Positions 1-64,000 of a stretch of 64,000 nt of DNA are shown piece by piece (within the stretch, counting starts at the first letter, position 1; every line of letters begins with the position of its first letter). Source of the stretch: Mesodorylaimus sp. YZB2_4 (Eukaryota; Nematoda; Enoplea; Dorylaimida; Dorylaimidae); assembly GCA_030248295.1 (NCBI GenBank), contig JASANH010001229.1, positions 32,024-96,023 of the forward strand, given 5' to 3'. The notes beneath the pieces are model-generated. The model was not told the origin of the DNA. It did not search any database and was given only the letters and a program-made list of their open reading frames with translations. Both the position numbers and the translations under genes were made by a program.

Positions 1-110
1 CACCAGGCCACGAGGCCGGCAAGCCGGTTCTCCCACTGGAGACAAGCAGCGGGACGCTAGTGTATGTGCCGGTTGTGGATGCGCACCAGCAGTTTGACTG
101 AAATTAAAAT
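1..110. repeat. Possible dispersed repeat fragment
   Basis: This edge segment has local similarity to 4413-4630: both carry a GGAGACA-containing stretch, then a TGTGCC-containing stretch, and end near GTTTGACTG. Similarity is patchy and judged by eye, so family membership is tentative. Confidence 0.3.
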
Positions 111-1750
111 TTTTTTGGACCCGCCGTCCTATCTGGTAGCTATCACTTGCTCCACCATTAACCACGTTTTTTTAATCAAGAACCATCAAGGCACAAAATA
201 GCAAGACTTACTTTTTTTTTGCTTCTGTAGTCACCAAGTTTGTCTTCTCCTCTAATGGATTCGTCGCAGCCTTTGTTTTCGATGAATCCAGGTTATCAGC
301 GACGAATAGCTTGTACATTTGTGCTCGAGTTTACAGGACAATGAAGATTTGCGCTGGAGAAGTTCTGACTAGCAGAGGCGATCGCAACTGCTGACTCTGA
401 GTACCTACTTTCCCTCTTTCTTCCGTTTTGTCCCATACTATGACAACGCCTACAGCAGAGTAGGTCATTAGGTTTGTTATTGAAGCCGTTGAAGGTCTCT
501 TGACGCGATCCACAATGTCTCATGCACCTACTGTACTACCCTTATCGAATACACTCTGCTATCCGCTAGCCTGGTTTCATACTCGAAAAACTTGGAAACC
601 TACGGTTCTGTTGCAAACTCTGCGGAGAATCGAGCCTTTCGAAGCTCCCGCAGCGACAAGTCCATGACAGATTATGGCACTATTTTCAATGAAACAATCA
701 TCAGACGCGAGGATAGGAGGAAGCTCACTTAATGTGTACTGGTACTTCCAGTGACGTATGCCAGTCTGCAGGGAATGAAAGGTTCTGTTCAAAGCCTAAA
801 CCTTTGAGTCGCTCTTACATACACACCATACACACACTAGGGGACCCAACTATACTTATTTGTTTGACTCCTCTTCATCCTGGTGATGTATTCTTGCTGG
901 CTCCGCTCTTCGGCAAAGGCGTCATCTGGGGACTTACATTATATTTGTTCGACTACTCCACTCAACTCAAAAAGCAGAGAATAACGATTTTTATTTGGAC
1001 CATGTGGCTTGGATGATGCTGTATAAGAATTTAGAGGCCAAATCTACAATATACAATCGGTGTCTGACCATATAAATCACAACTTGTGTTCCAATGACCT
1101 GGGTTTTTCACTGCCTGACCTGACCCTGACTTGACCGGCCCCTAAAAAAATTTTCTGACCTGACCGTTGACCTGCGAGGACTTGAAAAGTTTCAGGCTCT
1201 GACTTTGACATTGACCGGACAAAAAACTTTGCTTATAATTGGCACCAGCAACAAAGCTTCTCTGTTTGCAATTTTTCCAAGAAATTGTACTTTGCGTGAA
1301 TTATTCATTTTCTTTTACGGCATTGCGTGAAATTCCACGTGCAGCCCAAAAAACTGAATTTTTATCATGCTCAAAAAGATTTGTAAAGCTGTTTTTGACG
1401 GCTTTGGGGAAAACTAGAGAAGCTGACACCCATTGAAAATCAAGAATAAATCTCATTCGTCATAACATCGATTCCTGTTCCAACTGCCTGCTGCATGATC
1501 GATTTCTTTTCGCCGTAATCCGAGAAAAGGCGCTCTACCAGGCTGGAAGTGGCTGGTACAGCAAGAATATCTTGCGCCAACGAGGCCGAGCTTGGATAAG
1601 CACAAATGAGAAGAGATAGACATGGCTGTGCCACGGAGGGATGGCGTAGGCAATCAAGCACTATGCTGGCACACAGTAGTCTGTGCAGCTAGGCTGATAG
1701 GGGACTGTGCGAGTAAGATAACTGCTATAGCACAAGATTCACACTAAGCA
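111..1750. other. Non-coding stretch, no gene recognised
   Basis: Short open frames on both strands lack domain signatures, sensible splice contexts and coding texture, so I call no gene. The only structure seen is at 1090-1215: a degenerate run of GACCTGACC-like words around poly-A/T. It recalls the GGGTC-rich ends of the hAT-like element at 5367-6525 and may be a decayed relative. Confidence 0.4.
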
Positions 1751-2212
1751 GGGGCCAGTTTCACAATGCCATCCTAATTTCAGGACGGCCACGAATTCAG
1801 GGCACCATTTAGGACAGCAACTTGGGACAACGCTGAGACACCAGTTCGGGACGTTCCACAATAGCTGTTCTAGGGGTGCCTTATCCATAGATTTAGGCGC
1901 GTTCTAAGACATGACTCATCTTGTTTCACAATTAAAAAAGGATGATGACCTGAGACATTTCAGCGGACCACAAACTTTAACGCGGGAAATTTTTCGGAAT
2001 CGATTGGACAGGTGGGGAGGATCTCGATAACGACGATCATGATCGCAGCGGATCAGAAAACGAGGACGACGGGCGACTAGCCGTGTTGCTATGTCATGCA
2101 GCTTTGAATAATTAACTCTAGATAATTCCTCGCATGCGTGTTATAGGTGATACCAAGTCGATTTGGCGAAATCTGAGCACCACATGTAGGAAGAAAAAAA
2201 CCAAAGCCCTTT

Positions 2213-3019
2213 AGTGGATCGTCAGCTAAGCGCCGCAAAACAAAGAAGTGGATTTTCATGGAGGAGATGTTATTTCTTGACGAATTCGTTAAACCCAGAA
2301 AGTATGCATTTTTCTGATTTAGTACTTCTCACATTCTTGGTAGACTATATGGATAAACTGTTGCCATCTCTATTGTGTTTTCGGCAATATTTACCAGCCT
2401 TGACTTCTCAAGCTTTATAGAACGATATCGAACTTACAGAGAGCTGAGTGTGACGGCAACGGCTCGCAAATTCCTTCAACAGAGGACGATCAGTTGTTGC
2501 TTACAGAGCCTATTATACAATCAACCATTAACGCGATCGAGGAAGGTGGCACTGGAGTTCTCGTTTTGAACGTTGGTAAGCTGTAACAACTGAGTTACTG
2601 TAAGACCATCTTAGAGAGCAACGTTAGAACAATATGTGATTACAGCATATTTAATTTTACTGATCCAACATCAACTGGTAGTGACAATCACGTATTGCAA
2701 GCAACATCAACTTCGCGAGAGCCAAAGCGTAATTCACAAGACACAAATATCGACGATGACATAAGAAATTTCATAGCCGATCGCACTGAAAGTCGAAAAA
2801 AGGACGCGCGTGATCATTCTGGTAAGTGATGCCTTACTTTATCGCCCTTATTCTTTGGGTAATTCTAGCCAATTTACAGGAATGTTGGTCGCAGACGAAC
2901 TTCGTAAGTACGACGATTCGCGCCGAAGGCGACTTCGCATGAAAGTTATGCAAGCTTTGGATGAATTCGCAGATGAAGGAAATCAGATGATACAGGAGGC
3001 ACAAAGGAGGATGATTTGA
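2213..3019 (+). pseudogene. Harbinger accessory protein (MADF/BESS- or Myb-like), decayed
   Basis: Separate in-frame blocks look like exons of the Harbinger companion protein. A basic block reading KKWIFMEEMLFLDEFVKPRK sits at about 2213-2299, just after a TTTAG acceptor and before a GTATGC donor. An acidic linker lies at about 2437-2575, another linker at 2660-2820, and a C-terminal block at 2881-3019 reading GMLVADELRKYDD then a charged helix. The last block resembles a BESS-type helix. The phases of the first two blocks do not join cleanly, so the gene is probably broken or missing an exon. In this superfamily the protein would bind element DNA with the transposase. Identification rests on domain style and on the convergent transposase. 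Confidence 0.45.
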
Positions 3020-3248
3020 TTCGTTGTTAATGTGAGGGCATTTCACAAAAATATCCAAACGTAGCAAGTTTGGGCAACCAGTTTTTTTATTTCCCGCTCA
3101 AAGAGTTAAGCCTCGATTAGCAACAGCATATTGCCACGGCACTTCGCCAGCAGCAGACACGAAATAATCAGCTGATGATTCACGCCAGCTCCTTGCAATA
3201 TCATCATAATTACTGCATGCGACTCTGCCCAAATCGTGAAAGGCACCA

Positions 3249-4405
3249 TCAGCAGCAATCATTCGCCTCCATTCTGCAGGGTACGAGGCCAGTGTAACCT
3301 TCACCAGTGTAATCGACAAAATGCGCTCGGACGTACTTGAATTTATCTGATGACTTACTATCCGACTTTTTTAGAAAGTTATGTAACACAACTGCTGCCA
3401 TGGTTGAGGCGATTGCATGTTCTGCACAAAGTTCGATTGGACGATGAAAAATTCTCCAGCGCGCAGCAAGAATACCGAACGCATTCTCAATGACTCGACG
3501 GGCGCGGCTGAGACGATAACTGAAAATTCGCTTGCACTCAGTCAAGTTTCCTTTTTTATTGCCTGGGAACGGCCGCATGATTGAACGTTTCAGCGGAAAT
3601 GCTTAATCTGCGACAAAGACGTGCGGAAACTCTGTATGAGCCCCTGGTAGGCTTTTCACTCCTATATTTCAAAGCAAAAACCACAATGAAGAGGCAAAAA
3701 AGGATCGAATCGTTCAGTCCCAAGCGATTCCTCATAGATCTTTCTACCAAAAGCTGAATTTGCAAATATACTGCCATCGCTATCACGGCCATACAGCAGG
3801 CTCCGATGTCCACGAGTGTGAAACAGTAAATTTCATCTGCAGCAGCTAGCAAGTCGATCGAAAACGTCCCTTTGTAATTATGAAATAAGCTTCCGCTATT
3901 TGGTAGGCCTACAAGGAAATCATATAGTGTAAATATGTAATCCATTTACCGATACTTCATATCCTTCAAGCATTTATCGAGAATCATTGCCCATATTACA
4001 TTTACCTTGATCTCGACGTGATTTCCGTCAATCGCTCCGACACAATTAGGAAAGTTCCACAAACGCCAAAAATCTTTGGCGATTTGTTGCCACTGCGTCA
4101 AGGTCGGTACTCCCAAATATTCTGGTTGAAGGACATGCCAAATCGCTTTGCATTTTCAATAAAAATCTGATTTGCTGTCTTTTGACCAATACGATCACGA
4201 ACAGCGGCGTATTTCTGGCTTTCTCCATGAGCCATGAGCCTATTATTCAAGCATGAAATCCCTGTGAGAGAGCAGCTATAATATTTAAAAAAATTTATTC
4301 GCCTCTTAGTGAGAGCCAGCCGCTGCTCCGCTAGAATCGGATATCGGTGATTTTTATTTTTTTCGATCAAGGGGCGAACTTTTTGCAGCAAATCGTCAAA
4401 ACGCG
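3249..4405 (-). pseudogene. PIF/Harbinger DDE transposase, frameshifted
   Basis: Read on the minus strand, blocks of a Harbinger nuclease follow in order. An N-terminal helical region begins with RFDDLLQKVRPLIEK near 4405. Then come [20 protein letters not shown] and [17 protein letters not shown] (first catalytic Asp, about 4000-4060), NSGSLFHNYKGTFSIDLL (about 3860-3900), DSDGSIFANSAFGRK in another frame (about 3740-3785), and RLSRARRVIENAFGILAARW (about 3450-3510). The frame changes between WHVLQ and the upstream block, and again just after VDIGA. At least two indels therefore disrupt it. The family cuts and pastes DNA with a DDE active site. This copy cannot make an intact enzyme as assembled. 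Confidence 0.75.
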
Positions 4406-4412
4406 AGTAGAC

Positions 4413-4655
4413 AGTCTCGGCTGTCGAGCACCGACAAGGTTACATAAAAGCCCGTCCGCCATCGTCCGGGGAAGTCGGTGCCTGGTCCAGGGTGCCCTAT
4501 CGTGGAGGTGCTCCTAGTGGAGACACGAAGAGGGAAGCTGCTGTGTGTGCCTGTCCCCGCACAGCATTGCTCATAAGGTTTGACTGCTGGCCGGCTAGAG
4601 GCTAAACGGGCTTCGACACACAAAAATTTAAAAAAAAAACAAGTGCGCAAGTTTT
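4413..4655. repeat. Dispersed repeat at a chimeric junction
   Basis: This GC-rich segment lies between the cut end of the Harbinger transposase and the 5' break of the vWA pseudogene. Its tail (GACTGCTGGCCGGCTAGAGG) is closely matched near 46300, and other words match positions 1-110. It is probably an inserted repeat that marks both breakpoints. Confidence 0.4.
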
Positions 4656-5048
4656 TTAAGATCAGCGCTTTCGTCTACACAACACACTTCGATAAAGTAT
4701 GGCTAAAAAAATTGAAACATTTTCTCAAAGAAAGATCAAGGCCGTCTCTTACGCAGTTCAGTACAACAGCACTGTCGAAGAAGCCTGGAAGTGCAAAGAC
4801 CTGATCACCCGATACTTGTGCACAATCTGCCTATTCGAAGAGAAAGGAGGGAAGACGTGCAAAGCTGGCCTGCGCCCGAAATCGAGTCAGCCGGACTACT
4901 TCGACGATTACAATGTCAAGTGCCAGAGCGTGGAATCCAGTGACATAGTGTCGTGCACTGACGGGGACTGCGAGAGGGAGTGCGGTCAACGCTGGCCATT
5001 GAGACGGGAGCTTAACTGCTCAGGCATCTGTGGTTTGACAAAGAGGTA

Positions 5049-5308
5049 GCCCTGAAATAGGCGGAATAGCCCTACATTGGAGAAGATACCGCGGGGAGCG
5101 GATAGCCTCGATAAGCCCCCCATAGGTGACCTGCCTGGGGGGGTTTAGGTGCCTGAGACATCAACCCGGCGGGTTTCAGCCTCGCCTGAAGGAGCGTATC
5201 GACTGGCCAACGAAGGCAAGCAAATACGCTGGTCCGTGTATAAGGCGGCCAGTCAAGGCAACCAGATACACTACCTTCTACACAGGCCAAACACACCTAC
5301 ATACTACA
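5049..5308 (+). repeat. Dispersed repeat inserted in vWA pseudogene
   Basis: The intact paralogue reads AAGAGGTACCCCACCAAC. Here about 260 bp separate AAGAGGTA from CCCCACCAAC, which gives near-exact insertion limits. The reverse complement matches 29800-30045 over most of its length, including CAAGGCAACCAGATACACTA-type words and a CCGCGGGGAGCGG-type word. A shorter related motif (CATCAACCC..GGGTT..AGTATCGA) recurs at 18320-18360. The family is dispersed and non-coding and I cannot assign its class. Confidence 0.6.
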
Positions 5309-5366
5309 CCCCACCAACATGCCACCACAGGAAATGGAGAACTGTCTGGACCGCATCGACTGCGAC

Positions 5367-6525
5367 TAGACCCCGGATCGGGTCAGGTACTTTCGGGTCG
5401 GGTCGGGTCGGGTCGGGTCAGCAAAATTTCGGGTCGGGTCGGGTCAAAATCGAGTCGGGTCACTTTTTTGAAAGATCGGGTCAAAGGGGTCAAAAATACA
5501 GAAATTTTGCAAGTTACTACTATTAGCAACTTGAGAAACCTTCTCATAGTTCTTTGACTCCAGGATTTGCAGTATATGCTTCATGAATGCATGCACAAAG
5601 TCTTGCATTCCACGTTCTCATTCTGCGTAACTTCCGACAATGTCACACAAATTGTAAGCTGTGAGAATGACCAATTTTTCTGAGTAATTTCTGCAAAGGG
5701 AAGGGTCCATATGTGAGAGTGCTCATAAACATTCTTTTCAACTCTGATGAATGAGTGGGACGAGCCATACTCTAACATAAGAAGGAGTTGATAACTTTTA
5801 GCAGGTCGTACGGGTAGCTATTCCTGAAAATTTGATTCCTGAATATGACAATCTTCCTCGGTATACCTGGCTGCAAGAGCAGTATAGTCTGTACCCAAAC
5901 ACCAAATATGTACCAATAATAGCCCCCTTAACCTCCATCCATGTTCCCATTGCAGAACACTTTGCTGTGTTCGAAAGTCCCTCACATCCCTCCATCAGTA
6001 GTGGAGGTTCTGACAGGAGCTAGTGTCCAGCACAATATGACTTTGTAAGCATTATCTTTTGTGAAGACCAGATGCAACTTTAGCCTGGGGCTCATATATA
6101 TTTAGGTATTTCTTTGTTTAACCCAGTTATGACAGAGTTGTCTCTATTTTTCACGCCTATTATTCGGATTGGTTAAATCTTGTCTCCAGTGGACAGACCC
6201 TAGTCGCTTTTAGATCTAAGGTTTTTGAAAAATTATTTGACCACTATTGTGGGGAATATGAAGGAACGTTATTGCATTTACTAAGGATAACTAGGGAATA
6301 ACAAAAGATGAAGATTCGCGTGCGTGAGATGTCTCCACCTCATATTTTCTCACAGTTACCTTTCCACCAACGCCACCACGTTCTGAGCATTTGTGAATGG
6401 TTTTTATCGCGCGGAACTTCAATTACTTATACCGAATTCGGGTCAACCCGACCCGAAATTTCGGGTCAGGGACTTTCGGGTCGGGTCGGGTCGGGTCGGG
6501 TTGACCCGACCTGATCCGGTGTCTA
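5367..6525. mobile_element. hAT-like non-autonomous element with 8-bp target duplication
   Basis: The direct repeat ACTGCGAC occurs at 5359-5366 and 6526-6533, and the intact paralogues have it once at the same codon. The ends are inverted: TAGACCCCGGATCGGGTCAG at the left, and the reverse complement of the right end reads TAGACACCGGATCAGGTCGG. Both ends carry subterminal GGGTC tandem arrays (5395-5462 and 6470-6505), inverted relative to each other. An 8-bp duplication with TAGA-type ends fits the hAT superfamily. No transposase ORF is present, so it would depend on an enzyme encoded elsewhere. Confidence 0.8.
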
Positions 6526-6849
6526 ACTGCGACGCTTGTCCGACGAGGACTGTGAGGTCGAGTGGAGAAGATGTGAAGTCGATGATCGCGATCACGATGG
6601 ACATGTTGCTGATGGGCGAAGTGATCGTCGCCGTGGTCGTGATTATCTTGCTCCTCGTGGTCGTTATCGCTTTTATCGTCATCAAACGAAAATCTGCAGC
6701 CAAGAAGCGAGGAGAATATACTTAGATACATGTATATAGATATCTCGCGAACCAACCGTACGCGCGATAGTAAAGAGAAAAAGGCCGGTTCCTGCGTCCT
6801 AACATGATAACTAGCTTAGCGAATGTAAAGTATCATTTATCATCCTTCT

Positions 6850-7105
6850 TCACATCACTCGCGGCTGCTCTCCAATCGCGCCACGGAGCGCCCCTGCGTA
6901 ATCTTACGGCATTGTGAAGTCGAGATCTTACTCATTCAAGCAGGCTAATCTGCAAGCGCATAATCCAGTGCGGTCATCTTACATCTCGCCTTCGCGCTTC
7001 ATGCTGCGTTCTTCGAGTCGGCCTCCGAAAACTGGATTTGGCAAGTTATTCCGTGAGTCATTCTGAGTGAGCATCGATTCTTAAAGCTCAAAATCGGGAA
7101 TCACA
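6850..7105 (+). promoter_or_regulatory. Duplicated 5' flank of vWA-like gene copy 2
   Basis: The sequence upstream of the start at 7106 is recognisably homologous to 15490-15725 upstream of the other intact copy. Shared words include CATTGTGAAG/CATTGTAAAG, TCATTCAAGCAGGCTAATCTG-like and CTCGCCTTCGCGCTTCA-like tracts. The duplication therefore included the promoter and 5' UTR. No TATA box or start site can be placed with confidence. Confidence 0.45.
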
Positions 7106-8479
7106 ATGCCTAAAGGCAAGTCGTCAGCTTTGTCTATCCTGATCAGTTCAGTGTTGGTCCTCCCCGTCGCCTCGTTCGCGTTCACTTCCAACATCAGGAA
7201 GGTCAGTGGCAAGATTGACATTGCCTTTATTCTCCATACTCCGGTGTACCGATCGGTGTATTCTGACCTCAAGGCCACGTTCGCCCGCTTGCCAGACTAC
7301 ATCGACTTGGGCGAGAACAAGGTCAAAGTAGTCATATTGGATGTGGGACTTGATGAATTCACAACAATGCCAAAGGTTTGGTTCAATCTTTCCGGTGATA
7401 TCAGAGAATACAAGGCTTTTGTCAATAATTTCCCAACCTACCATTGTCGCCTTTACGCCAAACACGGTTATGGACTGAAATACGTGCAAGAGAATGTCTT
7501 CGACTTCAGCAACAAGGAGCGGGCGAAACTGTTTTTTGTTTTCTTGGACAGTGTGGTGGCTCTAGAGTCACTTGTTCTACAAGAAGTCCGCCAAGTTTAT
7601 GAAAAGGGTGCCTTCGTCTACACAACGTACTTTGAAATTTCAAGCCTATCAGAAAACTTCCTTGAAACCTTTTCTCCAAAAAGGATGAGGGCCGTCTCCT
7701 ACAACGTTCTGTATGGCAACACTGTCGAAGAAGCCTGGAAGTTCAGAGACCTGATCACCCGAGACTTGTGCACGATTTGCCAATTCGAAGAGAAAGGAGG
7801 GAAGACGTGCAAACCTGGCTTGCGCCCGAAATCGAGTCAACCAGACTACTTCGACGACGGCAATGCCAAGTGCCAGAGCGTGGTCCCCAGTGACATCGTG
7901 ACATGCACTGACGAGGACTGCGAGAAAGAATGCGATCAACGCTGGCCTTGGAAACGAGAGCCCAACTGCTCTGGTATATGCGGTGTGATAAAGAGGTACC
8001 CCACCAACATGCCACCACTGGGGATGGAGAACTGTCTGGACCGCATCGACTGCGACCCTTGTCCGACGAGGACTGTGAGGACGAGTGGGGAAAATGCGAA
8101 GTCGAAGATCACGATGGACATGTTGCTGATCGGAGTGATCGTCGCCTTGGTGGTCATCATCTTGCTCCTCTTGGCCGTTATCATGTTGATCGTTATCAAG
8201 AGAAAATCTACGGCCAAGAAGCGAGTAGGAACGACAAGAGAAAAGTCCCAGTTGTTTTCGGACAAAACCGAACGTGTTATGAAGTCAGATAGAAGGAGCG
8301 CTCAAACAAGCCAGAAATCCGGCCGACCTACTAATGGAAGCAGGACGATGCAATCGACAAAAAAGAGCGGCACGCCCATGACGCCTAGCCTGAAGTCGAC
8401 GACAGCTGGTTTCAACTACATGAAATCTTGTCCAAAGTCGACGAAGCCGAATGCTGTGTCCATCAACGCGAAGAAATGA
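7106..8479 (+). CDS. vWA-like type I membrane protein, copy 2 (intact)
   Basis: A single exon encodes 457 residues from an ATG at 7106. An N-terminal hydrophobic stretch (residues about 8-26) looks like a signal peptide. Residues about 35-215 have vWA fold texture: DIAFILHTP at the first strand, KVKVVILDVG at the second and AKLFFVFLD at a later one. The usual DxSxS metal site is absent (HTPVY instead). Residues about 218-325 are Cys-rich, starting at DLCTIC. A long transmembrane helix starts near 337, and a basic, Ser/Thr-rich tail of about 90 residues follows. An extracellular ligand-binding or adhesion role at the cell surface is inferred from architecture only. The copy at 15726 is a close paralogue. 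I do not recognise a named family. Confidence 0.85.
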   Translation: MPKGKSSALSILISSVLVLPVASFAFTSNIRKVSGKIDIAFILHTPVYRSVYSDLKATFARLPDYIDLGENKVKVVILDVGLDEFTTMPKVWFNLSGDIREYKAFVNNFPTYHCRLYAKHGYGLKYVQENVFDFSNKERAKLFFVFLDSVVALESLVLQEVRQVYEKGAFVYTTYFEISSLSENFLETFSPKRMRAVSYNVLYGNTVEEAWKFRDLITRDLCTICQFEEKGGKTCKPGLRPKSSQPDYFDDGNAKCQSVVPSDIVTCTDEDCEKECDQRWPWKREPNCSGICGVIKRYPTNMPPLGMENCLDRIDCDPCPTRTVRTSGENAKSKITMDMLLIGVIVALVVIILLLLAVIMLIVIKRKSTAKKRVGTTREKSQLFSDKTERVMKSDRRSAQTSQKSGRPTNGSRTMQSTKKSGTPMTPSLKSTTAGFNYMKSCPKSTKPNAVSINAKK

Positions 8480-9402
8480 GAAAAAGGAAGTAAGCAAATG
8501 CTGAATCGTGCAAGATATGGTGTGGATTTTCAGTTTTACTAGCGTTATCTTCTCTTCTCGCTCATTTTTGTTTTACATAGGTGTATTCACATTCCATGCT
8601 AGATTTTTGTACTGCTGACTACTAACAAGCTTCTTGTGATGAAAATTTGCTCACAAATGACTGTTTGATTTGTCACGACGATCGCGGGACACAGCAGTGT
8701 AACTTTGATGACTTGATTCACCTACAGTATTGTCTTCTTCTGGACCCCCCCCCCCCCCCACTACCTTCTCATGCCTAACATCGTCAGTGGGAAAAAGTGA
8801 CCTCGTCATCTTACAGATGGGACAATGAAAGCAAAACTAGACGCTGATATACGAGCGAACATCAACTAGCAACCAAAGGCGAACCTCAAGCACATTTTCT
8901 CAGAGGTCAGGCACTGCCTATGACTGATTGGAGCTGAAAGAATGTCAATTACATCAATTATCAATCAAACAATTACCTGTAAAACTCGAAAATTTTCCGC
9001 TTAGCGATAGTTTTGCGTGTCTCCATAGACAAAATGTCCCTTGTGTGCATTATATTGGAACAACTTATTTATTCGTTCATTCTTTATTTTAAATGACTTT
9101 GCAAACCAAGAATGGAGATGTAAGTGGTGAGGGTCTGGAGACTGATGCTGCTATACCAGGGCCACGCCCCCACTTCTTTGGCAAACAGCTCATCCCACTG
9201 TTAGCTCTAATCCTTTTCCCACTACTGTAGTTTAGCGCCATCGCCCGCAGAATCTCCTCTCCCGCTGCTCCTTCTGTGGCCACTGAATTTTTACACCGCT
9301 ATCTCATAGGGTTTTTCTAAAGACATAGTTGTCGCCCCCGCCATCTAATAAATCGTGTTACACAAGACGATAGTCTCACAAGTCACTCATCGTCAGCGCA
9401 TC
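8480..9402. other. 3' flank with homopolymer, no gene
   Basis: The first 170 bp resemble the 3' flank of the copy at 15726 (TCTCCTCTTCTCGCTCATTTTTGTTT-like words), so the duplication extends past the stop. A C15 run lies at 8745-8759. Nothing coding was recognised in the rest. Confidence 0.4.
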
Positions 9403-9702
9403 CTACTTTAACCTTTTTGTTTTATGTTCCTGCACCTGCTTGTGCTTTTGCTGCAGTAATGTCATGCATCTTTGATGGCACTGCATATACTGTAGCTTAT
9501 GGGATATAGAACTCAACGCGCCCATCTCTTGCCACGGTGTTGCAGATATACACAGCACATCATCGATGTTGACTTTCTGCGCACATTCCTCTACGCTTTT
9601 GCATCTCGTTTTCTGGTGTGAATGCGATGAGGACATTTCAACTGCCCGTTCAGATGAGCTGTATCCTGGCGCTTTTTGTCCATCAAATGTGTTATCAGAC
9701 AT
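9403..9702 (-). CDS. Unrecognised small ORF (99 aa)
   Basis: A minus-strand ORF starts at an ATG (9702) with MSDNTFDGQ and runs to KTKRLK and a stop. Its composition is protein-like: a polar N-terminus, CKSVEECAQK and MQCHQRCMTLLQQKHKQ blocks with spaced cysteines, and a basic C-terminal helix. No family is recognised and no intron is needed. It lies between a vWA copy and a lectin copy with no equivalent at the second cassette. It could be a genuine small gene, a terminal exon or chance. Confidence 0.3.
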   Translation of the reverse strand: MSDNTFDGQKAPGYSSSERAVEMSSSHSHQKTRCKSVEECAQKVNIDDVLCISATPWQEMGALSSISHKLQYMQCHQRCMTLLQQKHKQVQEHKTKRLK

Positions 9703-10588
9703 GCAGCTCAAGGCAAAAGCTTCAGTCTTAGCATGCTAGCGCTCTTACATCGTGCGAGCTTCTGCACGGATACTCTTGAATGAATTTATCTCAGCAGTGA
9801 CTGCATCACATCTTTGGCCGAGATCTCATTTTTGAAAATGCAACTTGAGAATCATGCAATCTTGGAGCCAACTTTAGCAGCTGGCGGATTTGTGATTTTG
9901 ATAAATAAAATAAAAGGTTTTCCAGTTCTTGGACGTTTATAGTGTGTTTCAGGGGTTTGCAGTTTTAAAATTTGCTTGCTTTTATTGTTTTAAACTTGCG
10001 CTCTGTGACACTTGGGATTGGCAGCTAAGTCTATTTGGCAGAGCAAAATAAGTCAGCTAGTCAGTCAGTCAGTACATTTATTGACGAGTATTTGCAGTGT
10101 TTAAGCATTAAAGCGTTAAAAAGTGATGAAGACAATGTGATTCCGCAGTTTGACTGGATTTCGACAACCGCTCTCCAATCGATAATTTCCAACGTTTCAT
10201 GATCAGGTCGCCTGGTAGAATCTTCATATAGCTTACACGATTCCTCTAGACGGCCATCCAGCAGGTGTATAATTTATCCATTACCTCTGCTAGGACACAT
10301 CACATGCTCGGAGCATTTCTAGAGGACATATTTCTGCAATTTTTTAGCCAGTCCAGTCCATTGTTCCAGCCAATGATGTATGATGCTCTCAGCGAAGCTG
10401 CCCTAATGTGCATCTACGATTGGAACATGATCTTCGTAAATGCATCCATTTCGCTGACCACACTAATGGCGACCAAGAATAAGGATTACGAAAACACAAT
10501 TTCCTTTTCAAGAGATTTCTCATTTTCCAATGTTGCTTTTTCCAGTTCCATAGAGCGATCGTGATCTTCGCTGTGCCCCCTAGCCATC

Positions 10589-13082
10589 ATGCTTTATTTC
10601 ACCATGATGTTCATTTTTTCATTCCAAGTTTCCTTCCAAGTTTCAAATGCGCAAGGTTAGGAAATCTGTTCAAGCCAAAATAATATTATGGGCAGTAATT
10701 TTCCTAATTTAGCGTTACAATGTGACGAATCAGCATGCACGCGACTGAAAGGAGTCATCGACGGCGCGCGATGCTTTTTCATTGTAAATCAGAGGACGAG
10801 TTGGAAAGACGCGTGGAAAGTTTGCGCGGCGGAAGGTGGAATTTTTGCTCAGATTCATACTGATAGCGAGTTCGAGAAGATTAAGAAGATGCAAGAGGTC
10901 AAGAGCGTGGTGAAAGCGGCAAAAGGTGAGAACATATGAGTTATTTATGTCGTCTTTTAGAGAGAAAAGGCACAAGCGGCGTTTATCGCTCTGCAACGAG
11001 ATGCTGGCATCGGTGATCATCCATGCGCCGTTACTAATAGCACGACTTATTGGTACGACGGGCCAACCATAAAAAATGTCAATATGTCCGTTCAAAATAC
11101 GTGGATGCGAGGCTCTGTGTGTGGAGCATTTGATGCCACTGAGAATTGTATCGTGACATTTAGTGGAAATAAGAACTTTTACGACTTCTCGTGCGATTAC
11201 GTCTAGAAAGGTGTTGCCGTCGTTTGCCAATTAACAGGTGAGACACACTTTTATTTGAAAGATTTGAGAGAAGAGCGGAATGATAAATGCCCATACGCTT
11301 TTATCAATTCGGCGAAAGGTCTTATGGCTAGCTGCTGGATTTGCAACCCATGGTTTTTTATGAACTGCGCCTTCACATCAGCACAATGCGATCCTTATGC
11401 TTTGGACTAATAAAGGACGCCACTCAGGACATACTCGGGACAACGCTGAGTGAGATTAGAGCGACTGCAGAAGGTTTCGCAACAGATCTCTTGGAATGTC
11501 TTTTGGAAATTTGTGGCGCTCCAAGATACATCTTTCACAATATTCCAATCAAATACTCTAAGGTTGACTTACTTTAGCTCGCGGATGTAATAGATTATTC
11601 TCAGGAATAATTCGAAACAATTTTCTGGCAACAGAAGGTTGGTAGGTTAGCGGGTATACGAAGCTAGTTCTGCCGAAAATTATAGGGTCAAGGAATATTG
11701 CATGATGCTTCAGCGCACATAGAAGATCTTTTACGAAGTCGAGTGCGACATTGCTCAAAACTTTGTTGCCGCTCTATGTCAGTTTACTTGTGAGCCGCCT
11801 TGTCATTTTTCGAAATTGTGATCAGGCTGACACAATACGGTGTAGCTTCATATTCTGCACTGGTTCTTGCTCTTGACCCGCTCAGGAAATTACGTAGCAA
11901 CAGTTGACCGCCTTCATTCCTCTTCACCTAGTTTTGTCGCCGATTGTGCAGTGGAAGATAATGAATGAAATCGGCGACAAGAGAGGCACAGCTTGACGAT
12001 CAGATGACACCCCAATTTATCCGTATAAATACACAGGAACAGAGGACGACTGCTCTATCTGGTCTCCAAAAGATGTTATGACCGACCTGGAGCTCTCTAC
12101 CCATTCCTACCATCACCAGTGCACAACATAGCGCAAAGAGAACAGGTTTGAGACAAAGATATTATCGCCCTGGCATCTTCAAAGATCTGCACTTTGCCCT
12201 GTCTATCTCACCAAAGGGAAACCTGTCTCATTCGTACCAACTAGAAAGAAAAAGGATCACGAGAAAAACCTTTCTCGAAAAGCTTACAGCGGGATGAAGC
12301 TGCCACTAGGCATTTCTTCAGATGCCTAAGATCCACGACTCATGGTTAACTCGTTGTTGGTCGAACTCTTGGGTCCACAGACCCAACGCATGTTATAACA
12401 CAGGGCGAAACGGTTTTATCTGCATATCTCGACAACCAGCCATTATTTTGCAAAACCGTTTGGTAGTATCATAGGTTGATAGGTAGGACATGCTAGTACC
12501 AAAAATTATCGAGATCGATCAAGCGGTTCTCAAACGGCGGCCCGAAAACCCCAAAAAAGTGCCCAAGAACAATAATAACTTCAATTGAAACATGAATCGT
12601 ACGAAAGGAAGAACTATCTTCTATCACAGGCATCGTACAGTTGCTACTTGATGCTGCAAACAGTGAGACCAACTAGGGGTTAAGGAAAGAATGGAGGTAA
12701 AAGTCGTGTAGCTCTCAGCTTGCTTATTCGCGTTTGGTCTTAAACAATGGCTGCACCACCCCGAATCCTGCAGCAAGCCATGTACTGTGGAATATTTCAT
12801 AGCTAACTCCTAGTCATATTTTCAGTTCGTTCTGAACACTACACCATGACCAATGTGTGCATGACCGAAACGCCCATAGAAATAATGCCCGCAAGTCAGC
12901 CGGAAGAGTGTGCGCAAGTATGCTATCGGAGAACGTGGTGTCGAAGTTTTAATTTCATTCGCGGCATCAAGGGCTCTTCGTGCCAGCTCTTCTCCTGGTC
13001 AGCCTTGAACGTCACCTGCCCCAGAGGCCCCGAGACTAAGTCGGCCGATGCTGAATGTGTCCATTACAACTACGTCGCCTAG
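10589..13082 (+). pseudogene. C-type-lectin-like/PAN-apple protein, copy 1, with in-frame TAG
   Basis: Four exons align with the intact copy at 18766: 10589-10655 (signal peptide, MLYFTMMFIF), 10713-10909, 10961-11237 and 12826-13082, with phases 1, 0 and 1 matching. Exon 2 has lectin-like features: GARCFFIVNQRTSWKDAWKV, then C and AEGGIFAQIHT. Exon 3 has WYDGP and ends VVCQLT. Exon 4 is a PAN/apple-like Cys-rich module (CAQVCYRRTWCRSFNFIRG). An in-frame TAG at 11204-11206 falls just before the last lectin cysteine. Translation would stop after 169 of 265 residues, losing the apple module. It may be a recent pseudogene, a truncated lectin or a base error. A decayed extra lectin exon lies in the last intron. 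Carbohydrate binding is a family expectation, not shown. Confidence 0.7.
11590..11789 (+). pseudogene. Relic lectin exon 3
   Basis: The stretch ends CCGCTCTATGTCAGTTTACT then GTGAGC, closely matching the end of exon 3 of the intact copy (CCTTTGTGTCAGTTTACT then GTAAGC). Upstream codons resemble the lectin exon but contain stops. It sits inside the last intron of copy 1, so a partial local duplication of exon 3 has decayed there. Confidence 0.5.
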
Positions 13083-14006
13083 AATGCAGACCGTTCGGCA
13101 TCTGAAAGTGCTGTAAAATGTGACAGCGGTACACACTTGACAGAGGATGGAAGTGCGCTTTTGTTCGTGATGTGGTAACACTGTTCGTGCGCATACAGAA
13201 GTACAGTAAGTCTGAATGGCTTTTTCACAAGCCTGTCGGGGCTATACAATGAGGAGAGTCCATCAACGTATGGTAAAAATGTTTTCGAGCCATCGGCAAA
13301 TGACCAAAAGCATCTGAATAAAGCACTTCCTTGATCAAAGCGAGTGGAGTCTGAATTCCTGGGCAAATATTCTCAAAGCAACTAAAAAATGAGGACTTGT
13401 AATTGTCTGATGTCGACTGCAATTCTATAAAAATAGTTTTCCCAGTACGACGCTATATTATATATTATGTAATCAGGCCCATCACATTGACATCCTGCCA
13501 TGCGGTTCAGATAGAGAACACGATGATGAAGGGCTGCTCCCCGAATTGTGAGTCTACACGGCCTTATTGGTGTGGGATAGTAAAACGTATCAATAAGTGT
13601 CCGTGGACTGCGTGGGTTGGTTCCTGTGGCTTGAGCCATCCTCTGGTCAGCCCTAGTTCTATCCTAGGGCGAGCCAAGGATTTCAGGCGGGATCATAAAG
13701 AAGATTACTGTACATGGCGTACATGTTTAAAAATTATTTGGAAACTGTGAAATGGTCTTATGCGAGGCAGGCCTCAGCACATCAGTCATTACCTTCTATG
13801 GTTGACATATGGGAGACATTTACGACATCGTGTTCATGATCGAAATCGGCTCATCATCGCTCTCATCGTCAGACGTGATGAGAACACTGCAAGCAGACTG
13901 CTTAGTGCCAATACGACAGCCATCACAGATGACAATTTGTGGTATAAAATCAAGGAATTAATAAGTTGCCTAGAAGTCGTGGTTTAGCTTGCTCGTTTCC
14001 GTCCAC
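13083..14006. other. Downstream flank of lectin copy 1, no gene
   Basis: Nothing coding is recognised. The words CGGTTCAGATAGAGAACACGATGATGAA near 13500 resemble flanks of the other lectin copies at about 20360 and 25893, so it is probably shared duplicated 3' flank. Confidence 0.35.
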
Positions 14007-14250
14007 CAGGCCAACGTGCTTCTTTATCCACCATCTCTGACATGCCCCGCAATTAGTCAGAATTTCGTCTGGATAGCATAGATTTGTTCGATTTGAGCAA
14101 TTATGCTTTCAGTCTGTTCTCGCCAATAATGTATGATGTTCTCCCAGGGAAACTGTCCCGATGAACACTATCAATCTGATAGCGACCACCGTAGTGCACT
14201 GGCCAGACTTGTGTTTTCACCCTACGGTAGACTAACGATAAGACAATAAG
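14007..14250 (+). pseudogene. Orphan copy of the lectin 5' flank
   Basis: The block matches 21720-21900 over long stretches (CCAACGTGCTTC, CATCTCTGACATG, AATTAGTCAGAA, TGTATGATG-like words) and, less closely, 10350-10480 and 18540-18640 upstream of lectin copies 1 and 2. No lectin exons follow before the vWA gene at 15726, so it is a promoter-only remnant of another duplication. Confidence 0.5.
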
Positions 14251-15489
14251 ATCAAATGTCCTACATGAACTTACGTCTTTCGTTACGAAGTTCTTTCTCT
14301 GAAGATGGGCTCCCAGCTCCTGTACGTCCTAGACCAACTATGGAGACTCAACCTACTGTAGGTGAGACCTAAGCACACTTACTGAAGAAGAATGGCACCG
14401 ACATCGTGCAGACTCTCTTTCGCCCTTCTCGCAAAGGAAGACCCGACTATTCAAGTCTGCTGCACGACTCAACACTGACTGAAAATGAGAGCGAGCGAGC
14501 GAGGCAACCGCCTTCCACTCTTCAACTCCATTCACACTCCCTCATCCTCACGCACATCCGCTTATTAGCATACAACATTGACACGCACAGCAATAACGGC
14601 GCCACATTCAAATCATAAGGGCACTCACTACACAGTCCCGTTTTCTTGGCAGAGACAAGTAGTTTTTTATACCATTTTGTTCAATAACCCTAAATTATTA
14701 TCCTCAGCAACATTTTCTTAGCGTTAAGATATAAATAAATACTGTAAATATATGCAGACCAATGCGCTCCATCTAATACAAATAATCCACACTACTTCCT
14801 TGCATTTCTATGAAAAGCCAATAAAGCAAGCAGGGACGGCTTCACAAAAACACTGATGAGGGGTCAGTGTATCCTGAGGTGATAGATAGGCATAGACCAA
14901 TACAAATCGCAGTCTGCAGATGCCTTCCAACACTTTATTGTTCATTCAGGGATGCTTGCTGCTGGTCGACCATATCAGTTCTGTGGCTGAGCATTGGTCC
15001 ATCTTTATTCTCACTTATCGTGTGTGGAACTATGTACTACGGACACGAGGAGAGAAATTTCCAAACTATTTTCTCAATAACCACGCCATAAGCTTTCCTT
15101 GCGTTAAAAAAAATTTGCCGCGGTTTTATCTTGTTTTATCCTGTAAAACATGCTACAGAAAAATGATCAGGGAAGGAAAAGACATGCAAAAAAACCTCGC
15201 AGTCAGCCAGTTAATCTAGTACTGTAATTACTGCAAATTTTTGGGAAGATTTTGTGTTGATGCACTTGGAATATAAGTCTTATTAGAATGGCAAATTGAA
15301 AAAAAAACTTGTGCCCTGAGAAGGATTTTAACTCGAGCTAACGACAGTCCAGTCCGCTATGCTAACCTTTTTTTTTACTCTCATATGGCATGCATTAAAA
15401 ATTTAAATTTTCGAATTTCTTCCTGCGTTTTAATTTAAATTTCCTGCATTTTAATGAAAAAAATGCACAGCACATCAATCAGCAAAACA
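14251..15489. other. Intergenic, AT-rich, nothing recognised
   Basis: AT-rich intergenic DNA with no supported gene, RNA or named repeat. Short open frames here have no domain or splice support. Confidence 0.4.
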
Positions 15490-15725
15490 AAGTGAGCAGC
15501 GGAGCACGGAGCTGCGAAATCTTAGGACATTGTAAAGCTGAGAGCTTACACATTCAGGCAGGCTTATCTGCAGGCACCTAGTCCCCGTGTGCGGTTGTGT
15601 TCTCTCTCGCCTTCCCGCTTCACGTTGCCTTTTTGAATCGTCCACTGACAACTTGATTTGACAAGTCATCTTGTTGATCCTCTAAAGTGTGCATCGATTT
15701 CCAAAATTCGAAATCGCTAATCAAA
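15490..15725 (+). promoter_or_regulatory. Duplicated 5' flank of vWA-like gene copy 3
   Basis: Homologous to 6850-7105 upstream of copy 2, including a conserved GCATCGATT word close to both start codons. Transcription signals are probably shared by the two genes. Specific elements cannot be resolved. Confidence 0.45.
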
Positions 15726-17105
15726 ATGGCCATAGGCATTAATTCAGCTTTTTCTTGGCTGATCACTTGGATGTTGGTCATCGTCGTCTCCTCAGTCGTT
15801 GCTTTCACTTCCAAGATCGAAAAGCTCAGTGGCAAAATGGACATTGCGTTCATCCTCCAAACTCCGTATCCACACCAATTTCGTCACGTCAAGGCCACGT
15901 TCGCCCGCTTGCCAGAATACATTGACTTGGGCGAAAACAAGGTCAAAGTAGCCATATTCGATGTGGGACTTAATGCATCGGCAACAAAACCAAAAGTTTG
16001 GTTCAATCTTTCCGGTGATATCAGCGAATACAAGGCTTTCGTCAATAATTTCTCAGATTACAATTATCATGAAAACTTTAAACACGGTTTTGGACTAAGA
16101 TATGTGCGAGAGAGCGTGTTCGATTTCAGCAATAAGGAGCGGGCTAAGCTGATATTTGTTTTCTTGGACGACATGGTGGCCTCAGAATCACATGCCCTAG
16201 AACAGGTCCGCCAGGTTTATGAGATGGGTGCTTTCGTCTATACAACATACTCCAGTAAAATGAAGCCAAAGCTAACAAAAAACTTCCTTGAAACTTTTTC
16301 TCCAAGGAGGATCAAGGTCGTCTCCTACAACGTTCTGTACAACAGCACTGTCAAAGAAGCCTGGAAGTTCAGAGACCTGATCACCCGAGACTTGTGCACG
16401 ATTTGCCGATTCCAAGGCAAAGGAGGGAAGATGTGCAAACCTGACCTGCGCCCGAAATTGAGTCAGCCCGACTACTTCGACGACGGCAATTCCAAGTGCC
16501 AGAGCGTGGCCCCCAGTGACATCGTGTCATGCACTAACAAAAACTGTGAGAAGGAGTGCGATCAACGCTGGCCTTGGAGGCGGGAGCCCAACTGCTCAGG
16601 CATCTGTGGTGTGATAAAGAGGTACCCCACCAGCATGCCCCCTCAGGGGATGGAGAACTGTCTGGACCGCATCGACTGCGACTCTTGTCCGACCAGGACT
16701 GCGAGGATGAGTGGAGAAAATGTGGAGTCGAAGATCACGATCACGATGGACATGTTGCTGATCGGAGTGGTCGTCGCCTTGGTGGTCATCATCTTGCTCC
16801 TCTTGGCCGTTCTCGTTTTGATCGTTATCAAGAGAAAATCTACGGCCAAGAAGCGAGGAGAAACGACAAGAGAAAAGTCCCAGTTGTTTTCGGACAAAAC
16901 CAAATGTGTCATGAAGTCAGATAGAAAGGGCGCTCAAGCAAGCGAGAAATCTGACCGGACGATCAATGGAAGCAGGACGATGCGATCGACAAAACAAAGC
17001 AGCTCGCCGATGACGCCTAGCCTGAAGTCGACGACTGCCAGTTCCAAATACATGAAACCTTGTTCAAAGTCGACGAATGCTTTCTCCATCAAAGCGAAGA
17101 AATGA
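15726..17105 (+). CDS. vWA-like type I membrane protein, copy 3 (intact)
   Basis: A single exon encodes 459 residues from the ATG at 15726; the reading frame extends upstream only through a GTG. Order of parts: signal peptide (residues about 8-27), vWA-like region with DIAFILQTP and KLIFVFLDD strands, Cys-rich region beginning DLCTIC, transmembrane helix from about 341, and a basic Ser/Thr-rich tail containing SSPMTPSLKSTTA. As in copy 2, the DxSxS metal motif is missing. Divergence from copy 2 is concentrated around residues 40-60 and 110-195 of the vWA region; the membrane and tail parts are nearly the same. That pattern would suit a variable ligand-facing domain, but this is inference. Confidence 0.85.
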   Translation: MAIGINSAFSWLITWMLVIVVSSVVAFTSKIEKLSGKMDIAFILQTPYPHQFRHVKATFARLPEYIDLGENKVKVAIFDVGLNASATKPKVWFNLSGDISEYKAFVNNFSDYNYHENFKHGFGLRYVRESVFDFSNKERAKLIFVFLDDMVASESHALEQVRQVYEMGAFVYTTYSSKMKPKLTKNFLETFSPRRIKVVSYNVLYNSTVKEAWKFRDLITRDLCTICRFQGKGGKMCKPDLRPKLSQPDYFDDGNSKCQSVAPSDIVSCTNKNCEKECDQRWPWRREPNCSGICGVIKRYPTSMPPQGMENCLDRIDCDSCPTRTARMSGENVESKITITMDMLLIGVVVALVVIILLLLAVLVLIVIKRKSTAKKRGETTREKSQLFSDKTKCVMKSDRKGAQASEKSDRTINGSRTMRSTKQSSSPMTPSLKSTTASSKYMKPCSKSTNAFSIKAKK

Positions 17106-18214
17106 GGAAAATGAACCCAGCAAATGCTGAATCGTGCAGAATGTGGCGTGGTTTTTCAGTTTCGCTAATGTTTTCTCCTCTTCTCGCTCATTTTTGTTTC
17201 ACTCAAAGGTGCTCGAATTCCACGCTAAATTTCTTACTGCTGACTACTAGCGTGCTTCTTGTGATGAAACTTGGGAGCGATGTCGAGACTGTTTACTTTG
17301 TCGCGACGAGAGCTGCTGCGTATCGCAAGTATTTTAACCTTCCCATCCACCTCCGACTCACCCCTTTTCTCACTACCACCAACCATCTGTAGGAGCCTTT
17401 TCTGGTTAATGCAAAGTAAAATGTAAGCGGTTGCGCTTAACATCCACTGCGCCCCACACAACATCGGAAATGGGCTTTTTTGTAGAAGGATCATAGTTCG
17501 TAGTCGATCATAGCTCAAACCAAACTCCAAACCCCAGCAGGTAGCACGCACTGACCAGAGCAAACACAAAAGACAAATAACATCTTGCAAATAAAAAAGG
17601 ATTTAGAAGGAGACTTGTCAAGAAACAATGCAAAGACAATCCGCGATAAAGCTATATCCTCAGAAATTATTACACAAAAATTTTGCTGAATGTTCGAAAG
17701 ATTGTGAATAAGAAAGCGTTCGGCTTTCCGGTTAAACTCTGAGTAATTTTTCCCTTAAAATTAACTCAGGGTTGAAGAGACTTATTACACAAGAAACGAC
17801 TAATCCAGCCGCTCACCACCACATCGGGTTCGATCAGATCAAAATCTGCATTTTCTTATTGCTGACAATCCCTTTCAACATATGTATTTGAAATTTCCAT
17901 CACGGCGCTCTCAAAAGTGTGACCACGTCGTGTAACAGATGGAAAAATGGCCTCTGAGCACTCTAACAGATGGAGCGGCCTCCGAGTAAACTTGGAATCT
18001 TTTGCTAAAGAGATCTAAATATGTAGAAGACACCATTTTGTTGTCTTTTAGCGACAAGTAAGTCAAGCAACAAGCAGCCCTTCATTCACGACTGTACACG
18101 AGCATATCGATACCAGCATTTGACACACCTTACTCCAACTCCTGTAGGTGTTTGTCATACGCTTAAAGTGAGTGCACAACTTTATAATCTAAAATGAATC
18201 GGATGCATATGTAA
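17106..18214. other. 3' flank of vWA copy 3 and intergenic
   Basis: The first 150 bp match the 3' flank of copy 2. The remainder is AT-rich with no supported feature. Confidence 0.35.
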
Positions 18215-18395
18215 CCAAGCCTGGCAGGCGTAGGAAGGAGGCGGCCGACCGAAGTCGGCGGGACAAACACTCCGACTGGAGCAGGATAGTCTTGCGACTA
18301 TACCTACGGCTGAAACATCAACCCGAGGGGTTGACGTTTCCCAGCCGGGGGAGAGTATCGATTACTCTCTCCCACTCGCCATGGCCTACCAGGCG
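18215..18395 (+). repeat. Dispersed repeat, copy related to 54428-54560
   Basis: Shared order of words with 54428-54560: GACTGGAGCA, GCGACTA, CCTACGGCTGAAA.ATCAA, then CAGCC..G and CTCTCTCCCACTC. Part of it (CATCAACCCG.GGGTT) also matches 5158-5180. It is a dispersed non-coding family of unknown class. Confidence 0.5.
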
Positions 18396-18765
18396 GGGGG
18401 TTACACATACTACCCGAAATTTTGGATGGAAGCTTCCGGATCCCGTGTTGGCGCCTCGAAGTGCTCCTTGATGCAGCTTCCATGATTTCCTCCTCCAATC
18501 TCGGTCCTAGTTGATAATAGATGCTTTCGATCTATTATTCTCATCCATGATGTGTGGGAGAATACCCAGGGAGACTGTCCTGGCGGGCATCATCAATCGA
18601 TCTACACAAATGCGCTGTCCAGATTGACGATCTCGCTCTAATGGAGACCTACAGTAGACAATGGGCTGCCATTCGCAGCTTGAAATAGAGCTTTCATATT
18701 TTTCAATGTTTCTTTATCACTTGCACAGAGTTATCGTGCTTTTCGCTGCGACTCCTCGGGTCATC

Positions 18766-20062
18766 ATGCTATATTGGACTGGACTGTTCATTTTGTCATG
18801 CTCTTTCCAAATTTCAAAATCGCAAAGTAAGCAAACAAGTTTAGCCTGAGCACTGACATGGGCAGCAACTAAACTGCTGTAGATCAATGCAACGTGATCA
18901 AATGCATACTCTTGGGAGGAGTCGTGGACGGCGCGCGATGCTTTTTCATCGAAAAACAGACGACAACGACTTGGAGCAATGCTTGGAATATTTGTGAGGC
19001 GAAAGGCGGAACTCTGGCTCAGATTCATACTCAAAGCGAGTTCGACAAGATTTGGGAGATGGGAGAGGTCAAAAAATCAGTAAACACTGGGCAGAAAAAT
19101 AACCCTTTAGCGTTCGAGTTTTCAGAGAGTAGGATCGAAGGAAATTCACATCGCTTTGAAACGAGACCCTGACAACGGCACTGTGGAAAATGCATGCTCC
19201 ATAACCAATACCACGACCTTTTGGTTCGACGGACCGGCCACAAAAAATGTTCGACTGCCAGTTAAAAATACATGGATTCGAAACGAGTGCGGAGGGGGCC
19301 ATAGCCCCTATGAATTTTGCGTTACGTTGTCTCATACATGGGTTCCGCTCAATGATATCGTGTGCGATCGGAATGATTTCGCTGTCCCTTTGTGTCAGTT
19401 TACTGGTAAGCCACCTGGTCGTTTTTTGAAATCGTTCATCGGGTCGACTAACAGGGTGTACGTACAGTATTGTACATGTCCATATGTCGTACAGGCGCTT
19501 ACTCCTTGATCTCTAGAGGAGGGGGTACACAGCAGGATATAGTGTCGAGCTCACTGCTTGTATTCCTAGCTTATAGTTGTCTAGATAGACTTTAGGAACT
19601 AAAGAGCGCAATGGAGGCTTTTGAGCTAATTTTATTAGGTCTTTCAGACTCAATTCCTGCTCCAATAAACTCAATTGAAAGTGTAGGTCACAGGTTACAA
19701 TATGTGGGGGCGGCTTGCTTAGGTGGCTGGTCTCACCATCGTAATACCAAGCCTGGCATGACATTTTTCGATATAGTTTATGGCTAACTTCTTTTAATCT
19801 TTAAGTTCGTTCTGAACACTACACCATGACCAACGTTTGCATGGCCGAAACGCCCATCGAAACATTGCTCGCCATGGAGCCGGAAGATTGTGCACAAGCG
19901 TGCTCTAGGAAAACGTGGTGTCGAAGTTTCAATTTCATTCGAGGCAAGGAGGAGGATTCATGCCAGCTCTTTTCGTGGTCAGCCTTGAATGTCACGTGCC
20001 CAAAATGCCCAAGGACTAAGCTGGCCAATTTTGGATGTGTCCACTACAGCTACGTCCCCTAG
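18766..20062 (+). CDS. Secreted C-type-lectin-like/PAN-apple protein, copy 2 (intact)
   Basis: Exons 18766-18826, 18883-19079, 19126-19405 and 19806-20062 join in frame (phases 1, 0, 1) to give 264 residues. Exon 1 encodes a signal peptide. Exons 2-3 encode a lectin-like domain: GARCFFIEKQ, TWSNAWNICEAKGGTLAQIH, FWFDGP and a final VPLCQF. Exon 4 is a PAN/apple-like module with CAQACSRKTWCRSFNF and a cysteine pair near the end. No transmembrane segment follows, so secretion is likely. The second intron is only 46 nt. The last acceptor reads TTTAAG rather than CAG or TAG, although the exon itself is intact. Family members bind sugars or proteins; the ligand here is unknown. It sits downstream of vWA copy 3, as copy 1 sits downstream of vWA copy 2. 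Confidence 0.75.
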
Positions 20063-21039
20063 AATGCAGGCCAAAAACTAATATCCGACAAAGGATAGTC
20101 ATTCGCATTTTTGCGTGGCGTGCTAAGGCATTTTATAGAATATAACTTACAGGCTGTCTAAATGTCTAATACGAACTCATAATTCTATCTTATTTTACGC
20201 AGTAAATATGTACTCCTTCAGTTTGCCCTCCTAGGAGCTACTGTACTTCCTAGTAGCTTATTCATTCCCAATTCAAATGGTTCCTCGGGGTAATGCGCGC
20301 TACGACAGCACAGTACATATATAGTACGGCCAACCCCACATACGTACTGTACACCATGTCATGATGTTCAGACAGAGAACAGGACAATGTACCGTACATA
20401 CTGCAGGCAAGAAACTACAGTATGCTTATTGCAGTGTGCAGGTACTGCAAGGATGCCCGCGCATATTTGGAGAATAGATACCACTTCCTGAATACGGTAT
20501 CTGTGACGGCATCTGTTTTCATGCCCAAGTGCAATTCAGGGGCATAGTCCTAACTGAAGTACCTGATTTCCATCGCATGATCGACCTTTTCCTGTAAGTA
20601 AATTAGAAACCATGTATGCATTTTCTTTAAATGCTTCTGACAATCCGATTTTTTCCGTGACAAAAACTGGAAATCTCACAGTCAAAATGCTAAAATGACA
20701 TTCGCATGTGTTCAACACTCGCAGCGTCTAACAAGAACCTGACATGGCGCAGATATTGATCGATTTCCGTAATTAAAGGCAGTATAGTCCGATTCGCAGG
20801 GGGCAGCGCACGTATTCTAACCAATACAACTTTTGCATCAACAATCTGCTGATCGACTCTGACATACTGTACCTTTGATCTCTTTTACTTGGTTCTTCGC
20901 CGCTCTGGTATTCTGACCCTGGCTGCATTGTGCGCCACTTGAAGCCACAGAGAAATGTACGAGGATTGAGAGCTGGATGCGGCTTCCACAAATCATGATT
21001 AAGGGTTTTGGTACCCCTCAGCATGATCTGTGGTAAGAG
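20063..21039. other. 3' flank of lectin copy 2
   Basis: No gene seen. Segment 20090-20510 is homologous to 25620-26020 (for example AACCTGCAATATGCT-like and TACTGCAAGG.TG.CCGCGC words), which identifies the latter as flank of a lost lectin copy. Confidence 0.45.
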
Positions 21040-21190
21040 GGTTTTACATATAGTCGGTCAAGTGAGTCAGTCGGTCACCTCTCAAGATCAGGCATACATT
21101 AGACGGCTGCCTGAGACAGTCGGTCGTGTGAGAAAGACGGCCAAGTGAGGCCGGCGGCCACCCGAGACAGTCGACCAGGTGATTCATAAT
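21040..21190 (+). repeat. Dispersed GGTCA/GTCGGTC-rich repeat
   Basis: The core CAGTCGGTCACCTCTCAAGA..CAGGCATACATTA is matched in reverse complement at about 55815-55865. Repeated words of the type GTGAG-CAGTCGGTC recur inside each copy. No coding capacity was seen. Confidence 0.5.
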
Positions 21191-21714
21191 CGATGAGGGG
21201 CCCATCAATTTAGAAAATCCTCGGTGCTACCCGTCAACCGAGCTAAGTATTCGTTTTTAGCAAACCATCGACGACTGAAGCATGGCAATGTCAGCTGGGG
21301 GAAGTAGGGGACACGGCGATCCATGTATCCAGTAACCCAACATTGGCTGTCCTCCACAAGGGAAAGAGTAGCCAGCATTATGAACGCTTGAACAACATCT
21401 ACGATTGCAGCAAATGTGGGAAATCAAAATGAAAGCAGGAAGCATTTTTCGTATCTTTCTTGTGAGCCAGAAGCTTGGACTGCACGCCAGATGCGCTGTC
21501 CCTGGTGGAAAAGATCACGGCTGATTTACTTTGGAAAGTGATACCGGGTTGGCAAGAGATGTTCGCCGATGTTAAATGGCTATATTTCGCGGGTTTTTCC
21601 AACTTTCTGAACAAGACCTGACCATCGTACAGTACGGTGTCTGCATGTATCTATAATATACTTTGTATCTACAGTAAATGGTCAACATATCTACATATAC
21701 AGTACCATCTACAT

Positions 21715-22065
21715 GGTCAACGTGCTTCGTCCTCCTCCATCTCTGACATGTCCTCGAAATTAGTCAGAACTGTATTCTGGATAGGATGAATTTGTTTAAT
21801 TTGCGCCGTTATGCTTTTGATCCATTGCTCCCTCCAATTATGTGCAATGGTCTCCTAGGGACACTGTATGATGGACACCATCCATCGTAACACGACCTCT
21901 TTCTGTAATTGCACTAGCTCCAAGGGAGACTAAGACAAAGGGTTGACAAAACGCAAATTAGTTAATTTAACGTAACAGTGATCGTGATTTTCGCTGTAAG
22001 TGCTTTCCAAGTTTCAAATGCGCAAAAGTAAGCTCAGGACCAGATTCAGGCCAAATAAAGTTTCT
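21715..22065 (+). pseudogene. Lectin copy 3 relic: 5' flank and signal-peptide exon
   Basis: The block matches the lectin 5' flank at 14007 and continues into a sequence resembling exon 1 of copy 1: GATCGTGATTTTCGCTGT, then TTTCCAAGTTTCAAATGCGC followed by a GTAAGC donor-like site. The start codon region is deleted. Its 3' parts appear 3 kb away at 25265 and 25620, so the copy was dismembered by insertions. Confidence 0.55.
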
Positions 22066-22113
22066 GAACTTTCGAAATAAACCCTTCAAGCACGTTCGAA
22101 AAGGGTCTGCTAT

Positions 22114-22380
22114 GTGACTGGGTCTCCTGTGACCATCTTTGAGCACTGGCGGATAAGACTATATGTAGGGAGACCTGCCAGGTCGCTCCAAGAAAATTCC
22201 ATGGTCCATCTATATATGGCTGACCCCCTAGAGTACTTGCCTTTGCATTGGCTGACGGATGATTTGAATCGCCGCTGGATGAGGAGTGTGCTGGCCATGC
22301 ACAAGGATGGACTCAAGGACGTAATTGATGCCGTCGAATCGACTAAACCCGCCACTTTTCAAATGGAACCGTCAATGTGA
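22114..22380 (+). other. Unrecognised open frame
   Basis: An open frame with protein-like texture (WRIRLYVGRPARSL, LHWLTDDLNRRWMRSVLAMH) runs to a stop at 22380. The only internal ATG is at 22201. It lies between the split parts of lectin copy 3 and may be transposon-derived, perhaps a fragment of a reverse transcriptase or hydrolase. No family is recognised. Confidence 0.2.
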
Positions 22381-22954
22381 AGTGAAGCACACGCTTGGTC
22401 CAATGGCATGGGGAAGAAATCGATAGCGGGGTATCGATCGCAATCACTTTATTTGCCCTGACGTTTTGTAGTTATTTTTGGAATAGGGTCTATGTAAAAT
22501 GCGTGCGCGTTCAGTCTATTTTAGTCTTTAGAATCTTGTGCCTAAAGTCTGTGTACAGTAAAGCGCAAGAGTGACTGAAGTTTTATTTTCCTGCCGATTA
22601 TACAATATGATTTGGCGATCGAGTCTTGTCACCATAGCCGCACTGGTGCGCGAATTGTGCTGCAAACGTGTAGGATGCACGATTGAGTGCATTCTGACTC
22701 TTCCCGCTATGCAATGATCCCAATGAGAAACGTGCTCAATGTGCAACCGGATGGGAAACGTTTTTATCAAACCAGAAAATCCTGTCCAAAACACGGCCAC
22801 CATTATCAAAAAAGTTATCAAAACAAATTTTTTAATTACTACCTGTTACTAAATGCCAAAAAAGAAAAACTCCAACCCAGCGAATGAAATGTATTATCAA
22901 ATTTAGTGGCGCCGCTCATGCATTGAATCTCCCCTCTCAGGTCTTTCACATCGT

Positions 22955-23990
22955 TTAGGCGTCTGTTCCGTGAAAGATTTCGGCAAGCATTGCTTCGTAA
23001 ATCGGCATCACGATCTGGAAAAGAGGGAAAAATGCAGAACCGATTCTTTTTGTGCATGCTAGCATGATAAACCAGAACTCAAGAGACTCAAAGTTCCCGA
23101 AGGCGATTTGCGAACTTCCCAACGAAATCTAAGATATAAGCAATTATCCTAATCTTTCAAGGCTCAAACTAGGTCCAATCCCACATACTGTATATCCCTT
23201 GGATTCCCACGTGCATGTCTGTCATTGGACCCAAGTGACAATGTTCAGTTAAGGACCTATGACTGCTGGAGAAATGCTACGACTGATATACCCATGGCCC
23301 ATAAGTACCTGATTGAATTCTTTTCGGAATGCCACCACGGCTTCGTCCAGCGTCTCTTTGCGCACAGAACTGTTCAAAATATCGTATTGCAGTTGCAATA
23401 AGGCGCCGATCGGCACAGACGAACTACGAGAGCCAGCTGGAATTTCGGCGTACATCTTCTTTATTGCTAGTGCTCGTGTGATACTCCTCCCAGCTATGGG
23501 TGGAGGTACCTACACGCGTACGTGGTTCGAATCACCCCTGCGCGGCCCCTACCGAAACGGACACCAATAACGATAGCTCTTTATTGGGCCGACGGGTGGA
23601 CACCTCCACAAGTATAAGACAGGCCAAGAGGCGAGCACTGTGAATAGGGAGAGGCGGTTACGAGATACCCAACCGCTCGTGAGGAAATACGTAGACGGAC
23701 TGAAGGCAGTCCTCACGGCCAGGACGGCCAGGACATCGGGCGACCAGTCCTAAAACTAGTCTAGATTAGATCCAGGCTCGCTCTCCTTGCTCCAAGACAA
23801 GAGAGGACGAGCGAAGGAAGTATTCACGAGTTGCACCAGACAACTTGTGCCGGGCGGTTAAAAACCGGTAGAGACGAACCCTCATCAATAGATGCGGGTT
23901 ACACTCGTACATTTCCGCGAACGATTGGGTTAACCTGCTTGATGAGCGAGCCCATTTTTTGCAGAATGACCGAATCGTGATTTGCCAATC
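22955..23990 (-). CDS. Possible small multi-exon gene, unrecognised
   Basis: Three minus-strand blocks have matching phases. 23990-23911 follows a TTTCAG acceptor, reads DSVILQKMGSLIKQVNPIVR and ends at a GTACGA donor. 23455-23309 begins MYAEIPAGS after an AG and ends KEFNQ at a GTACTT donor. 23014-22955 follows TTTTCCAG and ends HGTDA and a stop. The joined protein is short, helical and polar. An upstream ATG exon starting MSETHDLDE at 24279 is attractive, but no phase-compatible donor was found. Family unknown. The donors are weak, so this is a tentative model. Confidence 0.35.
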
Positions 23991-24114
23991 CTGAAACGAG
24001 TCAGCCTCAACCTGAAGCGAAGAGCCCGAAAATTCTGCGGAGCGTTCTTCAGAAGGCTCTCTAGGAACAACAAAAAACGAGGCTGGGAAATCAGACGAAG
24101 CTCCAAAGGAGGTA

Positions 24115-24192
24115 CCAGGGAATCCCCGGGAGGTCCCAGGGAATCCCCGGGAGGTCCCAGGGAATCCCCGGGAGGTCCCAGGGAATCCCCGG
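24115..24192. repeat. 21-bp tandem repeat (about 3.7 units)
   Basis: The unit CCAGGGAATCCCCGGGAGGT plus one base repeats almost perfectly. Because 21 is a multiple of three, several frames stay open across it, which yields spurious repeat peptides such as RGFPGTS or PGIPWDL. Confidence 0.85.
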
Positions 24193-24445
24193 AACGGACA
24201 TCGAGCCTGTCGTGACCATTTTGATGCCGTCATCGTCCACGGTAACAGATGTTTCGTCTAAATCGTGTGTCTCGGACATAGCTTTCGTCTCTTCTTTTAA
24301 ATGTATGCGGCCAATGTTGATAAGAAACGCAGAAATATGACAAACAGCTCACGGGAACTGACGAGTCCAACAGTGGCGCTCCGTATCTTGTTCAACACAC
24401 CATGATAGTGTAGAGGCATTGAAGGCCAGAAAACAGGTATGTCCT

Positions 24446-24536
24446 ATAATTTGGATATATGCAAAGCAGGGAGTTGCGCAGGGCCTAGCCCGAGAACAGA
24501 TACGTCTGATAATTTGGATATATGCAAAGCAGGGAA
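24446..24536 (+). repeat. 63-bp tandem duplication
   Basis: The 27-bp word beginning ATAATTTGGATATATGCAAA occurs at 24446 and 24509, each followed by GCAGGGA, giving a 63-bp period with two units. Confidence 0.7.
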
Positions 24537-25264
24537 AATGCATAGGACCTGCTCTAGCAGAATATAAACGGATCTAAACTAGTCTTATGCGCCCAGGCAT
24601 CCTCAGGGCGGGTTGAAAAGTCAGTCCACAACAAGAACCTGATTGTAGTTTGTTGTGCAAGCGGAACCTGCAAAATATTGGACCCGTCTGGCCAGGTGAT
24701 CAGCAGTGATCAGGGCCTAAAGTCCTGCGGGTATTTTGAATTCTTGTGTGGTGAAGGTAGAGTGCTTCTGAAACTAGGTTTTCAGATTTTGGGCTCCGTG
24801 TTCCAACACTCGGAATGGGGGTTTTTCCACAAAACCCTGACAAGGCAGGAAGATCTCAGAAACTTTGCGGGGATTTCGGGTGCTGACCATGCTGACCAGT
24901 TGGCCCAATATTATGCGGAAGCTTTTTTGGCGCCGAAACAAATTACAGTAATTGTTTATATCAAGTTTGACTAAGGTTGGCAAGGCTCCCTTGTGAGCTG
25001 TTGAAGCCTAAATGCAAAAACTGTGGTATCAGAATGAGGAAAAGTGGAGATTTTTGCTCGCCAAGCGTTCATATTTATATACGAAAACTGCGTCATTTAG
25101 TTGACTGAACTGACACTAAATCCTTTTTTTCAAAACTGTATCAACGCTAGGCTGGTGTGGGACAATGTCTGGGCCTGGGCCACTCCGTATCTAATCCGTA
25201 TAACTCCACTCCGTCCTGCGTGACGAAGAATATTTTTTCAGTCAACTTTTCGTGCTTTGTTTAG
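24537..25264. other. No gene recognised
   Basis: A 99-codon open frame at 24678-24974 lacks any domain or splice support and is not called. The rest is non-coding. Confidence 0.35.
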
Positions 25265-25313
25265 TTCGTTCAGAACACTTCACCATGTCCAACGAGTGCA
25301 TGACCGAAATTCC
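25265..25313 (+). pseudogene. Lectin copy 3 relic: start of PAN/apple exon
   Basis: After a TTTAG acceptor the sequence TTCGTTCAGAACACTTCACC and the following codons (for S-N-E-C-M-T-E-I-P) match the start of exon 4 of the lectin genes. The match stops abruptly at the beginning of a long inverted repeat, so the exon was interrupted by an insertion or rearrangement. Confidence 0.65.
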
Positions 25314-25580
25314 GACCATGGTTGGTCTACATGACAAGGTCGATTATACGAGAGAAGACGGCTACTGTACTTATTATTAGGACTACGCACTAGACTTGAA
25401 CTCCGCCAGCTTCGACTGAACCACCGAACCAGGACCGAACCAGGCCAGGACCAGCGTTTTGGAGCTGAACTAGGACCGAACCAGGACTAAACAAGGACCG
25501 CTGGCATGCCGCATCATTTCTTACTGACTGACAGTCAAAAATAGAAGTTAAAATGGCTTCTGGTGAAAGGCTCATTCAGA
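25314..25580 (+). repeat. Left arm of long inverted repeat
   Basis: It begins CATGGTTGGTCTACATGACA and pairs, as reverse complement, with 27020-27313 over about 265 bp, with mismatches and small indels. Inside the arm is a short array of ACCGAACCAGG-type words. It probably forms the end of a DNA transposon or a foldback element. Confidence 0.75.
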
Positions 25581-25619
25581 ATCTGGAACCAAAAGGTGAC
25601 AGTGGTGACTGATAGAAGA

Positions 25620-26020
25620 TGAGCATCCGCTTTTGTGTGTTGATTTGTTAAGAAAGCCCGTACGCAGTTACACAAGATATAACTCACAGTATGCCATGCA
25701 TAACTCACAATATGAACCTACATACATACACTCGTCCGTCTCATTTTATTCTTTGCAGTAAATCGGTTTTTATTTAGTTTTCCCTCCCACAGTAGGAGCC
25801 CTAATAATCCCCCCCCCCCCCCATAGTTTTCCCGTGGTAGTGAGGGCTACCTGTATAACGACAGTATATAGTATGGATACTCTGGCATGCTGGTTGGACA
25901 GAGAACATGTCAATGAAAGTAAGAAACCGCAATATGCTCATTGCAGTGTTCCTACATCTACGTACTGCAAGGGTGTCCGCGCCTATTCCTGAATAGGGTG
26001 CGTCTCTGCCATCATGTGTA
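25620..26020 (+). pseudogene. Lectin copy 3 relic: 3' flank
   Basis: Homologous to 20090-20510 downstream of lectin copy 2. It includes a GACAGAGAACA word followed by a CTCATTGCAGTGT-type word and TACTGCAAGG.TGTCCGCGCC. A C14 run lies at 25809-25822. It contains no exon. Confidence 0.5.
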
Positions 26021-26095
26021 TATTCAGAACAGAGTACCCTGGTGACCGAACCAGGACCCGAACTAAACTGACACAGGACCGAAGCGGAGGACCGA

Positions 26096-26864
26096 CATTA
26101 GGCCGTAATACACTAGGCCGCAGACATTAGGACGCAGACGTTAGGACGCGGACAATGGGGCGCGGCGTAGGACACAACGCAAGTTTGCCTACAAGTTTGC
26201 TGCTGCAGCTCATGTGCAAGGTGTTCGGGCTATGACGTTTTCGAGCTCCCTGTCTATTTCGGAAAGGATATTTGACACGCTGCAAATTCGAGTGTATGTA
26301 CGACCAGACCAGTCAAGGCATGGTTCAAGTCCCAAATGCAGAACTGCCCAACACTGGCAATCAATTTTAAAAGAGAATATATACATTTAGGCAGTAGGGC
26401 CTTGGTGAATTTTCCAGTATGGCAGCCGCAGATTTCGGAGAAGCAGTTGAGGCTCGTCTTCTTTGTCTTTGGACCAGGCGAGAGTGTCTGGGCCTGCAGC
26501 ATCGCACCATTTACCGCCTGCTTGACGCCCTGACATTGGAAGAATCGTTGATGGAAGCGAGGTGTCAGATGCTCATAGCTGGGGAAGTCATCCCAGCTTA
26601 CTCAAAGAAAACGCGCGAGCAGGTGAATAAAAGGCTGCAGGCTCTGATCTCCGATTATGATGATCGTGGGAGCACTAGCAACGTAAACAAATAAACCATA
26701 AATGAAAGAGTGAGGCCTGAGATAATCTATGCACAACCAGTTAGAAGATAAGGTCGAGCCAGGTGCAGCGATGCAGGAACTGCGGCCTACGGCCGCGTCC
26801 AATCGTCCGAGTCCCAATGTCCACGTCCTAATGTCTGCGGCCTAGTGTCTTGCGGCCTAACGTC
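26096..26864. mobile_element. Nested short element with CATTAGGCCGCAGA-type inverted ends
   Basis: The left end has repeated words (CATTAGGCCG, ACACTAGGCCGCAGACATTA, GGACGCAGACGTTAGGACGC). The reverse complement of 26810-26864 carries the same words in the same order, so the ends are inverted minisatellite-like arrays. The interior (26200-26480) is homologous to 56975-57290 and, on the other strand, to 51190-51290. An open frame at 26419-26694 (from ATGGCAGCCGCAGATTTCGG) is partly shared with 57220-57290. It may derive from a captured or transposase-related gene that I do not recognise. Confidence 0.6.
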
Positions 26865-27019
26865 ACAGCGCGGAATGAAGCGGCCGAACCAGGATCTTGA
26901 TTCGGGCCGAAATAAACCACAGATTTCTAGTCAGGCTAGACCAGAAAAGTTTTTAGAAAAGCTTAAGAGCTTGTTCGATTGCAGCGAAGATCAAGAGACG
27001 CTCATAATAATTTCTAGTT

Positions 27020-27313
27020 TATGAGTGTCCTTCCGCTAGAAGCCATTTTAACTTCTATTTCTGACTGTCAGTCTGTATTGACCTGTCAGACTGCTTGTGA
27101 CCTTGCGTGCCGCAGGTGGCCCTTGTTTAGTCCTGTCCTGGTTCGGCCGGTTCAGTCCGGCTCAGCTCCAAAACGCTGGTCTTGCTTCGGTTCGGTCGCT
27201 TCGGTGGTTCGGTCTAGGCTGGCTGACAATGAGTACAAGTCTAGTGCGCAGTCCTAAGTAGAGTACATAGCTGCCTTCTCTCGTATGATCGAACTTGTCA
27301 TGTAGACCAACCA
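27020..27313 (-). repeat. Right arm of long inverted repeat
   Basis: Reverse complement of the 25314-25580 arm, ending TGTCATGTAGACCAACCATG. The outer few bases (CCGAC on the left, GTCGG on the right) extend the pairing. No target-site duplication could be defined. Confidence 0.75.
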
Positions 27314-27685
27314 TGTGTCGGCAAGCCATATTGGGCACTAATTGGAGGAAGCTAGAGAAACAGTCCTTGAGGCATTTCTTTTCGCAGACCAATTCAATCG
27401 TCACAGTTCGATTATGCAAACCCCTTTACGAGAACGATACCCCTTGTGTCCGCATAACATATTCCCGCCACCCTCCAGTGTCTGCATATCACTCCTTACT
27501 CCCTGGTCGTCTCGTTACCATCACCTTTGTCATCACGTACGCAGGTCTTACCCAGCCCTCACTGCAACAGAGGCACGTCACACTAGAAACCTACATGTAC
27601 AAGCACTTCTTTCTTCTCTCTCCAGTCGCAGAACGTCTACGTGATCTAGAAGCACGCCTTCAATCTCACGAGCAGCCCGTACCCC

Positions 27686-28981
27686 ATGTCACTGAAAATC
27701 GGTGTTATTCACACACCACCTATCACAACATCCTGCGCCCTCAAGCCGGTCTGCGAAGCTCGCGGATATGGTGTCGATGCCGCCCTAATAGCTTGCCGAT
27801 TCCTGCGTCTCAACTGTACATTCGTCTGGTACGAGGGAAGCGAGTATGGTGATTCGGACGAGCACGGCAATGGGACCGGTCTTATCGGGGCGATACAACG
27901 AGGCCAGTTCGACACGGGCCTGCCAGTCTTCACACCCACTTATCGTCGAGCTAAGGCGGTCTCGTTCTCAAATTTATACTTTTATCCCGATATGGTCTTG
28001 ACCACACGAGCACCAGGTCAGCAACAGGCTGGCACCATCAATTGGAGTTTATTGTACGCTTTCGAATGGCCTATTTGGTGTCTATTCCTCTTAGTACTAA
28101 CTTCATTTTCGTTCGTTATAACATCGATTGTGGTCAAAATATTTCATGATCACGATCGTAGACCACATCGATCACAAACCATGGCTTGGATATTCTTCGA
28201 ACATTGTCGACTTCTAATGACCAGAGAATTCAAAGAAAGCATGATCAATTTCCATTCGATTAGAATCCTGGTCGGATTTTGGGCTTTGATGGCCGTAGTA
28301 TTAGAAAGTGCCTACACGGGTATCCTATTCTCGCAGAAGGTCAGTCAACGCAGTGCAGTCCCTTTCGTTGACTTGGAGACATTTGTGGATTGCCTGGAAC
28401 AGGGGAAATGCCGATTGATCATGCCCAGTGTGGCCATGAGTTACTATCAACTGCTGACTGCATCGGGCAACGATCTGGCCACTCGAGTCCTTCGCGCCGT
28501 CCAGTACAGCCCTATTCAGATCACCCCTCAGGAACATATCGCTAGTGCTATTTTGAATGAGACATCCGTGTACTTGGTTTGGTTATGGGTCAGAGAGGGA
28601 ATCCATTTCGATACTAGGGGCAACGAAGGCTGTAAATTTTACATTGTCGACACCCCATTTAAGGATTTAGGCGCTTTTCCAATGCGGAAAGACTCGATGG
28701 CGATGATTGAAAGGATGAGCAGACTGGCACTGGCTTTCCAAGACCACGGGCTGGAACTGGCATTGAGGAGCAAGTATGAACGACCAGTCAGTTGTGATAT
28801 TTATGGCACGAGATCATGGGCGGAAGAAGGCCACGGACTGTTCTCTGTACGAACCATATTCTATTTTTATACGCTGGGCATATTCTTAGCCAGCAGTGTA
28901 CTCCTGATTGAAAACACAATAGTGCGTGCATGGAGTGCTCATATGCGTCTCGTCTCATATTTCAGATCAAACAATGAATAA
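27686..28981 (+). CDS. Ionotropic-receptor-like ligand-gated channel (short, intronless)
   Basis: A single 431-residue ORF starts at the ATG at 27686; an in-frame TAG lies 39 bp upstream. It has the ionotropic glutamate/IR core without an amino-terminal domain. The S1 half has KIGVIHTPP and TPTYRRAKAVSFS, where the second Arg region matches the ligand-contact Arg. A first membrane helix lies at about 120-150 (WPIWCLFLLVLTSFSFVITS), then a pore loop region, and a helix with RILVGFWALMAVVLESAY replaces the canonical SYTANLAAF. S2 follows, then a last helix (FYFYTLGIFLASSVLLIE). It is expected to be a plasma-membrane channel subunit, chemosensory in protostomes. The ligand is unknown. An upstream non-coding exon cannot be excluded. 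Confidence 0.8.
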   Translation: MSLKIGVIHTPPITTSCALKPVCEARGYGVDAALIACRFLRLNCTFVWYEGSEYGDSDEHGNGTGLIGAIQRGQFDTGLPVFTPTYRRAKAVSFSNLYFYPDMVLTTRAPGQQQAGTINWSLLYAFEWPIWCLFLLVLTSFSFVITSIVVKIFHDHDRRPHRSQTMAWIFFEHCRLLMTREFKESMINFHSIRILVGFWALMAVVLESAYTGILFSQKVSQRSAVPFVDLETFVDCLEQGKCRLIMPSVAMSYYQLLTASGNDLATRVLRAVQYSPIQITPQEHIASAILNETSVYLVWLWVREGIHFDTRGNEGCKFYIVDTPFKDLGAFPMRKDSMAMIERMSRLALAFQDHGLELALRSKYERPVSCDIYGTRSWAEEGHGLFSVRTIFYFYTLGIFLASSVLLIENTIVRAWSAHMRLVSYFRSNNE

Positions 28982-29689
28982 ATTCATGGCAAATTGTTGG
29001 CAGTGGATAGAAGCGAAGTTTTGCTATTTGTTAAGACCTGCCCATCCGCTCCAGCTTCAAAATGTTTTTAGCGAAACGAGAAAAGATAATAAATGAAACC
29101 AAATACATGAAAATATAAAAGCGAAAACAACAATAAAATCAGAGCATCTAAAATCAGAAAAATTCACCGCCCCTCGGTTATTTCTGTTATTTTTTATCAA
29201 AATCGCAGGGTCTTACATTTGTGGTACAGTTCCAGTCATTCTCGCTCTTCCATGCTGCTGACGCTGATAACTTTTAGCACAGCCGGGGACGGAATTGAAA
29301 CCTTTATGAAAAATTAATTTTGCCTTCGGTATTTTCCCGTACAGCAGCGGGTTGTTGTCAAGATTCTGATGGAGTGTGCTCATTTAATTAATGAGGGAAT
29401 AGGAAGCCTTCGTCATTTTTAATTAATATACTGCACAGAATACTCAAATAATACACAAGAGATATTATTATTTCAAATGGGTCGTGGAGGGGCGGAGATT
29501 ATTTGGGGGGGGGGGGGGGGAATGAAAATTGCTTTTTGAACTTGTTTGTCTCCCTAAAACTACCAGCTTCATCGGACACAGTACATCATGGCAGGGTGCT
29601 CATGGGTGGGCTGTACACAGGCACTCAACACAACCCGGGGGCTGTTTGAGTGGGAGTTAGTCCTAAGAGTGTACTCGTATGTGCGCGTG
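28982..29689. other. 3' flank of the channel gene, AT-rich
   Basis: AATAAAA-like signals occur within 150 bp after the stop (for example CAATAAAATC near 29131), compatible with polyadenylation. A G16 run lies at 29505-29520. No further gene. Confidence 0.4.
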
Positions 29690-30045
29690 TTTTTGTGTGT
29701 TTGGCAAGTTCTTGTGCGTCCATGCTGTATATTCAAATGAGACCCCGAAAAGAGTAGCATGTAATGCTGACAAACCAAGTGCAGTGCGTTTGCCTGGTCT
29801 GTGCAGAAGGTAGTGTGTGTGGTTGCCTTGACTGGCCGCATTCTGCACGGAGCAATATGTGATTGTCTTGATTGGCCACTGCATACAGAGCATCATCGCC
29901 GTTCGTTGGCCGCTCGACACACTCTCTCCAAGCGAGGCAGAAACTTGTTGGGATGATGTCCATGGCTCCTACGACAAGGAGGTCTTCCTGGAGGCATTTT
30001 GAGACTCTCTGCTCCCCGCGTAGGGGCTATTCCGCCTGTGGCATG
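29690..30045 (-). repeat. Dispersed repeat, same family as 5049-5308
   Basis: Segment 29800-30045 matches the reverse complement of 5049-5308: GCAGAAGGTAGTG, GGTTGCCTTGACTGGCCGC and GCTATTCCGCCT occur in the same order. This copy contains extra internal sequence near 29860-29890. The left boundary is uncertain. Confidence 0.6.
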
Positions 30046-30719
30046 AGAGCAAACTGAGCGAGCTGAGCTCTTTTGCTGTGTTCACGCCCACCTTCCAAGT
30101 GTTCAAATAAGGTCAACCCAAAATCGTCTCCTGAGTGGTAGGTAAGCTGGGATAGGAGGAATACGAGACATGTTCAGGGACAGGGGGGAACAATATATTA
30201 GTCGTGCTGGGCTGCAAGGCTGCAGCAGGCAATAGGCATACAGCGCATGGTCATCACAGTCATCGTGGCATAGACAGGGCATAACAGGCAGCATAGCATT
30301 GGGCATCACAGCGGGAGTTCATCTACAGCAGAGATGGATGCAAGGCTGGCGATTGGGAGGGGCAGTGACGACTGTGCTCAAGCGAATGTAGTCTGTAATC
30401 TGCGTTTATCTGATGACGATAAATGTTGTACGCGTGTGATGTTAGGAGAGACTTTTGTCAGAGAGAGTACGCCGGCCGGTTATGTACGACCTGGCATGAT
30501 CGGAATTCGTGAGGTAAGAAAAAGAAGTACGGCTTATCGCCGCCAAGTGTAACCGGCATACCGCAGGCGGAAGGATATGAGAGGCAGAAGTATGACTAAA
30601 AATCTCTACCCAAACGAATCCAAGCGGGCTAGAAAGCTTCCAAACCGACTGGTCTTATGCCTCCCTGGCAGGAGATACGGCACATACAGCGGGGTCAGTT
30701 TGAGTGCAGGATGAGTGAA

Positions 30720-30895
30720 AGAGTGAACAAAGAGCATTCACGTTTTTTACCTGAAAAAAGCACTAGGACAAAGGCTTTTGAGCAGTGCTTTGAACATTCG
30801 ACCATTATTATATGGAACAAATTGAGTTCAGAATTGGCGTGGACATACAGCACTAATTTTTTTAGACAGGGTCTTTCGAGTGCTTCTTTGTAGTG
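30720..30895 (+). mobile_element. LINE reverse-transcriptase C-terminal fragment
   Basis: Translation gives RTKAFEQCFEHSTIIIWNKL followed by SSEL and FFRQGL. This matches the arrangement at the C-terminus of many non-LTR reverse transcriptases, where a (V/I)WN.LP motif precedes an F(K/R) helix. No other domains are adjacent. It is a short 3' scrap, as expected for a 5'-truncated LINE copy. Confidence 0.4.
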
Positions 30896-33806
30896 TGTTC
30901 TTTGACTGAGCTGCTTATGCTATATTTCCTGTGTGTCCCACGATCTTAGTGCGCTGAAGCGTTTAAGTGAGGAATAAACAGTGACAGTGACCCCTCGCAT
31001 GCCCAACGCCTGCGAAGTTCCAAAGCCCGAATCTGCACTGTACGTTCGCAAGAGGTTAGAGGAGGCATCGCTGTTTCGGGCACAGCGTCGAGCGCCCAAT
31101 CGTTTCAAGTTTTTAAAAGTCGCGAATTCTTTAGTGTTATTTGAGCGCTTCTTGAAAGATCAGACCCCCAAATCTGAACGTGAAGACGAAGGGGTGAGCA
31201 ATGATCTTGCTGGTGGCACTGGTCATAGATATATGATTTCGAACGTTTCTTATAATTGTAATCGTGAATTTGCTTAAAAATGTATCACCTACGGAAAGCA
31301 GGTCTTCTAGCAGACAAGAAGTGAATTCATTCTAACATGAAAATCTTCGAAGAAAAACCAGAATGAACTTAGCTTTTTCATCTAATCGTCAATGATCGTG
31401 AGGAGAAAAAATCAAGGCGGCGATTTTGCTAGCCCGCCTGAAGATCTGATACTTTTCACCAGATTATCTGCACTGCTGTAACTATGCGCCTGCCGTGTGT
31501 ACTTTTGGTATCTGAACTGGCTGGCATCTTACTGTAGTCACTTCAGCCTAATAGGACACGCACAAATGCTAGCACGAGGGCGTTTAGTCCCATACAGTCT
31601 CTACAACAGACCAAGAAGACAATAAATGGGCCCCCGTGCAACCCTTGTCCCTCTTATCGCCACTAATTTACAGCACACCAAATTGCCAGAAATCATTAGG
31701 ACAGGAAACGATAATTGCTCATTCGTCATCACGCATGGCAGCGGTAACTTGGCAGCAAAGTGTTTTGAACATGGCCAAATAAGAGCAGAAACAGGCGCTT
31801 CAAATGCCACGCTGCTGCTTCGTATTTCGCCCACCTGCCCCCTTTCTCAAAGGGAATCCTCAAAAGTCACTTTCTAAATTGACAGGTTTTCTTTATGACT
31901 CGTCGTTTACTTTAATTGATGGCCACTTCGGATGCCAGCATGACATCGGCATTGTCGCAGAGTAGTCCAAAAATTATGGGTCGAAAAAGCACTAATCTGC
32001 TGACGTAAGAGTTTTCAACAGAAAGTTAGGTAGAAAAGGCTTATTTTCTTGCCCTGCCACTTTGCCCGTCAACGCTTTTCTGGCTTTGAATCTGAACACA
32101 CGATTCCGGTTTCCGAATTGACCTTTTATTTCCTTTTATGGACTCTGCTTGGTGCATATTCCCTTTCTCGAACGAGTGCTTAGGACGGAAAGCAGAACGT
32201 TAGCTCCACTGGTTTTACTCAACGTCTTATCTTTAAGCCCATTTAATAGAAAAAGCGAATGCTTCTGGTTTGGTACCTTAGGCTTGCCGGGTGTGAGGAC
32301 TAAACTTTCGCACATCATTTTGTCGAATTAGGGCCCGAGCGCGTTTCAATTTGGTATACGGGGCAGTTTGGTGGCGGTCGGGTGCCTGGCTTTAAATGGA
32401 GAGTTGGTGATCGATGATCGAATTAGCGATTTAGGAAAACGGGCGCCAATGACTACGCCTGGGGGCCTTATTGGCTCGTCTGGCATTCTTGGGAGGCAGG
32501 GCTGCGCGGAGGGCGAGGTTTTATCATAGTCCGGCTTTGGGGGGTTCGAGTCGGCATTGCGAGATCAGTGGAGCGATGGAGAGGGGAGGAGGAGAGGAGG
32601 GCGTTATTATTGGACTAGAAAAGCAACCGTCGTCCGAGAGCCGAGTCCCGTAGTGGCGCCTTTTTCCAAACGACCGTTCGCTTCCTAATCGGGGGCAGTC
32701 AGAAAAACGACTTAGGCGGTTCCTCGACGCTTCGAGCCGCCGCTCGAGCTGCCAACTAGGAAAAGACGAAGCTGGCGAGAAGAAGAGTGGCAATCGAACT
32801 CGCTTCGTTTCAGTTATAATTTACGTTCTAGCTCGGCCGGGTGGCCGGCCTGCAGCGAGAAAACGTTTTGGGCGACGGACACCAGTTTAGCGGATATCAA
32901 ACATCGATCGAGCTATCCGCCCACCGGGGTACCGTGATTAGCGTTTTAAGACGCATTACGGTAAGAGGCCCGGTCGATGCCTCTTTCGCGCTGCCCAGAC
33001 CTCGGCTTTTGTGCGCGGAGCCAAGGGCGACAGGGTCTCGTCTCTCGGTCACCTGTCGTGGCACACACCTGCGCGTCTCGTCTACAAGCTGTTCTCGCCC
33101 TATTGCATAATTGATTAGGCTGGACATGTATATTTCAACCGGCCTGCTAGCTGGCTCCAGTCAACGAATAGATGGAGCGAGCCGGCTTAATCCGCCTTGG
33201 TTGTCCGACCTAATGCTATTACGCTCCTTCTCTTATGAGGCATCGGGCGCTAAGCGGCGCCGATAAGCTGCCGCATCCGCCGCCCCTCGTTCCTCGAAAA
33301 TGTCCTTACTCTTTCTCCTTCAATCACGCAACACGAAACGACCAGCCCTACCTACTCTCTCGCCCCCGGCTGCCCGTACTAGCTACTCTGACATAACATA
33401 AGACCCGAAATGGCCGCTTCTTCGCCTCAATTAGCCGCCTTGAGAGAGGCCCCGCCCCGAGGTCGAACGACGACCAAGACTGCATGGCAGCGAGCAAATT
33501 ACTCTTCGACAGCAGTTCAAGCAAGACGCTTCTTGGAAACTTTTCTTCACAAGTCTCCTTATCGTACTCGCTCGCACTCCCGACCCCACCTTCGGCCTTG
33601 GTCTCATGCCAACTTTTGAAACCTTCTCTCTCGCTTTAGAACTTAGCCAAAAGGCTTCCAATTACATCAACCTGATCAGTAGCTTTGTTCTAGGTTCCTA
33701 TTTCCCGTCGACTGATACTCGCCAGTATGCCCTTCTTTCCCAGCGTCATTCATCGAGCACGAGTTCGGACGACGTGACCGACCCTCCCGCACTCGGACTC
33801 GATACT
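30896..33806. other. Intergenic and GC-rich region upstream of GABA-B receptor
   Basis: No gene is supported from 30896 to about 32400. From about 32460 to 33800 the base composition becomes GC-rich with pyrimidine tracts, and it leads straight into the first coding exon at 33807. It probably contains the promoter and 5' UTR. An upstream in-frame ATG at 33606 exists, but its extra 67 residues precede a good signal peptide and so are less likely to be coding. Confidence 0.4.
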
Positions 33807-36800
33807 ATGCACAGTGACAGTACGGGGGTGCGCTGTCGTACTCTCCTGCCTCTGCTGGCCTACGTCATCTGCGCCTGTCATTATCGATGCGTATCGGGCT
33901 TCCGATCGCTGGGCAATTGCCCCGATCGACACGCCTGGGCCAAATCGATCACCCCTCATCGAACTCTGGTCTTGGGTGCTTTATTTCCCGGCGACGATCT
34001 CTTGCCAAGCCTGCAACCGGCCATCACTTTGGCCAGAATGGATATAAACAGGGACAAATGCGTATTAACCCATTACGAATTGGAAGTCCCGAGCAGCGAC
34101 ACGGGGGTGAGTACTCGCCTATTATTACCCTCTGTGTCCTCTCCTTGTCTCATAACTTCCTCCCCTTCCCCTTGTCCTTCACCGGCCATCGCTAATCGTT
34201 TCCAATTTCCTATATTGCATCATGAAATGAGCCCGAGCTCACCAACGGGCATCAACAGGCGAGATGGCATAAATTATTGAAAACGCCGTCTCATCTAGCT
34301 CCCTTTCATTCCACCATGCCGTGACTAAAGAGCATACAGTATTATCAAATTTCTAGGCACCCACTCGCATTTCAAATTTACATAAAACACACGAAAGAGT
34401 AGAATGAGTTTTGAAAACAGAATTTTCCACTACCTTTTAGAAAAATATACTTTCGAATAACAAAATTTTTCCAATTTTTATATAAAATTTTCCATAAATT
34501 TCAATGCTCTTTTTTTGAGATCATCAATTCGTGCTGTTAGGTTTTCTCTCGGGTACAGAATCCATATTTCCTTCTAGTTTTTGGCCCGGTATCTTTCCAC
34601 TTTTTTCTTCTTGCTCCAAGTCCGTTTGGGGAATTTGCAACAAGTTGCGAAATTGAGCATGGGCCATCGAAAAACGCCTCCGTTCACTATCGTTATGTAT
34701 TAGGGCTATTGCCTATGAAATATGTTCTGAACATGTACACCATACTCGAGGGATGCTTAGTCCGCACCGAAAAGAACTTCTTCAATTTCCGACCTACTTT
34801 CTTCTCAAAGTCTCTTGGAATTTTTAGAAATGCGTCAGAGTTAAGCAAAGAATAATGTTTCTCGATGCACACTTGCAAAAAGTGTATTTATGGTGGTTTG
34901 CCTTGTTGTAAGTCGATTAAGTCGAGTTGGTCAATTTCTCTCGTCTGACTCGGATGCATAGATGAATCTCGTGTTCAATCAGTAGGAAGCCATGGTGGTC
35001 CAACTCGTAATTATTGGACGCGTCAAACCATGTTTCCCTCGTCTCGACCCCCCTGCTTGTGCGAAAGATGGCGGGTGTCGCGAAAGGCGGCGGTTTAGTT
35101 ATTCTTTTCGAGCATATAACCAAGAACAAATGACATGAAAAACTTAGATTGGCGTTGATTAATGAGCTCGCGTACTATGCTCACACACCCAAAGGGCAAA
35201 TATACGCCGTTTAATCCTCGAGTGAAATTCTTTTTTCCTCGAATAAAAATCCACCCATAGCAATCTACAAAGCTTTCAAATGCCTCTCCTTCAATAACAC
35301 GCCAATTCTTTGAATGCGCTGAAAAAAACATTGCAAACAGTCAACTCGAGGGGACGTATAAAGAAACAGTTGAGTGCACATTCTTGCCAAAACTGATCAT
35401 CTGGGATCGACTTTACACTTTACACTAGGCTCATTCGATAGAATGACACACATTGCGGACACAGTCCCCACATCCACCCCTTTTTTGAATTGATTTTGTG
35501 AGAGCGTGTGACAAGGGCCATTGTGTGAACACGAGCGGTCCTCCGTAACATTGACCATACGACACGTGCACATTGTCCCGGACGAGCACTCTTCCGCTCG
35601 TCCGCTCCTGGACACTCGAATTGCGTATGTACTCGCCACTTATCTTTCCCAATCACGACACGCCCCTCCTTCCATTCTTACCAAAAAAGGAAAGAATGAC
35701 AGTTTTACGTCAGGCCTAGAGACGACGAATATTGGCTCTGAGCTCCACCCACGTCCTCTCGGTGCATTTACTTTTCTTTAGTCGATAAAAGTAGGAAATA
35801 TAGGACATGATCAGTTGTGTGTTCCTGGTCCGAGCTACCAAAGACGGATGCTAATCCATGAATGGACTGAGTAACATGTTTTTCTTAGTCTTATAGGTCA
35901 CGGCCTAATTTCTTATGCATAATCAGGACATACATGCTTGATTAATTTATTAAGCTAAAAAACTAATGTAAGCATGGGTTTTCTTGACAAGAATGATTTT
36001 ATCAGATTTTACAAGTGGAAGGTGTTTTCTTGAGCGAGTATTTTGCTTCCTTCTTTCACCTAGTCGAGCGTAATGTCCTCGGAGTACTACCTAAGTTGGC
36101 ACGTAGACATTCATTTTGTTGAACAATAGCCAAACTTCGACAGGCTAATTGTTCTCTGAGCCATCTTTTGTGACTTTTGCTTGGCTTCAAATCGAACATT
36201 TCTAGCCTATTAGCTGACAGGTTGTTGAAAATTCATGTTCCTAATGAACGTGTACCCTAAGCCATAAAAGCTCTTTCAACGTCAACTTGTCTTTCACTCC
36301 ACTGCCTATATATGTGCTGTATCAAAAAGAGAATGGCCATTAGCCCGTGTCCAAACCGGCGCTACTTTGCTCTTGCAGCTATGTTGGACGGAGGGGGGGG
36401 GGGGGGAGGCGAGATCATAAAAACCAAACGAAGCCATTGCTCGTCCTAAAAGAGGGCCTCGAAGAGGAAATGTCGATGGCAAGGAGGAAGCCAACATCAG
36501 GCGCCCTCCACCGAGACTCGAGCCAGCTCGAACGGGCCCCGCTTCTAGTCAAGACCTCCTTAGGGCCTTCCGAAATTAAGCGGATATTGAAGCCGTCCTA
36601 TAAACGCAGCGTTCCAAATAGCTCCCGCCAGACTTTGGGACGTTTATCGCGACGTCCGTGGTAAGGCGTCGTTTCGAGGTGACAAGCGAACGTGGCCCAC
36701 TGCTTATCTTGCTCGCACCCCCCGTCATCTGATATCGACCATATCTAACTTAGCACATACAACCATTGTTACAAGCTACTCCTTCCTGCTCCTCTTCAAC

Positions 36801-39800
36801 CAATCGCTAGAGGCACCGAAAGCACGAAATTATTGATGCGCATCATTCTTACTTGCTTCCCCGCCTCCCATCCACTTCGATTTTTATATTTGTATCATCT
36901 TCCAATACACACTCGAGGAGAAGCCCGAGCCTCGCTTACGTCGCACACTCGTTCAAGCAAGGCGAAAGAGAAAATGAGTTTAAAAAAAACCAAACGTTAA
37001 CCTACTTTTGGGAAATATTAAAAGCTAGAATACGTAAAAAGCTGCAACTTTTTATTCCATTCCCTTAGCATGCATGTACGAGTCGTGTGCTGGCACGGAA
37101 AACGCCAATATGGGCATCCGTCGTTCACCCGAATCCCGCAGTGTGCATGCGCATAATGGTGCAGGGACCCGCTAATTGACCGCCTACCTTGCAATGTCGT
37201 CACGCGTGGAAGAGATTCTTCAACCGAGACCTGACTTTGCACAGACTAGACACTTTGCACAGACTACTTTGCGCGGACTACACAATCTACAGTATACGAG
37301 TACTAGACAATGCCCGCAGGATAGATCATGCGAGTACACTCTGTGCGCTCACCTGCCCTGTGTGGTGAAGGGAGCACACATGCGATAAGGCAGGTGGTAG
37401 CAGAACTGTTCTATGCTGCGGATGGACACAGCACAGCCTGACTGGCTGTTCCTTTTTATTGTTGCAGTGCAAGGCGTCGAAAGGTATGAAAGCATTGTTT
37501 TCCATGATGCACGATGCGCCGAAGAAGGTGGCCTTATTCGGTGGCGCGTGTACAGCCGTCAATGAACCTGTCGCATCGGCTGCTAGATTTTGGAATATCA
37601 CTCAGGTAAGTGGCACCTGTCGAGTGCAGACTAGGACAGTACGTTGCAGTTTCTGGTCTCGTTGGGTTTGCCTTGTTGTTCTGTTAGTCGTGCGGCCTGA
37701 AGCCTATTTTCAGGGTGTTACCGATAAACCCAAGAAAATTAGGGTTTTCTCCTTGCATGAACTTGGTAGAAGATAATGACAGATTCTTATAGCTTCCAGG
37801 AAGCCCGTAATGCTAGGATAGGAGTGCACTGATGCAAGCCATGAGTACTCTACTGAAAGCATTTAAGGCCGAGGCTACTCAATAGCCATGGGGTACAGAG
37901 AGTGCTGTACATTATTGGGAGATCACACAACACTCTCAGGTTCAGGGAAAACAGAGGCGGCTGAAAAGGGTCCCTCAGTCCCGAACCCACCAGGACCCCC
38001 TGAATATGTTTCGGGTGCCCACAATGGGTAACCCGCAGGGGAATATCAGGCCTTTATTACAGCTTACGGCACAGCTCAGTAAAAGTACAGGCTAACGCAG
38101 CCTTCCCTAGGTTACACTGTTGCTGTCACATTCGCCCACTAGACCTCAACTGCACCATAAAAGGAAATAGGCGAAAGTTTAGTTAATGAGGACATGACAT
38201 TTTCAGTAAAATTTGCGACCGCAACGAAATTGAGTGTGGGTGATTTGTCTTCTTTTTTCTCAAATAGCTCTCCTATTACGAGACTCATCCAAAATTCTCA
38301 ATGGGTGCCGATAGTCAGGAAATGTATCGTACATTTTATCGGATCGTACCCGGCGTACTAAATGAGCAAATGGCTCAAATAAGTTTCGTTAAACGATTCG
38401 GATGGAAACGTTTTGGAATGGTGGCCCAAAAGGACGATGAACGTTATAATTTACCGCACGAAAAATATGTGAATAAGTTAGAATTGAAAGAAAAATTTAC
38501 GATTGCTGCATCGACTGGATTCTCTTCTAAGAAACCCAATTATGCTTTAGCCTTGAGTAAACTCAAAGTAAGTCACATTTGCCTAAACCGCGCTCTTATC
38601 GGATTCATTGTTTTCATGTTTCCCGTGCGTTTAAACTTTCCCTGTTCTTTGTACTGCGGCGTCGGACAAACGTCCTGCCTGATTATGGCTGAGAATTTCA
38701 CTGCTCCATGATCTAACACTTCAACCATAAATTTCCAATGGAATTTTATGGTTCGAGGGCCATGTTTAAAGACATGAAACGCACGGCTAACCAAAACAGT
38801 AGAATCAATAGAGGGTACACAAATCTGGCATCTTTTACAGAATGAAAGCGCTCGTATAATAATTGGTGATTTCAACATGACTTACGCTGGTGCCATTTTT
38901 TGTGAAGCGTACAAACAAAAATTGACTGGTGATCGTCACGTGTGGATGTTATCTGGTCAACATGCACGTATTTCTGTAAACGAAGCTGCCAAGGGCCATT
39001 GCCAACCGAGTGAACTAGCCGAGGCATTAGAAGGCCATTTCGTCTTCGAGTTCGCACCAATTCGTATGGATAAGCCAAAACATGGGCACTTGAAGATTGG
39101 TCCTGCATTGGTAAGTGGAGTGTAGACGAGAGACAAGGTGGTGGGGGTCGACCGAGGACCCGATGCGTTGTTGGTCTGTCCTGGTAGAGGCTCACGGGGA
39201 GTTGCGACTGGTGCCCTTTCAAATAAGCCTACCAAACCTGGCCTATACTTGTGACATACCTGGGTGGTAGTTGAACCCTCAGACGACTTACGCCTAGCAA
39301 CAAGCCGGCCCCTAATACTGCAGGCTGCACCCACCACTCTCCCCGCAGGATGTGACACCACCTCACCCTCCCGCTACTGACAGATGAAGACTGAGGGAGG
39401 ATCCAGTTTCAGGACGTCACCCTTTACACCAAGCAATACGAGGCCATGTGCAAAAAGCAGAAACCGCACTGTGATAAGGATAACCCATTCCATGCTTACG
39501 CCTATGACGGCATCTGGGCACTGGCCTTAGCCATCGATTCGGCCATTCTGCACATTTGGAAGACGGAACATCGTTTCTTCGATCCAGACAAGGACTTGAA
39601 CGATTATGGCAAGTGGAGTGCATTGCTGACCAGTGCTCTAGAGAACAATACATTCGAGGGCGTCACGGTAAGGCGCCGGTCAACGAACCCACTTACAAGG
39701 GATGCAGGGTGTGCCTTTCAGGGCAAAGTGCAATTCGATAGTAACAACGAGCGGTTGGGTCGTATTCGAATAGTTCAGTATCGCCACGGAAATTACGTCG

Positions 39801-42800
39801 TGGTGGGCGAATACGATGCTACGTCGGACTCGTTAATGATGTACGATACTGTCCCCAATCTGTTCTTCTGGACAAGTAAGTTGCCAATGACGTCATTCCG
39901 TTTGATAAGCACCATCGAGAGACTCCTTTTAGTCGACCACAAACCACCACCGGATGCCGTCAGGCGGGATACAGAAATGGAATATATCGATTTTTCTGTC
40001 TTTTGCGTCATGTGCGCCTTGACGTCGTTCGGAATGCTTTTAGCACTGGGCTTCCTCGCTACCAATGTCTATTTTCGGAGTCATAGGTAAGTAGCCATTT
40101 CTTGGCGGACTTTATGTGGTCCTCGGGGGTTGATAAGCTTATCATTTAGCATTTTAATTAGGTATAGGGCATTACATTTCATCTCATATTTTGCACATGC
40201 GTCATCGCGGCTTCATGTTTTCCCTCTTCATTCAGTTCTTCGTAATGAAAAGGAAGCCATACTCCCAGATTCTACATGCGTTATCACGCGCTTATCAGCT
40301 TATCACTCATGTCCTTTATGCTTTCATCACACCTTATCAGCTACCCGTAGGTTTAATCATTTGTTTTCACTCATTACCTTATCAGTTGCAACATGTGCTT
40401 ATCACCAGCACGTCCTATCACTATCTTATCGCACCTACACTAGACAGCCAGCTAACGATGTCAACCTTAGTCGGTCGTTTACTTTCTCTGGTGTGCGTAT
40501 CATGGTAACAATGTAGATGTCCAATAATACTCCCTGCTTCTTATCACAGCTCAGCTGATGTTGTTTTCTTTTAGGTTCATCAAAATGTCAAGCCCCAACA
40601 TAAACAACCTGATCATCGTTGGCTCTATCCTCACTTACATCAGCGTTGTGCTAATCGGCATCGATACTCGTATGGCCAACAATGTCACTTACAATGTGCT
40701 ATGCACAGTAAGCACACCCCCCCCCCCAGCACTGCTTATGTTGAAGTTTGCGACCTTTTTAGGCAAAAGTTGGCATCCTTAGCGTTGGATTCTCGCTAGC
40801 TTTTGGCTCTATGTTTAGCAAAACTTGGAGAGTGCATTCGATTTTTACCAACATCAAACTCAATAAGAAGGTATGCTCTGTTTTCCTGGATTTACTGCTT
40901 AGATCAGTTGTGATCAGATCAGACACCTGGTCTCTGATCATATCTGCTATCTCTTTGGCTTCTGTTCATCTGAGCTAGTCTGATCAGACTCCTGACCAGA
41001 TAATCGAAGCCCTGAGGTGGTCTGATCAGTTGGCACCTGATCACTTGATCAGTCATCAACCTGATCACAATCGATTTCCCTATTTTAGGCAATCAAAGAT
41101 TACAAATTGTTTCTCATTGTCTTTGCTCTTTTTCTCGTCGACACTATCATATTGGCTGTTTGGATATTCGTGTCGCCTTTGAGCAGGCACGAAGGGGATT
41201 TATTAACAGAAGTAAATCACCTTTATTGACCCCCTGCGTCCACGGCAAGATTCCTTCTGATTTCAGACCCGAGCAGATCAAAATCTTATCATCACTCGCC
41301 GACGAGAATATTGCGCCAGTGATCACATGACCATATTTCAGGGTTTACTTTTTGGATATAAGGGAATCTTATTGGTAATTATCGATTGATTGATCAAGCG
41401 ATCAGATATCGATTTTTGTCGCAATTTTAGATATTGGGTTGCTTTTTGGCTTGGGAGACGCGTCACGTGAACGTGCCGGCATTGAACGACAGCAAGTACA
41501 TCGGCATGTCAGTCTACAACGTGGTCCTTATGTGCGCATTGGGCGTGGCTATTTTATTCATTCTCGAATCGAATGTCAACGCGTCCTACGTCCTTATCTC
41601 CTTATTTATCATATTTTGCACCACACTGACCTTGTGTCTCGTCTTCGTGCCTAAAGTAAGTGAATGCACAGCTAATGTACTAGTAGGCTGCTAATCCAGA
41701 GCCCTGGGTTCGAGCCCCAGCAGATCCATTTCTTTATGTCTGTGAAACTCAAGTCTGCAAGAAAGTTTGAAAAAGCGAGTAGATACTTTGGTGAATTTCC
41801 CATCCATCGACTCCGTTAGAATGTCTTATGCTGGCGCGAGAATGCTAGTCGGCCAACGAGTGCATCAAGGGGATGAGATGCGACTGTTTGGTCCCAAGCT
41901 AATCGCATGATGGTTGCAAGGCTCGCAGATGGATAAGTCCCAGTGCTGGCACTGCTGCCAGCCTAGATCTTATCAAATGCAGTCATTAGACGTTTCTCTC
42001 CAGTGACTCATCCATCACGTCACCTCTGTGCAGCCCTCCTGTACAAGTGACTGGAATAAATTGCTCCTAAAATAACTTTCCTCTGCCTTAACCGAAATAA
42101 ATTGGTTAGTTTGTTTGTGAGCATGGACACCGCCAGTCCTGAATCCATTTCATTTTTCGAGGTAAGAAGGGTGTCAAAATGAAATTGCCTTTATAAAATA
42201 TGGTCCCTGGCCCAGCGGTATCGAATGCCCTTAGGACCATTCAAAATAAACCCACGCACTTTTACTGAAAATGCCAGACGCGATGGGATTTTAGTCAATT
42301 TTTACACGAAACAACTTTTCCCCTTCGAGAAAAGTCTATCAAAACAAGATTCCTTGTCTTAGATCGTGGAACTAGCACGGAATCCAAAAGGGACTGGGGG
42401 CGACCGTCGGTACAGACAAGCCATGATGAAATCGGTTGGAGCCGAGAGGAAGTTATCCGAAGGTGAACAAGAAACACATCGGGAACAGCTAGTTCGATCC
42501 GAACAAGATAATCAAGTTTGGAGGAAAATGTTAGAAGATGTAAGAGCATACAAATTCGGTTTGGAATCGAGCCACATAAGTTTCCTATTTTAATTTTTAG
42601 AAAGCCATGGAAATTGCCGAATTGCTCAAACGCCTGCAGGAATATGGCGATTATGTCGCCGAATTATCCAGTCTTCCCAAAGGTAATTACACCAAAATTA
42701 CCTTCTCTATTTGCTTGCCCTTATCGAATAAAAAAATTTTGGAACGAATTATACTAATTTTTAGAAAATACGAGTCAATTCTCGCATAGTTCAGTTCCGG

Positions 42801-45800
42801 ATGATCCTTTCGGAGGCGTCTACCTCGGACCTTCGGGCCCGTCCTTTGCTCAGAAACAACAACAACAAGAAGAGCAAGCGCAGCAGCAACAGCAAGGACA
42901 ACAGCAGGCGCCCGTGAAGTCGCTCAAAACACCAGCAGTCGATGATGTATCCGAAACAACGTCGTTATTGCAGTGAGTATCTTACGATTAGTCGGACAAA
43001 ATATGAAACTGTTGGTGCGCGTTCAAACGCTGCAGATGGAACGCCACTCGGGCGTCAGACAGGCAAACTCTAGGACAGTGGCAATTAATTTTGAGGCTAT
43101 ACCATCATTAACAGATAATGGTGCGAGGAAGCCCAGCTCGCGGCCTCTCCCTCTCGAGTGGATGTAAGCAATGACCCAACAAGCACTTGAAAATCAATGC
43201 GCGGGAAATTCAAATCTTTAGAGTTCGTCTTGTGGCAAGAATTCACTACTGGAGTACAGTATGACTGTCTTCTGACCACTAAATACAGTGTGCTGCAGAA
43301 TTCGGGTCCTAGGTCGATCCTCCTGTACCGATGTAGTGAGTGCTCTCTAACAGCATTTTCTGCTCACGTCAACCAACTTCTTGTGGATATGCTGTTTGTG
43401 CAGTAATCGCAAGAGGCCACATGGCTTACGATTAGTAGTTCCAGATTTCAAGTATTTGGTTCTACATGAATGTCATACGCAAAACAAAGGTTGGCGGGAA
43501 TTCAAATGGCTCTCTGTAACTTACCAGTCAGGTAGATCTCTCCCCTCCGGTCCAGTATCATCCTTGGACGCTGGTGCTGGCACACGATGCCCTCGGTGGA
43601 GGTTTTCCTAGTGTGGACGCGCGCTTTAATCGCCTCGCGACCTCGCCGGTATACCGAAAAGCCTATACCACTGCAATGCATTGGCAGCGTCCCTTTCCCT
43701 CCCCCATTTCTCGTGCTGAGGCTGGATTTCTGTGAATCGAGTATTGGCACATGGAATGGGCGTGGGTGAGGGACGCCTTCAACGCATTAGATAGACTTTT
43801 TGGTATACCGGGAACTATCCTAGCACCGTTCCTTTGAAGGAATGCCAGATCGCCAGCGCGAGAATCGCTCTATGACCAGCGAGATTGATGGGGATATCTC
43901 CGCTGGCTCTTATCTGTTTCTCACATTACATGTTATCAGCTGCATATAGTATCGTAGTTTTGCCGCGGAGATCACCAAAACAGCATCATCACGATACAAA
44001 ATCGATCATCGCTGCAAAGCTTCACCTCGAACAACTAGTCACAAACAAAAGGATTATACTGTTTCAGTATCACTAATTGCTAAAAAAAGGTTTTATCGCG
44101 CTCAAATATTCCCCTCTCTCTCTCTCGTCGCCTGTTTATTCGTCATGTCGCTTGGTGTCAGTGACTGGCTTGACACGCTAAACAATAGCATGTGAAGGGG
44201 CAATCGATCCAAAGTCTATAGCCATTGGAGGATGAAGTTATTTGTTGTCGGGCGGCCCTGACTGCTTCTGATTTCCATATCGTCGATGAATGCGGGCAAT
44301 CTATGCGCAAGTGCAACTCTGATCGAGGGAAGCCCTTAAACTTGCGCAACATCTCCAACGGGGCCTTGACTGTTGTCATGTCTGAGATGTCATTGATCTG
44401 CAGTCTTGTCACCATCGGACAATATCGCACGAAAGCAACGATGATCGATCGTTCGATTGTGTTGACACACAGGTGGACACGTTCTAGACGACCATACTTG
44501 GCCAAAAAAAGTGACCGAAATCAATAGGCGGGTTTGATTTATGCATATCACGCCAGAATTCGAATTCCCGCAAATGGACTAACTTGGCCAGAGCCCTAAT
44601 TCCACATTCGGTGACCTCGTCCGCGCTGGAAGAACGCCAGACCTGTAACGCTAATCGTTCCAACAGCTCGCAACAAGTCGACAGAATGCAGAAGAGGCGG
44701 TCAGTGATTTGTCGTTGATCAGACAGTTCCAGATCGCGCAGAAAACGCATCTTTTGCAGATTTGGCACATATTCGAACATCAGTAATAAAAAGCTCAACG
44801 ACGACAATTTGAAGGACCTAAGCGTTGACGCCATGCCCACAAAATCATTGAGATATTGATCTTCTCCATGAACGATACAGTCAAGTCTGCTAGAGTCGGA
44901 TTACTTTGAACCAACTTGTGCACGATGCTTTTGGCGCAGTGCTCAAATTCCAAATGTTCTATTTTCTCGCACTTCACATCGAACATGATGTGTTCCAATG
45001 AGTTCAGGACGAGCACTTTGAGATTCGGGCTGGAGAACTTCACCGCGCCACCTTCCGTGTGCATTAGGTGCATTTTCTTCAGGTTCGGACAATTCTGCGC
45101 CAACTCGCGGATGAAGCTACTTCGGCACTTTTTCATGTCTACGCTCTTTAGCTTCTCGCACCTGACGTCGAAAACGAGATCGCTAGAATAAAAAATGACG
45201 AGTTCTCGCAAGTTTGGGCAATTGGCTAGAAATTGGTTGAAGCAATTGTTCTCGACCTCTCGTGACCCACGATCGGAGACTCGGCCACTGGGTCGTCGAG
45301 AGCAAGAGAGTGCATTCGAAGGGAATCAAATCAGTTTTCAGTATTTAAAATTTTTTGAGCACATTGCCAGTACCTTGACTGTTATTCGATCCGAATATTA
45401 CTAAAACCATGCATTTTGAAGTCGACCTCTTCTGTATATCGAATGGCCCACATTGAAATCCTTCGAGATCGGCGACTGACACGACCCAAACGGATGCGCA
45501 TTTTGAACGGAAGGGGTCTAAAAATGGTGAGCCAAACGTGATCGGGAAGTCGGAGAAAATTGACTCGAGGTTTCCGATGGAAGATCCTCATCTACATTTC
45601 GAGCATTCTGAACTTAGTGATGGGAGGAATGTGCAGTGACGACAGGATTGAAGCAAATTCACATTGAGTAGACAGCGATCGGGATGACATACAGATACAT
45701 TGATACATTACCGCACACAGGGAAGCTTTTGTTAATAGTGTACAGAATAGGTCGGTTGTTTCTTACAGCAGGCTCTCCACCTGGACACTGGGTATGGGTC

Positions 45801-48442
45801 AGAGACCCGACAAATGTGCGAAGGGCTGCTCGAGTTTAAACGTCAAAAGAGCTTTTGGCAATGACCATAGGCGATCCGGATGATTTTTATAAACGAACGG
45901 TTACGGGAGATGAAGCCTGGACTCATCATTTTGCTCCTGCATTAGAAGTCAGCCTGCATCATCCGGAGCAGGGCATGGTCTGAATAAGAAGGAAACTGGA
46001 GCTGAATTCTCGACTGTTGGACTTGTTGTGACCATTGCCGCTCGGGGGTGCCTGGAATCGCCGGGGTGAGGCTAAGGCAGTTGGCTCGTAGGGAGAGATG
46101 GGGGGGAGCGGGTTGCTGAGGAGTCGAGGTCTTAGTGATCGATATTCTGCAGGGTAAGCCTTTCTGCCAGGCCTGGGCTATTAAAGAACTTGGACCGCTC
46201 GCTTGTAAGATCAGCCCGAACCCAGCGGCACGCGAGAGAAAAAGATCTGTCGCTTGCTTAAAATACAACAGACTAACCCATGCATATGCTTAATATCATG
46301 ACTGCTGGCCGACTGTAGGCAAAACGGGTTGGAGGCAACAGCTACCCACCCCACAATATAATTTACGTCCGACGTGACCCTTTCATAGACTCCCATCCCA
46401 GTATAACAACCTTTTCCATTGACAGGCGCCCGTCAATCGGCTCTTTTCGTGACAAGCTATCCAAACTACGCACTTCCTTGTCCCGTTCTTCCATGCCATC
46501 GGTCACCAATGTGGACCTTCTACTCAATGCCAGCGGAGCCGACGCCTTGCCGACGGCCACTGTTATCCGCACCAGTGCTTCAATGTACCAAAGCCTACGC
46601 GAATTAAGTACTACCTGCAATAAATCGGACGCAGCGCCAGTGGGTGCAGCGGGCGAGATATCTTTGGCGAATTACCATCATCACACGTCGACCACGTCTG
46701 GCTCATCGGACTACACGGACGAGGAGGAAGAAGAGGATGATGGAAGCAGTGGCACAGGCAGCAGTTTCAGAAAGCGTCGTCGCTTCAGATACGTGGATCC
46801 GAGTGGTCTGGGCGAGGGAGTAGACGCGGCGGGCACGAGTGCCGGCAACAACAACAACAACTCGTCCTCGTCTCGGACACTTCCTTCCATTCGAGAAAGT
46901 TGCCTTAGTACATGTAAGTATGCCAATCTGCTAGTGTTCCATAGCCTTCCATGACTGTGGAGACGAGACTAGGTGGTCTTATCAGTGCTCTAGCCGAGTC
47001 CTGCTATGTCTTAGATAATGATACTGGTGTCTCTCCTCAACGCCATTGCAATGACCATATTGAAGAGGATGAGGAGGAAGAAATTGGTTACTATTGCGCG
47101 CGTTGGCTACTTAATGATCCAACTCTCCCTGTCACTGAAGTGTAAGGCCTGCTCTGGAGCGTGCCTGTTGTAAATACTTCTCTGCACGGCCAGAAAAAAC
47201 GAAGTCGGAAAACCTGTAACTTAGATTTTTCTCACCAGAATCCACTTCGTGTAGATTTCATATACGAACCGTACATTAGCCGTGACGGGTCGTGGCTGTA
47301 TGGCCTAAACTGAATGTTAGCACGCTGAGCAGTCTTTAGTTGGTGAGACGCAAGGAGGATAGGACAGGCTGCACTTTTAGCTGTTGATGGCTGGCTTGGC
47401 GCTCGCTTGCATTTGACAGTAGTTCAAACACGCTCGGTAGGTGCATCATTTAGCTTGCTGCTAGCGCAGAGGTAAAGGAGAGGTAGCGAAACCTATAGAT
47501 TGGGTTCGATTCCCAGTCGGGTCGGTTCTTTGTGCTTAGTGTTTGGTAGTGTAGGTGTGCTGTAGGGGAGCGAAGTGGTCACGTCACTCTTGGACGGACG
47601 GTGGGTTGTGGTTATGATCTTCATAGTCCTCTTCTTATTTGACTTGCTCAGCCTCAGAATCGCGAGTGCTCGACTTGGATCGATACCATGATTCTTGGTA
47701 ACAGAGGAGTACGTGCGTGGGATGTTCTTGAGTGTTGGTGCCCCTTGGCCATGAGTAATCTTATGACGAAGGCGATGCTGTATGCTGGCTGCCCTGATTT
47801 GGCTGCTTAGGAGCCCCGCTTTGTCCGAATGTGGCCTTGCCTTAAACCTGACCAATCATAAGAAGCTTGCCTTGTTCGAGTGCGGTGCAGTGCATTATTT
47901 CTTTCGGCTTTAGTCAATTGCCTTTACGTCCAGTATTCCTATGTCATATAAATGGTTAGATATTTTATTTTTGAACGCCGTCGTCGTCTCAGGTCATGTA
48001 GTGCCGAAGAGTGATATCACTATCACTGTACTGCTCGTAGATATCTCTCCTAACGGGCCTTACTACTTTCAATTTACAAATCACTATTCTCTATGCACAC
48101 TTCCGCGAATATATATTTGGCGGGAAATTCAAATTTTCAAGGTGACATACTGGCGACGACGGCGCTTCAATTGTGCTTTTTATTATAATTATGAATGATT
48201 CATAGTTACGAGCATTTACAGTTTTTTGATGGCGAATGAATGAATATAGCGCTTGAGCATTGGCCTTAAACAGCACGTTTTAAAATGATTTATTGGCGAT
48301 CGAATGGCCTTTTTTCGTTTTTTCTTTTTTAGTTAACGAGGCATTGTCGAGTTGCGAAAGTGCTGCCGACGACGAGGACGAACTGTTGGGGGGCGATGAT
48401 GATGACGAGGACTCGGCCAAGGAGGACGACGCCTTGCTTTGA
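33807..48442 (+). CDS. GABBR2: GABA-B receptor subunit 2
   Basis: Sixteen exons join with consistent phase to 1129 residues: 33807-34106, 37468-37605, 38268-38567, 38841-39110, 39413-39667, 39722-40086, 40575-40707, 40763-40870, 41089-41211, 41267-41374, 41431-41655, 42363-42539, 42601-42682, 42765-42972, 46426-46913, 48333-48442. A signal peptide is followed by a Venus-flytrap domain (HRTLVLGALFPGDD, KKVALFGGACTAVNEPVA). Seven membrane helices run from about residue 512 to 775. FLAWETRHVNVPALNDSKYI and IGMSVYNV favour subunit 2 over subunit 1. A coiled coil (about 776-861) would pair with subunit 1. A Gln-rich then acidic tail ends DDALL. The family couples to Gi/o at synapses. The intron 39668-39721 is only 54 nt. 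Start by signal-peptide position. Confidence 0.92.
34107..37467. other. First intron of GABA-B receptor 2
   Basis: A 3.4-kb intron between a GTGAGT donor and a GTTGCAG acceptor. It contains a G14 run (36393-36406) and no supported nested gene or named repeat. Confidence 0.6.
40131..40546. promoter_or_regulatory. Cluster of CTTATCA/TGATAAG (GATA-type) motifs in a GABBR2 intron
   Basis: Within the 488-bp intron after the first membrane exon, CTTATCA occurs at 40138, 40291, 40299, 40333, 40378, 40398 and 40540. TGATAAG lies immediately before the first, forming a perfect palindrome TGATAAGCTTATCA. Near-matches GTTATCA (40280) and CTTATCG (40424) add to it. TGATAAG is the consensus for GATA-family factors. 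It could be an intronic enhancer or simply diverged repeat DNA. Confidence 0.45.
40895..41075. repeat. TGATCAG-rich intron segment
   Basis: The intron 40871-41088 is filled with TGATCAG/CTGATCA-like words spaced about 10-25 bp apart. They differ from the CTTATCA words two introns upstream. A simple-repeat origin is the plainest reading. Confidence 0.5.
41685..41731 (+). repeat. tRNA-like remnant with B box
   Basis: AGGCTGCTAATCCAGAG followed by GGGTTCGAGCCCC resembles the anticodon arm and T arm of a Ser(GCT)-type tRNA. No matching acceptor stem or variable arm was found, so it is probably a tRNA-derived SINE or pseudogene fragment. Confidence 0.3.
44158..45591 (-). pseudogene. F-box/leucine-rich-repeat gene, apparently frameshifted, nested antisense in GABBR2
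   Basis: From the ATG at 45591 (minus) an F-box is clear (FLRLPDHVWLTIFRPLPFK, residues about 11-30). LRR-like blocks follow, such as FLANCPNLRELVIF, IRELAQNCPNLKKMHLM and VPNLQKMRFLRDLEL. The F-box frame meets a TAA shortly before the first LRR block. Two later frame changes occur: one near 44845 (between EKINIS and NDFVGMAST) and one at a T7 run near 44508 (between DFGHFF and LAKYGRL). Adding one base would restore frame at each, so either a recent pseudogene or assembly indels explain it. F-box/LRR proteins present substrates to SCF ubiquitin ligases. The whole locus lies in the 3.4-kb GABBR2 intron 42973-46425. Confidence 0.65.
45840..45975 (+). mobile_element. Mariner transposase fragment
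   Basis: One frame reads FYKRTVTGDEAWTHHFAPAL, matching the first catalytic Asp motif of mariner transposases (…TGDE.W.H…P). It is open for about 45 codons only, with no flanking domains. It is a decayed fragment inside a GABBR2 intron. Confidence 0.6.
47455..47525 (+). repeat. tRNA-like sequence with A- and B-box-like blocks
   Basis: TAGCGCAGAGGTAAAGG resembles an A box and GGGTTCGATTCCCAGTC is a good T arm/B box, spaced as in a tRNA. The acceptor stem does not pair convincingly. It is probably a pseudo-tRNA or a SINE head in a GABBR2 intron. Confidence 0.4.
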
Positions 48443-49787
48443 TATCAGCACGGGCACTCAACATTCCGTCATCACAATCGTCGCCAGCCTCCCACGCTAT
48501 GCAAATGCGACCCGCGTTTTGGTGCTATCTTGTACATGTGACTGTGGATGAGGTGATTTCGTGTGCAATCACAATTTACGGGCCAGGAGTGATTTGGTTG
48601 GCGCCGCTGCTGCTTCGTATCAAAGTATACTGTACTGGCTGTGTAGCGAATGAGACGATACATATTGCACGGAATATTATTTTTATGCGCCGCCTAACAT
48701 GATCTGTCATTTTAAATATGCTATTTGTTTGCCGCCGTCATATGTTTGGAAGAATATTGGAATCATGCATAGTGTATGGATGGGCGTGGGTGTACAGTGC
48801 TGCTGGCTCCTGCTGATGACCACATGTGTTGTGCTTTGTACAGAGCAGGTAATAAGAGCAGAGGAGGCATTGATGTTGAAGATCTTGCATGGCACCTGGT
48901 CCAGCATGACATTGGCAAATCCTACCTTGGCACAGGTTTTTCTGTTAGCCGTGTTGGTTTACGTAAGTATTCCATTTTATAATTTTTTACTGCAACGGCA
49001 CGACACTGAAAATACACGACACGGCTAACAGGAAAACATTGACCCACAGGGTGTACGGTTTAGAGCTAGAAATGAGACAACTAGCAATGATCAGACAACA
49101 TGCAAGTGCAGTGCTGATGTCTGCCTATCAATGCACACCGCAGGATCAGAAGGCAACCAAATAGCAGCATGCACAGTAATGGCAGTCAATTCTCACTCAA
49201 CGGCACTAAAGAGTGTTGTATAGCCGTCGCAATGGCAGAATGAGGAGATTCACTTGGTCTTGCAATAATTCATGTCATGCATGTTGATGTGACCGTCCTG
49301 CTGGTGCACAAAATCTTACTTCTGCCCTTCACTTTCCATTGCTTTTCTTCCGATATCCCATAGCATTTACCATCGTTTTCAGCAAAGGAAACCCCATCTG
49401 AAACTATATTTTACCCACCCTCGCAGAATATAGCACTTCCTGTCTAGTGGGGGGGGGACAGTGTCAAAATCAGTTCAATGAAGGAGAGCCTTGCAAAAAA
49501 CCCAACCGTAGACTTAAGTTTACTCACCGAAAGCAAGAATGTGGTACCTTCAGGTTTTGTTGTATTGCTGTCGTGTAACATCCACTCTGTGCACTGACGA
49601 TGAGGAAATTTTGGTTTTTTTCATTACTTCGCATGCATCCATAATGCCTAAGGGACCACATTCTTGTTGTGCCACACCCTTGCGTTGCTGTGCCGTTCCA
49701 TGCGTAAAATACAGTTTCAGATGGGGTTTCCTCAATTGCGAATGGGCTCGCCACAACAAAAATTGTATTTTCTGCTTAATTTTTCAG

Positions 49788-50563
49788 CCCAAATCTATCC
49801 TCCACTTCTGCCTCAACCGCCTCGTCCGTGGAGCCTGACAGTGCCGTGTCTTCGTCGGGTCATCTGCACTGAATCACAGAACACGCTAGTCTGTGATAGC
49901 GACGTCGAATACCAGAGTGCTGTGAGTAGTGCTCGGAGCAGTGTTTACATGAGCGTGTTTGGAGACGATGGAAACGAGGATGAATGCGCACCATTGACCG
50001 AAGATACTTGGTTAACTCCGACCGCCGAGGACATGAGTACACCCACAGACATTCTCAGTCCAGATCAAAGTCACACATTGGCATTAGGGACGTCTGGTCG
50101 TCACGTTACCTACGGTTCAGTGGACATCGCCTCATCATCCACCCATCACTATGACAATCCCGCATCGTCCATTACCCCCACCACGCCCACTGACGCTCGA
50201 TTGGCCATTGAACGAAAGTCGGCCACTCCAACGATCCGGAAACGTTCCACTGCCCAGCCCAAGGTACCAAAACGGAGTGGACCGATCGGTTGGCTGATTA
50301 GTAAGACGAGAAAACAAGACCAGTCTTCTCCTCGCACCCGAACTGCTGGAATGGGCATCGGCGATAGGGGAGTTCCAGAAGTTGTAGATCGTGGTTACGC
50401 CAGATCCGTGCCGACTTCGCCTGGTCTGGATTCGGATGCCGACCCCGATGTGCAGTACCAGCAGCAGAAAGAGATATTAGCCTCGCGCGGATTCCCGAAT
50501 GCCAGTCCCTTGGTTGTGGGGACGAAGGATTTCAAGCTATATAGCGAGTTTGTAAAGAAGTAG
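49788..50563 (+). CDS. Alternative terminal exon of GABBR2, or separate gene exon
   Basis: After a TTTTTCAG acceptor the frame is open for 258 codons to a stop at 50563. Its entry phase fits the donor at 46914 (one leftover base) exactly, so splicing to it instead of 48333 would give a different, longer cytoplasmic tail. The protein is disordered and Ser/Thr/Pro-rich with acidic patches, for example CDSDVEYQSAVSSARSSVYM, and ends LYSEFVKK. The texture suits a receptor tail. The first 25 residues look less natural in this frame, so a start further in at the AACACGCTAG site is possible. A separate gene lacking its 5' exons is the alternative. Confidence 0.5.
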
Positions 50564-50723
50564 CTGGCAGTTGAGATTGGTATGTGTGGGAAAGCGAGAC
50601 TCTGATTCCTTGTGAATGTTGTTAGAGTGACTATAAAAAATACTGTGCACTTGTTACGGCACCTGCCATAGTGCTGCCTTGTAAGCCCTGCACTGGCTGT
50701 ACTAGGGCCTTAACCGCGAGGCC

Positions 50724-50885
50724 CAGGTCGTGGCCTAGCGGTAGGCGCGTGCCTCTCACGCTGGGCTCGCACTTACAGGGGAGTGTTCGACTTCCGCCGG
50801 GGTAAAACCTGATTGCCAAATATGCGTTACTGAGCCCTCGAGTGAGCTGTATAGTGCTTGATGAAGTATGACATGACATGTCATG
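50724..50885 (+). repeat. tRNA-derived SINE, copy A
   Basis: The head has an A-box-like GTGGCCTAGCGGTAGG, a TGCCTCTCACGCTGGG anticodon-arm-like block resembling tRNA-Glu, and TGTTCGACTTCCGCC as B box. The tail ends TGAAGTATGACATGACATG. Head and tail are both shared with 54260-54424 and 56190-56370. Confidence 0.65.
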
Positions 50886-51089
50886 CCACGACGATCGCGA
50901 CTTTGCTGAATATGATGCCCCTTTTTCTTTTCTCCGAACCCACCTCTATGCTTCTAGCGTGTAAAATCTTTAACCAGTGAAACTGCACCTCGTAAGATCA
51001 AGAGGTCCACTGCGCGCCATACAGCATCGGACATGGGGCATCGGACAACCTTCTTGGCACTGGGCCCGAAGCGGGTGGTGAAATGATCT

Positions 51090-51290
51090 CTCAATTAGTA
51101 TACTTGGCAAAAGCAAAAACTCCCCTGGACTCGCCAAACCACAGTCCAATGGAGCTGGCGTGTTGTAAAGATACGAGTATATTAAATTTGGTACATGCCA
51201 GACCTGTCTGCCAATTAGGGAGCTCTAAAAGTTCGTATCCTGAGTATCTTGCACATGAGCTGCAGCAGCGAAATTTGTTCCTTTGCACTG
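51090..51290 (-). repeat. Third copy of the 26200-type element core
   Basis: The reverse complement carries GCTGCTGCAGCTCATGTGCA followed by a CTTTTAGAGCTCCCT-type word, matching 26205-26270 and, less closely, 56970-57045. No inverted ends were identified for this copy. Confidence 0.5.
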
Positions 51291-51426
51291 CCATATATCC
51301 TACAAGAACCCATGCAAAAACTCACACAGGTCTATCCATGCGTTCTTGAAATATTGTCACCTACTGTACGTTAGGGTAGGTCCAGGAAATTATAAACTTC
51401 ACGAATTTTGAGATCGGTTTGACATT

Positions 51427-51660
51427 ATGTTTTTAACAAAAGACGGCTCGAAGCCGACAGAAATTTACGATCAAATGGTCAAAGAGTATGGCGTGGAATA
51501 CATCTGGTCCCGTCTACTGGAGGCAAGGATCTGTGGAGATTGTAGATACATCGCGCTAAAATATCCAGGGCAATCAACCAAGTTCTCCGACCTATTCCAT
51601 GGTTGGAACATCACCCTGACGGGTGACGCTTACAGCTGCCAGTGTCACATGTCAAAGTAA
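51427..51660 (+). mobile_element. Mariner-like transposase N-terminal HTH fragment
   Basis: The ATG at 51427 starts MFLTKDGSKPTEIYDQMVKE YGVEY, similar to the helix-turn-helix at the start of mariner transposases (F..K.G..P.EI...M...YG). After about 35 residues similarity fades and no DDD catalytic core follows, so it is a fragment or an exapted piece. Confidence 0.4.
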
Positions 51661-52360
51661 CTGGGGGCTTGATTTTAACAGACCCTATGTCAAACAAGTG
51701 CGCATACTGTGCGCTTCTTTGGTGATGTGAGCCATGTGGAAACATGATCAAGCAAATGCATAGATGGCTTGAGCGCCCTAAACTACCATACTGTAACATT
51801 TTTATGGCGGAGTGATTTTTCGAATTTGGCGCGAAATTCGAAAAAGCGCAGAATTGAAAAATTGGCTAAGCCATTGCCATTGGTTTTCCCATCATTCATT
51901 AGTCTGCAACCAAGTTCACTGATGCTGTCTTGGTATAGCAATATGGACTAATCAGGAATGGCTTTCGGTTTGCATTGATGTCTGTGCATAGTACCTGTTG
52001 TCTAGTGCGATGCCCGTCAGTGCTATTTGGTGTGCCTCGTCATAAGTCAAGAGTCGAGTCGCCTCAATTTCTCTTTCTGGGTTCGCCCCCTATCGCGTGA
52101 CAGAGTGGGCAGACCACGATGTCTCTATATCGTGTACGTACGGTGAGGGATGCAATGATACAATGAGGCTTGAGAGACAGAGACAGAAAGCTACAATACA
52201 TGGAGGAATGCACTCTCAGTAGGCTTCGGCTTTCTCTGTTCACCCTGTACTAGGCACTATGGTGCACCAGCTAAATTTCCACCCATGGCCACACTTTCGT
52301 CACTAATATGTGTACTGTATCGTCAATACGTATCACGAGCACATTCATCACCCACTCCCT

Positions 52361-52759
52361 TCAAGACCTTGATATCACATATGTTGTTGTCGCTTGGGGC
52401 GGCGGTGGCTGGTACACGGATGGTGGGGGCTGATACACATGATACTGCGGCGGGGGCTGATAGACGACAGGTTGCGAAGACGTGTTCACAATTGTCACAG
52501 ACTGCTGCGCGTTGCAATTGCGATCGTGCGAGCATACGTACCACAGAGCGTGGATGATCCCGGGCAGAATACCAAAACAGCACAGCAGCAGGTTGAGGCA
52601 CACGTGGAGGTTGCAGCAGGCACCACCAGCGTGTATCCATACACCTAATGGCTAGAATACTCAGATGGCTGCAGGAAATCCTTGGAAAACAGACTCCTGC
52701 CTATAGCTTACCGGGATTAAAAGTGCGCAGCAGACGGCGCCACAAGATGGACTAGTCAT
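52361..52759 (-). CDS. UPF0057/Pmp3-family small membrane protein, copy A
   Basis: Two exons on the minus strand, 52759-52712 and 52651-52361, join in phase 0 to 112 residues. Exon 1 encodes MTSPSCGAVCCALLIP. Exon 2 continues PLGVWIHAGGACCNLHVCLN, and then the family signature LLLCCFGILPGIIHALWYVC. These give two short membrane hairpins typical of Pmp3/stress-induced hydrophobic peptides. A C-terminal tail rich in VYQPPP repeats is added, with possible WW- or SH3-binding sites. The family resides in membranes and affects ion homeostasis and stress tolerance in other organisms. A paralogue lies 0.8 kb upstream on the same strand. The 60-nt intron splits the first hairpin exactly as in the paralogue. 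Confidence 0.8.
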
Positions 52760-52932
52760 TTTTCCACTTCTTCCTTTTCCTTGTAGCGATGCTCGACCAG
52801 AAAGCCTATTACACTTTGACTGTGACTGTCAAGCCCAGGCCATCGGTATAAGACGGCAGCGTGATTCACACAAAGAATCATTTTGAATTGAATAAGGTTA
52901 TCGAGGTAACATTTTTATGACGCCAACCAAAT

Positions 52933-53226
52933 CTATTCACGATCACCGTATCTGAATGCCACGGTAAAAATAAGATTATGAACGTGTTCTGTTATCAAAT
53001 TTGACGCGTCCAAACGCTTTTGCAAGTCGTTGTGCACAAAAGCTTTACCAGTCATGAGCATATACAGGAAGAGTACATTGAGAACAGGGAATGGCTGCGC
53101 GTAGGGACTCGAAGTCGGCATACTAACGTCTGTGCTAAAAGCGCTAGAAGGCGTCGGCGTCAGGCAGCAAATACAAGGTCGGGGCTGTGACATGGCGTGA
53201 AGATGTATTGTTTTCGGGTTAGCCAT
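52933..53226 (-). other. Unrecognised ORF between the two UPF0057 genes
   Basis: An ATG-initiated 97-codon frame (MANPKTIHLH … FRYGDRE) lies antisense to nothing known. It has no membrane signature and no homology I recognise. It may be chance or a scrap of an inserted sequence. Confidence 0.2.
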
Positions 53227-53573
53227 GCACCAAAATGTTGATTCTTCTAGGTTTAACTCTCTATGGTAAAATTTAGCAATAAATAGCTAGGCAATAACTA
53301 GTATGTAAAGTTCTAACCGTCAGTGATCCTTTTCTTGAAGAGAAAATCGGATATACTAGTTTGCGACTGCACGGCTAACAGAAGAATATAGTGGCACACG
53401 GAGCGTACTGACAATGAGTCCATTGTTACATAGTATTTTTGGAGTACGGCTAGCCTCGTTATTATTTTGAATATTTATAACTCTTACCCCACCTCAAATT
53501 CAGAGAAGCATGTGACAAATACACTACATGTCCTAATTTGAAGCTGTGTCACGTGGCCACTGTCGCCGCCCGA

Positions 53574-54832
53574 CTATTTGCCAATCACAACGGAATGGGT
53601 GGTGGCTTGAGATGGCACGGGGGCATGGTAGGTGGGCGGATGCGATTGGTAGACGACCGGCTGCTGCGTGGTGGTCACCATTGTCACTGACGATTGCTGA
53701 GCGTGGCAGTTACGTTCGTGCGTGCATATGTACCAGAGGGCGTGGATTGTTCCCAGAAGACCAAAGCTAAGCAACCACAAAAGCAAGTTCAGCCAAATGT
53801 GGCCGTTGTTGCAACTTCCACCAGCGTGTATCCATATTCCGATAGGCTAGGGAGAAAGACAAAATGAGAAATTAGTCTCGTAGTGGGATGACCATCGGAT
53901 CTGTCATGATCCTCCCACCCTCGAGGGGACGTTGGTGGAACTTGGGTCTGCAAGTGTGTGTGACACACGAGTGACCCAACATAACTGCTGCACATAGAGC
54001 TATAGATGCAAAAAACCATGGCAGGTCGCTAAAAGGGAACAGAGCCAAAGAGGTTTCTAACGAGCCTTTTGAACCACTCCAAATCTCAAAGCAACTTTAT
54101 CCTTGGCTGAAACATCAGCGTGACGTGGTTCCCCCAGAACAAAATCGATTTCTAGATGAGCCCCACACTTTCAAATGCCTGTGCTTGCACCAAATGGCTC
54201 CTCAAATGAAGCTGCAACCCCTGTCCAGCGGGTGACCCAGGATGTGGTTTCTGGCCCCAAGATGTGGCCCAGGATGAGGCGTCTGCCTCTCACGATGGGC
54301 GCGCACTTGCAGGTGGCGGGGGTTCGACTCCCGCCTAGGTAAAAAATGATTGTCAAATTTTTTCCTTAGCCCTCGAATGCGCTGTCTGGTGTTGGCTATC
54401 GGTAAAGTATGACATGACATGATGATCAGAGTTGGTGGGACAAGAGCCCGACTGGAGCAAGACAAGTACGCGACTACCTACGGCTGAAATATCAAGCAGA
54501 CGGGTGGACTTTCATCAGCCAGGCGAGATCGATTTCTCTCTCCCACTCCCCAAACACCGCTAGCTGCATGCCGTTTGGGCAGCTGGAATTCCATTTCAAC
54601 GGAGCGCACTCGAGGAGACCGAAGGAAAGTTTCGAGTCATAGAGCCTCACATGGAAAAAAAGACACGAGCCGGGAACGGATGGCCCAAAGTCCTCCTCCC
54701 CTCGGAGGTCCCAAAAATTAACTCCGTTCGAGTAGGATTTTGACAAAATCTGATAAGCAAAATGAAATAAGGGTCACTTACCGAAATGAAAATAGCACAA
54801 CATATGGCACTGCACGACGGTTCACTAGTCAT
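53574..54832 (-). CDS. UPF0057/Pmp3-family small membrane protein, copy B
   Basis: Exons 54832-54782 (MTSEPSCSAICCAIFIS) and 53846-53574 join in phase 0 to 107 residues. Exon 2 reads PIGIWIHAGGSCNNGHIWLN, then LLLWLLSFGLLGTIHALWYIC and a Gln/Pro/Tyr tail. The intron sits at the same codon as in copy A but is 0.93 kb, enlarged by a SINE (54260-54424) and another repeat (54428-54560). The two genes are a tandem duplicate. Function is expected as for copy A. Confidence 0.8.
54260..54424 (+). repeat. tRNA-derived SINE, copy B
   Basis: Same family as 50724-50885, inside the intron of UPF0057 copy B and in opposite orientation to that gene. GCCTCTCACGATGGGCGCGC and GGGGGTTCGACTCCCGCC mark the head. 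The tail ends AAAGTATGACATGACATG. Confidence 0.65.
54428..54560 (+). repeat. Dispersed repeat, same family as 18215-18395
   Basis: Shares GACTGGAGCA, GCGACTACCTACGGCTGAAA and CTCTCTCCCACTC with 18215-18395. It directly follows the SINE tail in the intron of UPF0057 copy B. Confidence 0.5.
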
Positions 54833-55577
54833 TTTCTCTTCACTTCTGATCTCAGTTCTCCACCAAACTTTTCTTGCCGGCACTAAACCTTCAAAAAGCT
54901 GTTCTCTCCGGCTCAACCGTTCTTTTGTACCTTGTTTAGTCAGCTAAAAGTCAAAAGCCTTGATTCAGACCTCAATTTGCATTGAATTGGATTGCTGAGG
55001 TGACCTTTTCAGAGCAGCCTTCTTTGTGCTCATACTGCATGCATATGTATGCGTGACTATTCAACACCTACTATCAGTGGCAGCGGCTCGCATCAGCTTG
55101 AATTTCAGAATCTGAATCGCCAATGTACGTCACGAGGGGCATTTCAATGCGAGACGCCTTGTTTCTGTTCTCTGCACCCTTATCTCGAAGACGTGAAGTG
55201 GGGTGTTGGTAGTGACTGTATTTCTAGCCCCTAACTTGTCCGCCAAATTATTCAAAGGGGTCCAACCCAGCTTGCTGTCCTGTCCTACCCATCGAAAAAC
55301 ACTCGGGATGATCGATTATCGGGTCGCATGCATGCTACTGAGGGGAGTCTATTCGAGGGGAGAATGCATATTAGGCAAATTTGCCCAAGGATAGGAAATA
55401 TGCAGAACACGTAATCGTACCGGATAAAAGTAACATAGGCAGATGCTCAGACCTTCATCACTGCGCATCACGCATGCCGTCATCAAGAATGAATAATCTG
55501 CGCGCCTACTCCGAATAAACAAAATTTTACTAGTCGGAGTTAAATGAATGAGTCATAACCACTGGGCCATGTTTGGT
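54833..55577. other. Upstream of UPF0057 copy B, no gene
   Basis: Probably contains the promoter of the minus-strand gene ending at 54832. No further feature recognised. Confidence 0.3.
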
Positions 55578-55790
55578 GAGTGGCGTGCGAGTGTCTGCGT
55601 GTGCATTATCCTGGCCAAACCCGAGGTGCCGCCAGGTGGGGTGAGGCGATTTGGAAGGGGTGCACCAGTGTGCACTATCCTGCTGGTCATGCCCTCAGCG
55701 AGTGTCCGCCCGTGTGTGTGCGTTATACTGGTCACACCTGGAAGGAAATAGCCGAGGTGCCGCCAGGAGAGGTGAGGGTATGACCAGGAT
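55578..55790 (+). repeat. Diverged tandem duplication, about 120-bp unit
   Basis: The words GCGAGTGTC.GC.…GTGTG..TTAT.CTGG and GAGGTGCCGCCAGG..GGGTGAGG each occur twice about 120-150 bp apart (for example GAGGTGCCGCCAGG at 55623 and 55755). No coding support. Confidence 0.5.
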
Positions 55791-55804
55791 AGGGCATCAG
55801 ATTG

Positions 55805-55915
55805 TGTCCTGGCTGACTGTCTCAGGTGGCCGTGTAATGTATGCCTGATTTTGAGAGGTGACCGACTGATTCACTTTACCGACTGGTGTGAGTTGGCCGC
55901 CTGTCTTGCTTGGGC
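55805..55915 (-). repeat. Dispersed repeat, same family as 21040-21190
   Basis: The reverse complement contains CAGTCGGTCACCTCTCAAAA and then TCAGGCATACATTA, matching 21070-21115. Confidence 0.5.
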
Positions 55916-56189
55916 GACTATAAGTGTTCCAGCAGTCAAGGCCTCGCGTCTAATAAGCAATTGAAGAATCAGCAGAAAATAAAAACCCATGGGGCGGGTA
56001 CGTGATGTCATTAGAATATACCTAGAATGTCCAGATATGGCCATTCTTCTCGTCGCAAGGCGGTTTGTCTGCTCGAATCAACCATGGTTTTGGACACCAC
56101 TTAGGACAATGTCTTCAGCGGCGAACACAGCGTGAAGGACCCGGCAGCGCCTGGTTGCATGTCCATTTTTAATACATTTTTTGTGTTAC

Positions 56190-56370
56190 GTCATGTCATA
56201 CTTTATCCATAGCCAAGCACCACACAGCGCACTCGAGGCTAAGGAACACAACTTTGACAATCATTTTTTACCGAGGTGGGAGTCGAACCAACCCCTCTAA
56301 TCGTAAGTGCGCACCCAGTGTGAGAGGCAGACGCCTTAACCCGCCTAGGCCACGACCACGGTGCCCCGGC
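56190..56370 (-). repeat. tRNA-derived SINE, copy C
   Basis: In reverse complement it has GGCGTCTGCCTCTCACACTG, a GGTTCGACTCCC B box and the AAAGTATGACATGACG tail, the same family as copies A and B. Confidence 0.65.
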
Positions 56371-56734
56371 TTGTGTTTTCGCAGCGCAAGATTAAAATTT
56401 TTTCGCCTCAGGCGGCGCACGAACCCTGGTGGCGCGCACGAGGGGTGACCACGAAGCACAGAAATGATGACTCTGAGAGGTTATAACCTGGTTGCCAATG
56501 AATTTGGTTCTGATCTCATGGACAGCCAGACCCTCGCACCTCGAATCATGCTGAAAGGTACCACAACCGCCTTAATCATGATTTCTGGAAACCGCACCCA
56601 GCGCTCAATAATGTATCCTTACAGGATTATGCTCGTTAGACGGTGGAATGAGTAAGCCGTCCCATCAGGTCCCTAAAAGTGTGACGTCATATTCTTAACA
56701 TCACTTACACATTGGGCAGCCAAGTGAGTCGGTC

Positions 56735-57590
56735 ATCGTTTCCCCCGCTGACAGTGAGACGATTCCCCCGCAGTGTCGTTTCCCCCCACCTCGTCTGGTG
56801 GGGGAATCGACTCGCTGAGACATGCGACGTTTCCCCCACCATAATTTTCTCCTGAAATGCAGGTAGGTACGACTTGGGTCGCAAAAGGCAGCACGTTTGT
56901 GATTGGATGTGTGTGGCAGGATGATAGGCTTGGCTTGCAGGGTGAGGGGCAGTGCAAAGTACAAGTTTGGTGCCGCAGCCGAACGTGCAAGGTATTCAGG
57001 CTACAAACTTTTTGAACTCCCAACTTATTGCAGAATTATTATTGCAGACTCCCAACTCACGCTGCCAATACGAATGTATGTAAGACCAGACCAGGCTTTC
57101 TGAGCCAATGAAGGCATGTTTCATATCCAGATGCACGGATAGAACTACCTCACTGTGAGTCGGGAAAAAACAGAAAACATAAATTTAGGCAGTGAAACTT
57201 AAGTGAATTCATCAGGATGACAGCTGCAGATTTTAGCAAAGTAGTTTTCTCATTCACGATGCAGTAGGCTCGTCTTCTTTGTCCTTGAACCAGGCGAGCG
57301 TGGTCCAAGGAGCAAACGTGAAGCAAGCATTTTAGGCCCTATCACAACATGGCTTTTGGAGCATGGCAGTCGAACGATGATTCAACAAAATCGTGGAGTA
57401 TTTGAGGCATATTTCATGTCTTCTAGGACAAGCGATGAAGATTTGCGGATGAGTACTTATTCCCATACGAAGGTTAAAAATTTGAATAGCCGCAGTTTCT
57501 GAAAAATGATGGTGGGGGAAACGACATGGTGGGGGAAACGACATGGTGGGGGAATCGACCAAGTGGGGGAAACGTCTCACAATCAGTGAG
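56735..57590. mobile_element. Short element with TTTCCCCCACCA-type inverted ends
   Basis: The left end (56737-56850) carries CGTTTCCCCC, GAGACGATTCCCCCGC, GTCGTTTCCCCCCACC and GCGACGTTTCCCCCACCA words. The right end (57508-57580) carries GGTGGGGGAAACGACATGGT repeated and GTGGGGGAAACGTCTCAC, which is the inverse. The interior 56975-57290 is homologous to the interior of the element at 26096-26864, including the TGTATGTA.GACCAGACCAG word, although the ends are unrelated. Confidence 0.65.
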
Positions 57591-58573
57591 TCACCCGTAG
57601 TGTGAGACCTAGCGTGCTTTTATTACCTGGCTTCGGAATTGGAGTGACCTTGGCCCCTTTCCAGATCGCTGGGAAAGACTCTTCCGACAGTGATCGAGCA
57701 GGGCAGTTGTATGACCTGCAAATGGAATCTTTTGTTAACGTTGTTAACGTTGATCACCTTCGGCTTAAAAAGCGTCGTCAGTCAGTGATTATGAACAAAC
57801 CGGCAAAGCAGGTCGTGAGGCGACAATAAGTGACCTTAAAACTATTATAGAACTGGGGGGGGGGGGGGTACCGTGAAGAAAGTTAGTGTGCTGTGATATG
57901 TAGTCCGCGAAGTGCCGCCTCAGCTCACTCACAATCAGTGGCATCTCGACTGATCTCCCGTAAAGATTAGGAGTGACTACAGCAAAACTGCAACGCCATG
58001 GGGCATCAAATCAAAATCTTTATTAAGGGTCAGGTTTTCGTCTTTACTAAATTAATCCCTTTAGAAAGTGTGTCCAGATCAGGTCCCATGGTGACATTCG
58101 AGCAGACGAGCCTAACTCGCCATCGAAAGCGAGCGAGCGTACTAACTTCAAAGGACTGCGCACGCGAGAGGCGAGTATAATCAAGTCAGTTACAGTAAGG
58201 ACAAAAGATTATGACAAAGCGGGGGTCGGACGGGGGGCATTGATCGAGTGTTTGGTTTTTTGGGTGATGAGCATTGGTTTATTGTTTGACATCTCGGTGC
58301 TTACGTCACGTTCTATTGGGCGGGCACAATGGGCTTGAAGAAGCTTATTATATCGATATTGGCGGGAGCTGGTTAATTAAACGATTTCACGCTTAGCAGG
58401 CCATTGTAGAAGGCCTTATGAAGATTATCAATTACGGCGCACACCTTCCGCCCCGCTCCCCATCACGCGCCCATTGATCCTCTTGTTTGCCATTGCCGAG
58501 CCGAAGCCCTCGTCGAGGGAGTAGCGTCTCAAAAGCCATGCCGTGCGCAGACGAGCGCGGTCGAGCTGAGCTG
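57591..58573. other. Upstream of Lmx1, no gene recognised
   Basis: A G14 run lies at 57855-57868. The last 300 bp are likely Lmx1 promoter or 5' UTR. An open frame at 57602-57829 (LLPGFGIGVTLAPF…) lacks identifiable motifs. Confidence 0.35.
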
Positions 58574-61500
58574 ATGGACCCCCCTCGTCCTACTGTAGAC
58601 ATCCGTCCACCTTGCCAGTACGTTTCCGATTTCGGTTTCGATTTCGTCGATTCGACAACGACAAGATCAGGTGAGCAACCGACCCGAGCCCGGGCTTAGG
58701 ATAGAGACTCGTATCCGCTACTAACACCTTAATTGAGACGAGCAACAGATGTCCGTGCGTCAGCTAATCAATTTAGTCACGACTGGCTTCCTGTAGCAAA
58801 GGTGATTATATTATTCGCAGAGCATACGGTAGTCTTCACTCGAAGCCCGCTCGCTCGCCGTCTACGAGTGTTCTTTGTTCGTTCCTAGCCGATCATCAAC
58901 TCTCATACATGTCAGCGCCCGATTCGTCTTCCCTCTACCACCAAGTCCAACACCAATCCAACTGTGCCGCCTGTGGCTCCACCATCCTCGATCGCTACCT
59001 GTTAAAAGTATGCGATAGTGTCTGGCACGAGCAATGTCTCATCTGCTCGGTATGCGAAACCCGACTATCTCAATCGCCATCCTGCTACGTCAGGGACGGG
59101 AAAATATTTTGTAAAATGGATTATAAAAGGTAAATATCGATCTGAACTCGAGTGCAGGAAGTTGTGTTTTCCATGGCCCATACCCCCTCTCCATATTTGG
59201 CTCCGAGTATGACCAGTCCCCTTTCCTTGTGTACACGATCCACAGCCGTATTGCTGGTGTCTTCGCACCCACCAGGGGGGGGGGGGGGAGGGGGCGTTGG
59301 TACCATCTCACTTTTTTCTTTCGTTCAGTAGCCACGAGCCAGTTTAATTATACGCTTCAATGTCAATAGGCAAACACGCGCCAACGGTTTATGTGTCACC
59401 GAGAGTGCTAATATCGGCCAAACGGCCGGCAGCTTTTACGGGACGATTTCTAATAAAAGGCTAGTCGATTACTGTAAACGCTTGTATGCATTCGTTTATG
59501 ACCCTCTTTTACGAAGGTGCAAGGAGGCGGGTAGAATCTAATAATTCTTGCATCAGAGTTGGGGGTGGTCTCACATCTTTGTTGTGGCTAGGCCTCCTCT
59601 TTCATACCAACTTTATGCTTGGCACTTGCAGGCAATAAAGGTGTGGGTAATTGAGGCTGGGGAGGGAGATGCAGACCCGTCATAATAGTCCAAGACGTGC
59701 TTTCTACCGCGCCCTTTCTATCACGTCGAGAAAGATACGTGCGTTTAGAAATCAAAAGTCTCAAAAACTCTTTGACTGACGATGAGAGGGAGACGAAGTC
59801 GGATTCGTACAGTTCTTATTAGGTGTTCCACTTCTGCAGGAAAAGCCATGATTTTGGGGGCCAGGCGGTTTTTTGTGGACTATGGCGATCAGCTTTTTCG
59901 TCATGTGGGCACCGCTGCCCAAGCCACTTCCATGTACCAACATCGCAGTGTGCAATCTGAATGCAACCGAAGTCTTGGACTGGAATCGATGGGGGCAACA
60001 AAGGGCGGTAGACAACAAGTGCCTCTCCACCTCTGCAGCCGTTTCCTCCCGTACGGCAATCTAAAGCCTCCATGATGTCCTTGGTTTACGTTTATACCTA
60101 GCTTAAGTTTTAAATTTTTGATTGACTCCTACTACAATGTAAAATGTGAAGTTGAATTACCTAGCCTCTAACCTGCACAGTTTCAATTTTGACCTGAGGT
60201 ACGACTATGGTGTTCTATGTCCTGACGGGGTAGTTTCTGAGTGAATCCGAAGGACGCGGGTTCGATTCCCTCCCACAGCTGCGGTTTATATTTTTTCTAT
60301 ATACATACAGTGTTTATACAAAAAATCAGAGAGGTGCATCGCTAAGCTACTCTCAAAGAGAGAAATTTCGAAATTCCACTCTTGAGAGGCCTGAGCTGCC
60401 AGGGACTAAGAACGGTGCCAATGGCATGTTGGATCCCCGTTCGCCATACACCCAACCTCGAACCCTGGTCGCGTGTCCCCTCCCCCGCGTGCCACTCGCC
60501 ACTCAAACACTCCTTTTTCAGGATTTTCGGCACCAAATGCGCCCGCTGCCTGACCCCATTGAACTCGTCGGACGTTGTCCAGCGCACTGCCGATTGCGTG
60601 TACCACGCGGCCTGCTTCACTTGCTTATTTTGTGGTCAGCTGTTGCAGCCGGGAGATCAATTTGTGGTCAACGATGGCCAGTTGGTGTGCAGAGCAGATT
60701 ATGAATCCATCATGCAAAACCCTTTCGCACCAGGTTTGATGGTCTTCTATACATTGCCACTGGGTTTCATATAGTTCATTCTGGGCCAGTATCCAGGGTG
60801 AAAAATATCTTTTTCCAAGCCAGAAGTCAGTACAAACATGATATTTGTGGGACAGAAATAAGGTTGCTAAGAACTGGCCGGGTTGTACTAAAGAAGCTTA
60901 AATCTGAAACTATATTTTACTCGCATCTTTTTATGTGGCATTTCTGGTTTGAGAATGATCTGATAAACTGGTTTGGCAAGCGGAACATATGAAACGGCAG
61001 TTGTAAAAAGTGCCGCATTATTGAACACGTGTAAAATATGGTTTCAGTTAAGTAGACTTCTTCAGCTAGAAAATATAGAAAATATTCAAATTTTTATATC
61101 CAGGTGGGGCTAACTAACTAGACCACAACCAAAAATGTCCCCTCATATCAAATTGCTCAGTGTGTTGTAGGGTTCAGCTTGGCTGCAAGAATTTCGGACC
61201 ATCGAAAGACCCCGAAACGACCCCGCACTATTTTGACTAGTCAACAACGCAAGGCTTTCAAAGCATCATTCGAAGTCAGTGCAAAACCTTGTCGCAAAGT
61301 AAGCACCTACCTATTGATTCAATTTACATCTTATCACCCTTATCCCCTGCCCTAGGTTCGTGAATCATTGGCCAAGGAGACAGGACTGAGCGTGCGTGTT
61401 GTCCAAGTGTGGTTCCAGAATCAACGAGCTAAGATGAAGAAATTACAAAGAAAACAAGAGCAGAACAGTCAGAAGCGATCATCATCGTCTTCGGTTGGAG

Positions 61501-61795
61501 ATGGTGATAAGAGGGGTGGTGTGGACAAGGATGGAGAGTCCACATCGTCCAGAAAAGCGGCCAGAATAGGCTCCCCTGGATCCAGTTCTATTGGTGAGAC
61601 ACAGACAGATCACAAATTTTTGCTTATGATGCAAAATATTAAATTTTTACAGATTCATCTAGCGACGAGTTGGACGTGTCGAGCAGCCCGGGCTTATTGG
61701 ACTGCGATAAAAGCTCGGACGTGCCAAGAAGCAATGATGATATGAACCCTATTCATAAACTCTATTCAATGCAGGATTCTTATTTTAACTTTTAA
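58574..61795 (+). CDS. Lmx1: LIM-homeobox transcription factor, Lmx1 class
   Basis: Exons 58574-58670, 58889-59129, 60522-60733, 61171-61298, 61356-61593 and 61653-61795 join in frame to 352 residues. LIM1 (about 58-110) has [15 protein letters not shown] and WHEQC..C..C. LIM2 (about 117-170) has [16 protein letters not shown] and [10 protein letters not shown]. The homeodomain (about 199-258) begins [20 protein letters not shown] and contains [15 protein letters not shown]. The C-terminus [16 protein letters not shown] matches the conserved end of Lmx1 proteins and confirms the class. Lmx1 factors bind A/T-rich sites and specify neurons. The homeodomain intron falls at CRK|VRE. In-frame ATG at 58538 is an alternative start. 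Exon 3 uses a weak GTTTGA donor. Confidence 0.93.
59275..59288 (+). repeat. G14 homopolymer in Lmx1 intron 2
   Basis: An uninterrupted G run followed by AGGGGGCG, one of several 14-16-bp G or C runs in the window. Confidence 0.9.
60225..60285 (+). repeat. tRNA-like B-box sequence in Lmx1 intron
   Basis: GGGTAGTTTCTGAGTG followed by GCGGGTTCGATTCCCTCC has tRNA A- and B-box-like features, but no full cloverleaf can be drawn. Probably a SINE or tRNA relic. Confidence 0.3.
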
Positions 61796-62102
61796 TAACG
61801 TCGATTGCGTTTTAATTTTGCGTAATTTGCATATTTTTTATATCTTGTTCTTCTCACTACCATATTAGCTTACTGTAAAATAGATTTTCAAGTTTGAATA
61901 TGCCGTTTACATTATACAGTACACGTTGTACCTGAGCATCATTCGCATTATGTGCGCGTAAGGGCGGAAATGGGCTCGCGGCCAAAAAGAGTTGGAGTGG
62001 GAAGGTCCGAAGAGGCGCGTCATCGAATCGGAAGCGCTTTGGTCGTGTTGTTGCGCACGTTTTGCAATTGTTTACGTCAGTAAATCTATCGAGAAACAAA
62101 TC

Positions 62103-63407
62103 ATGCTTCAACAAACGACACTTTGGCGGTTTTTGAAACGGGATGCTTCGAGTATGGAAAACGAAGATTCGCCTCCGTCGACACCAAAACGAGCAAGAAG
62201 TTCAAGCACGACAGTTTTGAATAAGGATTCACCGTCGGCTAATGACGATCGAAATAGTATTTTCCTTCCAATCTATCCGTTATCTTCGTCAGTTCACACT
62301 TCGTCACGAACTTTATCCTCGCCAACGCTATCGAAAATGGATTGCGACGATTCTCAAATGATCTTGGATTGCGGACAAAAGAGATTCGGTCCCGAAGTTT
62401 GTCCCGTTTGTGGTATGTTTTATTCTCCAATCAACGGTGACGATGCCGCTGTTCACGAACGTTATCATCGACAATTGGCTGCTCCACCAAGATTTAATCG
62501 TCGTTTGGTCAACAATTGGCTTTTCGTGTGCGTTCAAGAATTCGATGACGGATTTATTTATAAGTGCCGTTTCGATGATCAGAATGTTCGTCAAAACAAA
62601 AGCGGTTGTCAACAGTGTATCGAAGAAATATGTTCACGAATGAACGAAGAATTGGGAAAAGATCATGAAATAAATCCTCGACGAACGGGTATTTTTTCGC
62701 CGAATTCAACTTTAGCCCGTAATTCCAGTTTGGGGTTCGAAAAACCGGGACGTCAGCTTTACGTCTTCGTTAGCCGTTCGTCCGATAACTCGGTTTGCGG
62801 TACTCTGATCGTTGATCATTTGAAGGTAATTTGCTACACTACATTTTTAAAATTGCCTTGTATTTGAAGCGTCGGTTCTACTTCTTTCCGTTGTCATGGG
62901 CGCGTTAGAAGTGGTGCAATGTCTCCGTAAGATTCCTCTTCGGTTGCAAGAAGCTGTGCTGTCGCTTTTAAAAACTATGTTCTTACGCAGAATCGATTAC
63001 GAGATGCTCCTTCAACGGCTAATGCTAGCTAACGTTCAACCTAACTAAGGGGAAAGACTTCTTTGCATGAACCCCCCCTTCCCTCGGCCCTTTTAAACTT
63101 CAAGCCGCGCAGGGCGTCGTTTAATGTCGTCTTTTCTTTTTAGTTCGCTTATCGCTACAACACTGATGGTTACTTGGACGAACAACCTCGCGATGCTGCC
63201 ATGGGCGTGAATCGTATTTGGACATGGGCCGGGGCTCGTCGTCGTCGAATAGGCACACGTTTGGTCGAATGCGCTCGTTGCAATTTTTATTTCGGTGCAC
63301 CAATTTTGAAGAAACACGTAGCGTTCTCCGATCCGACAATTTCCGGTTTGGAATTCGCTAAAAAGTATTGCGGATCGGACTCGGTATTCGTTTATCGCTT
63401 CGGGTAA
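62103..63407 (+). CDS. ESCO: Cohesin acetyltransferase ESCO/Eco1
   Basis: Two exons, 62103-62825 and 63144-63407, join in phase 0 to 328 residues. The start is the first ATG of the frame, giving a PIP-box-like MLQQTTLWRFLKR that would tether the enzyme to PCNA at replication forks. Its last position is FL instead of FF. A C2H2 zinc finger follows at C100, C103, H118, H122 (CPVCGMFY…HERYH). The C-terminal GNAT acetyltransferase ends GVNRIWTWAGARRRRIGTRL, an acetyl-CoA-binding-type loop and helix, then VAFSDPTISGLEFAKKY. The enzyme acetylates SMC3 to establish sister-chromatid cohesion. It lies 307 bp after Lmx1 and is shorter than vertebrate ESCO proteins, as usual for invertebrates. Confidence 0.92.
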
Positions 63408-63688
63408 TCAGCCATCGATTCAGGGACTTGAAAAACAATGATTATCGACTGAACTCATAAGATTAGCTAGCTTATTCGTGTACAGCTTATCCCCCATCGT
63501 ATTTGTTTATAGACCGTTCGAAGGGTGCGCCATGTATTTTATCATCATTGTATGTTAGTCGTGATCGATTTGAGTTGAGTACGAGTAAAGATGAGATAAG
63601 GCGAGGTAGGTAGGCTAGGCACTGATAAGAACTGGCTTGCTTATAGAAGACGGGAAGGAAGGCGAAACAATGGTGTCTTCGCGTCGAG

Positions 63689-64000
63689 ATGAAGCCGCTC
63701 TCCGTCTTCACCGCTTTGGCAACCGTCTGCTGTTTTATGCTGCCAATTGGATACGAATTCAATGTTGCCAACGTCGCCTACTCGACCTTGCCTAATCTGA
63801 CCACCATTCAGTGGACACTATTCATTGCTGCCTGGCCAGTGGGGGCCACATTTGGTTCTATACTGAGCCCAGTGTCGGGTGGACGTTTTTCGAGGAAATA
63901 TTCCCTGTTCGTGATCGCCAATGTTGGTTTGATTGTGGGCGGGGTGCTGAGCACGTGGACAGTGCCTTGGACCTTGATCCTGGGTCGGCTATTGTTCTCG
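63689..64000 (+). CDS. Sugar-transporter-like MFS protein, 5' part (cut by window end)
   Basis: From the ATG at 63689 the frame is open for 104 codons to the window end. It begins MKPLSVFTALATVCCFMLPI, then GYEFNVANVA, a second helix IQWTLFIAAWPVGATFGSIL, the loop GGRFSRKYSLF resembling the G-R-x-x-R/K motif between helices 2 and 3, and a GRLLFS motif in helix 4. This order is that of GLUT/SLC2-type transporters, which move hexoses across the plasma membrane. An ATG at 63670 is in a different frame. Only about a fifth of the protein is visible, so the subfamily is open. Confidence 0.8.
   Translation, partial: MKPLSVFTALATVCCFMLPIGYEFNVANVAYSTLPNLTTIQWTLFIAAWPVGATFGSILSPVSGGRFSRKYSLFVIANVGLIVGGVLSTWTVPWTLILGRLLFS

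What the first reader, a model, noticed from the sequence alone, without database searches (positions are those of the whole stretch)
4656..26020. Interleaved tandem cluster of vWA-like membrane proteins and secreted lectin/apple proteins
Two unrelated gene families alternate: vWA relic, vWA, lectin, lectin 5'-flank relic, vWA, lectin, lectin relic. Flanks are duplicated along with the genes, so a two-gene cassette seems to have expanded. Pairing a membrane protein with an extracellular recognition protein suggests a shared recognition or defence system. Duplication and relics are seen directly; the joint role is inference.
Basis: partly seen in the sequence, partly recalled or inferred. Interest (0 to 1): 0.72.

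Follow-up and report, generated by a model that had tools for sequence, protein, structure and literature searches.

The report
Swapped-stalk vWA receptors beside lectin genes
In an unnamed animal genome, membrane proteins with varied outer heads copy their stalks from one another and lie beside unrelated secreted lectin genes, so the head-stalk mosaic is the interesting part and the proposed two-gene partnership is probably a local accident.

Summary
The anatomy is real: vWA relic, vWA (V1), lectin (L1), lectin-flank relic, vWA (V2), lectin (L2), lectin relic, on one strand. The partnership is not supported. V and lectin (CTLD-PAN) are two large families; V loci lie within 10 kb of a close lectin relative only here, on homologous contig C533, and at two distant V genes (capped lists). 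A broader PAN set gives a marginal excess in 3 of 6 settings (P 0.023-0.044, uncorrected). On C533 the alternation breaks.

V genes are intronless, single-pass membrane proteins: a vWA-like head without the MIDAS motif (0 of 23), a stalk with 10 invariant Cys, a TM and a basic tail. Head and stalk histories conflict: heads join V1 with V1' and V2 with V2'; stalks join V0 with V1 and V1' with V2'; each rejects the other by AU test. The stalk is therefore gene-converted between neighbours while heads diverge, as in fish protocadherin clusters (PMC1852091). Recognition or adhesion is the likeliest role, by inference. Species unidentified. L1 is broken; L2 is open in my model.

The parts
4637..5052 (+). 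V relic, piece 1: end of head and first part of Cys stalk; the head upstream is missing, while C533 keeps head remnants
   Evidence: tblastn with V2, 72.8% aa over 4711-5052 and 45% over 4637-4729; blastn 80.6-80.8%; C533:18941-19531
5053..5307 (.). insertion of about 255 bp inside the V relic, absent from the C533 counterpart (ends approximate)
5308..5366 (+). V relic, piece 2 (stalk)
   Evidence: tblastn 76% aa; blastn 91.7-94.9%
5367..6525 (.). hAT-like DNA transposon insertion (1159 bp) in the V relic: ends TAGACCCCGGATC / GATCCGGTGTCTA, 8-bp target-site duplication ACTGCGAC, GGGTC-rich termini; empty site on C533
   Evidence: sequence read directly; class recalled from target-site length and terminal inverted repeats, no transposase tested
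6526..6722 (+). V relic, piece 3 (end of stalk, TM)
   Evidence: tblastn 71% aa
7106..8479 (+). V1: intronless 457-aa membrane protein (hydrophobic start, vWA-like head without MIDAS, Cys-rich stalk, TM, basic tail)
   Evidence: ORF; 75% identical to V2; alignment of 23 members; TM and hydrophobic start
10589..11237 (+). L1 exons 1-3 (signal peptide, CTLD) in my gene model; CTLD exon carries an in-frame TAG, so L1 is a pseudogene as assembled
   Evidence: frames (1 TAG inside)
11693..11819 (+). tail of a second CTLD exon, 84% identical over 43 bp to the end of L2 exon 3: trace of another lectin copy, suggesting L1 is a fusion
   Evidence: blastn; tblastn E 0.004
12826..13082 (+). L1 PAN (apple) exon
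   Evidence: Pfam PAN_1 35.3 bits, cut-off 21.4
14009..14176 (+). lectin 5'-flank relic 1
   Evidence: 75.7% identical to 21715-21886; K80 0.27
15726..17105 (+). V2: intronless 459-aa membrane protein of the same family
   Evidence: Pfam VWA 27.1 bits, cut-off 23.8
18766..19405 (+). L2 exons 1-3 (signal peptide, CTLD), open in my gene model; the 46-bp second intron is placed by eye
   Evidence: frames; CTLD PF00059 only 17.3 bits, below its cut-off 22.6
19806..20062 (+). L2 PAN exon
   Evidence: Pfam PAN_1 27.7 bits in the spliced model
21715..22040 (+). lectin relic 3: 5' flank and signal-peptide exon remnant
   Evidence: blastn; exon 1 remnant by eye
25260..25314 (+). PAN exon remnant, possibly of the same lectin relic
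   Evidence: 88% DNA over 50 bp; 76% over 17 aa

Best explanation
The vWA-like genes belong to a large family (46 merged loci at 103 bits or more, 73 with distant relatives) of intronless cell-surface proteins: a MIDAS-less vWA head on a conserved Cys-rich stalk, one membrane span and a basic tail. Neighbouring copies exchange the stalk (in some clusters also TM and tail) by gene conversion, while heads keep separate histories and diverge. The array thus presents many different heads on a common base. The heads most likely bind protein or glycan ligands without a metal site, in adhesion or self/non-self recognition. The neighbouring CTLD-PAN lectins are an independent family of secreted proteins; their interleaving comes from local duplication of one segment, probably a V with its lectin, not from a shared pathway. 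Shown: gene structure, families, head/stalk conflict, local duplication, weak or no linkage elsewhere. Inferred: surface location, ligand binding, recognition role.
For: Head/stalk conflict: in the head tree (24 rows) V1+V1' (100/100) and V2+V2' (100/99.8) are clades, and V0+V1 or V1'+V2' are rejected (p-AU 2e-5, 3e-78). In the stalk tree (25 rows) V1'+V2' (100/98.7) and V0+V1 (91/93.8) are clades, and V1+V1' or V2+V2' are rejected (4.8e-5, 0.0075).

Synonymous sites agree: V0-V1 head pS 0.499, stalk 0.112 with pN 0.000; V1-V1' head 0.091, stalk 0.243. It recurs on C11: C11_236-C11_548 head pS 0.307, stalk+TM+tail 0.035, p 2e-9. Head against stalk alone: 3 of 276 pairs pass Bonferroni. Head against stalk+TM+tail: 14 of 276, all with the membrane-proximal part closer, 7 within and 7 between clusters; pairs share rows. 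GC3 is higher in stalk than head (0.71 against 0.53; C348 0.67/0.55; C11 0.68/0.60), the sign used for fugu protocadherins (PMC1852091 section 7).

Heads evolve fast: dN/dS 0.62, 0.72, 0.38 and 1.10 in four close pairs that I chose. Architecture: 10 invariant Cys; hydrophobic start and TM in 23 of 23. Fold: collagen VI alpha-3 vWA E 6e-5; Pfam VWA in 9 of 23 at E<=0.01. Independence from lectins.
Against: No ligand, expression or localisation data. Head dN/dS is below 1 in three of the four pairs, so diversifying selection is not shown; relaxed constraint is possible, and V2' is frameshifted. Stalk pS is lower than head pS even between clusters (150 of 197 pairs, medians 0.628 and 0.690), so codon bias or saturation contributes to the synonymous contrast. 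The AU result does not depend on that, but its clades were chosen after seeing the pairwise values, and V0+V1 in the stalk tree is not a starred clade. Whether C533 is the other haplotype or a duplicated block is open, which changes whether V1-V1' are alleles. The weak PAN linkage excess in 3 of 6 broad settings leaves some room for a functional link.
Confidence: 0.6

Rival explanations
1. Ordinary birth-and-death of a structural or adhesive surface protein family (epidermal, egg coat, gut lining). Gene conversion is a by-product of tandem arrangement and head divergence is relaxed constraint, with no recognition role.
For: Many relics and broken copies on C318 and C533; head dN/dS below 1 in 3 of 4 pairs; stalk pS below head pS even between clusters; neighbouring tandem genes convert generally (recalled).
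Against: In the pairs with a clear signal the closeness is confined to the membrane-proximal part, and the stalk keeps 10 invariant cysteines, so the split follows the domains.
Confidence: 0.27
2. One reading: V and lectin form a functional two-gene cassette, membrane receptor plus secreted lectin, that expanded as a unit.
For: V-L-relic occurs twice in one order and strand with similar divergence of V head (pS 0.347), PAN exon (0.331) and flank relics (K80 0.27); V1-L1 is kept on C533; weak excess of V near the broader PAN set in 3 of 6 settings (P 0.023-0.044).
Against: 21 of 32 V contigs carry no close PAN hit (capped list); no enrichment with the close lectin set in 6 of 6 settings (P 0.105-0.693); V0, Vx' and V2' have no lectin beside them in the stretches read, except that Vx' follows L1'; L1 broken on both contigs.
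Confidence: 0.08
3. The mosaics are assembly artefacts: divergent haplotypes or repeats mis-joined within V genes.
For: C533 and C653 look like uncollapsed second copies of parts of C318 (mostly 84-94%), and highly similar stalks are a place for mis-joins.
Against: Same pattern on C11 between genes 312 kb apart (C11_236 and C11_548) with scattered, not zero, differences; the conflict involves genes on two contigs; a stretch of the window outside the cluster (60300-63300) has one match only.
Confidence: 0.05

Closest known systems
Clustered protocadherins of fish (regional gene conversion; PMC1852091, passages and section 7 read)
   Same: Tandem intronless ectodomain+TM units; diverse N-terminal recognition part; membrane-proximal part homogenised by gene conversion within a subcluster but different between subclusters; raised GC3 in the converted part.
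   Different: No cadherin repeats; a vWA head and a Cys stalk; conversion here is weaker (fugu 3' parts above 99% identical); each V open frame carries its own tail; short single-domain head.
Vertebrate paired receptors (Siglec-11/16, CEACAM, CD300; seen as titles and abstract starts in the listing only)
   Same: Recognition receptors shaped by gene conversion between related paralogs.
   Different: In Siglec-11/16 the extracellular domain is the similar part, the opposite of V; no ITIM- or ITAM-like motif in the tails of 23 of 23 V proteins (motif patterns recalled).
vWA/integrin I-type domains, e.g. collagen VI alpha-3 (PDB 9han)
   Same: Head profile matches the vWA domain, E 6e-5.
   Different: MIDAS DxSxS absent in 23 of 23 members, so metal-dependent ligand binding is unlikely.
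C-type lectin-like domain plus PAN/apple domain secreted proteins (the L family)
   Same: L2: PAN_1 above cut-off; CTLD similarity to DEC-205 (LY75), tetranectin and CLEC5A.
   Different: CTLD below Pfam cut-off (17.3 against 22.6 bits); no EPN, QPD or WND motif in the L2 model (motifs recalled).

Membership tests
vWA domain family (PF00092) | Profile match above curated cut-off | tested here: met
   V2 27.1 bits against cut-off 23.8; V1 has no VWA match at E<=1; 9 of 23 members match at E<=0.01
vWA domain family (PF00092) | MIDAS metal site DxSxS | tested here: not met
   0 of 23 members carry it at the start of the head
Clustered protocadherins | Cadherin repeats | tested here: not met
   No cadherin-repeat family in the Pfam tables (one search shows 25 of 27 families); 'Protocadherin' PF08374 (11 of 23) and 'Cadherin_C_2' (V1, stretch 345-398, the TM region) match weakly
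Clustered protocadherins | Diverse N-terminal part, gene-converted membrane-proximal part | tested here: met
   Reciprocal AU rejections; synonymous sites. This is resemblance in mode, not membership
Anthrax-toxin-receptor-like (vWA + TM) proteins | Intact MIDAS and extracellular Anth_Ig domain | tested here: not met
   MIDAS absent; no Anth_Ig match listed (25 of 27 families shown). Definition recalled
C-type lectins (PF00059) | Profile match above cut-off | tested here: inconclusive
   L2 17.3 bits, cut-off 22.6, E 0.008; phmmer finds CTLD structures, best E 2.3e-4
PAN/apple (PF00024) | Profile match above cut-off | tested here: met
   L1 exon 35.3 bits, L2 model 27.7 bits, cut-off 21.4
Functional V-lectin cassette | Conserved adjacency beyond one locus | tested here: not met
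   Close lectin set: 1 independent locus within 5 kb, expected 0.65; broader set: 4, expected 1.23, P 0.037 uncorrected; 3 of 12 settings below 0.05. Own genome only
Functional V-lectin cassette | Co-expression or physical interaction | not testable with these tools
   No RNA-seq or protein data available

The most novel reading that the evidence does not exclude
The V family is a germline-diversified self/non-self or microbe recognition system of an invertebrate: MIDAS-less vWA heads as the variable recognition unit, renewed by selection and head-stalk recombination, on an interchangeable stalk-TM-tail chassis kept uniform within each array by gene conversion. Contig C533 would then be a structurally different receptor haplotype of the same locus.
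Probability: 0.2. Interest if true: 0.8.

Novelty: new variant of a known kind. Interest (0 to 1): 0.47.

Why it matters
If the reading is right, an animal lineage uses the vWA fold, stripped of its metal site, as a variable head on a common membrane base, and it reached by a separate route the arrangement known from protocadherin clusters. That gives a concrete, testable set of genes (23 open members among the 30 loci read, several arrays, two divergent contigs of one locus) for asking whether invertebrates diversify surface recognition by head retention and stalk conversion. It also shows that the striking alternation seen by eye is probably a local accident.

Tried and rejected
Joint V-lectin system: tested by genome-wide positions, by V, PAN and CTLD profiles on the flanks of 30 V loci and 30 PAN loci (only C533 loci L021 and L060 hold both, but flanks were 1.5 kb, so the window's own pairs were out of reach), and by gene order on C533. 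Not supported; the marginal excess with the broad PAN set is reported. Caveats: hit lists are capped, and merging at 2.5 kb joins neighbouring V genes (the V relic and V1 count as one).

Single cassette duplication: neither excluded nor shown. V heads, PAN exon and flank relics agree in divergence, but the lectin 5' flank (K80 0.59) and CTLD (pS 0.45 and 0.57; CTLD against V head p 0.014, all lectin sites against V head p 0.085) are older, and the V-L spacer and the long lectin intron are not alignable. A fused L1 would explain this: L1 and L2 CTLDs are only 40% identical while L2's is 59% identical to one on C134, and a second CTLD tail lies at 11693-11819.

Relatives elsewhere: none in viral contigs (34 pattern matches, none confirmed) or genome contigs (71, none confirmed); these are viral and prokaryotic, so this says little about animals.

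Species: not identified. COX1 and SSU rRNA searches did not complete. Animal origin is inferred from LIM, ESCO zinc-finger, ANF_receptor and Lig_chan matches in the window (the last two just below their cut-offs).

Is C533 a haplotig? Open. For: colinear blocks of 84-96% and a 94% copy of 26174-29034 on C653. Against or neutral: the C318 22.0-26.2 kb block (91-92%) sits elsewhere in C533's order, V2-V2' DNA is only 82% identical, and 60300-63300 has no second copy.

Papers: seven searches were answered. PMC1852091 was read as passages and section 7; all others as listings and abstract starts only. None of the papers listed (15 of 23, 12 of 61 and 12 of 97 shown) appears by title or abstract start to describe this vWA-stalk family.
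Full report
WHERE IT IS. The window is C318:32024-96023 of an unnamed 145-Mb genome in 1067 contigs. It is an animal, judged from LIM and ESCO zinc-finger matches and from weaker ANF_receptor and Lig_chan matches in the window. I could not identify the species: searches for COX1 and SSU rRNA did not complete.

OBSERVATION. V1 and V2 are open single-exon genes of 457 and 459 codons, 75% identical in protein. L2 is open in my four-exon model, whose splice sites were placed by eye; L1 has an in-frame TAG in its CTLD. The V relic lacks its head, and it is cut by an insertion of about 255 bp and by a 1159-bp hAT-like element with an 8-bp target duplication; C533 shows both empty sites. Upstream of the window lies a further open V gene, V0, at C318:19960-21249, with a shorter start than V2.

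WHAT V IS. Of the 30 V loci cut out, 23 gave an open frame over 380 aa. In 23 of 23 there is a hydrophobic start, a strongly hydrophobic 19-residue span and a tail with 20-33% Lys/Arg, and in 0 of 23 an ITIM- or ITAM-like motif in the tail; 6 of 23 have a Thr-rich stretch before the span. The stalk has 10 invariant and 2 nearly invariant cysteines. Pfam VWA is above its cut-off for V2, absent for V1 at E<=1, and matches 9 of 23 members at E<=0.01; a profile of the 23 finds collagen VI alpha-3 in the PDB at E 6e-5. The metal-site motif DxSxS is absent in 23 of 23. The own-genome search gives 99 matches, merged to 73 loci on 32 contigs, 46 loci at 103 bits or more.

WHAT L IS. A secreted CTLD-PAN protein by my model. 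The PAN exon has 150 matches (only 150 of 455 candidates scored), 149 loci on 62 contigs. A CTLD lies in the same locus in 24 of 30 PAN loci examined. With the L1 PAN exon as query, L1' on C533 is nearest (86-88% in two pieces), then L2 (73%), then others up to 66%. With the L2 CTLD exon as query the nearest is on C134 (59%); L1 is at 40%, rank 21 of 148. With a second CTLD tail at 11693-11819, L1 is best read as a fusion of two lectin copies.

LINKAGE. V and close PAN relatives lie within 5 kb only on C318 and C533, and within 10 kb also on C72 and C462, where V is a distant member; 11 contigs carry both families at any distance. Counting C318 and C533 as one: 1 locus within 5 kb against 0.65 expected, and 3 within 10 kb against 1.13 (P 0.105). 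Adding the broader Pfam PAN_1 hits brings in C1, C5 and C141: 4 against 1.23 at 5 kb (P 0.037), 6 against 2.16 at 10 kb (P 0.023), 6 against 3.65 at 20 kb (P 0.16). With V at 103 bits or more the broad set gives P 0.044, 0.157 and 0.404, the close set 0.335-0.693. Twelve combinations were computed without correction, and the PAN lists are capped. I read this as little or no linkage.

SECOND COPY OF THE LOCUS. C533:11.5-21.2 kb, in reverse, matches C318 34.5-45.2 kb in blocks of 84-96%: V relic', V1', L1'. It then has a truncated Vx', a frameshifted V2' and a block 91-92% identical to C318 22.0-26.2 kb. No L2 counterpart was seen in the stretch read (C533:3001-23000). So the alternation is not kept. 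C533 may be the other haplotype or a duplicated block. A 94% copy of 26174-29034 on C653 favours haplotypes; the moved block, the 82% identity of V2-V2' and the single match of 60300-63300 leave it open.

THE MOSAIC. Compare heads (169 codons of V2) and stalks (103 codons). By head, V1 pairs with V1' (pS 0.091) and V2 with V2' (0.088). By stalk these pairs are far apart (0.243, 0.301), while V0-V1 (0.112, no amino-acid change) and V1'-V2' (0.118) are close although their heads are far (0.499, 0.340). Trees agree, and each domain rejects the other's pairs by AU test at 2e-5, 3e-78, 4.8e-5 and 0.0075. The clades were named after seeing the distances, which weakens the p-values formally, but the conflict runs both ways. 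In the wider family 3 of 276 pairs pass Bonferroni for head against stalk, and 14 of 276 for head against stalk+TM+tail, all with the membrane-proximal part closer. These pairs share genes; 7 are within a cluster and 7 between, and between clusters the stalk is also the closer part in 150 of 197 pairs, so codon bias or saturation contributes. The clearest within-cluster case is C11_236-C11_548 (0.307 against 0.035). The reverse also occurs: C11_508-C11_228 have near-identical heads (9 synonymous differences in 106 sites) but stalk pS 0.180. GC3 is 0.53 in heads and 0.71 in stalks of the V cluster. This is the pattern, weaker in degree, that the fugu protocadherin paper describes: divergent N-terminal parts, homogenised membrane-proximal parts, raised GC3 (PMC1852091 section 7).

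HOW IT MOST LIKELY WORKS. Shown: tandem duplication, conversion of the base, retention and divergence of heads. Inferred: proteins sit on the cell surface and the heads contact ligands without a metal site; the common base keeps anchoring and signalling alike while heads vary. Head dN/dS in four close pairs that I chose is 0.62, 0.72, 0.38 and 1.10, fast but not proof of positive selection.

HOW THE INTERLEAVING AROSE. V flanks (K80 0.26, 0.34), V head (pS 0.347), PAN exon (pS 0.331) and the two flank relics (K80 0.27) fit one duplication of a V-lectin-relic segment; the lectin 5' flank (0.59) and CTLD do not, as expected if L1 is a fusion; the V-L spacer is no longer alignable.

VERDICT. Observation confirmed, partnership not supported, and a different feature found: head/stalk mosaic evolution in a MIDAS-less vWA membrane protein family. 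It works like clustered protocadherins but is not a member of that family. No relatives were found in the viral and prokaryotic collections, and no paper in the seven search listings appears, by title and abstract start, to describe it.

Noticed in passing
window 5367-6525: hAT-like 1159-bp element with GGGTC-rich ends and 8-bp target duplication ACTGCGAC, present on C318 and absent at the matching site of C533: an insertion difference between the two copies of the locus.
   Followed up: partly
window 3249-4439, - strand: Pieces of a PIF/Harbinger-type transposase: DDE_Tnp_4 match at 3249-3602, E 1.1e-12, with adjoining open frames at 3556-3945 and 4098-4439 that match no transposase model; the type is recalled.
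   Followed up: no
window 26174-29034; C653:about 2.7-5.5 kb: Ionotropic-receptor-like gene (27650-28981) has a 94% copy with its upstream DNA on contig C653; similarity stops at 29034.
   Followed up: partly
C11:236488 and C11:548552: V genes 312 kb apart share nearly identical stalk, TM and tail (synonymous divergence 0.035) but their heads differ at 27% of nonsynonymous sites.
   Followed up: partly
window 30708-30991 (query 3059-3342): A repeat of about 280 bp with at least 35 other copies in the genome at 78-95% identity (capped), probably a short mobile element.
   Followed up: no
C141:254-256 kb, C1:1413-1416 kb, C5:1159-1163 kb: Distant V relatives (28-35% identity) within 1-3 kb of a Pfam PAN_1 hit; could be PAN + vWA in one gene or a weak real linkage.
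   Followed up: partly
window 18253-18381, 20965-21121, 50722-50880, 54256-54552, 56190-56357: Dispersed repeats shared between the cluster and the far end of the window, in both orientations.
   Followed up: no
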